Below are positions 1 to 64,000 of a stretch of DNA of 64,000 bases, piece by piece; position 1 is the stretch's first letter; each line of letters opens with the position of its first letter. Below the pieces are notes generated by a model, which saw only the letters and a list, made by a program, of their open reading frames with translations, had not been told where the DNA came from and did no database searches. Location of the stretch: positions 5,458,501-5,522,500 of the forward strand of contig OY987244.1 in assembly GCA_963920765.1 (NCBI GenBank), in the 5' to 3' direction. This DNA comes from Ulota crispa (lineage: Eukaryota; Streptophyta; Bryopsida; Orthotrichales; Orthotrichaceae). The translations under genes and the position numbers were made by a program.

Positions 1-3000
1 CTCGAGCATTATGCCTTGATCTGACTCAGTGTTCTGCTGCTCAAGTAGCTCTGACTCGCTCTCACTAGGGCCATTCTCAGGTGAGCTGTTTGTACTTGGA
101 CTCCCATAATAAGCGTCTAGTTTTTCAGAAACAAAAGCAATCCAATCAATCAATCAATCAATCATTTGTCATCCATAAGCGGCTAATCGCAAAAGTCCCT
201 CCCTCAAATAAAAAGGTCAACTTCTCATGTGACTTTCCATATAATCCTCAGCACACACATATTTACTGCTTCAAAGACTTCACAAAAACGTATCTGACAA
301 CCTTAGAATGTAATTGTTCCCATATATAAGAATTCTAATACATATAAGAGATTCATTTCTTTGAATGATGGCGCAAATTGATTTTGAAACATCTCATCTT
401 CATTAGACACCAAGATTGTCTTCCTTTTCAAAACACTGCATAGTCTCCCTCCCCGAAGAGTAGAGACAACAAAACGCAAAAAGTATCCTCTCTCTTAGAC
501 ATAAAATGAATCCTAAACCTAGAAAAGGCATGGGAAAAGTAGTAGCTCATGATCTTCAGCAAAAGCCCTACGAGCGAGACACTGGAAAACCTGAAAGCAA
601 GTAATCCACATTCAACATCCCAAGGCATATTAGGATAAACCAAGAAAAGGAAATGACAAGAAGAATGATGGTTACTTACCATCTTCTATTTCTGCTATCT
701 TCCTGACGCCTCTGGTACGTGGCGTTGCAGTGGTTCGTTGATTGATTGTGCCTCTCACTGGGACAAGACTAGCAATAGAACGATCAAACTCTTGTATTGC
801 GGCCTTAGGCTTAAGGTAGACTTCCAAGAGCGTAAGGTAGATGTTTGCAGCAGCCGGGTCCTTTGGAAGAGGCCTGTAAGCCAAAGATGCAAGTGAGGCT
901 GTGTTTGGAGGCATGCCAGGATTCGTGGGTGCATATACACGATCACAGTAAGCTAGGGCAAGGTCGGCTTCATGGAGCTGCAAAAACAACATCCTTGTGA
1001 TGAGCGCCAATTTAAACAATGCGACTAACTCATAAAAGTATTTGTCAAGAAATTTTACATTTAAAAAGGTTACTTCAGCTGTACAAATGATCTTACTGAT
1101 TCCAAATGCCTGAAAAAAACACCCGAGAGGTATTCTACTCTAGAAACTTGCACTAAACTCTGCATCAGGCATTCAGGGAAGAGAGTATGCCACACCTTGT
1201 GAGCATAGAGTGTAAGAGCCAGCCGGTGCTGCCTTGTGCGGCCGAGTAAGAAGGCTCTCTCTTCATACAGGCCATCAGCAGGTAAGCGCTGTAAAACCCG
1301 CTCCGCATTGAATCGTGAGGAGTCCAAGGCAACTAAGAGCTTCTGGCGAGCCTCACTGTGGGTTTTTTCATCCCATTTGTCTTGAGACAAGAGCTCAGCA
1401 CGCTCTTCTAGCACCTTCGTCAGGTATAATTGTACCTATAGTTACAACAACGAGACCGAGCTTAGAATCCGACCAAGCAATCTCAATCCCCTACCACAAG
1501 CATGTATATACGATATCACAAAGAAAAAGCCTTCAACCTACTTCATATCGAAGAGAAAGATTAAAAAGTTCAAATGAAAGGGTCACAAGCTATGTACATC
1601 GAGCTGTGTTCATACCAGTTGGTTTTCAAGGTCCAGCGACCGTGTCTCTGGTCGTCGCTCCATCACTTGCTCCAAGTACGAAACTTGTAGAGTTGGAGCA
1701 TGGGTTTTAAGATGAGACATCACCAATGACGGTGGAAGAGGTGGGTCCAGAGTAACGAAGAGGTTGAGAGCTTCCTCAGGGTGGTTTTTGAGAAGCCAAT
1801 GGGAGCCTTCTATGACGAGTGCATGGTCTACGCTGTCCAGTGTCTGTCAACAAGATTCAAATAAATCTTTAGGAAGTTCGATTATTCACAAAAATTGGCG
1901 ATTTACTGGTGGTTACATAACAATTATACAGAAGAAAGTGCATAAAGAAAGGCAATGATAGCTTTCGTTAGAATTGAGAACCAAATACAATATTACGTAA
2001 TTAAATGCATGCTGCAAAACATGTTGCACGACTAGAGAGGACGTCATGCAAGGCGGCTGTAGTGCTTGAAACCACCTAACTGAGACATAAATTTGAGGAG
2101 TCACAAACAAACCTGCAGGTAATTAACAATCGCCTTGGGACCAAATTGCTCAGGATTCTTCGGTGGCGTAGCAAAAGACTCCGGGTGTTCGGCCAAACGG
2201 TTAAGGAAGAGAAGGGCTTCCCGGTGCTTATGATTGCTCTTGTAGAGCTGAACAAGCTCGGCGTAATGTCCACCTGCGAATACTCATCAAGACTTTAGAA
2301 AAGCATTATGGAGAAACTGAGTTAATAATAGGACATGACAAGGAAGAGGCTTAATGGATCGATAGAATCAGACCTCAAGATAATTCAATGTAAATCTCTA
2401 GGACCGAGTACAAAATAAGACTATGATGTTCACTTCTTAGCTCCAAATGCCGAGAGCATAAATGGTGCATACTGTCCACTGATGTGATTTAAAATTCGTC
2501 GATACCAGTGACTGAAAAAAATAACAACCACCCTAGTTACTTAGAAGGAGATTTGACCAGGTTTAATCAAATAATCAAGTTCGTCCATGAGTACTAGGAC
2601 TATGGATTACCTTCAAGCATGACGTCTTCGCAAGCACCAACGTCTGCATAATTTGGGCCACTCAACACTTGCAAAGCCATTGAAAGACTATCAGTAGACA
2701 AGAGGGCTTGCACCAAGGCCGTGTCTAAAACTACTGCAACTTCTCGAGCAGAAGAATTCTGAATGTTTCTCTCCTCTCCAGCCTCTGAATGCTGCCAAAA
2801 ATAGAATTCAATCACAGATCGATATAATAATATGTTAATAAACTGAAAACCTTTGCGCTCACTGTAATAACTGGGTCTAAGCAGAAATGGTATGAATCTT
2901 GTAGTGTCCTATTTGTAAAACAGAATCGAGAAAATTAAGACACACTAGAGTCGACAGCCATGTTAACTACAAGTTTTCAGTTAGCCCTAACCTTGTCAAC

Positions 3001-6000
3001 ACTTTTGACTCGCCGGTGGGTGGATTCAGCCACCTCAACCATGGCAGCAACAGCTGCTTCAGTGTCTTCGGACTCTGCTTGTGCAATCACAGGGCTTCTT
3101 TTCTTCAACAACAGTGTCGCAAGAGCTCCCAATGCAACCTTCGTTTGTCTTGCATCAGGTCCTTGATTTAAAGCAAGATTGTGCAACGCAGCTGCAGTGT
3201 CTGAAGCACCAGTAAGCATCCAAAAAAAGCATCAGAATATGTGTTTCTTCCAATGCTTGGCTGCGCATGCTCAGCTCCTTCCAGCTTCTTCTCCAAGTGC
3301 AATCAGTTATAAATGAATCCAATTGTACATCAAAAACAAACATCATGTTCAAAGGCACTGCAGCCACTTCCATTCCATAAACATTCGCTAGTATTTATTC
3401 AAGTGTAATTGAACGTGTTATACCTTCTAAAGTCTCGGACGTAGAAGATGTTGATGCCCCTGTTGGAGATGGATCACCAGATTCGCTCTCCTTAACGTTC
3501 GCAAGACCCTTTGATACTCCCACACTCGGGACTTTGATCATGGGGAAAAGACATAGAATTGTGGGTAAATCAAGGGACGAAGCCGCAAAGTGCTCCATTG
3601 CTTCTGCAAACTGATGCTGTCCAAACAAATACTGACCATACCTGCATTCATCCATGGTGCTCAAAAACTGCGCCCTAAGTGCCAAAAATACTCAAAAGCA
3701 ACACAACCATACACCAGTTAATATCCAGTAGGCCCAGCTACTCAAAGTTTTCGTAAAAGCTAAGTCCACATAACCTCGCTTCACCTTGCCTCATACATAA
3801 AAGGCTTGCAAGAAGGATACTTCATAAGGATTAAAGTGAGGATTCATCGTGAAATTTAACAACAAAGAGAAATGTTCAGAAAACACATGTACAAAATGTG
3901 CATCACAAACTATGTTACCCTCTAAAAAAAGTGATGAACTTGTATGCCTATTTAAACAAGGGCAAGCACTATCAACGTTTCTAAATTAAAAAGCAGCAAG
4001 TGTTACCGTATGTGAATTGCATCTTCTTTAGAGGCCCGTAAAGCGGCGTCTTCTGGAGGTAACAGCTTGCACAAAGCAAGAGCATCCTCAAAGTTTCCAG
4101 ATGCTGCCAATTGAACAACCTGCAAAGCAATTGTAAAGATTGTCAGGTAGACTCAGCAACGATTAGTATGTACAAATGCTATAGAGTACCCCTAAAATCA
4201 CAAGCAAATACCAACCTGGCTGCCAAACAATATCTATTATTCTCAATCAAAGATCTACCAAAGCGCGTACAAGAACATTGGACTTCACCCACGACTACAA
4301 TGGCAACGGCTTCAATACATTTAGATTATACCTGTACTCCAATAGGAACTGGCTGCAGGCGATATATAGAATGGTCAGACGCAGCAATTATGCCAACCTC
4401 AGTAGCAAGCAACACTTGGGAGTCACGAAGTGGAAGTGTCTGAACCAACCCAAACGGGGCTCTCATCGACCTTACCTGCAAATAATATGTCAAAAGTCAG
4501 ACACCTTACCCAAAAATAGCATAATTCGAAGTATGTCCACAAACTTGTTATTGAACTAAGGAACTGGAAAAGGGAAGAAAAGCAAAACATGCAAGATATG
4601 ACATTGATTTGCGCAAAAGGGAGCAACCTCAATAAAACGAGACAACCGGGCCAGAGCATACGGAAGCTGAATGACAATACTGCTGGGCGACTCTGACCAG
4701 CTTAAGTTCTGACCACCGGAATGCGACAATTTGCCATTGCGATCCACTATAACACCAATGTTGTCCTGCACAGAAATAAAGCAAGCCTTAGCACAATGAC
4801 TACACAAATGCCACAGATTAATGCTGACCTACTGGTACGAAAAACAAGTCAGATTCAATTCAGAATTGTTACAAGAATTGAATTTAAGAAAACATACAAT
4901 TTTAACTATTCAGGACAAAAAAGTGATTTGACAAGCAAGAGTCACCTAACCTAAGCGGTACCTTCCCAAGCAAGAGCTCTCCGTTTGGAAGCGACACGGC
5001 AAGAGGATTTGCGTGTCTGCCACAGGGAAAGATATCAAAACTTGCACCAGTAGAGATGTTGAAAATGACATACTCACGCCTGATCCCTAAACAGAGTGAC
5101 TCTCCAACCCAGGCCATACACTTGACCGCATCAGGAGCTGGTAGATCTTTCACCTCTTCAAAATCCTTGGTTCCTGAAACAAGAGCACAACACTATGATG
5201 AACACAAGGAAACAACGTTGCTCTCGTCCAGGGATTGCACACAGGAAACCAAAAACTACTTAAACTTGAGTTAGGAAGTACTCCCTCTAAAAAGATCCAA
5301 ATTAGACACATTTCTTGTACCACAAAAAACTCCTTTTGCTAATTTCAAACGCTGAGAAAGCATTTGCCATGTTCAATGATCTCATGACGGCAAGTTAAGC
5401 AATTAGAGAGCATTCCTCTCCTAGCAAGCTTGGCCTTGCTCATACGAGGTACCATTGTTGCTACTAATCTTTAAATCATCAACAATGAGGAGCTGGCAGC
5501 ATGCGCACAAATATGATACTTTCTGCATGGAATTTGGGTGCCCAAACGGCAACATCATAGCTGGAGATTTTGCATACATTTAGGAGATGGTATATTGATT
5601 CTCGAATGCATGTGTCACTAGCACAAGCACAAAGACTAAAATAATAAGGAGCTGGCAGCCTTCACAAATTATGCACAAATATGGTACTTTTTGCATGGAG
5701 TTTGGGTGCCCAAACGGCAACATCAAAGCTGGAGAATTTGCATACATTTAGTAGATGGTATACTGATTCTAGAATGCATGTGTCACTAGCACAAAGACTA
5801 AAAACACAGTTAATCCTTTGCAAGTAAGCTTTTTGGACGTTTTTAGAGGGACAGAGGGAGTATCAAAGAACGATTGCAAAAGTAAGGTAAGAAAACAGAG
5901 GTATACCGTCAAACTTGTATATAAAGAGCCGCTTGGCTTTTGCAACGGCGAGCATCCCTCGTTCTTCATCCCACGCATACAGATTCGCACCCGTCGTCTT

Positions 6001-6333
6001 CCTCAGAAACGCAACGACGTCGAACTCCGGCAACGAATGAATGGCAACCGTGTCCGAAAGCGAAATCAGCAGGTTCCGTGATTGCAAGACGTTCATGGAC
6101 GTCACCGCCTTCTTCGCAAAGCCAATCCGAGTGTCTTTGAGACTGTACGACGCAGACGAGAGGTCGGGGGCCTCCTTGAATGCCGAAGCGTCGTCTAAAA
6201 ACTCCGGCACGTACAATCGCACCGACCCGTCCATGCAACCGACGAGCAGCCGGGATCCCCATAGCCCTACACTCTCGATCTTCACGGGACAATCCTTCAG
6301 GATCTGAATTATATCGAACGCATTATGAACCAT
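1..6333 (-). CDS. VPS39: VPS39/VAM6-like vacuolar tethering subunit (3' end cut by window)
   Basis: The product would be a HOPS-complex subunit that tethers late endosomes and vacuoles for fusion. I joined 13 exons (minus strand): 6333-5907, 5173-4962, 4765-4628, 4475-4332, 4119-4007, 3641-3424, 3200-2992, 2791-2611, 2273-2113, 1843-1616, 1435-1196, 977-680, 116-1. All junctions are GT-AG and keep frame, giving 895 residues, open at the left edge. The start MVHNAFDIIQILKDCPVKIE closely resembles the plant VPS39 start as I remember it. Residues 1-~300 form the CNH domain (LLVGCMDGSVRLY). The middle and C-terminal part is the clathrin-repeat-like helical region (ALYEER-like GLYEERAFLLG, then LALAYCDRVY). 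The window ends at DQGIMLE, which matches the site just before the LLPRETKL region, so roughly 100 residues with the C-terminal zinc-binding motif should lie to the left. The ATG at 6333 sits in a good context (GCCATGG). Intron 1 carries a MITE. Assignment over paralogous VPS3/TGFBRAP1 rests on the N-terminus. Confidence 0.93.
5281..5860. mobile_element. Stowaway-type MITE in VPS39 intron 1
   Basis: The left end reads CTCCCTCTAAAAAG and the right end TTTTTAGAGGGACAGAGGGAG. It is flanked by TA on both sides (5279-5280, 5861-5862). These are the Stowaway (Tc1/mariner) terminal signature and target. The interior holds a direct duplication of about 160 bp (around 5490-5630 and 5650-5790, with the shared motif TTTGGGTGCCCAAACGGCAA). 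The same interior occurs at 28112-28693 in the opposite orientation. There is no coding capacity. Confidence 0.85.
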
Positions 6334-6375
6334 GGCTCTCCAATCTCGAAACCTCGAAACCTCTTAGGGTTACAA

Positions 6376-6992
6376 AAAAGGGCGCCGATTGCAGGATAAA
6401 GCAATGTCACTCTTCTGCCTTAATCTTAATCTTAAACCTATCCTTCGTCGCACTCCATTACGGGTCCATCTGCTTAAGAAGCAACAAAGTAAAGCATTAA
6501 GCAAAGAAGCGAAAACAATCGTGAAACTACAGAATTAGGGTTTCCTGTCGCTGGATTTTGCAATTCGACAACCTGATCACAGGCAACAGTCACACCATTT
6601 CACAAGATTATACTAACCAGAATGTTACACAGAATCTACAAAGTCCAATCGGAAAACCGATAAACCGATTGCTGAGCTAAAAGTTCACACAAAAAGGGCG
6701 CCGATTGCAGGATCAAGCAATATCACTCTTCTGCCTTAATTTTAAACTTATCCTTCGTCGCACTCCGCTACGGCTCCATCTGCTTGAGAAGCAACAAGGT
6801 AAAGCATTAAGCAAAGTAGCAAAAACAAACGTGAAACTACAAAATTAGGGCTTCGAGTGGCTGGATTTTGCAATTCGACAACCTGATCACACGCAACAAT
6901 CACACCATTTCACGAGATTATACTAACCAGAATGTTACAAAGAATCTACAAAGTCCAATCGGACAACCGATAAACCGATTGCCGATCTAAAA
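6376..6992. repeat. Tandem duplication, about 316-bp unit, upstream of VPS39
   Basis: Two copies lie head to tail: about 6376-6690 and 6692-6992. Both begin with GGGCGCCGATTGCAGGAT (6380 and 6696) and end with AACCGATAAACCGATTGC. The second copy differs by scattered substitutions and a small deletion. The block begins some 40 bp behind the VPS39 start codon, so copy 1 probably holds the VPS39 5' leader and core promoter, and copy 2 is a promoter duplicate. Confidence 0.85.
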
Positions 6993-6995
6993 TCC

Positions 6996-7328
6996 TTACA
7001 ATTCAAAAACAAGAAAGGGTAGATACGTTGCAAGGGGTTGGATTTTAGAGAGAAGAGCATCTTCTTCTGCATCAAAAATGGCAAGAATGGGACTCTGTTT
7101 GAGCAATCCGAGAGTGATGAAGGATCGGAATTGAACTGGCAGAGCTGTGCTGTAAATCTTACTGTGAAATTTTGAACTGTGACACTGTAATGTGTGGATT
7201 TTTTTTGCCTGGAGTGATAGAGTCATCGTACATTCACCAAACATGTGATCATTGAATTCTGATACATCGAAAGGAAGAGACAAAACGCACCGGAAATGCT
7301 CGTTCAAGCTGTGGAGACTCGCGATCAT
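6996..7328 (-). CDS. Hypothetical ORF, 110 residues, unrecognised
   Basis: An uninterrupted minus-strand reading frame with an ATG at 7328 and a stop just inside the tandem duplication. I recognise no domain. It has the motif FDAEEDALLSKIQP and no transmembrane segment or repeat. It lies about 660 bp behind the VPS39 start in the same orientation. It could be the last or only exon of a small gene, or chance, since ORFs of this length occur by chance in 64 kb. I see no promoter or splice evidence. Confidence 0.2.
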   Translation of the reverse strand: MIASLHSLNEHFRCVLSLPFDVSEFNDHMFGECTMTLSLQAKKIHTLQCHSSKFHSKIYSTALPVQFRSFITLGLLKQSPILAIFDAEEDALLSKIQPLATYLPFLVFEL

Positions 7329-7344
7329 CTCTGCGGCGGTGGTC

Positions 7345-7455
7345 CCTCACTCTGCTCCAGGTCCCAACTCTCCAAGTCCCAAATGTCCAGGTCCCGACTC
7401 TCCAGGTCCCAACTCTCCAAGTCCCGACTATCCATTTCCCAACTCTCCCAATCTC
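7345..7455. repeat. Short minisatellite, CCCAACTCTCCAAGT-like 12-mers
   Basis: About nine degenerate units of the type GGTCCCAACTCT / CCAAGTCCCGAC repeat with a 12-bp period. The period is a multiple of three, so it keeps an ORF open that would encode a Pro/Ser/Gly-rich peptide (PGPNSPSPK). I do not treat that as a gene. Confidence 0.75.
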
Positions 7456-8160
7456 CTTAGAGCATCTCCACTCATGCTATACACGCTCAAATACTAGGCC
7501 CTGGCTCGCCCAGCCATGTAAATGAGGTCAGCGAAGAATTTTAGGAGGTCTTGTCAAATTCATCCTCCGACATTGAGAACTAGAGTGTCTTCTTTGAGCA
7601 CTAGCGCTCTTAAATTTTGTGTGTTTTTAGTAAGCTGATCTGTTTAGAAGCTTAAGTTAGCAACCAAGTCCACTCAAACCCCTAGGCATCTGACACCGGT
7701 GGTCCCACATGCGGCACTTGGCGTGCTTGTTTCCATAGCAAGGCTAGAGGTCACGCTTGGAGCCACTATCTTCTGTATCTTACAGGCACTAGAAGACCTG
7801 CTTGGTGCGTCCCGTTTGGAGTGCAAAGGTGGATAAGCTCTTAGAGCCATAATGCAATTAGAGCCTCTTACCTTAAGAGCAAATATAAATCCATATAGGA
7901 AAAAAATGGGGTGTCATTTTGCCTTTGAAGCCAAAAGCTTTTCATGTGAAAGTGGGGTTTTTTATAAGGAAAGTTTGTTTGTATGTGGAGCCAAAGGTTT
8001 TCATGTGCCAGATGAGAAGAGTTGGTAATCATCAGTATTTTTTTTTTCACCTACAAGATGCCGCCTGCCCTACTACAATAGCAATGGAGAATTCTAAGAG
8101 GGAGAGAGTCGCCTGACAAGGTGGCCTCATGAGACCCAAAAGAAAACATTGGTTGGTATC
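7456..8160. other. No gene seen
   Basis: AT-rich to mixed DNA with a few GC-richer patches near 7660-7830. I found no supported gene, RNA or element ends. Confidence 0.6.
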
Positions 8161-8161
8161 A

Positions 8162-8455
8162 TGCATTACAATGAATTTGGACCCCAAAGGGGCTGTGAGT
8201 TTTTCTGTTCCCGATGTTGGAAACCAACCCTTGCTAGTTGTTAGAAAAATTAATTTTAAAAAAAAATTAAAAAAAAAAGTCTTAGAAAAAAAATTTTGAA
8301 TTATTTTTTTGAAAAATAAAAAATAATATAGGCTGACGTGGTCGATGTAGTGCTAGCCTGGCTTGCAGCACACTGCCCATGTGGAAGGTGTTCCCAAAGC
8401 TACCATGGATTTGGGGGAAGGGGCCTCTTTGGGGGTCCAAATCCCTCCTAATGCA
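8162..8455. mobile_element. MITE with TGCATT ends
   Basis: The left end TGCATTACAATGAATTTGGA matches the reverse complement of the right end (TGCATTAGGAGGGATTTGGA), and both continue into CCCC(A)AAGGGGC-type sequence. The interior has A/T-rich homopolymer runs. I could not read a clear target-site duplication, so the superfamily is open. Confidence 0.5.
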
Positions 8456-8561
8456 ACCTCTAGTAAGCTTAGTTCATGATGATTTCAACTAAATTGTAAA
8501 ATCTTATGTATCACATGAAAAGGTTTTATATGGTTTTCTCTGTGCAAAATACGGGGTTTAA

Positions 8562-8919
8562 CCCCTAAACATTGAGGAGGACAAAAACCGCCCTCCGGCT
8601 CTGAAAAAAAATTTTGTTATTCAAAAAAAAGTTGTTATTCATTTGATTTTTTTCAGAAGTGTCTATAAACTCATGGTTTATCATGGAAGACAAAAAATTA
8701 CCTCTTGAAATGCATTCATTTTGTTTGTAACCCAAATTGTGATAAGATTTAGAAACATGGTGTTAGCTCCCAAGCTGCCCTTCTTGCAATTTTCATGAGG
8801 GTACCATGCACTATTGACTTTTTTAATTTTTTGAAACAATACTACTGGTGCCCATGTGCAAAGCACTGTAGAATGCTACAAACAAGGCAAGCCACGGTGA
8901 TCCATCTGTCCTTTAAGGG
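8562..8919. mobile_element. TTAA-flanked MITE, copy 1
   Basis: The left end is CCCCTAAACATTGAGG and the right end CTGTCCTTTAAGGG. TTAA lies directly on both sides (8558-8561, 8920-8923). Ends and target match the TTAA group seen at 9885, 39194, 58994 and 60294. It is non-coding. From 8924 to 9590 I see no further gene or element. Confidence 0.6.
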
Positions 8920-9594
8920 TTAAACCACTCAATAGTATTCTATTTTAAAATGTAATAAGTTCTTTTGAACGAAGCTATCAAGTTGGATTTTTATTTTCGT
9001 TAGACCCCATTTTTTTGGAGCAAAGTCATAAATTCATGGTGCCGAATTTTTTTAAAAGTTTCACCATGCCAACATTTCAAAGTAAGGCAATATCTAGAGC
9101 TTAGGACATAATGTGAAGATATACCTTCATATGAGTTGGAATACACACATCTTGTGTAAAAAATACAAGTTAGGAGACAAATGTTTGAATATCTAAGTTT
9201 TGGGTTTCAATAAATCTTGTTGGAGGATTTACATGTATTTTTTTTTAGTATGAAACCAATTGGACAAGTGGTTTGATCATTCTCACAAAAAAACATAACA
9301 TTTGTGTTTACAAATCAGCACAAATTAGTTGCACATGAAGGAATGTGAGGTAGTCATACTCCGATTCATTTCCCAATCTTAAAGTCATGTTTCAATTTTG
9401 GATCATAACTTTTTTTCTATTGTAAAGGGCAAAAAAATGCCAAACAAAGTGTTTGAATGTTCCTCCAAAAAGTTTGTTGGGACGCTCCCAAGTTGGAATT
9501 TTGTTTTATATCCTGAACCTAATTTGGGACAAAGATAGTCCCCTTTGCAAAAAAATATGGGACAAGGTGTTGTAATTAGCCTTGCTGCTACAAT

Positions 9595-9767
9595 CACTAG
9601 AAGAAATTTGTGTTTTTTATAACATATTTTTTTGGATGTCTGCTTGTTTTTATGTTAATAATGACACCAAACATGACATCAAGATGTTAATTTTAACATT
9701 TATTGTAACATAATTCAAGTGGATGTCCAAAAAAATTTGTTATAAAAAACACAGGTTTCTTTTAGTG
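9595..9767. mobile_element. CACTA-type MITE
   Basis: It begins CACTAGAAGAAATTTGTG and ends in the inverted form (CACAGGTTTCTTTTAGTG). The ends continue as a pairing stem through TTTTTTATAACA. A 3-bp duplication AAT flanks it (9592-9594, 9768-9770). CACTA ends plus a 3-bp target define the CACTA (En/Spm) superfamily. At 173 bp it is a deletion derivative without genes. A relative lies at 61211-61350. Confidence 0.75.
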
Positions 9768-9884
9768 AATCCAGTATAATTTGGCCAAGATTTAGAGTAG
9801 AGCCACCATATTGGCATTAAAATTTTCAAATGCGTTGTCACAAGGGCATTTGGAATGGAAATGGACAATGTGAATTGTCCTTAA

Positions 9885-10804
9885 TTCCTAAAGGACCATT
9901 GTCCCTTCAAGGGATAAATGGGATTTTGGGCATGTACCTTTGGATAAGCTACTTTGTGTGATTTTTTGAAACTTTTATTGAAGGTGGGGAATCCAAAGAT
10001 CTATGTGGGCATTTAATTTTTTCTTCATTTGGACATTTGACAAAGAAGTTATGCAAGAATTTATCCAAACTAGGGGAGGAGGGGCAATTCAAGCCACCCA
10101 AAAAACTTCTTTAAGAAATGCACTTTTTAAAAATAAAAATTCGGAATTAGATCTTTAGATTTTTTATATCTGTGAAGCTTCAAATCATTCATTTTCAATC
10201 AATGAGATGAAAATTATGAGGAGTTTTTGTTTGTGGGCAGTTATGGATTCTCTACTCTAAAATAAACTTTGAAGTCCTTTATTTTACTCAACTTTCAATA
10301 TTTTGGAAAACAATTAAACCAAAGGAAGTAGATTGCTTCTCACAACACTATAACTATTGGGATTTGCATTTTTCATTTTAATAATCAAATTCTTAACTTT
10401 TTAGTGTTTTGACTCATTCTCTACTTCTTTCTACTTCCTATTTTTTCCCATGTGTTGTATAGTTCCAATTGATTTGAAAATTCTCCCACATATACCTAAC
10501 TTGATCTCTTACATGGAAAAATAAAAGCACAACTTGGGTAGAGCAATTTCTTTCATGTAAGAGAGGTCAAATGCTTTTGAAATTTACTCTCAACAAGGAA
10601 AGAAACCTTTTTCCTTCACTTCAAATGTAAATATCTCCCTCCTCTCCATCTAGAATGGCTTGATTTTTTTCCCAAAAGTACTTCTAATTTAAGGCAAGAT
10701 CCTACGGTTGAACTTCTTAAAAAAATATCTACCTTCTTACTCATCCCCTAGAAGTGGCGGTTTTCATTGATTTTGGTAGAAAAAAGGGCTTGATCCTTTA
10801 GGGG
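9885..10804. mobile_element. TTAA-flanked element, copy 2 (long form)
   Basis: The left end is TTCCTAAAGGACCATTGTCC and the right end GATCCTTTAGGGG. It is flanked by TTAA (9881-9884, 10805-10808). The left subterminal part (GGGATTTTGGGCATGTACCT) recurs at 46.1, 59.0 and 60.3 kb. The interior is AT-rich with no ORF of note. The 33140-33956 repeat is an inverted-orientation relative. Sequence from 10809 to 11200 holds nothing I recognise. Confidence 0.7.
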
Positions 10805-11200
10805 TTAAATCTCAAAATTTCAACCTTTTAATCACGGTAACTTTTTGAAGTTCAATTGGACTTGGGACATAGTGTGAATTATCCCTAGGTCCCAATGTTT
10901 CAATCTCATCCAAACTAGCTTTTCAGAATTCAATAGAGCTTGGGATGTACAATACAGTAGAGTGGTGCCTGGCTAACATGAAGGCAATGCGACAGGAAAA
11001 AATTTCATTGTAAGAAAACATTCATTGTAGCCAACTTCAAGGTAAGTCGGTGCAATATGTGAAAACAAATAATTGAGGTGGGACATAGAAATTAATCTTA
11101 GTCAAACCTTTTTCTTACAAAGGTTCATCTTAGCCAGGCACTACTGGGATCCGTTCATAAATTCCACTTTTAGCTTCTCAACCGAATAGGTTTTGAAAAG

Positions 11201-11415
11201 GACTTGGGACTTGGGGTTGGAGTTTGAGACTTGGGGTTTGGGGTTTGGAACTTGGGGCTTGGGACTTGGGGCTTGGGGCTTGGGACTTGGGCTTGGGGCT
11301 TGGGACTTGGGGCTTGGGGCTTGGGATTTGGAGCTTGGGGCTTGGGATTTGGAGCTTGGGGCTTGGGACTTGGGGCTTGGGGCTTGGGACTTGGGGCTTG
11401 GGGCTTGGGGACTTG
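11201..11415. repeat. (CTTGGG)n hexamer array
   Basis: About 200 bp of the hexamers CTTGGG and ACTTGG, partly in 12-18-bp higher units (CTTGGGACTTGGGGCTTGGG). One strand is very G-rich with runs of three or four G every 6 bp. Because the unit is a multiple of three, long ORFs open on both strands (SPKPQAP-type and LGLGAWG-type peptides). They are artefacts of the repeat. Confidence 0.9.
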
Positions 11416-12684
11416 AAGACACGGCTTGAACTGGCTTCCTCTTCTGAGTGACTGGCATATCCAATGCGATTTTGCCATGCAAAAACAAAACCTAGCAAGA
11501 AATTAGCCCCAATTGCCCCAATCCAAGGTTGTTTTTTACATTTTGGTCCTGAGCCACTGAAGTACATCTGATAGAATTTGGTCCCAAGTCAATATCACAT
11601 CTCTCTGTCTCCGTTGGTACGTCACCAGCTGTACTCGCAAACCTCTAAAGAGGACCAAAAGCTTGACACGGATTTCAATGTCATTTAGGACTAGGGAGTT
11701 TGGGTGTTGTACTGTACAATAGCCTCCAACAAATTTTGTTGCCCCCTTTTAACACTCATCATCTTATAATATAAAATTGGCATCAATCCGCATTTTTATA
11801 TTTTATTCTTATCTTGTATTATCTTGTATTTTTTACATTTTATTGTATCTGGCACATACTTGTCAATGTTTCTATAATAAATTTTAGATTAGTCTAAAAC
11901 ATATTGAGTTTGTGAAAGCCGTTTGGTTCACATGTTCAATTTGAGCACATCATTGCAATGTGATGGCTGAAACTTTGGGGACTTGTGTTTTTTTCATCAA
12001 TTGTTTGTTTTAAATAAATTTTGTTGGGTTTTGTTCCCCTTAAAATTTAGTAATTGTGGTAAAATTTTCATGTCAATCCAAGTTTTTTTGAATGTTTGAG
12101 AACAACTCAAAGTTCAAAATCAATTTATTTTTGTATTGTAGTGAATTTTGGTGGCTTATGACTTCTTCATAGAAAGTTTGATTTCGGTAAATTTTATTGG
12201 AAAAGTTTAGCATACTAGATTAGCTATTATTGCTAATAATTTGCATCAATTTCAAAAGTTATGACTTATGAGTGAATGAGAAGCACTTTAGTAGAGGGAG
12301 GTTTAGCCATAGATGTGAATTTTTGCTACTTTTTCCCCTACTTTTTGACATCTCAAAACACTTTTGCAAACAAAATGAGTCTATGTAATTATATTTTCTT
12401 TCACCTATGTCTTTGTAAATTGGTTTTGAATCACTTTACATTTTAAATGCTTTTCATTTGAGTAGGTTTAGAGATCAAATTTCACCCCAAACAAGTTATT
12501 AGGAAAGTTTCAACATCTTTTTTCAACACCAAAACATTATAATCTTCCAATTTATGTGGTCAAATGACCTTAAATTTGATCCACATCATTTGCAACATGC
12601 ACACTACAAGATTGTACGGTTGAGACTTTCATGCTTTATTGAAATTTAGGCTTACAAGTTACAACACTTGAAAAGCATAGAACA
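11416..12684. other. No gene seen, AT-rich
   Basis: AT-rich DNA with short direct repeats (for example ATCTTGTATT twice near 11813). I found no coding frame, element ends or RNA gene. Confidence 0.6.
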
Positions 12685-12930
12685 CTATATTCATTAAATC
12701 AGGAAAAAGAGTACATTTTGGGACTTTTGAAGGTTTCGGTGATCACCTAAAAACCAAGCTTGTAGCATTTTTTTGGTACATGTGCCCTCATCTGAGAGGA
12801 GGAATTTGCAAGGAAAAAATCTTATTGTCTAAGACTGAATCTGATACCTTTGAATTTGGTTTAAGGTAACTTTCTGGGTTTAAGGTGAAGTACAACTTGG
12901 GAATCTGGTTTTCCCAATTTAATGAAAAGC
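12685..12930. mobile_element. 'TTAAATTGGG' MITE, copy 1
   Basis: One member of the most frequent family in the window. Ends read ATATTCATTAAATCAGGAAA on the left and CCCAATTTAATGAA on the right. The interior carries the family core: ggtgatcacc, CTGAGAGGAGGAATTTGC, and a region reading GATACCTTTGAATTTGGTTTAAGG. It is non-coding and the target duplication is unclear. Confidence 0.75.
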
Positions 12931-13080
12931 ATCTATTAGATGCTTTTAGGCATGTTTGGACCTTAGGCAATGAGGGGTTAAATAACAAAACTTTAATCTT
13001 CAAAGGATTCAATAAGACCTTAATGCCCAAATTTTGTAAATTAGATATTTCTTTGTGATGTTCAAATTTTGCTATAATAG

Positions 13081-13198
13081 CATTATTCATTAAATTGGGA
13101 AAAAGAGTGACATTTTGGGACTTTTGGATTTACTCTTTAAAAAGCATAAAATTCAAAAGTTCCAAAATATCACTTTTTCCCAATTTAATGAATAACGT
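13081..13198. mobile_element. Internally deleted 'TTAAATTGGG' foldback
   Basis: About 118 bp made almost wholly of two inverted ends: CATTATTCATTAAATTGGGA on the left and its inverse TCCCAATTTAATGAATAACG at the right, each extending about 45 bp. The family core is missing. This looks like the minimal hairpin form of the family. Confidence 0.75.
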
Positions 13199-13199
13199 G

Positions 13200-13890
13200 T
13201 AATTTGACACATACGTTATATTTTACCTACATGGTAGCACTTCTTAGACATTTTGGCTCAAAGTTGGAGTTGATCGTTTTTCTTTAACTTAGCTTTTACT
13301 CCAAGTCCCACCAATATTTTTGCATAAATTATTCATGGATTTATTTGATACACCATTTTGCCATAAATAAATAAACAAAGTTGGAATCTCAAATTATAGA
13401 GATGGGACGTGGAACGTAGAGCGAACCGACCAGCTTACTGATATGGAAAAGAGCACCAGAAGCTGGGAATTGGTTGACATACGGTAGTAGGCCACGTCCC
13501 CCACGGAATAACGACCTCTCCAAGGTGGGGATCCACCTGGCCGAAGCAATTCGCTCTTTCAAACTGCGGAAGGGAATCTAGAATCACACCAAGGTCTTGA
13601 CTCTTTTGAGGCTGTGAGCTGGTCAGTGGTCACATAGTCAGCTCTACTTCCCAGTCCTCCTAGTGCAGCAAAGTCAAAACCAGTGATCCAGACAACTGCA
13701 AGTCTAGCAATAGACAGGAATACTAACCAGCCATGGAATGCTTTTCCTCCAATCTACCAAACCAACACCAGTGGTGCAGATCTCGGTCCACCGGTCAAAC
13801 GGATAAAAAATTAACGGCTCCGGAGCGCTGCGTCTCTGGCCGGTTGACAAATATGCCCGGGCGCGCTTGACATTCGCAACTCCCATTAAT
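13200..13890. other. No gene seen, mixed GC
   Basis: From about 13400 the DNA is less AT-rich than the flanks and not obviously repetitive. ORFs are short and lack recognisable domains. Confidence 0.5.
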
Positions 13891-14179
13891 AGGGGCTTCA
13901 AACTTAAACTTTTTCAGGTGACTCACGTCTCGATTCACCTGTGTGAATTTATTAGTGATTGATTCTTGTGGGGAGTGAATTTCAGAAACGCACTTTCATG
14001 TCTTTGCGTGGCTCATTCACGTGTTTCCTTAAATTCTAAAACTTGTTTCGTAGAAATTTCTGCAAATTCACGGGTGTCTCAGACTTTACTTGTGCGAGGG
14101 AACAAAAACAATGCACTGGTGAGTGAAGATCCTGTGAGGTGAGAAGTACGAAGGCCAGATTTTATGTTTGAAGCCCCCT
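13891..14179. mobile_element. MITE with AGGGGCTTCAAAC ends, copy 1
   Basis: Terminal inverted repeats are AGGGGCTTCAAACTTAAA and its inverse TTTATGTTTGAAGCCCCCT. A 3-bp direct repeat AAT flanks it (13888-13890, 14180-14182). It is 289 bp long with no coding. A second copy at 47090-47416 has the same ends and ATT duplications. The 3-bp target could suggest PIF/Harbinger, but the target is not the usual TWA and the ends lack GGCC, so I leave the superfamily open. It lies about 1.5 kb upstream of the receptor kinase start. Confidence 0.8.
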
Positions 14180-14182
14180 AAT

Positions 14183-15647
14183 GCCTCGTTCTTCACACTC
14201 CTACCTCGACTCTTGCTCGATCTCACTCCAACTCCAGCCCAAGAGCCACTGTGACACTTTCTTCTCCAATCCCACCAGCTTAACTTGCGACAGGGCAATC
14301 CTGGCAGATATTTTCTGAGCACTCATTCCAGCACATCTGCACAACTGGAACATTTGAAAGCGAATATGCAACACAAGTCGTTCCAAAGATGTCTGACATT
14401 CTAATAATACTAGTACAAAGACTTTCAAGTGATACTCGTCCAGACCTTCACGTTTGATCTACTGAATTACTGCTCTCCGCAAATGAACATCGAACTCTTA
14501 ATTTTCAATATCCAGGAATTCCTTCTTAATAGTGTCGGAAACTTGCGTTTCTAAAAGGGTCTGTCTTATTAATTACCATGCATAGAAACTGCAGGATTTG
14601 ACACTTACTTCCCACGTACTTTGGTGTCACTGCCAGCTGCTGCTGCAGAGCTTTTCAGACTCACACCGTGACTGTGTTTATTTGAAGCTGTCAAACTGGT
14701 ACCGCTGTAGTACTATACATGGAATCAACATGCTTTTTATAGGGGCAATTAGCATTGTGCGCCTTGGTTCAGAAACGATATGATGCACACTGGTGCACTT
14801 AGTAACTACTGCAGGGTAGATAGTTGATAGCCTGATTCGGCTGGGTGTGACGACCGTGACGTGTGAGTGAGCTTTACACGGTTGAACAGACCATAGGAAC
14901 TAAGTTAGGAACTAGAAAGGGGAGCCACTGACCAGTCCAGTACTGTTACATGGTGTACAGCCTCACATAACTAGCCACAGCAATATGTTGTACGGGTTTC
15001 CAAGTGTCGACTCATCAGATCAGATGTAGTCAAGAAGGCGGTGGCATCACTGGAAAAGCTGCAAGACTGAAACATCGGCCGGCTCCAATCTCATCCAAGC
15101 TTTTTAGCACATGTGTGCAGATCGATCAAGTTCCACGTTTCTGCAACAAACACAACGGCTTCGATTCGAAGACCAAGTGCAGAAACGACGTTCGAAACGT
15201 TCGAAACGTGTGATTAGTCCTCTGACAACAGCTCGTGATCAAGTTCTTCCTGTCAGGAATCTGATCAGCCTTGGGAGTACGTTTAAGCGAGATAGGTTCA
15301 ATAATGATCGGTTCTCGCCCTGGCAAGCTAGCTTTGAGGATTCAGGTGGAGATCAAGTGAAGTGCCTCAACTGCACCATGTCGAGTTGAAATCCTCCGTA
15401 GCAAGACAAGTCACCCAAGGTTGTGCATCGAAGTACTGCAACGGAGTAGAGTGCTGGAATCCAAAGCACAAGAGTGGCCGAGTTCTAAGCTCAAGCGTTT
15501 GGAGTGCCACTCGCTCGAAGGACACACTCACACACAGTTTGAAATGTTCTCCTCGGGTACATACTTTCCATAAAAGGGTGTCTCCGGGGCTGGTAGCACT
15601 TTTACTATACCCAAGTCTCTCTGTGAGCGAGTGTGGTTTTGGACGAC
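14183..15647. other. Region upstream of the receptor kinase
   Basis: Presumed promoter and leader of the downstream kinase. It is mixed-composition and not visibly repetitive apart from a small direct repeat of CGAAACGTT at about 15188-15207. ORFs up to 169 residues occur but show no domain and overlap in several frames. I could not place a convincing TATA box. Confidence 0.5.
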
Positions 15648-26279
<10,632 letters not shown>

Positions 26280-26489
26280 CCCGAATTTTTGTGACATATC
26301 CCATATTCATTGGTTCTTTCTTTTATTTGTTATTTTACATTTCAGTGAATGCTCCTTTGAAATTGGTATCCATTGCTGAACGTGGTGTACTGTACATTAC
26401 AGTACATGGATTTTGAGTTACTTCACAAAGACCCATAATTGAGCTCATCATACATCTCATTTTTACCTTCTATTTTGAATTTTTTGAAT

Positions 26490-27020
26490 TGTTTCAGTCT
26501 TTGACTTAAATTTGCACTCTTGCAATTCATGTGTGTGTATGTTTGAAACATTTGGAATGTTAGATCTTGTGCTCTTGCATTGCATCGGTATGTTTTCGTT
26601 TTGGATCTTTGACTTTGTGTTCATGCAATTCTTCAGTATTTTGTTCTTTTAGTTTGGATTTTTGACTTTGCGCTCTTGCAATTCAAGTGTGTGTTTGTTT
26701 GTTTGGAACATTTGGAATTTTGGACCATGTGCTCTTGCAATTCATTGGTATATTTTAGTTTGACTTTTAACTCTGCGCTCTTGAAATTCTTTAGTATTTT
26801 TTGTTTTTGTTTGGATCTTTGACTTTTGTGCTCTTGAAATCCTTCAATATCTTGTTCTTTTGTTTGGACCATTGACTTTGCGCCCTTGCAATTCATGTGT
26901 GTTTGTTGGATTGGAATATTTGAACTATGTGCTCATGTGATTCATCATTATGCTTTTGTTTGGCTCTTGACTTTGTGCTCTTGCAATTCATGTATGTCAT
27001 ATTTAAGTGGAGTATACAAA
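26490..27020. repeat. Degenerate minisatellite downstream of the kinase
   Basis: Units of about 60-110 bp share the cores GCTCTTGCAATTCATGTGTG and TTTGGATCTTTGACTTTG; at least six copies can be followed, with weaker ones to about 27420. Period and identity vary. No gene is seen here. The gap 26280-26489 probably holds the kinase 3' UTR. Confidence 0.7.
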
Positions 27021-27529
27021 GTTCATTGGTAATCATCTAGAATCTACTACAGTTTTGCAGGGCATTTGAAAAGTATTTGCAAAGTATAAAAAGATACTTA
27101 CAAAATGTTAGGAGATGGATTCAAATCAAATAACACATGCAAAATAAGAAGAGACACATATAAAACATGGAGTGATCTCTTGATGTTTAGAAACATAGAA
27201 AGGCCATAATTGCATGAATAATCTATAAGTAGTTAAACATATGCCATACCTGTATTTTTTTAATTTAATTTGTTTAAGAATTTGGACTATGTCCTCTTGC
27301 AATCCATGAGTAAGCTTTGTTTGGCTCTTTACGTTGCGCTCTTGCAAACTTTCTTTAAAATTTCATATGGATCTTGGATTGTGCATACTTGCAATTATTG
27401 CATGTTTTTGTTTGGATTTTAAACATTGCACTTTCAGGTTTAATGAAGTGTTTAACTATTTCTATACCAGTCATGAAATTTTGGACTATGTTTGACTCTA
27501 CGAGCAACATCAAGAGCTAGAAAATATAT

Positions 27530-27960
27530 TAAAGTTACAACTTCTATGTCTAGTTGTATTTTCAAATTAGAGAAATTTTTCTTGTGGTCCACACCTATTT
27601 TTATATAAACATCAACCATATATTATATGGAATTGATACATGTACCACCCCTTCTTGACTATTCTATCACACCCTACTATATACATTCAATATTTATAAT
27701 ATTAAAATAGGTGTGTATCATAAGAAAAACATCACTAATTTTAAAATACAACTTGACATAGAAGTTGCAACTTTAATTTTGTTTTTTAGCTTCAAATCAC
27801 GCTCATAGTATCAATTATAAAATTTTAACTATGTTGAGTTTAATTTAGATTTTTTTAAATTGATACTATAAGCAAAATTAAGAGCTGAAAAAAAGAAGTT
27901 AAAATTGCATCTTCTACGTGAAGTTGTATTTTCAAATTAGTGATGTATTTCCCATGGTCC
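27530..27960. repeat. AT-rich inverted repeat cluster
   Basis: The segment AAAGTTACAACTTCTATGTC (about 27531) recurs inverted at about 27752-27776 and directly, diverged, at about 27896-27925. The three copies share AGTTGTATTTTCAAATTAG and the following AT-rich part. It looks like an old foldback or MITE with a partial duplicate. The 27961-28111 stretch is AT-rich flank. Confidence 0.5.
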
Positions 27961-28111
27961 AAACCTATTTTAATATTGTAAATATTGAATATATATATAT
28001 AGTAGGGTGTGGTAGAATAGTTAAGAAGAGCTAGTACATGTATCAATTCCCTATATAGTAACTGTGGTAGAATAGTCAAAAAGGGATGATACATATATCG
28101 GTTCCCTTCTA

Positions 28112-28693
28112 CTCCCTCTGTCCCAATATAAAACTCCAAAAAACTTCTCCATGAGGGATTAACTGTATTTTTAGTTATTATGCTAGTGACACATGCATTC
28201 TAGAATCAATATACCATCTATCAAATATCTGCAAAATCTCAAGTTTTTATGTTGCCATTTAGACACCCAAATTCCATACAAAAAGTACCATATTTGTACA
28301 TGGTTTGTGAAGGCTGCTAGCTCCTCATTATTTTTGTCTTTGTACTAATGACACATGCATTTTAGAATCAATGTACCATTTACCAGATGTGTGCAAAATC
28401 TCCAACTTTGATGTTGCCATTTGGGCACCCAAATTCCATGCAAAAAGTACCATATTTGTACATTTTGCTAGCTCCTTATTATTAATGATTTAAAGATTAG
28501 TAGCAACAATGATACCTCATATGGAAAAGGAAAAGGTTTTTAGGAGAGGAATGCTCTTTAATTGCTTAACTTGCCCCCATAAGATCATTGGATATGACAA
28601 ACGCTTTCTCAACAATTGAAATTAGCAAAAGAGAGCTCTTTAGTGGGTGAAGAACTATGCCTAATTTGGAGCTTTATATTGGGACAGAGGGAG
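28112..28693. mobile_element. Stowaway-type MITE, copy 2
   Basis: Ends are CTCCCTCTGTCCCAATATAA and the inverse TTATATTGGGACAGAGGGAG, with TA on both sides (28110-28111, 28694-28695). The interior again holds a direct duplication of about 170-180 bp (ACACATGCATTCTAGAATCA and ACACATGCATTTTAGAATCA). It is the same family as 5281-5860, inverted. Size 582 bp, no ORF. Confidence 0.9.
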
Positions 28694-28695
28694 TA

Positions 28696-29627
28696 GTTTA
28701 CAGGAAGGTCAAGAAATTAGATCCAGCACCTCAAAGAGGCATGTGAAATCATCTGAGGACCGTTTTGGTCTTCCGGGCCTGGGGAGTTCAGGGGTCAAAG
28801 TAGCAGATGTTGCTAGAAGGCCGAGTGTCTATGGGAAAACTCTAGAACATGGCGGGCCTTTCTCTCACCGAACCCGTCTCTCACCCCAAGTCTGCAGGGG
28901 CGGGGCCAGCGTTGCAACAAGCTCTGCGTCGCCGAAGTGTCTGGAGTGGCAGCGATCTGGCTTCGCGCAACGCAAGCTGGCCACCGCCTTGTGGACGTGC
29001 ATTGCGTGAAGCCCGAATACTGCCATCATCGCCATCAGCAGACATGAATCCCAAAGTCTTGGGGACTGATCACCTGAGTTATCACCTCACTTGGCCCTCC
29101 GACGTTGCATCCCCCCTCACTCTCCAGGTGGCAGTAGCCAATACTTTCCCCCTCCTCTGCCGCTCTCACTTGTAAGCTTAAGCTTAGCTTAGTTCGCAAA
29201 CAATCCTCGTGGTGGACTTCTAACAAAATAAAGTGGTGCTTGGTTTATGGAATTTGCATTTGCACCTATTTGTGTCTATTTAGTAATAAGTTTGCTATTT
29301 TCTTTGATCTTAATTAATCGGTGTTTCCTTCCTATTTTCTTCTTCTTCTTCTTCTAATCTATTTCGTGGTGATGAGAGCACGGGCGAGGGACTATTCTTT
29401 TCAGAAAGAGTCTTGGTCGCTGTCTGAGAGCTTTTCGGTTTTTAGGTTTTTAGGTTTTTCGGTTTCCTCCTTGTTGTGGTGGTTGTGGATTGCGAAATTT
29501 GTTGCTACCGTGAATTTGTTGCTTGATTGCGAAGTTGGAAATGGATTTAGACAAGGATTTAGTGAATTAGGGTTTACTCTGGGGGATACGAGTGGAAAAT
29601 AGTGTAGTTCATTGTTGTGAGAGTTGA
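28696..29627. other. Upstream region of the LRR gene
   Basis: GC-richer than its surroundings between about 28760 and 29170, with overlapping ORFs in several frames but no domain. A (TTC)n run lies at 29339-29355. An ORF at 29321-29602 begins MFPSYFLLLLLLIYF; it ends 25 bp before the LRR start codon and more likely lies in the promoter or 5' leader than in a protein gene. Confidence 0.5.
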
Positions 29628-32348
29628 ATGGAATGGAAGGTTATGAAGAAGAGGAGTGCGGTGGAGGAGTTGAGGCAGTCGGTGGAGAGGCATCTGGAAA
29701 GTGGAATTCAGATCAAGAAGCAACGGTGCCTGGACACCGACAAGCCGTCACTTTTACATCTCTGCATGCGTCAAGCAGCGCTGCATCTGTCTCGACATGC
29801 TCAGAAGATCCCGTTCCTTCCCACGAATCTCTCCATCTCTCTCCTGCACGACTTTCTCAGGCGGTCTCCTGCGCCGTCCTACACGGAGCTCAAGATCCTC
29901 TGCGAAAGCTCATGGTGCTCGCCAAACTTGAGCCTGAGGGGAGTGCCGCGCTTGAATTCCAAGGGTGTTCAGGAAATATCAGTTTTGTCTAACCTTGTGC
30001 AGCTTGATTTCAGAGGATGCCAGTGGCTCGGCAACCTCCATTTTCTCTCTGGTATGTTCCTCGCCATGTTACTGGTGTTTTTTGCAATTACCACCACGTT
30101 TTCTGCAGTATGTTCTAAATATATCGCATCGTAGCTCTCATATTGTTTCAAACTCGATTTTGCAGCTTTGAATTCGTTGGAGTGCTTGAATCTGCGAGAT
30201 TGCTGGTTCTTAAAAGCTGACGACCTTCTCCACATTCGAGGTACACTACCTTTACGTTTTCTAATGTCTTGCAACTGCCCTTTTTTGAGCTATTAGTTTT
30301 TTCGCATTTTATTAAGACTTTTCCAAGAGTTGAGAATTGCTTGACAGATAATTATGATGTCATATTAGTGAATATGATGGACTTTTGGTTTTTGAAACTG
30401 GGAACCTGTGTCTGACTTAAATGCAGAACTGCCTAAACTGCAGTGCTTGGATGTCGAAAATGTTTCTGCCATGAGTGACGACCTTGCTGCACATACAATT
30501 TCAGGTACTACTGCGTTTGTTACGTGGTTAAGGGTGATATGTGCTTTTGATCTCTTATTTTCTTTTGCTGTTCCCCAAACTAAGCTATTGTGCAAAAATG
30601 CAGAAACCTGTTGATTTATTCTGTGATACTAATGATATGTTCACACTTGGTGTTAGGAGGGGTATTAACAATATGAATGTAGTCTAAAGGAGTATCCAAA
30701 TGCATCTAATTTTCCTTTCATTGTACCCCTCCTAACACCAAGTGTGAACATACCATAAGGTATGTACACCCATAAGCGTCAGTGTCCCCATAACCGTCAC
30801 CTCTGAAATCTTGGAAAATCTGTGGAAGTAAATAGATGTAATGACAAGGATGTACAACATGTGAACATGAAATCTTGAAAGTGGTTATGGGTGCAATGGC
30901 AGTTTGCTCTTTAAAAACTCACAACTTATTCTCACAGTATCCAAATAATACATTTGAAAGTGCAAACTTATTATTTTTCTGTTCCTAATAGGATCCTATA
31001 ATTTGCTAGCTGTCTACTAATACTCATCATGTTCAAAACCCTTAAATTGACGCTTATGGGTGCACCTACCTTACACATCGATCCTAGTTTTTACTTGCAG
31101 GATTCTTCTTCAGACATTGACAGGGTTGTGTAACGGGGATGTGCGCAGAATTGAAAAACCTTCGGGCACTGAATGTCAGTGGCACGTGTGTTGGTGACGG
31201 TATGGTGGAGCTGCTTACATATGGAAGTCGTTTACATTCTTGGGCCTCCCAGCAAGGAGGAGCTGGAATTGAGGATGTCAAGCTAGTCACTGAAACTGGT
31301 CAATATGGAATGCGAAGTCTTATGAGTCAATATCCTGTTTCCAACTTGACATATTTGCGGCTTCAACGCACTCATATAACACATGTAGCTATTGCGCATT
31401 TGCTAGGTAAGGTGCACTTGTTTGAACTCTGTAAATGCTAGAAAAAATTACTCTCTTGCGTGTTCAGTACATGATGACTGCAGTCACTGAGTCTTGCGTT
31501 TTATCCACTTGTGCAGCAATTCCGGACTTGCAACTTCTGGATGTGCGACTTACAAATGTCACGGGCAGGTCGTTGTTTTCTCTCAAAGGTAAGCTATTAA
31601 TTAAGCCTTTCATGTCCAAAGTAGAAACAGCAAGTCCACTTTGGAAGCAAACAGTTGATCATGGTCACTTTCAAAACATGTATCTATTTGTTCAAAATGT
31701 AGGGCGTGGTTTCTTTGTTCTATCGATACATTCTGTTACCATTGCTTGAAGTTTTCTAGATGGCTTATTTCTACTCCTCTAGATATAAAAGCAGCCATTT
31801 CTGGCCTTCTGCGGCACATTTGTAGACTTCAATGTTCTACACAGTGTCTTGCACATTGTTGTCAGGTTGTCTGATGCTAATTTCTCGTTATTCCACAGTG
31901 ATTCTTATAACAGATATACTAATTCTGAATTTCTATGACATTCCTTGAGAATAATTTGTAGTCTTAGGCTAGGGACCTGTTTGAGACGGTTGTGTAGTAG
32001 GGTCTTTGTGAGTGTTGTTTCCAAATGCTTGTATTGAGACAAGGACAAGAATTTCTGGAACTTTTCTGTCAGTTCTCACTCGTTTTCTGATTATTATTTT
32101 TTTGGTTTTCTTTGGATTTGGCCTCAACAGCTAAGCATAAGCTGATTGCGCTGCCGAACAATGCAAGAGTGGCAGCTCGAACAAATGCAATGCTGGCTGG
32201 AGTCTTGGAAGGGGAGTGTGGTTGCAGAGCTATGACACGACATTGCAAATCCTCCAACTCAGAGAAGGTTCCCGACGAGTTAACGGAGCTATGGCAGCAG
32301 GCTTTTGTGCAATTCCTGCAAGAAGCGAGCAATAGAACCTCGTGTTGA
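29628..32348 (+). CDS. RNI-like leucine-rich repeat protein, 374 residues
   Basis: Six exons (29628-30051, 30166-30240, 30427-30504, 31149-31406, 31517-31588, 32131-32348) join in frame at GT-AG sites, all with phase-1 introns, ending CRAMTRHCKSS...NRTSC and TGA. After a basic N-terminus comes a helical part (LLHLCMRQAALHL, LPTNLSISLLHDFLRR) typical of plant RNI-like LRR proteins such as Arabidopsis At4g23840 as I recall it. LRRs follow, one per exon or so: LVQLDFRGC, LECLNLRDC, LQCLDVENV, LRALNVSGT, LTYLRLQRT, LQLLDVRLT. There is no signal peptide or transmembrane helix, and no F-box seen. A cytosolic or nuclear scaffold or adaptor is likely, but the function is unknown. The exon-4 acceptor was chosen at ...GCGCAG|AATTG because upstream sites break the frame. 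MITE-like sequences fill intron 3. Confidence 0.82.
30636..30752. mobile_element. 117-bp element with perfect 29-bp inverted ends
   Basis: The left 29 bp (begins TATGTTCACACTTGGTGTTA) are the exact reverse complement of the right 29 bp. About 59 bp lie between them. It sits in intron 3 of the LRR gene. No clear target duplication is visible. Perfect ends suggest recent movement or recent hairpin repair. Confidence 0.7.
30756..31074. mobile_element. MITE with TAAGGTA...CACCCATAAGCGTCA ends
   Basis: Left end TAAGGTATGTACACCCATAA and right end inverse (TTATGGGTGCACCTACCTTA), pairing over about 28 bp with two or three mismatches. It follows the 117-bp element by 3 bp in the same intron. Superfamily not determined. 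Confidence 0.65.
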
Positions 32349-33139
32349 TTCTGGTCAAGTACCACTCACTCGGAAAAACCAATGAAGGTGAGTATTGTAC
32401 TCATTCAACTTAGTCCGGCTTATACAAAGTCCAGAAATAACAATCCATATGCCAAAACATTGGGAGATCTCCCAATCTTTTGCATATGTTATATGTAAAA
32501 TGTAGAGAGATCTATGTGAAACGATGTATGATATGTCCCTCAATACATCACTGGCATTGGTTTGTTTCTTACTCTGGACTTTAGAATTTCTTTGAGTACT
32601 AGAAATATGCTGAATTCTACTTTATTTTGATTTCAAGATCCAAGTGAGCTGCTGCTACAGGAGTACTTCCTGCAATAACCTACTTATTTCGCTTTTTTTT
32701 TTCTTCTGACACATTGAAGGAGGCGACGTATGGAAAATTCATTTTTGAAGGCAAGGCTGGTGTACGAGCGGCAGTAGCCCAAGCTTGTGTTCAATGTTCT
32801 TATGTTTTGGTATTATCCAGACATCCACCGGGTCTTGCGTCTAGAGTCACTGTTTTCTTGATCAAATATTTTACTGAAGGAAATCTTTCTAGGTGTCTTG
32901 GCTAGACGTACATTTTTGTAATTGACATGTTGTGTAGAATAGATGTCTTGGGTCACCTTGGCCATTCTTTTCTCAGATTGAATCAATGTATCACTTTCTA
33001 TTTTCTTTCCGTTTTGAATGGAGAACAGGATTGTGCGCTTTTTTTTGCTTTCGTCCACGCTGAAGTGATTTCATGTCTTTATAACTTTACATATCAACTG
33101 CCACTTTTGGGAGAGTGACTAGAAAAAAAAAAAAAAAAA
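32349..33139. other. 3' side of the LRR gene, then a poly(A) run
   Basis: Probable 3' UTR and flank. ORFs of about 60-80 residues here have no domain. A run of about 20 A starts at 33122 and abuts a truncated transposon copy. I see no poly(A)-signal-based end I would defend. Confidence 0.5.
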
Positions 33140-33956
33140 AAACATTATTTTGGAAAATCCAACCGTAGAATCTTGGCCTAGAAGTGAGATATTTACATCC
33201 AAAGTGAACAAAAAAGTTTTTTTCTTTACTGTCTGAAATTTTCAGAAGCCTTTGATTATTGGTAACCCAAAAAAATTACTCTACGCAAAGTTGAGGATTT
33301 ATTTTATCATGTCCAAAACCAAGTTAGGTATGTGTGGGAGAATTTTCAAATGAATTGGACATGTGGATCATACTTTGTAAAATCTTGCAATGCCAGAAGG
33401 TTTAGAATTTTACAAATACACTACGCAAAATTGTACAATTTATGTAAAATTTAGAAATCTGAATTACTTTGATCCAAAAGGTGAAAACCAAGGAATCTTA
33501 ATCTATTACAACTTAGAAAAAAAAAAGTAAAAAAACAAACACACAAAGAGCTCAAAAAAGTAAAGCAAAAAGTTTTACAAGGGGGGAAAAGGAATGGAGG
33601 TTTGGGAGTCCCATACCTACTTGCAAACTAAAACTTCTCATAACTTTCACCTCATTTATTATAATTGAATGATTCAAAGCTTCCCAAATACATATAAACC
33701 TAAAGAACCAATTTCAAAAAATAAATATAAAATAATTTCAATTTTTTTTGGCTGCCCAATAGTCTCCTGTTTTTCAGCTATTCATGCATAACTTCTTCAA
33801 TAAATGTCAAAATGAAGAAAAAAATTACATTCCCACGTAGATCTTTGAATTCCTCACTTTCAAAAAAAGTTTCAAAAAATCACACAAAATAACTTAACCA
33901 TAGGTACATGCCCAAAATCCCACTTGTCCCCCAAAGGGACAATGGTCCTTTACGGG
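33140..33956. mobile_element. TTAA-type element, one end only
   Basis: The right end GACAATGGTCCTTTACGGG is followed by TTAA (33957-33960). Working inward it matches the long form at 9885-10804 in inverted orientation (GGGATTTTGGGCATGTACC, then GTGGGAGAATTTTCAAAT, then ATATTTACATCC). The opposite end is missing beside the poly(A) run. From 33961 to 34217 nothing is recognised. Confidence 0.6.
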
Positions 33957-34217
33957 TTAAACCTGGAAGTCCCTAGTGTAAGAATAAGGAATTGAACTTC
34001 CATAGCATATTTTTATTTCTTTATGTTCTGCTGTTTTTCTTAAAGCTTTATCGATGATTTATTTCAGTCTATATAAACAGGGAACCAAGTGCATTTAACC
34101 ATATTAGTATTTCCTGGTAATGGTCATAACTGGATATTTCTTACTCTGGGCAGGCCTTCGTGGGTGCAATATTTGTTAGATTCTTGTGGATTTTTTACTA
34201 CACCTGTGTTTCGCTAC

Positions 34218-34868
34218 TACACCGAATATTGCGTTTAGGTTGCCCCTACACTAAATAATAATTTATTGATAACACAGTAATTTTTATCAATAATTACTGC
34301 AATTGTAAAGGATCTAGCAACAACAAAGCTATAGACGGAAAAACAAACTAGGGGTGTTTAGGTTGTAGACCATGTGAAATTGTAATATATAGTGAGTTGC
34401 GTGGGTCTCTAAGTGACCAATCAATGAGTCATGAGGTAGCTTTTCAAGGCAAGGCAACCTAATTATCAACCCTTGAGTGCTAGATTGGTCATTGTGACAA
34501 TCCTTGTACAATTGTTCTATAGTGTTCCATAGTGGTATCAACAAGTGCCTTGCCATTACAATATTATTTCCAAATATTGCAAAAGTCAACAGTACATGTT
34601 GCCGTCATGAAAACTGCAAGAAGGATAGCATGAGACCTAACACCATGTATTTGAATCTTCTCACAATTTCTATTACCTAAAAACATGAGTATGTCTAATG
34701 ATATCACTTTTTTCTTTCCATGATAGACCATGTATTTATGATCACTTTTGAAAAAAAGATGAAAAATAAAAAATTCCATTTTGCACAAAAAAATTTGGAC
34801 GAAGCTGATGCAAAACATCTGCCTAGGCCTTTATGGGTTAAGGCAACCTATATACAATATTTACTGTA
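34218..34868. mobile_element. CACTAAATAGTG-family MITE, diverged
   Basis: Left end TACACCGAATATTGCGTTTA continuing GGTTGCCCC, right end inverse (GGCAACCTATATACAATATT then TACTGTA). TA duplications are plausible. The interior contains a second GGCAACCTAATT motif near 34454, so it may be two copies or a rearranged one. Confidence 0.5.
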
Positions 34869-34975
34869 CCTTCCTTGTCTAGTATGAGAGCAATCCAAAT
34901 TGTGATTCAAAATCATACTTCATTGTGCTTTTTTTCTTTTATCGAGGGCAAAGGTGAGCAATAGCTTAAGATTAA

Positions 34976-35882
34976 CCCATTAAGGACCACGCGACCATAT
35001 TTTGGTCGCTAGGAGTGGTTTTTGGCTTGTAGGTTGAAATCGCTCAATAATTGGGAATTTGGTCTTGAAGTACGCATGTGATCACAAGAATTTTGCATCC
35101 ATTTAACAAAATAACAATGCAATTGGGTATGTGAGTTGACAAATAATGGTGTTTATACGACATGGTTTCAAAATATGTATCCAAGTTTTGTCAAAGATGG
35201 ATCAAAGCAACAACATAATACATCAAGTATGCAAGAAGAATGTCAAATTTCAATTGCACAATTCTAAAAAATTTCAAATTGCTTAAGAAATTCACTTGTA
35301 TTGTTTTCCTATACGGTAGTAGTATAATTGTAGTATTTGAAGATCTATTGAAATTTTGTTGTCATTTTGGCTTTAAAATTTGTCATCCTACATTTAAGGC
35401 CAATTCTTGATTGTTTTCACCAATCAGATTTTCCAAAATAATTATCAATTTTCTTGTAGAACCATTTTAGGGTAGCAAAGAAAGTGGGTTTTTTTACCCT
35501 TTTTGTTCACTTAGCTACACCTTGTGATTGTTGTTTTTGTCTATTTTGTGTGAAATTAGTCTTGTTGGAAAGGTGGGAAACCTTGCTTTCTAGAAATGTA
35601 AGGCTCTTCTCAATCAAAGCTTGCATGAAAGGTTAACATTCAAAACTAAACAAGAATGAAACACAAGAGATTTTCCCCATACGGCTCACTCAATCATTAT
35701 AATATTTCATCTCCAACGGTAGATCTAGCTGAAATTTTGGTGCTTTAAAGCAAACAAGGTGCACTTCCCATTTGTACGGTTGGATTATTGAAAATGGGTC
35801 CATATTTGAATCAATTCCAAATCTAAGCTTACAGCCGCTTTTTTCAATGGATTTTGTGAAAATGGGTGTAGTCGTTAAAGAG
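34976..35882. mobile_element. Possible TTAA-flanked element
   Basis: The left end CCCATTAAGGACCACGCGAC and right end (inverse CTCTTTAACGACTACACC) are weakly similar and both abut TTAA (34972-34975, 35883-35886). No ORF. Weaker than the other copies. Confidence 0.35.
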
Positions 35883-35889
35883 TTAAGGT

Positions 35890-37640
35890 ACGTAGGAGGC
35901 TTATGAATGGACCACCTAAGGGCTGAAACTGAATTTTGGGAGGTGAAAATTCTTGAACTATTTTTCAGTAAATTTTTCTTGAAAGACAAGAAGAATTGAC
36001 ATCTAACCCAAATTGTTTCATATTTTTTGGAACTTTGTGGAATTAGTTGTAAAATTTTGAAGTGAAAAGGCCATAGGGCTCTAAAATGATTCACTTCCTC
36101 AAGTGTACTCTGTTTGTACATTTTTGAAATTTATGAAAAACACCATATACTCATGAAATATATTTGAGAAGATGGACAGTTTTAGAGCCTGAGCAAAATA
36201 TGAGCCTCCTACCTTAGGTCAAAATATTTTTGACGGTTGCTTCAATAGCATGGCCAAAAATATTGACGTTTTTGACATCTCTGCCAACACGTGTGAAATG
36301 TGGGCAAGATCATGCAGACAAATGTCTAACCAAATGGGAAAGATCATGCACCCTTCAAAGCCAATCCTTTGAAAATGAACTTTTTGAATCACTTTGTACA
36401 AATGTTCTTCTCCAATTAGTCTAATATTCACACAAGTTCTTAACACACTTATTCAACATAATCTCTCAAATGTCACAAGTCATATCAATACATGGTTTGA
36501 CTTACAACCACCCAAAATTAGTTTTCCTCCTTTCGTCAATGTTTGAAACTATAAAGAAGCGCCATCTTTGCATGGTTTAATGGCTTGAAAGGAAATTATA
36601 CCTTTGCTTTCTAAAATTTGGCATTTTGCATTTCCAACCTCTCTTTCGTTGTTTCCATACTGATCTGTTTTTTGAAAAATTCAACCAATCTTTTCATTTA
36701 GTTTCAAGTTTCCATGGGTGTTTTGCAATATCAATCATTACACTAAATGCCGGTTCTCTTCAAACATTGGTACCATCTTCACAAGGGTACGATTATGACA
36801 AATACATAACCAGTTGACTTTGAGATCAGTCCTTTAATTGTACCAAAAAAATTCTCCTGAAAATCCAGGACATAGTTGTAGAAGCAAATTTGGACCTAGA
36901 AAACCAAGTAAGACTTTATAGAGAGGTGTTAAGTTAGGATGTGTTTACACCAGAAGAAAATAAAAAATAAACGATCGGTTCATAACAATTTCAAATGTCC
37001 CAATACATTTGTAATTGAGTCATTTCATAATCATTCTATAGTTGTTCTGCACATTTGTATTTGTTGTAGACTAGTTGTGTAGGACAAGTTTTCCTTCTTG
37101 TGTTTGTTTGAAGTTGAATTTCATGTAATTCCTAATTTTGACATTTTTTCTATTTTGATTGTGCTAACTTTGAGTTAAAAACTCAAAGCATCATTAACCC
37201 TAGACAAGGAATGGGACTATCACTTCAATTCTGTTGGAGGGGGCCAGTTGTGTGGGAGAATGAGATACTTTTAGGGTTCCAACGTAACCATAGCAATGCA
37301 TAACCAAGAGATAGCCATGTCACCTCTTTGGACGGAAAATTTGCTCAATTTCCAATGTCTTGAGACTTCCATTGTAATGTTTGATTGAATGACACATTAC
37401 TTGTAGCAACTCGCAACTTCTCAACAACAACTTACAAGAGGTCACAAGAGATCTTTCTCCTATGCCTGGATTTGCAATGAGAAAGGGAAGATTTGAGTTG
37501 TGCTATTACAAAATTTTGGGGCAAGCAGCAGGACAAAAACGCCTAGTTTCCAATCCCAAATCCAATGTATAGGTTGATGATGCTCCTAGTTCTAAACAAC
37601 GGCAAGATATTCAAAAAGCTGAGGGTGTGTTGACATGCAG
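35890..37640. other. No gene seen; dispersed repeat at its right
   Basis: ORFs of 60-140 residues lack domains. The stretch 37180-37340 (GCATCATTAACCCTAGACAA, CAGTTGTGTGGGAGAATGAG) recurs at 62585-62760, so it belongs to a repeat whose ends I could not find. Confidence 0.5.
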
Positions 37641-37648
37641 AAACTAAG

Positions 37649-37769
37649 AAATGCCATATTCGTTAAATTGAAAAATTCAGATTCCTAAGTTGTATCCTAA
37701 TGCCCAATTTAATGTGGTCACCTTAATCCCAAAATGTTACAAAATTCCCAATTTAATAAATATGGCGTT
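37649..37769. mobile_element. Deleted 'TTAAATTGGG' MITE
   Basis: Left end AATGCCATATTCGTTAAATT, right end AATTTAATAAATATGGCGTT. The middle keeps only TCACCTTAATCCC-type fragments, so the core is largely lost (121 bp). Confidence 0.7.
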
Positions 37770-37985
37770 AAGAGCTACCGCGTTTGCAGGTGGGCTTGAT
37801 TTTGTGCGTCAACTGTGACAGGGAATTGGATGGAGTCTCGGAGGCACCAAAGTCTCCGACTAGAAACTTTACAGTTGTTGCAGAAGCAATTTGATATAGC
37901 GGGGCTACAGCGGCTGGGTGAGAGCGTCTCCACTCGCACCGGAAAACAGGTTGGTGAGATTCTTGGACGAAAAGAGGATAATTAA

Positions 37986-38299
37986 GGTCCAGTTCAGACT
38001 AGCAACCAGTCGAGACACGGAAATCGGCACCCCATTTGGTGTTTTGCCCGATAGAAACTTTTTTGTGAAATTGTGTGTCATCCAAGAGTGTGCCTCTGCT
38101 GGAAAAGTTTGGTACCAACCTTGGAGCAGGTTCACTATCTTGGCCGTTGACGTGGTTATATAGGGTGGTCCCCACAATGGTGAAGATGGATGTAAAAGTA
38201 CCAGACAAACCCGCAGTTTGAACTCAACAAGGAGAAAAGCCAAATTTCAACCAATCATGTTCGAGAAATTTTTGGCTGGTCGCTAGTCTGAACCGGGCC
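37986..38299. mobile_element. PIF/Harbinger-type MITE, copy 1
   Basis: Ends GGTCCAGTTCAGACTAGCAA and inverse (GCTAGTCTGAACCGGGCC), with TAA on both sides (37983-37985, 38300-38302). GGCC-like ends plus TAA target define PIF/Harbinger. Length 314 bp. A second copy is at 55531-55829. From 37770 to 37985 lies GC-richer DNA without a recognised gene. Confidence 0.85.
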
Positions 38300-38406
38300 T
38301 AATGCATGGATTTTACTAAAAGATTATCTTTTGACATGGTAGAAATTTTAGTTTCTTTGTGCACAACACTCTTTCAAAGATTAGCTTTCTTTGTTTTATA
38401 TTGGTG

Positions 38407-38750
38407 TGGCCCAAGGTTGTCACAGTGGACCGCCCATCTGCCCAAAGTGCCCGATTGAGCTTATGTCTTGATGTAGGCAACTTGTAGTTGATTTCAAAAA
38501 ATGATAAATAAATGACAAAAAAAAACTTACTTTGTACATGTTGGGGGACACTCATTATTACCAACATGAAGTCAAAACATGAATCTAAAACCATATCACA
38601 TAATAAAAATGAAAAATAAGATCTGAATCTTTTCTTTTTAGGTCAAAAATCCTAAGAATGTCCTAAAAAAACGAGAGCCGACAAGTCCGACCACCTGCCT
38701 AAACTCGCCCAAAGTATCGCCCAAAGTAACAACGCTGGTGTGGCCTGGCC
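38407..38750. repeat. Dispersed repeat with GGTTGTCACA ends
   Basis: Left part CCAAGGTTGTCACAGTGGAC and a core reading ACTTTGTACATGTTGGGGGA, then AGGTCAAAAATCCTAA. Related stretches: 41745-41990 (inverted), 43811-44110, and 57008-57369. In the last, both inverted ends (GGTTGTCACATTGGA and TCCAATGTGACAACC) can be read. Confidence 0.55.
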
Positions 38751-38883
38751 TTGAGTGCAATGCAAAATGAAAGAGAGATCCATAAAAGCTAGAGTATTGG
38801 AAAATTGCTCCTTCAAACTTCGTTGATCATTGAGAATGTAGGATCAGTATGGCACTGTTTAAGAATTACTTAACCATCGGTAG

Positions 38884-39137
38884 AACACGATATTCATTAA
38901 AGTGGGAAAATGCAATTCCCAGGTTGTACTTCACCTAAATCCAAAATGTCACCTTAAATCAAATTTGAAGGTATCAGATTTAGTCTGAGTCACTAAGATT
39001 TTTTCCCTCGCAAATTCCTCCTCTTAGGTGAGGGCATATGTACCAAAAATAACGTTGAACTCGGTTTAAGGTAATCACCTTAAACCTTCAAAAATTCCAA
39101 ATGTGGCCACAGTTCCCAGTTTATTGAATATCATGTT
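38884..39137. mobile_element. 'TTAAATTGGG' MITE
   Basis: Left AACACGATATTCATTAAAGT, right TTTATTGAATATCATGTT, with GTAG directly on both sides (38880-38883, 39138-39141). The core has AAGGTATCAGATTTAGTCTG and CCTCCTCTTAGGTGAG. Confidence 0.75.
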
Positions 39138-39193
39138 GTAGGTATTTGGTGTCTGCTATGAACTCTAGGGTTGACTCTGAAAGCAAACTTAAC

Positions 39194-39425
39194 CCCTAAA
39201 GGGCCCTTGGGCTCTGGAGATACAATACCAAATACGGTCACAACCAATATTCAGAAGTTTGAATTAGCTAAAAATTAAGTGTTACATGACTTACATCCAT
39301 ATATATTGAAGGGTTGTATGATGGTGGGTGCATAAAAAAATTTGGAAAGCCCTCATAGTAACTCAAATAAGTCTGTACATACGACCGTACATACGGTCGC
39401 AAAGGGCTTTCGGGCCGTTCAAGGG
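39194..39425. mobile_element. TTAA-flanked MITE, short form
   Basis: Left CCCCTAAAGGGCCCTTGGGC, right inverse-like (GGGCTTTCGGGCCGTTCAAGGG read inward as CCCTTGAACGGCCCG). TTAA on both sides (39190-39193, 39426-39429). Contains a small palindrome GTACATACGACCGTACATAC. 232 bp. Confidence 0.6.
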
Positions 39426-39521
39426 TTAAGATTCTTTGTGGCAACCCTACTCAAGGCTGGAGCACATCAATCCGCAATTGCTTCCAACTTTAGACAATCG
39501 GACTTCGGAGTTGTTGCTCTA

Positions 39522-39599
39522 CACTTTATATTGCATTTAGGTTGCCCAACACTAATTTCTTCAAATTTTGCACTATAATTCAGCAGCAATTACAGCAAA

Positions 39600-39694
<95 letters not shown>

Positions 39695-39868
39695 AGTTCA
39701 TGATAACAATAATGATATAGCAGAAAATCAAATAAGCTGCTTCTTGGCTGTAAACCATGTGAAATTCTAAAATTTAGAGAGTTGCATGTGCCTCTAACTC
39801 TCCAAGTGGTCAAACATGAGTCATAAAACAACCTAATTGTTAAGATAGCCTAAACGCACTATTTGGTG
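39522..39868. mobile_element. CACTAAATAGTG-family MITE with microsatellite
   Basis: Left CACTTTATATTGCATTTAGG, right inverse (GCCTAAACGCACTATTTGGTG), TA on both sides (39520-39521, 39869-39870). The interior has gained a long (TA)n tract. Confidence 0.75.
39603..39687. repeat. (TA)n microsatellite
   Basis: About 85 bp of TA repeats with a single interruption (TTATAT near 39657), inside a MITE. Confidence 0.95.
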
Positions 39869-40245
39869 TAGCTCAATTCAAAAACCAAGCTAGCTAGCGA
39901 GTACTAAGGTGGAAGCACCCATTGCCACCACACCCCCATTCCCAACCAATAGGGTGGGGTATTTCCACCATGGAGCAAGGATAGGTGCTTTGGAATGTGT
40001 TTTTTCTGTCCTTTTCAAGGTTGGGGCTACTTAAGTCATGCCACATGTCCCAAAGTGAGGTAGGAAGTAATGAGTTGAAAGTAATTTGGCTAGTATCGGA
40101 ATTGCATACATCAAAACATTGGTAATGGGTGCAGAACACTTTTTGACTCCCAAAATTCATAATAATTTCAATTTTGCAAATGAAATTTGAAAAACTTGCA
40201 ATCCCAATATTTCTTGTCTTCCTACATGGAAAAAAATATGTTTTT

Positions 40246-40506
40246 AACGCATTACTTGTTAAATTGGGAAAAACAGAGGTACCATTTTGTACTCCACCTT
40301 CAACCCAAAAAGTCACCTTAAACTAGATTCAAAGGTATCAGATTCAATTTAAACCACTAAGATTTTTTCCCTTCCAAATTCCTCCTCTCAAGTGAGGACA
40401 CATGTACCCAAAAAAAAATGTTGAGCTCTATTTCAAGAGGCCTCCTAAAACCTTCAAAAATCCCAAAATGTAAACTTTTTCCCAATTTAACGAATAACGC
40501 TTTTAT
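40246..40506. mobile_element. 'TTAAATTGGG' MITE
   Basis: Left AACGCATTACTTGTTAAATT, right AATTTAACGAATAACGCTT. Core includes GGTACCATTTTGTACTCCAC and CCTCCTCTCAAGTGAGGACA. About 260 bp. The gap 39871-40245 holds no recognised feature. Confidence 0.8.
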
Positions 40507-41340
40507 CTTTTTTTGCCTCAAACTCTTTGTAGTTTTCTGTAGAATCGCCTAAGTTATCGGATATGGGTGCTTTCTACCTTATTTACAAGGGCGCGCAGTG
40601 ATTGGCTAAGTGACGCAGCTAGCAAGCTGGCTTGGCGACCAAATTCAAATAAATTGCTACAGCGCTCCAGCTAGCAACATAGAAGCTTTGACAAAACAGC
40701 CATCGACAGAGTTTACCCACCCTGGCTTTCACACTATCATGTCGAAAGGCAACCAAGGTACTAAAAATAGACTACCAGAACTACCGTTACTTTTCAAAAC
40801 TCTTCAGTCTTCATGTGTGAATCGATCGCTCTGGACTCCGGAGGGGGAATAGCGTAACTGACCGCTCTAGCTACTGTAGTTCAATGTCTTCAATCGAGCT
40901 TGCTCTTTCGAATCTCCGGTCAAGCATTAAAAAGCTGCAGATTCAGTTGAACCTGATCTTGTGAGGACCGAGCTATTTGTGCAGTTTGAATGGTAACGAA
41001 CGTTCGAGGCTTCATGAAACAACTTACGACGAAGATGAGCCCTGCCAATCCCCTGGTCGTCTTCGTCAATATTTCTAACGCGTGCCGTAAATGAGACAGC
41101 CATTTTTAACCCCTGTGGCCTGTGGCCTGCATAACATTGTTAACCTTCAGTGAGGGGGTCCCTTTTCCTCCCCAAATATGAGGAATCCCCAGCAAATGTC
41201 CATTTGCTAGCTCTCGCTGAGGATCAATGAATTTTGAGGATTTATAACCAAAGGCTCCTCCAGGTGAGGCTGTGAGTGCGTGCAGGCGTTCATCATGTGG
41301 ACAATGAAAGTCTCAAACAGGGTTGGGAGCAGTGTTTTAT
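40507..41340. other. GC-richer island with a coding-like micro-ORF
   Basis: This stretch is less AT-rich and apparently low-copy within a repeat desert. It contains a 26-codon ORF at 40884-40964 (MSSIELALSNLRSSIKKLQI, then QLNLIL) that reads like an amphipathic helix. It runs into CTT|GTGAGG, a plausible splice donor. It could be a first exon or relic. I found no partner exon. Confidence 0.3.
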
Positions 41341-41620
41341 TTTTTGTTTTTTTGTCAGGGTAGAGCGACTCGCATCCTAGAATGCACGCAGATAAGGAAA
41401 ATATGGCTATAATTGAACTGAATGAATGAAGTGTGCTTGTTCATCCAATAGGTTTACTAATGTAATCTACTTTCATCCAAAAACTGACAAATCTAAAGTT
41501 TGCATAAGTAGGGAGTTGGTAGTTTCATCCACTTTTTAATCCAAAATTCTTAATTTAACATTTGCTAGGGCAATTTTGAGGTAAGATTTTGGCAAAAATT
41601 CACCAAACAAATAAATGCTT
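41340..41620. repeat. Dispersed repeat 'TAGAGCGACTCGCATCCTAG'
   Basis: Shared with 56170-56900, 59690-59960 and 62380-62590 (cores TTTTGTCAGGGTAGAGCGAC, AATTGGAATGAATGAATG, TTTCATCCACTTTTTAATCC). No ends or ORF identified. From 41621 to 42388 I see only AT-rich DNA and a piece of the GGTTGTCACA repeat. Confidence 0.55.
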
Positions 41621-42388
41621 GCTCGGAGCACAAGACATGGATCAAGTATGTTACTTTGGGCAAGATTTGGCTATCGGACAGCACAAGTGAATGCACAAAA
41701 CACATCTTTTAGGATCTTTGACATAGAAAGGGAAGAATCTAATTTTTTTTTTTCATTTTTACTGCTGTGAATGATATGGTTTTAAATCCACATTTTGTCT
41801 TCATGTTGGTAACAATAAGTGTCACGAGCATTCATGAAGTAATTTGTTTTCATCATTTTTGATTATTTATTTGAAGTCAACTATGAGTTGACTACATTGG
41901 AGTATTTTAATGGACATGAGCTCAATTAGGCACTTTGGATGGACAAGCAAGCGGATAGACCCCAGGGTGGCAACTATTGTATAATGTGCAGGGGGGACTA
42001 TTTTGAGAAAGGATAAAAATGTAAAATGACATGTATACTTCAAATTTAAGAAATTATTACAACCTCAAAAGAGCTTATAATAAAAAATTTATAGGTAATA
42101 ATGAAGTTTTAACACTAGGATTATTAGAATTTTTTTAGAAGAGTATTTAAGAAATAATAATTAATAATTTCAAAAATGAGTTGGGGGTCTGTGTGGTGCT
42201 ACATGTTTGAGAAATTCTTTGTATTATAAGTTCTTAAAATGACTTTTGAGAACCTAAAACTTTTATGATTAGTATAAAAATGATACCATTGGAATCCTCT
42301 GAATGTCTTCTTTCTTACTATGTTCCTATAACTTACTTAATAAAACAACTTGTTCCCTTCTTGTACATTAGAAGGGTTAAGAAAACCC

Positions 42389-42544
42389 ATGTCTTTGTAT
42401 TGTGAGTTGCCACACCGGGGATAGACAAGCGATCCAATGTGAAAACTTGTATCCAAGTAAGCTTCCACGTCTTTGTATTGTGAGTAGCCACACCGGGGAT
42501 AGACAAGCGGTCCAATGTGAAAACTTGTATCCAAGTAAGCTTGA
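42389..42544. repeat. Tandem duplication, 78-bp unit, two copies
   Basis: GTCTTTGTATTGTGAG starts at 42391 and again at 42469; both copies run through CACACCGGGGATAGACAAGC to CCAAGTAAGCTT with about four differences. From 42545 to 43295 there is no recognised feature. Confidence 0.9.
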
Positions 42545-43295
42545 AAGCAAACTTTGTGTATTTTTCTACCCATGTTTGAGGAGAATCTACTTTTAGAGTA
42601 TAGTTAGCAGGTGAAAATGCAAAGAACCGGTTGAGTCACTTAAAGTCCATGGTGACCTCAATATATAATGTTTTACTAGATCTGGTATACTGCACACACC
42701 AGTTTGTGGACTTGTTGCAGTAAAAAAACATTATACTTTCTTTTGAACGGGGATTAAAGTAAAAACATGCCCATCTTTGCAGGTTGCTTTGACCTCCATG
42801 TAGAGTGGTGTGCAATCCAGAGCCCTTTGAAATGGATTCAAAATTTTCAAAATTGGTTTCTCAATGGTAGATTTGAAATTTCTATTATTGCGCCATATTT
42901 TCATTGAATTTGAACAACCTAAAATCCGTAAATAACAACCTTGTAAAATACATGCAATACATAAAGAAATCTCCCTTGTTTTGTTTATATATATTGGAAG
43001 TCGTTTTTATGTTTTACCAAAACATCAGGAGTTTTTTCAGTTGGGACTTGGGAATGAAGTGAAAAACCCAAATTTTAGGTTACGCAAGTAGTCTAGATCA
43101 GTGAAAAACTTGAGCTTTTCCACCTAGTCCACAAATTGGAATGTTTTTAGACAATTTTTTGCCAAAATCTTACTTCAGTTTGACATTGGGGACCACAACG
43201 CTACAGAAATTTGGTGTACGTGGAGGAAATTGACAAATTTCTCCCAAGCAAACACCAAGCAAACACCATGTTAGTCAAATTTTGATTGAAGGTTT

Positions 43296-43551
43296 AACGC
43301 CATATTAGGTAAATTGGGAAAAACAAAGGTACCATTTTGTACTCCACCTCAATCCAAATAGTCACCTCAAACCAGATTCAAAAGTATCAGGTTTAGTCTG
43401 AGCCACTAAGACTTGTTTCCTCACAAATTCCTCCTCTCAGGTGAGGACACGTGTACCAAAGGAGCTCAATTTGGGGTGATCACCCCAATTTTCCCAAATT
43501 TTCAAAAGTCCCAAAATGACCATTTTGACCCAAATTACTTAATATGGTGTT
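43296..43551. mobile_element. 'TTAAATTGGG' MITE
   Basis: Left AACGCCATATTAGGTAAATT, right AAATTACTTAATATGGTGTT. Core GTACCATTTTGTACTCCACC, CCTCCTCTCAGGTGAGGACA, GGGGTGATCACCCC. Confidence 0.82.
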
Positions 43552-43810
43552 GTTAATGATATTAGTAAGTTTTATGGATGAATGTGCACACATGGATGGA
43601 TGATTCCATCGATTTCTTTTCCTCACATGCTTGCATTCTTGGGTACATGTTGTGGCACGGTGCCACACTGCCACCCAAAAAAATCTTGATGCTGAGGCCA
43701 CACAAGCCAAAACAACCAATTTGGGGCAAATGAAGAAATAAAGTGTATTTTTTTTTAAACCAGAGGAAAATCATGTTGCTCAAGGTCTCATTTCTCATTC
43801 TACCAAAGAT

Positions 43811-44110
43811 AACCACGGTTGTCACATTGAACAAATTGCTCGTCCACTTGCCCGTCAGCTCCATACACACGATTGAGGTCGTGTCCATCAAGTGTAGTAA
43901 ACTCATACTGAGTTGATTTCAAAATATGGTAAAGCACTTATCTTGTACATGCTCATTACACACATGGTTGCCAACATGAAAGTAAGATGCAGATTTTAAG
44001 CCATCTCACGTAGTAAAAACAAAAAACATAGTTTTGGTTTTTTTTTTAAAGTTAAAAACCCTAAAATGCAACATTGAACAAACATGCCTGCTTGTGCAGT
44101 CTAGATTGCC
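43811..44110. repeat. Dispersed repeat, GGTTGTCACA family
   Basis: Starts CACGGTTGTCACATTGAACA and follows the 38407 copy through CTTATCTTGTACATG and AAAAACCCTAAAATGC. Right end not resolved. Confidence 0.45.
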
Positions 44111-44325
44111 TATACAAATCTTCTTGTTTGTCCTCTTTTGTCTTTTGACCAAATCTTGCCTGAAGTAAAAACCATAAAGATAACCTTTCCATCATTCAAA
44201 GATAAGAGGTTGGATATGACAGTTTGTGAACACAAGTTTGAAACATACTAGAAAGTTGGACACAAATATTAAAAAGAATCTAACTTTACACCAAAAAGTA
44301 AATGCCGTCAAATGCCGATTTGAAG

Positions 44326-44716
44326 GGCTAGGGCTAGATGGCATGCCGTTTTGGTTGGGGCCCGTGCCTAACACCCTGCCCGGCCCTTGCCCGGACCATT
44401 TTCTCTCTCCTCTTGAACTCTGAACTCTAACCTTCACTTTTCAAACCTTGTGTTTGAGCCCCTTCACTTGCTATTGTGCTTCTTGAAACTTGGTTTGTAA
44501 CTGGTTCTTTCATTGATGTGCTCATGAACTAGTTACTAACCAAGTTTCAAGAAGTACAATAGCAAGTGCAGGGGCTCAACCGCAAGTTTCGAAAAGTGAA
44601 GGCTAGAGTTCAGAATTCAAGAGGAGAAAAAAAAAAATTTGGACAGGAGATGAGCAGAGCTGGGCAGGGTGTCAGGCACGGGCTTAGCCAAAACGGCATG
44701 CCATCTAGCCCCAGCC
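44326..44716. repeat. 391-bp palindrome (GC-rich foldback)
   Basis: The left arm begins GGCTAGGGCTAGATGGCATG and the right arm ends in the inverse CATGCCATCTAGCCCCAGCC. The arms pair for about 185 bp each around a centre near 44521 (AACTGGTTC/TGAACTAGTT). Differences are scattered and the right arm has a small A-rich insertion near 44630. No target duplication is evident. Confidence 0.75.
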
Positions 44717-44719
44717 GAG

Positions 44720-45700
44720 TTTTAAACTGCTATCTATTTTGGTGTGGCATGGCCGTGATGTGCAGAACACCAAGGCACCAAGCCGTATCACCAAACCTTC
44801 CCAAACAGGTTTGTCTTCTCAGTTTCTAAATGTCGCCCTCGTTCACACGCACTTTCAAAAGTCAGATACCATTGTCTGTATTTCCCAGTCTGAGACTGCG
44901 AGTAGGATTAGTAAAACAAAGCAATTCCAAAGCCAACTTCATCTGGACTCTGAACTTGAACTACCGGCATTTAGTATTCTGTCAGCTGGTTGAGAACTTG
45001 AGATTGCAGAAAAGCCGGTTGAATTTGAAACTACTGGCTAAAAATCGGTCGAAGTTCACAGAAAAAAAAACATTAATTATAGTATAATACTAACTTACAG
45101 TAAAAAATTTGAAACATCCGGTGCCAACAGGTGCCATCCGGTGAAAAACAGGTTGAAAATGGAATTTATGCCAGATATTAGCCGGTCAAGCCAAACTTTC
45201 TCCCCAAACAAGATCTAAAAAGAACCAACCACTAATTCAAAGCTAGCCAGTTGAAATGAGAATAAATGGTTTACAATTTATTAGCTATGGCTTAAAAATA
45301 TTGAATTTTCATATATATGAAATAGAGAAAATAACCGAAATAGTTCCTTGATAATTCAACCAAAAAAACTCAAATATTTCCCTGACCTTGCCCCGAACGA
45401 TCGTTTAGAGTATGGATTCTCAGGCACGGCAAACTTTGTAAAGTTTGTTCTAAAGTACAATATCTGGAAACCCCCACTGCAACTCTCAAATTATCCAAAA
45501 TTAGATTTCAGGGGCCCAAGAAAATCGTGCACCTCCCATGGCTCATGGGTCCGCGGGTAATGACAAACCCTAAAGGTCCCTTCGATCTCCATACAGACAC
45601 CCACATCAGTCAACAGACATTCAATGAAGTGGGCCCAGTTACCCTCAGTTTATCCGCTGAAAAGGGCCACGCCAGCTGTCGCAGTCCATCCTCCATAATA
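44720..45700. other. No gene seen; dispersed repeat fragments
   Basis: The part 45170-45370 (CAAAGCTAGCCAGTTGAAAT, GAAATAGAGAAAATAACCGA) recurs inverted at about 62120-62300. ORFs of 70-85 residues are unconvincing. Confidence 0.5.
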
Positions 45701-45704
45701 TCAC

Positions 45705-45988
45705 CATACTGCATATTGCGTTTAGGTTGCGCCATACTAATTTCTCGATAGTTTACACTGTATAAATACTGACCAATACTACATGATATTACAGTGATTT
45801 TTAGCAATAATGCAATTTTAAAAAAAGGTCTAGTAACAACAACAAAGTTCCAAAATATCAAACTAGCAACATCTAAGTTGTAAATCATGTGCAGTATTAA
45901 TATCCAAAGAGTTGCATGCACCTCTAAGTGGTCAAGCAATAAGTTATGAGGTGATTTTTTAGGGCAACCTAAATGTGCTATAAAGTGT
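45705..45988. mobile_element. CACTAAATAGTG-family MITE, diverged
   Basis: Left CATACTGCATATTGCGTTTA, right inverse (CCTAAATGTGCTATAAAGTG) followed by TA. 284 bp. Confidence 0.6.
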
Positions 45989-46110
45989 AAGTCACGCAAT
46001 AAAAAGATATTGTAACAGAATTTTTTCAACCTATGAAGCACTTGGGACAAAACCTCTCCATGCAATTTCAATCATCTTCTTAAGTTACACTAAATAGTGC
46101 ATTTAGGTTG

Positions 46111-46703
46111 TCCCAAAGGACTAATTGTCTGTTGGGGGGACAAAATGGGATTTTGGGCATGTACCTATGGCTAAACTACTATGTGTAATTTTTTGACTTT
46201 TAACAAGATATTCATTAATTTGGGACAAAACGTTCATTTTGGGACTTTTGAAAATTTGGGAAACTTGGGGTGATCACCCCAAACCAAGCCCCTTTGGTAC
46301 ACTTGTCCTCACTTGAGAGGAGGAATTTGAGGGAATAAATCTTAGTGGCTCAGACTAAACTTGATACTTTTGAATATAGTTTGAGGAAACTATTTTGGAT
46401 TGAGGTGGAGTACAAAATGGGACCTATGTTATTCCCAAATTAATGAATATCTCGTTTTTTTAATAAAAAATGGTAAAATTCAAAGATTTGCGTGGGCATG
46501 GCTGCCAAACCTCCCCAAATTTTCCGAACTTTATTTTTTATTTCTTCAAAAAATGTCAAAATGAAGAAAACATTAGATGCCCAAGCAAATCTTTGAATTT
46601 CCCATCTACCATAAAAAGTTTCAAAAAAGCACACAAAGTAGATTAGCCATAGGTTCATGCCCAAAATCCCATTTATCCCCCAAACGGACAGTTAGTCCTT
46701 TAG
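46111..46703. mobile_element. TTAA-type element nested in the 46088 MITE
   Basis: Left CCCAAAGGACTAATTGTCTG then GGGATTTTGGGCATGTACCT. Right inverse (AATCCCATTTATCCCC, GACAGTTAGTCCTTTAG). The outermost few bases have decayed, so the TTAA repeats are not clean. It holds another MITE. Confidence 0.6.
46202..46456. mobile_element. 'TTAAATTGGG' MITE, third nesting level
   Basis: Left AACAAGATATTCATTAATTT, right AAATTAATGAATATCTCGTT. Core (reverse orientation) GGGGTGATCACCCC, TTGAGAGGAGGAATTTG, GGTGGAGTACAAAATGG. Confidence 0.8.
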
Positions 46704-47089
46704 CAATTAGGTTAGTACCTTATCTCGAAAAGTCAGCTCATGATTCATCAATCATCACTTGGCCACTTGGACGCACATGAAGCTCTTTAGATACTAGAAT
46801 TTTACATGATTTACCACATTGGCATTACTAATTTGCCTTTTGAATCCTCAAATTATTAAATTTTGCAATGATTACTATTGAAACTTATAATAGTATCACT
46901 AAATAGTAGTATCACTAAATATTTATGTAGTGTAAAATGTAGAGAAATTAGAGTGGGGCAACCTAAATGCACTACTTAGTGTAGAGAATTCACATCAAAA
47001 ATATGATTTTGAGTAGTAAGAATTTGGAATTCCATCTACGTAAAATAGTATAGGTTGGGCTTGAAGGGGTCAAGTCCAGAGGTGATATT

Positions 47090-47416
47090 AGGGGGCTTCA
47101 AACATGAAATCTGGCCCTTGAACTTCTCACCTTACAAGATCTCCGTGCACTAGTGAATGGTTTTTGTTTCCTTGCATGCGCAAAGTTTGAGACACCCGTG
47201 AATTTGCAAAAGTTTATGCTAAAGAAGTTTTGGGGTTTGAAAATGCAAGTGCATGAGCCCCGGGAAGCCACAAAAGTGCGTTTCTGAAGTCCACTCCTCA
47301 CGTGAATCATGTTAGGAGTGAAGTCCAGAAGTGAGTCACGTCACAGTTCACTAGTGAATTCAGAGAGCTGAATCGCTACGTGAGTCACCTGCAAAAGTTT
47401 AAGTTTGAAGCCCCCT
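47090..47416. mobile_element. MITE with AGGGGGCTTCAAAC ends, copy 2
   Basis: Left AGGGGGCTTCAAACATGAAA, right inverse (TTTAAGTTTGAAGCCCCCT), flanked by ATT (47087-47089, 47417-47419). 327 bp. Contains several GTGAATTCA/CACGTGA-like motifs. It ends about 260 bp upstream of the ERF TATA box. Confidence 0.82.
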
Positions 47417-47679
47417 ATTATGGAAGAAGGCCCTTCCGCCTGGGCCCCGCCGCCCCGGTCACTGCATCAAAGCTCTCAAAAAGTAGCAGTCCTGAGGGAG
47501 GCCGCTCTGGTGACGAAGCTGGCTGCCACATGCACGTCGCTTTCCCCGTCACACTGATAGAAACATGACGCTGCTAGATTTAGTGTACAGCTCGATATAG
47601 AAAAAGCGTGTGACCATCTGAGCCCACCTTTCTAGTCAAATCAAACGCACCCCTACAGCACCTGCAGACTCTGCAGTTG

Positions 47680-47687
47680 TATAAATA
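47680..47687 (+). promoter_or_regulatory. TATA box of the ERF gene
   Basis: TATAAATA about 400 bp before the ERF start codon. A transcription start near 47710-47720 would give a leader of roughly 360 nt. The surrounding 47420-47680 is GC-richer than the desert and free of recognised repeats. Confidence 0.55.
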
Positions 47688-47934
47688 CCGAAATTGCACG
47701 AGCACTCTCCGATAACTGGCAAGTGTCACCCCGCCACAGACAAACTTCAAGAGCCACAAAGTACTTGAGCTCTTTCTACTCTCTAGAGTCTACTACACTT
47801 CGCTATATTCCAAGTGTCGTTCCATTTGCACCATTTCTAGAGCACTCTTTCGAAAAGAGAAAAAACAGTCTGGGTCTTTCAGATTCAGTTGAGAGTTTTT
47901 GGCACACTAGGACGATTTACGTTGAAGTTGAGAT

Positions 47935-48052
47935 TGAGAGTAACGATTTTGGGGTTGAGAGAATTTGGGACTGAAGGATTTTGGGACTGAAAGATTTTGG
48001 GGTTGAAAGAATTTGGGGTTGAGAGATTTTGGGGGTATAGTTGAAGGGTGGA
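47935..48052. repeat. G-rich TTTTGGG-GTTGARAGA repeat in the ERF leader
   Basis: About six to seven imperfect units of 15-16 bp (GAGAGATTTTGGGG, GAAAGAATTTGGGGTT). The sense strand has regularly spaced G3-G5 runs, so it could form G-quadruplexes in RNA or DNA. The ORFs it opens on the minus strand (NPKIFQSQNPS-type) are artefacts. Confidence 0.8.
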
Positions 48053-48078
48053 ATTAGACTGAGGTGGTAGAGTTGAGA

Positions 48079-49242
48079 ATGACAGCAGCGCTGGTGTTGC
48101 CAAATGATCAGTGGGGGGGACGCGACGACAATGTGTTCGTCGAGAAGAAGGAGTACATGGATGCGATGGCACATTACTGCTTTGGGATGGAGGAAGCCTC
48201 GGAGGATATGATGATGCAGATGCTTGATCAATCAGAGAGCGCGTTTGCAGTGCCGGACTGGCTGCCCACCCCGAACGCCAGCTTCAACGTCGACTACGGC
48301 AGTCTCTTCAACTTCTCTCCACTCCCCGATCTGCAAGGCGTGTCGAGTACCGGTCACGAGCAGAGCAGCTACTTGAGTGACGACGTCGTCAGTGGAGCGT
48401 CGCCACATCAGCAGCAGCAGCAGCTCAGCAGGGCGACTATGGTGTCGCAGAACTTGAAGAAGAGGCTGGGCTCCAACTTCGCCGCTCAAGTGGGCGCCGT
48501 CGTCAACGTGAGGCCGTGTCGCCCCAAAGTCCAGTTGTCTAGACTCACTATACCGGGCGCTATACCAGGCGCCATCGCGTCGAAAGCTTCACGTGCACGA
48601 GACGTTGCGAATACCGTGCTTGATACCGTGCCTGATACCGTGCCGGATACCGTGCCTGCGGAGCAACAGGTTGTGCTCACTCCATCAGGTTCGAAGCGGG
48701 TGCAGTTTCAGGCTCCAGAGAGCTACGGCGTTGATGACGAGGCAGTGCACACGACGAACTGCGAGATGCCTACCAGTGTTGTGGAGGGAGCATCCGCTGC
48801 AACGATAGTGCCCGCGGCAGGAGCATCAGTAGCGCCGCAGCCCCAGCGGCAGCCGCATTACAGGGGCGTGCGGCAACGGCCATGGGGCAAATACGCTGCG
48901 GAGATACGCGACTCGGCGAAGAACGGCGCGCGCGTGTGGCTGGGGACGTTCGATACCGCGGAGCTGGCGGCATTGGCGTATGACCGGGCGGCGTTGAAGA
49001 TGCGCGGCTCGCGGGCGCTCCTCAACTTCCCGCTCAAGGCCACCACGGCACTGTCTAACCCGGAGTCGTTCCCGGCTCCGCCTGTCTCCTCGTCTTCCAG
49101 TCGTAGAGCTCTCCTTAGCAACGCCAACACGCTTAACTACACAGCACGGTATCCACCTGTTTGTGCTAAGACGAAGAGATCTAGCTCAGGTCCGGTGGAG
49201 CCAGCCAAGCGGCTACGAGTGGAGGACATTGTCATACACTGA
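48079..49242 (+). CDS. AP2/ERF transcription factor (ERF subfamily), intronless
   Basis: A nuclear DNA-binding regulator of 387 residues from the ATG at 48079 (the frame is open upstream, but there is no earlier ATG). One AP2 domain spans residues ~261-319: [18 protein letters not shown], then [20 protein letters not shown], then [12 protein letters not shown]. Ala and Asp at AP2 positions 14 and 19 place it in the ERF rather than the DREB branch, which typically binds GCC-box DNA; group VIII/IX-like by the LNFPL end. The N-terminal 140 residues are acidic and Gln/Ser/Pro-rich ([32 protein letters not shown]), a possible activation region. Residues ~165-195 contain small repeats (IPGAIPGAI, then [14 protein letters not shown] from 12-nt units). 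The C-terminus ends [13 protein letters not shown], with a basic KRLR. No EAR motif seen. Coding DNA is much GC-richer than its flanks. Confidence 0.93.
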
Positions 49243-50540
49243 CATGTCAGCCTTCGCGCACATTTGCTTGCCTCAGATCAACGACCAGTGCATGCTAGTG
49301 TCACGCACAAACTCGAAACTCTCTAGCATCTCGTCGAGTCCTGCATTGCCTGATCATTCCAAGGTATTCGATACTGAATTCCAGGCACGAGAAGACTTCA
49401 AGAGCTCTTTCTCAACAGTTTTGCACCAGGATTACTACGTCATAGTTCAGTTCAACTGTGTTTCAGAGGTTGTAGCTCGAGAACACAGCATTTTGGAATG
49501 GGTCAGAGAAAATGTGCAAAAAACTAATTTGCAGTAATCGACTGTTTTCGTAATGCCGATGGCATACTGCGAACTAGTTTGATGGCCACGTCATGTGAGA
49601 AATCTTGAGTTGTGATTCGGCTCTTGAAGTTAATGTTCTGATCGCCGAGTTATGCTAAGCGTATCTCTTGCGAGCAAGGATTCCGGCCACTTATGTACCA
49701 TAGAGAGAGAGAGAGAGCATTTTTGAGCATGCACCTCGCAGACAGCTCTGTAATACAAACATCTAACTCTGATATCTACATTTTTGCAATAATTTGGGAT
49801 TACGGAATTCTGCTTATGAATGTGCTTGAAAGTTTGGAAAAATGGGTTTAGTTCTTTACTAATTAGATTCAACTTGTAAATGGAGTGCGTGACGTTATTA
49901 ACCTGTGCAGAAACCTCCTTGAATACTCATCTCTAATTTGAAAAGCCACAAGAAGTAGTATTTTTTTGTGTTTTTTCAATAGATGGAATCATGGAAGGTG
50001 TGGTTTTGTTACTAGAACATGAAGTGAATATTGGAATGATATTAATTGGATATGTAACGATGTAACATACGTGGCAGAAATCAAGATGTTTTTCAACTTT
50101 CTGTGAGGGAAATTGAAATGAACTTTTGAATATAAACCTGTTTTTGAAAAGTCTACTCGAGAAAATGCACAAATTTTGCCACATGTTTGTTTAACATGCT
50201 TTGTTTGTGCCATTTTTGTGTAGTTTTTTTTGTAGAGAAGCAAATTCAACTGAATCCTACCAGTCTACCACCCAAGCAAAACTTGTGAAAATATGAGAAT
50301 ATATATGGCAAAATCGGTGTCTTTTTTAGGCTTCAAGTTACACCGCGTTTGAAGACTTATGCTTCCTTTGTAAAACGTCAATAGGTAAACTAGGTTGATA
50401 TCACATAGATTTGTAGGTTTTCTTAGACGACCATGCAATGTAAACACTCTGACATTGCTCATCTCAGAACAACCTGCGTTAAAATGTTTTTTAATCGAGT
50501 ACTGAAATCCTACCAAAAAGAGAAGTAAAAATTCTCTTGA
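49243..50540. other. ERF 3' side and AT-rich flank
   Basis: The first 300-500 bp probably hold the 3' UTR. A (GA)n run sits at 49703-49717. Beyond about 49900 the DNA is AT-rich with no gene or element that I recognise. Confidence 0.5.
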
Positions 50541-50547
50541 GAGTTAA

Positions 50548-50865
50548 CACCATATTTAACTAGTTATTCGTTAAATTGGGAAAGACATAGGTACCATTTT
50601 GTAATCCATCTTAAACCCAAAAAATCACCTTAAACCAAATTCAAAGGTATCAGATTTAGTTTGAGTCATTAAGATTTTTTCCCTCTCAAATGAGGACACG
50701 TGTACCCAAAACAAATGTTGAACTCAATTTCAAGAGGCCTCTTGAATCCTTCAAAAGTCCCAAAATTTAAGCATTTTCCCATTTTAACAAATAATGTGTT
50801 ACTAGGTTAATTGGGAAAAACAAAGGGACCATTTTGTACTCCATTTTAATTTACATGTAGTAAAC
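50548..50865. mobile_element. 'TTAAATTGGG' MITE interrupted by a second copy
   Basis: The outer copy starts AACACCATATTTAACTAG; after the inserted copy (about 50566-50802) it resumes as ACTAGGTTAATTGGGAAAAA and continues ACCATTTTGTACTCCA before fading. ACTAG appears at both joints and may be the insertion duplication. The inner copy has the full core. Confidence 0.6.
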
Positions 50866-52080
50866 TAGTATACACTATATAGGCACACCCTTTGCTCGAG
50901 TTGGGCATGTATGGGAAATGCAACATTCAACTTTACAAAAAAGTGATATCTCAATTCAATTGATCTAGAATTTAATCTAGATGTATAGTACAAAAAATCA
51001 ATCTCACAGTTGCTCTAAAATCTAACCCTCATACACCATCATTTTGGTGAGGCCAAATATACCAATAGCTTTATCACAATGCTACTCTTTAATACTTTGC
51101 TAAAGGGCGCTTGACATTTTATTAAATTTCTAGCACATGGTTGGAAGGCGTTTGATGTTTTATATTTGGGGCATGGCTTATTGTTTCAACTTCTACCAAA
51201 AAACTTCTAGAATGTTTTGGAAAATGATATGATTGGAGGACACTTGGTGCTCTATATCTTGCACGTCCTTTGTTGCTTCAACTTACAACAAAAATTTCTA
51301 GAAGGTTTTAGAAAAGGGTGAACCCAAGGAAATCCTCCCACTTAGTAGTATAGATGTAGGCATAGCTATAGCTCAAAGTTGCATTTTATTTGAAATTCTT
51401 GGAGGCAACCATTGAGACTTCACTCTTGTATAAAAAAATGCAACCTGGTTTTTTTGTACTATAGTGCATGCCACCATAAACCAACAAAGATGTAACAATC
51501 ATATTAACTATATATAGCAACCCTCAAAAAATTATATCTCTTCGTAACTACAAGCAATGAGATGTTAGGAAAAAAGTTATGAAGAGAAATTGGAATTATC
51601 TTTCGCCAAAAAAAAGTTATCATTGTTCAAAAATGGAAACTATTGGACATTTTACACTAAGAGAACAAAGAATTGGCCACCTTGACACTTGTTGCCCTGA
51701 AATTAATAATTAATTTAAATTCAATTGGCTAAATGGGTGATTTCAAGAATGACCTGTACTACATTCTATCCCCCTCACCTTGTGCGGCTTGTTTTTTGCT
51801 TGTACCTTTTGCATAAGAAGTCATATTGACTTGTCCTTTTAGAGTAATGTGAACATGCAAGTTATTGACATTTAGTGATTTTTTGGTGTTTTTTCAAATA
51901 TTTTTGCTATTTTTAAGCAGCCCCCAAATGGATGTCTACCTTGGCCATTTTGGGGGTTTTTAGTACTATTTTGGGTCCAAAAAAGCTTTTCTGGGGTTAT
52001 AAATCAGGGATGTTGTTTATGGAGCATGCTTACATGCATTTGTAGAAGGGTTTTACAAAATTATAAATTCCAAGGCATCT
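50866..52080. other. No gene seen, AT-rich
   Basis: AT-rich DNA without element ends, coding frames or RNA genes that I can support. Confidence 0.6.
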
Positions 52081-52092
52081 ACATTGTTTCAA

Positions 52093-52528
52093 GGGAAATT
52101 TACAAATAGGGACATGAAAAAATTGTAAAATATTACAAATAGAGGCGCAGTTTCAAAATAATTACAAATAGGGGCACAATTTCAAAAAAGGAGTAATTTT
52201 TTGTATTTTTTTTGTTTAGACTTTGGTTGATTTAGACACTTCACATTAAATGTTAGCTAATTTCCAAAAAACTTAAAGGACTCTCCAAATCAAGGCTAAA
52301 TAAAGAAATTTGAGTAAAGGGGATGGCAATTTTTGGAGATTATTAGGTTCTTAGGAAGTTAGCTAACATTTAATGTGATGTGTCTAAATCATCCAATGTC
52401 CAAATGAAAAAAAAATTACAAAAAATTACACTTTTTTTTTGAAAACGTGCCCCTATTTGTAATTATTTTGAAACTGCTCCCCTATTTGTAATATTTTACG
52501 TTTTCATGCCCCTATTTGTAATTTCCCC
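52093..52528. mobile_element. Mutator-type MITE, second family
   Basis: Ends GGGAAATTTACAAATAGGGA and inverse (CCCTATTTGTAATTTCCCC), pairing for well over 60 bp and containing an internal direct repeat of TTACAAATAGGGGC. A perfect 9-bp duplication TTGTTTCAA flanks it (52084-52092, 52529-52537). 436 bp, non-coding. Confidence 0.88.
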
Positions 52529-53104
52529 TTGTTTCAAAGTGGGCATCCTATCTCCCTTCATTGGCAAAATACAAAGAAATTCCTTAGCAAAGCAATTGTA
52601 CCATGTGAATGCGTTTAATGGATTCTCAAATGGCCATTTTTTATTTTATTTTTTCAAATTAATTTACTGTTTTCTAAAAAGCAAGAAAGAAATTGGCTTT
52701 TTGTTAGTGATTTTGTTTTGTGCATAACTTTTCGAATAAAAAATTTCTAAATCTTCATTTTCACAAGTAAGCTATTTTAAGTGCTCTACAAATTGTCCAT
52801 ATTTTTTTTATCTTTCAAATTTTTATTTCAAAAGCTCATAGTACTTCAGAGTACTACATAGTACTAAGGGTGTTTGAGACAAAACATAGGGGTCATTCTT
52901 GCAACTACCCAAATGACAAATTGAATTTATTAGGAAGTTGACAAGGCCACTATGGCATATCTTGGAATCAACCAATGAGATTGATGTGTCTTTGAACATT
53001 TAGGGCAAGTTGGGATATAAAGGAGAAAAAAAAGTGCTACTCAAGAATTTGGCCGATTCCCAAGGTTGGCTGGTTTATGGTGGCACACACTGTATGCTAT
53101 TGTA

Positions 53105-53995
53105 CAGTGCCCCTCAGTATGTTTATGTTTGGCTCATTTTGCCCTTCACAAAACTTTGGTTAAAGTAGATTATAATTTGCATTTTTTTAACTTGAATTAT
53201 GGTTTTGTAATTCTTATGCACTCTCAATCAATCGTACCAAATTTTAGTTCCAAAAAATCAAAACCCCATTTTTGGTAAATTGTTTTGTATTAAAAACACG
53301 GTTTCACATGAAAATTAATTGAAGAAAATTGGTAATGAATTTTTGAGATTTGATAGCATGGGTATGTAGGAAACATCCATATGTACCCGTTTCATGTTGA
53401 GAAAGCATCATTAAGTAACACAAACATGATCTACAAAGGAGTCAACATGAAATCAACATGAGGTGTGGTAGGACCACTATTTGTAAAATACATATCTCTA
53501 TTTTTTAACTAGCTTTTGGTTAAGTGAACATATTGTCATGCTCATAGGTACAAATTTAGTCATAATATATGAGTCAAATAGCAAAATATGACTAAAATAA
53601 AGAAACATCTATTTTACAAATTGTGGTCCTACCCCACCTCATGTTGATTTCATGTTGATTCCTTTGTAGATCACGTTTGTGTTACTTAATGATGCTTTCT
53701 CAACATGCAAAGGGTGTATATGGATGTTTCCTACATACCCATGCTATCAAATCTCAAAAATTCATTACCAATTTTCTTCAATTAATTTTCATGTGAAATC
53801 GTGTTTTTAATACAAAACAATTTACCAAAAATGGGGTTTTGATTTTTTGGAACTAAAATTTGGTACGATTGATTGAGAGTGCATAAGAATTACAAAACCA
53901 TAATTCAAGTTAAAAAAATGCAAATTATAATCTACTTTAACCAAAGTTTTGTGAAGGACAAAATGAGCCAAATATAAACATACTGAGGGGCACTG
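53105..53995. mobile_element. Near-perfect 890-bp foldback, mariner-like ends
   Basis: Left end CAGTGCCCCTCAGTATGTTT, right end its inverse, with TA on both sides (53103-53104, 53996-53997). Arms 53105-53489 and 53611-53995 (about 385 bp) are almost identical, with few mismatches. The 121-bp centre is diverged but still partly pairs. No coding frame. TA target and CAGTG ends fit Tc1/mariner. Confidence 0.82.
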
Positions 53996-54034
53996 TACAT
54001 AATGACAAAAATAGTGAAAGTTCTAGAATGTATT

Positions 54035-55225
54035 GCTTTTCCCAATTTACCTAATATGGCTATTTAAAAGGAGTGTGTTTATTGGACACTACATGAAATG
54101 ACTATGAGTGTTGAGTGCACAAAAGTATAGGTGTACCCAAAAGCAATTCTAAGCTTTTATGGTAAGGTGTACATTGTTAATGAAGAAACTACAAGATTGA
54201 GCTAGTTTTACAAAGTTAACATGTTAACTAATTAGATGAATTTACCTAGCAAATATTTTCTCAATGGCACATTTCGATTCCGTACACCTTATCAAACAAA
54301 TTCGGTGTTAGAAAAGGCCGGCAGTTTCACTAAATCTGGATGAAAGTATCATCTTGTGTTTTGTTTAATTATTTAGTCTAACTAAAACTAAATGCAAAAA
54401 TTTAGCGTGATTGAAGGAGGTTGTCAAGGTATGTCAACCCAATAAGGATACTCACCCATTAATTTGACCATTGCAAACTTAGAACAAAACTCAACTTATC
54501 ACCTTTATTGATGATAGTTTGAATTTGGTCTTGTAGTTAAACCAAACTAAAAATATACATGTACTGTTATGTTTGGAGAGTTATCCTCTCTATTAGGACG
54601 GACCTTGACTGTGGGTACTTTTAGGATAGGAAATTAATGGTGTGGCACTAAAGGAAACTCATTACAAAAAATTAAATGACCACAGAGAATTGCCATGTAA
54701 TAGAAAAAAAAAAAAAAAAAATGTGAATATGGTCCAAATATTTGATTGGGTTTTTTGAAATCTAAAAGTTATAAAAATTTACCTTTATTAAATGGACAAG
54801 AAATTTATCCATGTACAAAGAGAAAACAGAAGAGATATTATTACTTAGCCCATAAATGTCAGGCTAGTAACTATGGCTTGCCTTATTCTATAGGGGTATA
54901 GTGTTGTGACAATGCTCACTCTATAGTATTGTTTGTAAAAGTTGCAATTGTCAACAATGTAGCATGTTGTCCTCATGAAAATTGCAAGGGTAGTATGCTA
55001 GTATGAGATCGAACACCATGTCTGTGAATCTTCTCACACTAATTTAGGTTACCTAAAAGTTATGAGTATTTGGTGAGGTTGTTTTTTTACTTGCCATGGT
55101 GGACCATGTGTTTATGATCACTTTTGGAAAAACCAAATTAAAAACAATGTTTGTTTGTTCTATAAAATGTCTTTTTAAGACGGAGGATGAAAACATCTAC
55201 CTTTGCGGTGTTTAAGGTTAACAAG
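54035..55225. other. No gene seen; isolated MITE end
   Basis: CCCAATTTACCTAATATGGC at 54039-54058 looks like one end of a 'TTAAATTGGG' MITE without a partner. The remainder is AT-rich with a poly(A) run at about 54703. Confidence 0.5.
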
Positions 55226-55231
55226 CTCTAC

Positions 55232-55864
55232 ACTAAATAGTGAATTTGGGTTGCTCCAAACCAATTTCTTGACATTTTTACACACTATAAATATATAAAT
55301 ATACATATTTTTATGATAATTACAATAATTTCCATTAGCAAGTATTGCAATAACAAGAATAACGATTTTATAACAAGAACAAGGGTTTGATAATTACAAC
55401 AACTATGTTGCACAAAAATAAACTAGCAACATCCTAGCGGTAAACCGTGTAAAAATCCTAGTATTGAGAGAGGAGGCCAAGTAGTGAGCCATGTGGTAAC
55501 TTTCTAGGCTAAGGCAACCTAGCAACCTAAGGCCCAGTCCAAACTAGCAGCTGGACAAAGCAGCAAACTGGCACCCTTGTTGATGGTTAGTCTGCCAAAA
55601 ACTTTTTCATGTCATTGTGTGTCATCCAAGAGTGTGCTTCTACCAAACAAGTTTAGTACCACCCTTGAAGCAAGCCCCAAAACTTCACTATCTTGACCAT
55701 TGATGTGGCAATATTGGTTGATGAACATAGATATTAAGATATCGGACAAACCCTCATTTTGAACCCCGCAGTGGACAGAAACATATTTGTTTGAGAAATC
55801 TTCTACCAGTGGCTAGTCTGGACCGGGCCTAATTGTCAAGGCAACCTCAATGCAATGTTTCGTG
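55232..55864. mobile_element. CACTAAATAGTG-family MITE, host of a Harbinger MITE
   Basis: Left CACTAAATAGTGAATTTGGG, right diverged inverse (GGCAACCTCAATGCAATGTT then TCGTG). TA precedes the left end (55230-55231); the right TA is lost. It is split by a PIF/Harbinger MITE. Confidence 0.65.
55531..55829. mobile_element. PIF/Harbinger-type MITE, copy 2 (nested)
   Basis: Ends GGCCCAGTCCAAACTAGCAG and inverse (CTAGTCTGGACCGGGCC), with TAA duplication (55528-55530, 55830-55832). 299 bp; homologous to 37986-38299 throughout (GTGTGTCATCCAAGAGTGTG in both). Confidence 0.88.
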
Positions 55865-56169
55865 TTGTGCATATAGTGGAATGCTACCAAAGGTGTTATT
55901 AAAGAGGGAATGAGTAACTTCGTGAGGGCCTTCCAAAAGCACCTGTTGACTTCCGTGTGTCCTAATTAATTGTCGGAGTGTCTGGATTTTGTAGAGCAGG
56001 TCACTTCGCAGCAGCTGTATCGAAACTGGGTCGGTACCTCCTCAGAGATCTCTGATTCCCCAATCACCCCAAAAGCAGGTGCATTGACTGCATTCATGCA
56101 TTTTGAGATTTTGGTTCGCACGGGAAAAAAATACCAAAATAAGTGGGGAAGACCAGGGTTTTCTTTTGT

Positions 56170-57370
56170 TTTTGTCAGGGTTGAGCAAAGCGTTTTTTTT
56201 TAAGGATTTCAACTTATGGAAGTGTTGGCAATGATTTATGACTGTAACTCACTGAGGTGGCTATATTGGAAAAATACCTGAAGAAGCATGCTTTATTTAT
56301 GACAAAAGGTGGAGAGATTTTGGTTACCAGTGGTTTCTTATTACACAAGTAAGGAGGCGCAAATGAAATGTATTGGTCATGACTTTTGAAAAATTACTAC
56401 AATTAAAGTGTGAGAGTTGAAATATGTGGCAAATAGAACACCCATATTATCTTGATTGGAGATTAATTTGGCGATGCCAGTCAACCAATAGGGGAATATA
56501 TACATGGTCCTCAATCAAGGTTTGGCTATAGGGTTATCAATTACAAGTGAACATTGGCAAAAAAGACACTCTTTTTCACATTTATTTCCTATAGTGATAG
56601 TGAAGCATAATTTTCATGGTGAATTTTGGCTATTTTTAGCCAATAAAAGAAATGCTAGTTTAGCACCCCAGAATGCACATAGGTACTAAAAAATTGGTTA
56701 TAATTGGAATGAATGGATGAATGTGTGCACATTGATCCAATAAGTTTGCTAATATGAGTTACTTTCATTCAAAAGTTGGCAAATATGGTGTTTGCATGAG
56801 GGAGTTGGCAATTTCATGCACTTTCCCATGCAAAATTTTTAGTGTATTGTTTGCCAGTGCTAGTTCAAGGTAAGATTTAGGCAAAAATTTGCCAAAAAAT
56901 TTGACGTTGGAGAAAACTAATAAAAGGACAACAAAACTGTCTTGTTTGTGGCAATGAGGGTAAGAAAGAAACAGAAGAAAAGGGAGAAGAACAATTTCTG
57001 TCAGTGCATCCATGGTTGTCACATTGGATTGCCCGCTTACCCATCCACCCAAATTGCCTGCATTCAACTCATATTTGTTCAATGTAATCAAATCATAGTT
57101 ACCTTCAAAAACTGATAAAAACAACACATACTTTGTATATGTTGGTGATATTCATTCTTGCCAACATGTAGTCAAAAACAGGGATTTAAAACTATATCCT
57201 GTAGTAAAAATGAAGAAATAGTAACTTGAGTCTTCATTTTTTAGGTCACAAATCCTAACAAAATCCTAACAAAAATCCTAAAATGCTAGATTGAGCATAC
57301 ACGTTTGTCCATGCTGTCCATTTTCCACCTATCTTGTCCAATGCCAAATCTTGTCCAATGTGACAACCAT
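56170..57370. repeat. Dispersed repeats, two families
   Basis: 56170-56900 matches the 41340 repeat in places, starting TTTTTGTCAGGGTTGAGCAA. 57008-57369 matches the GGTTGTCACA repeat and here shows both inverted ends (GGTTGTCACATTGGA / TCCAATGTGACAACC). ORFs of 60-120 residues inside are not supported as genes. 57371-57756 shows nothing further. Confidence 0.55.
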
Positions 57371-57756
57371 GTACATCCATCCATAAAATCAGCTCTTTTC
57401 GTCCAATTCCATTGAAGGCCATTGTGCATCTCAAGGCCAAGCCACACCAAATCAAACATATTTTTCAAAACATCATTTTGTAAATCATAAAAAATAGCAG
57501 TAATTGCTTTATTGTGTAAAAATGGATTCCTTGAATTTGGACACTCAATTTTAGTTTGTACCAAACTGCCAGTTTTGAGTTTCACAAACCACTTTCTCCA
57601 ACTTCTTGCCCTTGAATAATGGAGGAGCTGTTCTTAGTAAACAACAGATGGGGCCTTGAGCAAAGTGGTTGTCCCCCAAGTTTCAGAAAATACAATTCAT
57701 TTCTTCATCTCTTCCAAACCGACTATTTTGGTCTATGTGACCCCAACCTCAACTAT

Positions 57757-58640
57757 ATCAACTAGTGCATTTAGGTTGTCCCATACTAACTTCTCAACAT
57801 TTCACACTATTTAAATATTTATCACGACCACATTAATTTTTGTCAATAATTAATGTGATGAACAATGGAGGAAGGAAGCGGAGGTTGGGCGTAGTATTAA
57901 GCGCTCAGGGGGGTCACTTAGTGTATCTATAGTACACCACGTGCAATCAAGTGATCTTTTGACCCTCTATTTACTTTCTAATAAATTATGATTTCAACCT
58001 ATCATTGTAAGGCATTGTTTAATCGAGACTATAGGATTCTATTGCCAAAAGTTTCAATTAAAATAATATTTTAAATTTTTTCTAGAGAAAGCTGAAAAAT
58101 GAACAAAAATGCCATGTTTTTCAACTCAAATATTTATAAAAAACACATGTAGATGACCATTGCATCAATATTCATAGAAATATAAACTGTCAATAGAGCC
58201 TCGCTTTAGAGAATTTTGGTGTGTTTTCTAAAAAAATCTTTCTTATATAAAATAGGGGTGTGAAAGTTATTTTAAGCTTTGCAATGTATCATTTTACTTC
58301 AGAAATTTGTAACTAATTATAATTAACAAATAAAAATATGAATAATTCTGAACATAAACTTTCAAAAGATTAAAGTCTACTCATGTTTTTTTCTTTTCCT
58401 TTTATGTAATTTTAAAAAAATAAAATAGAGGGGTCAAAATTTGATTGCACGTGATTTGTATGAATACACTAAGTGATCCCCTAGATTAAGTGCCAAAGTT
58501 ATGGAGAAGGAAAGCTAGAACAAGAGACATAATCAAAAATTGTTATAACATAATGAGAGTTGTATGCCCTTCCATGTGGCCAAGGATGAGTTATAAGATA
58601 ATTTTAACAAGATAAAGCAACCTAAATGCACTATTCGATA
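57757..58640. mobile_element. CACTAAATAGTG-family MITE, host of a Mutator MITE
   Basis: Left CAACTAGTGCATTTAGGTTG, right inverse (GCAACCTAAATGCACTATTC). The ends have decayed but the interior motif TTCACACTATTTAAATATTT is shared with sister copies. It carries the 57905-58484 insert. Confidence 0.65.
57905..58484. mobile_element. Mutator-type MITE, third family (nested)
   Basis: Ends TCAGGGGGGTCACTTAGTGT and inverse (ACACTAAGTGATCCCCTAG), pairing about 65 bp through CACGTGCAATCAA and TTTGACCCCTCTATTT. A 9-bp duplication ATTAAGCGC / ATTAAGTGC (57896-57904, 58485-58493) flanks it, one mismatch. 580 bp, no gene. Confidence 0.83.
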
Positions 58641-58993
58641 TAGAGAGTATGTGAAGGGTGTTGACTTTGCTCTGCTTAGTCATCGCTAGATGAGCAAAAG
58701 CATATTATGCCAAAAATTTACTCACAAAAACAAGGGCAAATAACATGCCTCACCTTCACAACAAATAGCCTTGATTAATCTAAAATCACCCAAAGTAGTG
58801 TGAATAAGTCTCATACTCTTGCACTAACCGAAAAAGGTGTGCAGTAACAAATAGTGATTTTCAAAATGCCATTTCAAAATCAACCTTCCAAAAAACTACC
58901 AAGAGCAATTTTCAAAGGAAAATAACTTTTTTATTTCGGGTAAAATACACAACAGAATGGATAATTATTATGCCAATGAAAAAACATGGTTAA

Positions 58994-59565
58994 CCTGTAC
59001 AGGACTGACTGTCCGTTCAGAGGATAAATGGGATTTTGGGGAGGTACCTATGGCTAAACTCCTTTGTGTGATTTTTTGAAATTTTTATGGAAGATGGGAA
59101 ATTCGAAAATCTATGTGCCCATCTAATTTTTTTTTTTTCATTTTGACGTTTTTTGAAGTAGTAAAAAATGAATTTCTGAATTTTTTTTGGAGATGGGGCA
59201 GTTTGGGCAGCCCAAAAACTTTTTTAAAATTTACATTAAAAAAAATAAAAATCTGAAATTGGTTCTTTGAGTTTATATATACAATACATGGGAAGCTTTA
59301 AATCACTTGTTTCCAATAAATGAGGTGAAAATTATGAGAACTTTTAGTTAACTGGTAGATATGGCTCTCCAAAAAAAATTCAGAAATTCATTTTTTACTA
59401 CTTCAATAAATGTCAAAATGAAAAAAAATAAATTAGATGGGCACATAGATTTTCAAATTCCCCATCTTCCATAAAAGTTTCAAAAAATCACACAAAGTAG
59501 TTTAGCCATAGGTACCTGCTCAAAATCCCATTTGTCCCCTGAACAGATAGTCAATCCTTTAGGGG
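58994..59565. mobile_element. TTAA-flanked element, copy with clean ends
   Basis: Left CCTGTACAGGACTGACTGTC, right inverse (GATAGTCAATCCTTTAGGGG), TTAA on both sides (58990-58993, 59566-59569). The arms pair nearly throughout (GGGATTTTGGGGAGGTACCT, CCTATGGCTAAACT...), so it is almost one long hairpin. 572 bp. Confidence 0.72.
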
Positions 59566-59689
59566 TTAAGAATGAATGTACCTTTTCCGAACCGCGGCTT
59601 TGAGAACAGTCGGACCCATTTCAGGACCAAGTTTAGGGAACGTCGGAAATTAGCAGTGGTCCTTCTTCCGTAGCCTCAACTTTCCAGAG

Positions 59690-59960
59690 AAGTGTTTATT
59701 TTTTGTTTCTTTTTTGTCAAGATAGAGCAACTCGCACCCTAGAATGCTAGCAGGTAAGGAAATATTGACTAAAATTGGAATGAATGAATGATATTTGCAC
59801 GTTCATTCAATATATTTACTAATATAAGTTATATTTGTCCAAAATCAGGCAAACTAGTTGTTTGCGTAAGGAGGGAGGTGACAATTTCATCCAGTTTTTC
59901 ACCCAGATTTTCTAGTGTAATGGTCACCACTGACATTTCTAAGTAAGCTTTAGGCAAAAA
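59690..59960. repeat. Dispersed repeat, 41340 family
   Basis: TTTTTTGTCAAGATAGAGCA, ACTCGCACCCTAGAATGCTA and TTTCATCCAGTTTTTCACCC match the 41340 copy. No ends resolved. Confidence 0.55.
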
Positions 59961-60066
59961 TTTGCTAGAAAAATGAACACTGCCCTAAAGTGTCCAGTGT
60001 TTCTAAGGACCAATGTTTTCTCAAACATGGCAAAATTTAGTAGTGTTTTCACCAAATTGTTTTCTA

Positions 60067-61091
60067 CACAATGGATTGTGCATTTTGGTTGCCTCCCCAA
60101 TTAGGTTGCCTTACCTTGGGAAGCTACCTCATGACTCATCATTTGGTCTCTTGGAGGCACATGCAACTCTTTATATATAAGGATTTCATATGGTTTATGA
60201 CTTGGACATCACTAGTTTATTTTTTTGCAACTTCATACGTTGTCATGCCCTTTCAAAACATGTTTTTATTGCAAGAATTATTTATGACATTAACCCCTAA
60301 AGGACCACTTGTCCTTGTGGGGGACAAATGGGATTTTGGGTATGTACTTATGGCTAAACTATTTTGTGTAGTTTTTTGAAACTTTTATGGAAGATGGGAA
60401 ATTCAAAGATCTGTGTGGGCATCTAATTTTTTCCTCATTCCAATATTTATTGAAGAAGTTAAAAATGAATTTATGAGAATTGTTGTTTGGTGGGCAGCCC
60501 AAAAACTTCTTTAAAAATTGCATTTTTAAAATAAAAATTTGAGGTTGGTTCTTTAGACTTATGCATATGTGGGAAGCTTTGAATCATTCAATTCTTATTG
60601 ATGAGAGAAAAGTTATGAGAAGTTTTAGTTTGCGTGTAGGCATAGTTTTGAGATTTTCTACATCTACTTGCAAACTAAAACTTCTCATAACTTTTCTCTC
60701 ATCAATTAGAATTGAATGATTCAAAGCTTCCCACATATACTTAAGTCTAAAGAACTAACCTCAATTTTTTTAATAAAAAAATGCAATTTTTAAAGAAGCT
60801 TTTGGGCTGCCCGCCAAACAAAAATTATCATAAATTCATTTTTAACTTCTTCAATAAATATTGGAATGAGGAAAAAATTAGATGCCCACACAGATCTTTG
60901 AATTTCCCATCTTCCATAAAAGTTTCAAAAAATTACACAAAACAATTTAGCCACAAGTTCATGCCCAAAATTCCATTTGTCCCCCATAGGGACAAGTGGT
61001 CCTTTAGAGGTTAATGTAATAACAACAAATACTTATATAGTGTAGAATGTCAAGAAACTAGAGTGGGGCAACCTAAATGCACTATTTGATA
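60067..61091. mobile_element. CACTAAATAGTG-family MITE, first of a chain
   Basis: Left CACAATGGATTGTGCATTTT, right inverse (CCTAAATGCACTATTTGATA), TA at 60065-60066 and 61092-61093. It is interrupted by a TTAA-type element. The right TA is shared with the next MITE. Confidence 0.68.
60294..61010. mobile_element. TTAA-flanked element (nested), long hairpin
   Basis: Left CCCCTAAAGGACCACTTGTC, right inverse (GACAAGTGGTCCTTTAGAGG), TTAA on both sides (60290-60293, 61011-61014). Both arms (about 340 bp) pair with few mismatches. 717 bp, no ORF that I accept. Confidence 0.8.
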
Positions 61092-61093
61092 TA

Positions 61094-61551
61094 CACCAAA
61101 TAGTGAATTTGGGTTGCCTTAACAATTAGGCTGTCTTACCTTGGCAAAGTTACCTCATGACTCACCCTTGGCCACCTGGAAGGGCATGCAACTCTCTTTA
61201 TGCTACAATATACTAGAAGAAAAAAGTGTCCTAAGCCACTAGTTCACAACAACTGCAAATGTCAACAACTACACAATGACTCAATTACAGTTGTTTAGGA
61301 AATTTGCAATCGTGTAGGACTAGTTGTTTATTGCACGTTTTCTTCTAGTGATAATCCATAGTTATGTGTAGAGTTCTAACTTCCTTGATCCTTGGCTTTG
61401 GTGTTTGTTGTTGCACCCAACCTTTGCTTGCTTCCTCCATTGTTTATCTCAATAATCATTGATGAAAGTCAATGTGTAGTCTTGATAAATATTCAATGAG
61501 TGTGAAATGTCAAGAAATTAGTATGGGGCAACCTAAATGCACTATTTAGTG
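61094..61551. mobile_element. CACTAAATAGTG-family MITE, second of the chain
   Basis: Left CACCAAATAGTGAATTTGGG, right inverse (CCTAAATGCACTATTTAGTG), TA at 61092-61093 and 61552-61553. Contains a CACTA MITE (61211-61350). Confidence 0.75.
61211..61350. mobile_element. CACTA-type MITE (nested)
   Basis: Left TACTAGAAGAAAAAAGTGTC, right inverse (GCACGTTTTCTTCTAGTG), ATA on both sides (61208-61210, 61351-61353). 140 bp; a relative of 9595-9767. Confidence 0.7.
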
Positions 61552-61558
61552 TACTATA

Positions 61559-61848
61559 CACTAATGTTGCCTTGGCAATTAGGTTGCCTTACCCCAGTAA
61601 GTTATCTCATGACTCACCACTTGAACATTTGGAGGTACATGCAACTCAATAAATATTTAGATTTCACATGGTTTATGACTTGGAAGCCACTAGTACGTCT
61701 TTTTGTAGCTTCATTATAATTGATAGGTTCTCTCAAAATGATTTGTTGCAGTAATTTTTTATGAAAAATATAGTACCCGCAGTAAATATTTATATAGTGT
61801 AAAATGTAGAGAAATTAGTGTGGGGCAACCTAAATGCTATATTCAGTG
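61559..61848. mobile_element. CACTAAATAGTG-family MITE, third of the chain
   Basis: Left CACTAATGTTGCCTTGGCAA, right inverse (CCTAAATGCTATATTCAGTG), TA at 61557-61558 and 61849-61850. 290 bp, no insert, so it shows the normal family length. Confidence 0.75.
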
Positions 61849-61854
61849 TACTGT

Positions 61855-62350
61855 AGGTATACCTCCACATTCCAGCTGGCTCCGACCTAGATTCTACCAC
61901 GTGGCTTCATCTGGATTCTCCGGACCCCGCCACCCGCCCCCCTGCGGCCCTGCCCCGACTCTCCGCCCCGACCTGCCCTGAGACCCTGACCCCACGGCAA
62001 CGATGAAAACGTGACAGCCGTATCACTGCTCCGCTTGCGTACGGGATCTCTCCGAAATTACACTCACAATTGCCAGTTTGCCACACCAGGGTCCGGGAAA
62101 TATTTGAGATTTTTCGGTACATTTCCTCAATTCACGTATTGAACCGGTTTATCAAAGAGCTCTTTCGGTTATTTTCTCTATTTCATATTATAAGTAAAAA
62201 TTTTAAAGATTTTTGATCGGTTTTAAGCCAAATTTTGTAAAGTGCAGACAGTTTTTTCTCATTTCAATCAGCTAGCATTGAACTAACGGTCGGTTCTTCC
62301 CGGACCTTGTGTCACACTCTGCCTCCTAGCGCCACTGTCACGTAGTAGAG
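61855..62350. other. GC-rich island and dispersed repeat
   Basis: 61860-62060 is strongly C-rich, unlike its neighbours. A 71-residue minus ORF there (Arg/Gly-rich end) is compositional. 62120-62300 repeats the 45170-45370 sequence in inverse. Confidence 0.5.
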
Positions 62351-62379
62351 TCTATTAGCGTCTACCTCCAAATTTTGGT

Positions 62380-63010
62380 TTTTTTTGTTGGTTGCACAAC
62401 ACTCACCCATCATTGCAAGTAGGTAAGAAAAAGTTGGATAGACATGGACAAAATCAACAACGTGTGCATGTTCATCCATAAAATTCACTGATTTTAGTGT
62501 ATTTCATCCAATTTCTACCAAACTTGGTGTTTGCTTGGGGAGGGCTTTGACAATTCATCCATTTTTTTACCCAAATTTTCTAATGTTAGAGCATCATTAA
62601 CCCAAGATAGGGAATTTGATTGTAACTTCATTTCTATTGGTGAGGGCCAATTGTGTGGGAGAACAAGGTACCTTTAGAGCTCCAACGCAACCTTGACAAC
62701 GTATAACAAGATGGCCCCATCAAAATGACCTCCTTCAATGGCAAATTTGCTTGTTTCTTAGTACCCTAAGACTTTCATTACATTTGATGTTAAAATAACA
62801 TATTGCTCACAATAATTTGTAACTTCTTTACAACAACTAGCAAGCACACGCAAATGACTCTCTTTTGTGCCTCGATTTGCATCAGAAGTTGCAATGAGAG
62901 TGGGAGGAATCATCTAATGAACAAGATTGCCAAATTTGGGGACAAGGAGGGGCGCAGGAGCAGCGAGTTCCCAGTCCCAAACTAGTTGTAAGTTACAGGT
63001 TGATGATCAA
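62380..63010. repeat. Dispersed repeats
   Basis: 62380-62590 belongs to the 41340 family (GGAGGGCTTTGACAATTCAT). 62585-62760 and a later part to about 63010 follow the 37180-37560 repeat (GCATCATTAACCC, CCAATTGTGTGGGAGAAC, CAGTCCCAAACTAGTTG). No gene. Confidence 0.5.
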
Positions 63011-63489
63011 TGCTCTTATGATAGTTGGTCATAAATTGAGATGAGACTTTGCCAAAAAGTTGTGAGAAAATCAAATGCTGGAGTTAGTCCATAGGTGAGA
63101 TTTTTTTAATAATAAACCAAGGGTTGTCCTCCATCTTTCTCCGAATTCCTTTTATCTCTTTAAATGGACCTATTGTTAAAAAGTTTCAGTTTTTCACTCA
63201 AAAGAGAATAAAATTAAGCTTGTCCTGATTTTATATGTGTTCGATTTCACCTAATTTAATTTATTATGGTGTAATGTGAAGACACTCTTTTCATAATCTC
63301 TAATCTCCATTAAGACCTCCAATTTTCTAACTTTGGATTTTTGTGGTAAAATTGTACATCTTTACATTTTGTCTCTAATGAAAATCTTGAAAATTTTCAT
63401 GAAGGGAAAGACAAATTTTGGAAAAATATGGAGGCAAGCCTCATGTTTACAAAGCAAAAAAACTCACCTCCACATTGAGTGTTCACCAA

Positions 63490-63531
<42 letters not shown>

Positions 63532-64000
63532 TCATTAGGATTCTTTTCAATTTAAGTTGCCTTAGTTCCAAAGTAGATACTTGGTGTAAAATGAAAGACG
63601 CGTGGGACTTTGCCATGGAAAGAAATCAAAAATCAAGGATTGTTTTTTATTGTGTTAAGCTCTACGCATTGTGTCCAAAAGTCATTAGCATTGTGGCATT
63701 GAAAACAAATTCAAATATTTGACATATCAAGAAGATAGCGCGGGGCTACCTAGTAATGAGCCAATTGACAATCTTGCAAGCAATGTTTGGGGAGAATCAG
63801 CATTTAGTGTATTATCGGTTGACTGAAATTGCAAAAAAAACTGATTAAAGATGAAACTACAATCTAAAGACCAATAAGTTGTACCAAGAAAACTAATTTT
63901 AGTATATTTCAATATAAATGTAAAATATATGTGGTGTAAGTTAATGAAAACCGGTCAATGGTGGAAAGTGAAGGATTTTAGCCAGTGAAGCCTAAATTTC
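63011..64000. other. No gene seen; (AT)n at 63490-63530
   Basis: AT-rich DNA with a 40-bp (AT)n microsatellite. A 129-residue ORF (63333-63722) reads through the microsatellite and is not supported. Confidence 0.6.

Follow-up and report, generated by a model that had tools for sequence, protein, structure and literature searches.

Ulota crispa carries, within a stretch of 64,000 nucleotides (hereafter the window), short repeats that end in inverted sequences and are bounded by TTAA. A first-pass annotation read them as one group of MITEs resembling piggyBac, a transposon group best known from animals. This reading raises the question of whether the repeats are piggyBac elements, which transposase might have moved them, and how the hairpins among them were formed.

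The earlier observation on the window elements was partly confirmed. Each of the five elements listed has TTAA immediately beyond both of its ends, as had been claimed, once the start of the third is moved from 39194 to 39193. When the first 12 bases of both ends are compared, 60294-61010 has one mismatch, 9885-10804 and 39193-39425 have three each, 58994-59565 has four and 8562-8919 has five, one of which falls in the first 8. The description "almost complete hairpins" suits 60294-61010 (arm identity 326/350) and largely suits 58994-59565 (210/242); it applies in part to 9885-10804 (261/338 over gapped arms) and not to 8562-8919, where no terminal arm alignment was found. Three more loci had been described as one-ended or decayed relatives. 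One of them, 33140-33956, is one-ended; 46111-46703 belongs to the 58994 type and is split by a repeat; 34976-35882, however, is a complete copy from another family. Coordinates are given in Table 1.

Table 1. TTAA-flanked elements and relics in the window.
Position	Strand	Description	Ends and TTAA	Related sequences
8562..8919	.	Separate family of ~360 bp, TTAA-flanked	Left CCCCTAAACATTG, right CCCTTAAAGGAC; TTAA 8558-8561 and 8920-8923	L042:7789-8132 (75%)
9885..10804	+	Internal-deletion derivative of L038-type piggyBac	Left ~205 bp, 5' end; right ~375 bp, 3' end	
33140..33956	-	Relative of 9885-10804; other side truncated beside an A run	Single TTAA-flanked end (TTAA 33957-33960)	L038y 5' end and L038y 3' region
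34976..35882	.	Complete member of a different TTAA-flanked MITE family; 915 bp including both TTAA	CCCATTAAGGACC / CTCTTTAACGAC; TTAA at both ends	L047:8562-9478 (87.5%); L039:744-1652 (81.8%)
39193..39425	.	Short TTAA-flanked element	Weak inverted ends (3/12 mismatches)	
46111..46703	.	58994-type hairpin MITE; nested ~255-bp repeat at about 46202-46455	TTAA not intact now	
58994..59565	.	Foldback MITE	Both ends match L038 5' end; TTAA each side	
60294..61010	.	Near-perfect 717-bp hairpin MITE, 5'/5' foldback	TTAA 60290-60293 and 61011-61014	

Counts made inside the window were of unequal use. The motif CCCYTAAAGGAC occurs there 18 times at up to 2 mismatches, compared with a shuffle mean of 7.7, and none of 100 shuffles reached 18. 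TTAA-bounded inverted 12-mers were also in excess (14 versus 0.73 on average over 30 shuffles); this excess was rejected as support because only one of the 14 pairs marks the two ends of an element listed (60290-61014), while two lie inside that same hairpin, five in an unrelated palindrome (53160-53940) and six elsewhere. The segment 53187-53913 was likewise discarded as a TTAA-flanked element, as its palindrome extends past the TTAA.

The strong evidence for element ends is found in genome-wide counts and not in the window shuffles. In the 275-Mb genome to which the window belongs, TTAACCCYTAAAGGAC has 12,001 exact occurrences, and the reversed pattern, used as control, has 0. TTAA immediately precedes 7,555 of the 8,876 copies of CCCCTAAAGGACCA (85%). 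Near-exact ends of one 5'/5' hairpin family were detected at 666 places, and at least 15 facing pairs of 25-bp ends, 494-752 bp apart, were present among the 100 places listed. For a 955-bp family, scoring of 40 of 1,831 candidates yielded at least 39 further matches that cover at least 882 bases at 90-93%. The elements have the features expected of MITEs: they are short and repeated, with inverted ends and a target duplication, and without a transposase.

TTAA is palindromic, and its presence at both ends admits more than one explanation. As the first-pass annotation had feared, it might belong to the terminal inverted repeat, without any target duplication; otherwise the duplication might be of 2-3 bp, as in Tc1/mariner or PIF/Harbinger. 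The check on empty sites that had been proposed was run on paralogous sites. When the flanks of 60294-61010 were joined, they aligned to all 20 paralogous unoccupied sites fetched, and these sites contain one 4-mer where the window contains two TTAA. Were both TTAA element sequence, the 4-mer would be absent from unoccupied sites; because it is kept, TTAA is very unlikely to be part of the inverted end. Beyond TTAA, further repeat is absent in four of the five hairpin copies and consists of one base in the fifth, which also speaks against these alternatives. Two features of the paralogous sites favour the alternatives, however: the 4-mer reads TTAA today in one of the 20, TTAC in nine, TTAT in five and something else in five (14 differ from TTAA in the last base alone), and the window copy has one base fewer than the paralogs in the adjacent A run, which leaves a one-base gap next to the site. 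A second case is found at L047, where a copy of the 34976-type MITE sits in a piggyBac relic and paralogs align across the junction; they are A-rich at this point, with small gaps nearby. Altogether, the paralogous unoccupied sites indicate a 4-bp target-site duplication for 60294-61010, and we attach very little probability to the two alternatives.

TTAA duplication is not unique to the piggyBac superfamily. The MITEs could thus belong to another superfamily that targets TTAA (Kolobok or Sola3), and piggyBac might inhabit the genome by coincidence. A search with PF13843 (DDE_Tnp_1_7) gave 120 matches in the genome (best E 1.3e-73) and none in 14 control genomes. Among the 30 best loci, L011, L025, L026, L034 and L038 form their own cluster at 50% identity. 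The downstream end TTAACCCCTAAA[AG]G[AC] is present in all five, and exact CCCCTAAAGGACC in two. The L038 element, the sole member of the cluster read at both ends, spans 8,255 bp (L038y:530-8784); it encloses the transposase and terminates in TTAACCCCTAAAGGACCA on either side. The search suggested earlier, for a DDE_Tnp_1_7 element with the same ends, was therefore successful, if with a broken transposase. The terminal inverted repeats are short and start with CC (CCCCTAAAGGACCA at both L038 ends, uneven in the window copies); the ends of Trichoplusia ni piggyBac likewise start with CCC. The MITEs share with elements bearing PF13843 not only their ends but also subterminal stretches of several hundred bp. 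With such a partner found, an origin from Kolobok or Sola3 is largely refuted by the L038 element and appears extremely unlikely.

Other transposase loci were also informative. The elements of L049 and L050 (5.2-5.3 kb) are 89-93% alike; they align exactly from one bounding TTAA to the other, and their flanks are unrelated. L039, which belongs to a lineage outside the L038 cluster, has an intact transposase frame of 476 aa that matches T. ni piggyBac 6x67 with an E of 4e-20. Two of its Asp residues, in VDE and CDN, fall opposite DE and CDN in 6x67, and a third Asp (GDQN) is present in the frame beyond the printed 6x67 alignment.

For the reading of end pairs, 12 transposase loci were taken with 10 kb each. 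Pairs bracketing L039, L041 and L046 were rejected, one end of each being a nested MITE, and no good pair was seen around L040, L045 and L047 among these loci at 10 kb. L053, with 5.1 kb between two exact ends, was dismissed as autonomous partner: the four frames scanned contain no transposase family, and tblastx against the transposase loci gave no match in the best 20 results. Insertion of the L038 element inside a 955-type MITE was also rejected, as the joined flanks align over only ~32 bp.

Comparison with the ends of L038 separated the window elements. In 9885-10804, alignment was 164/200 from 5' end to 5' end (score 111) and 290/372 from 3' end to 3' end (score 172), the shuffled maximum being 26. 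Since its left part corresponds to the L038 5' end and its right part to the 3' end, the element is an internal-deletion derivative of a larger L038-type element. Both halves of each hairpin copy reach 84-111.5 when scored against the L038 5' end but no more than 35 against the 3' end (5/5 copies); the ends of 58994-59565 score 90.5 and 93 in the former comparison, 16 and 16.5 in the latter. By sequence, 58994-59565 and 60294-61010 carry the L038-type 5' end twice, in inverted orientation. Scores against the L038 ends did not exceed 22 for 8562-8919 (shuffled maximum, 26) and 23.5 for 39193-39425, and three of the six window elements tested show little likeness to L038 past the tip. The idea of one group had to be abandoned: several families are present, and 8562-8919, 39193-39425 and 34976-35882 do not come from L038.

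The scores establish the 5' character of both hairpin halves, but not the route by which it was acquired. Instead of inverted duplication of one L038-type end, the hairpins may descend from an unseen autonomous element with long, similar ends. One element alone of the L038 cluster was read at both ends, and PMC10813416 reports inverted repeats of 528 bp for an animal piggyBac. We view this descent as a real possibility, though the less likely one.

The transposase match of L038 contains one TGA and four TAG, and those of the other four cluster loci contain two to six stops (the search ignores introns). As all five loci have in-frame stops in the matched region, the piggyBac system of this cluster is probably inactive, or an intact source was not seen; because of these stops, mobilisation by L038 is something that we infer.

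The piggyBac-like reading is supported by the same-end transposase element and by the paralogous unoccupied sites, which show matching ends on transposase elements and insertion at a 4-mer doubled as TTAA. We are highly confident that the window repeats are non-autonomous piggyBac elements (MITEs) and relics. For their origin we propose the following. A DDE_Tnp_1_7 transposase of larger elements would have bound CCCCTAAAGGACCA-type ends in trans, excised the elements and joined their ends to TTAA, like T. ni piggyBac. A second, inverted copy of the 5' end would have given rise to the hairpin families, whose two 5' ends the Ulota crispa transposase would then have accepted. We incline, by a small degree, to the view that a piggyBac transposase moved symmetric elements (two inverted 5' ends) to high copy number in the lineage of the host.

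T. ni piggyBac (PDB 6x67/6x68; PMC7351741, in part) is similar in its TTAA target and its transposase, homologous to the L039 frame. In cells, according to the same portion of that paper, the wild-type T. ni transposase achieved excision and integration only with LE35/RE63, and LE35/LE35 was inactive. Ulota crispa differs in the size of its elements (5.2-8.3 kb), in the end CCCCTAAAGGACCA, in having thousands of ends and in its symmetric 5'/5' derivatives. The animal piggyBac families in the sections of PMC10813416 considered also have TTAA duplication, with TIRs that begin, for example, CCCTT or CCCAT; they differ in host, which here is a plant. Radial-spoke protein 3 matches are present in the host genome, so this plant probably has flagellate sperm.

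The belief that piggyBac is not a common land-plant superfamily requires correction. PiggyBac is tabulated among the superfamilies found in all eukaryote groups studied, land plants included (PMC4438587, in part); this is a presence table, and the accompanying text on PiggyBac deals with neither ends, target sites nor transposase. It is also one of seven MITE superfamilies named for angiosperms in the relevant part of PMC10004981, where grouping is by internal sequence, TIR and TSD, whereas here a same-end transposase partner was found. A repeat table of the fern Ceratopteris labels 1,230 fragments as PiggyBac, in a row without ends, target sites or transposase (PMC6890710, in part). According to PMC5505980, the piggyBac system had not so far been tried in P. 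patens, and in the portion of PMC10619864 considered the word occurs solely as 'expression piggybacking'. Among the matches listed, no title or abstract opening concerned piggyBac elements of mosses, liverworts or clubmosses.

In the plant literature compared here, as far as the portions cited extend, presence of the superfamily is what has been tabulated. The genome of Ulota crispa offers a large and diverse piggyBac population in a plant, in which transposases are documented together with MITEs that match them and with target sites. If symmetric elements were indeed moved as proposed, 5'/5' foldback MITEs would imply that not every piggyBac needs the unlike ends on which the insect element depends, a conclusion that would bear on the construction of the transpososome and on the design of simpler piggyBac vectors.

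All five elements listed in the first-pass annotation have TTAA immediately outside both ends, as claimed there; the third (39193-39425) is flanked as described, with its start one base before the reported 39194. Over the first 12 bases, the two ends differ at one position in 60294-61010, at five in 8562-8919, and at 3, 3 and 4 in the remaining elements. The end motif occurs 18 times in the window, compared with 7.7 expected from shuffling, and none of 100 shuffles reached that count. TTAA-bounded inverted 12-mers are also abundant (14, shuffle mean 0.73); this count was rejected as support because only one of the 14 is the end pair of a listed element. Across the 157 contigs of the genome (274.8 Mb), TTAACCCYTAAAGGAC is present 12,001 times as an exact 16-mer while a reversed-pattern control has 0 copies, and TTAA directly precedes 7,555 of 8,876 copies of CCCCTAAAGGACCA (85%). 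A homogeneous 955-bp MITE family (L002:1501-2455 and relatives, 90-93% alike, ends TTAACCCCTAAAGGACC) was not found on search of the window, and may be the source of many of the 12,001 ends. The element end contains CCCTAAA, the plant telomere unit; the likeness is probably a coincidence.

The piggyBac transposase domain DDE_Tnp_1_7 (PF13843) has at least 120 matches in this genome (best E 1.3e-73), a lower bound as 116 of 528 candidates were scored, and no match in 14 control genomes. One locus, L039, holds an intact 476-aa frame that matches both PF13843 (E 8e-60) and T. ni piggyBac (6x67; E 4e-20). Two transposase elements, L049:2701-8008 and L050:2695-7924, are 89-93% alike from TTAA to TTAA with unrelated flanks, and this defines where the elements begin and end. 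Diversity among the 30 best transposase loci is very high: of 435 pairs, 19 share at least 60% identity, and the median is 34%. Most of the 120 matches carry stops; several piggyBac lineages have therefore lived in this genome.

Two window copies, 9885-10804 and 33140-33956, match the sequence lying 3' of the transposase at L025, L026, L034 and L038. When the next few hundred downstream bases were examined in these loci and in L011, picked for its transposase, the end TTAACCCCTAAA[AG]G[AC] was found in all five, exactly as CCCCTAAAGGACC in L038 and L034. Once aligned in proper frames, these five group apart from the rest of the 30 loci at the 50% identity level. Both ends were read at one locus of this cluster, L038, where the transposase-bearing element proposed as a check exists: a PF13843 transposase lies between TTAACCCCTAAAGGACCA ends, its match interrupted by one TGA and four TAG, and the element includes two palindromes. 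The stretch examined at L034 revealed no matching 5' end.

Coordinates of the transposase-bearing element and of dispersed repeats (L038y, stretch holding the L038 element; G000, this genome)
Feature	Position	Remarks
L038 element	L038y 530-8784; G000:C8:11097229-11105483	8,255 bp; TTAACCCCTAAAGGACCA at both ends
L038 transposase	L038y 6010-7152	inside L038 element
~300-bp repeat units	window 60110-60293 with 61011-61194, and 61499-61843	dozens of copies elsewhere in genome; host site of 60294 MITE
~255-bp dispersed repeat	window 46202-46455, 43296-43551, 40259-40411, 38889-39047, 20736-20911, 12681-12926	some copies partial

Window element ends were locally aligned with the two 400-bp L038 ends (maximum of 50 shuffles, 26). 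The left end of 9885-10804 scores 111 against the 5' end and its right end 172 against the 3' end, so it is an internal-deletion derivative of an L038-type element. Both ends of 58994-59565 (90.5/93) and of 60294-61010 (102/97.5) resemble the 5' end, their scores against the 3' end being 16-30; judged by these alignments, they are 5'/5' foldbacks. The score reaches 22 for 8562-8919, 23.5 for 39193-39425 and 28.5 for 34976-35882, the last slightly above the shuffled maximum and not higher than in other comparisons of this set without a match, which share the tip. Hence these three belong elsewhere, and the single group first proposed is an oversimplification. The 34976-35882 element represents a separate family, with copies in L039 and L047.

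Foldbacks are not confined to the window. The end TTAACCCCTAAAGGACCACTTGTCC occurs, with at most one mismatch, at 666 places genome-wide; among 100 listed of these, 15 pairs face each other at distances of 494-752 bp, and none are closely paired in another orientation. In all four facing pairs examined, the arms are 90-97% identical on folding, both halves are 5'-type (84-111.5, compared with at most 35 for the 3' end), and TTAA is present on both sides. As single-stranded DNA, 60294-61010 folds at -345.9 kcal/mol, compared with -70.1 on average when the sequence was shuffled 20 times.

The element 60294-61010 is inserted in a repeated ~300-bp unit, and its joined flanks match continuously at many places. 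At the 20 best matches spanning the junction, which are paralogous unoccupied sites, a single 4-mer always stands at the position taken up by two TTAA copies in the filled site; the expected single copy is seen, with TTAA itself at only one site (9 TTAC, 5 TTAT, 5 other). The A run beside the site is one base shorter in the window copy. A second case is the 34976-type MITE of L047, which sits inside a piggyBac relic. In the paralogs of this relic, L046 and L048, the alignment runs through the junction, where a single A-rich 4-mer stands, with small gaps close by. A direct repeat beyond TTAA is absent in four of five hairpin copies and amounts to one base in the fifth.

Other repeats were also observed. 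A palindrome with almost perfect arms (323/346 within 53187-53913) spans window 53160-53940, continues beyond the inner TTAA on both sides and has relatives in L053, L004 and L026; it is a separate foldback family. One ~255-bp repeat copy is nested in MITE 46111-46703.

The window contains an AP2-domain frame. Radial_spoke_3 is matched four times in the genome, with three of the matches inside 2.2 kb (best E 4.3e-14). Since flowering plants and conifers are not known to have flagella, the host probably belongs to the plants that produce flagellate sperm. It is likely a land plant, and its genome size and number of contigs would be consistent with a moss.

Initial surprise at piggyBac in a plant was only partly warranted. 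One source tabulates it among the superfamilies present in every group covered there, land plants being one of them (PMC4438587), another names it among angiosperm MITE superfamilies (PMC10004981), and a fern repeat table has a piggyBac row (PMC6890710). Membership in this known superfamily is thus not new; among the literature matches listed, none describes, for a moss-like plant, such a piggyBac population together with its partner element, its target sites and its symmetric derivatives.

By homology, the transposase would make hairpins with TTAA and insert at TTAA. According to PMC7351741, wild-type T. ni transposase in cells performed excision and integration with LE35/RE63 only; LE35/LE35 was inactive, RE63/RE63 was excised without integration, and hyPBase relaxed the end requirement. 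The need for unlike ends reported there contrasts with the many 5'/5' elements found here, whose number suggests either that the transposase here is more tolerant or that a partner as yet unseen has two ends alike.
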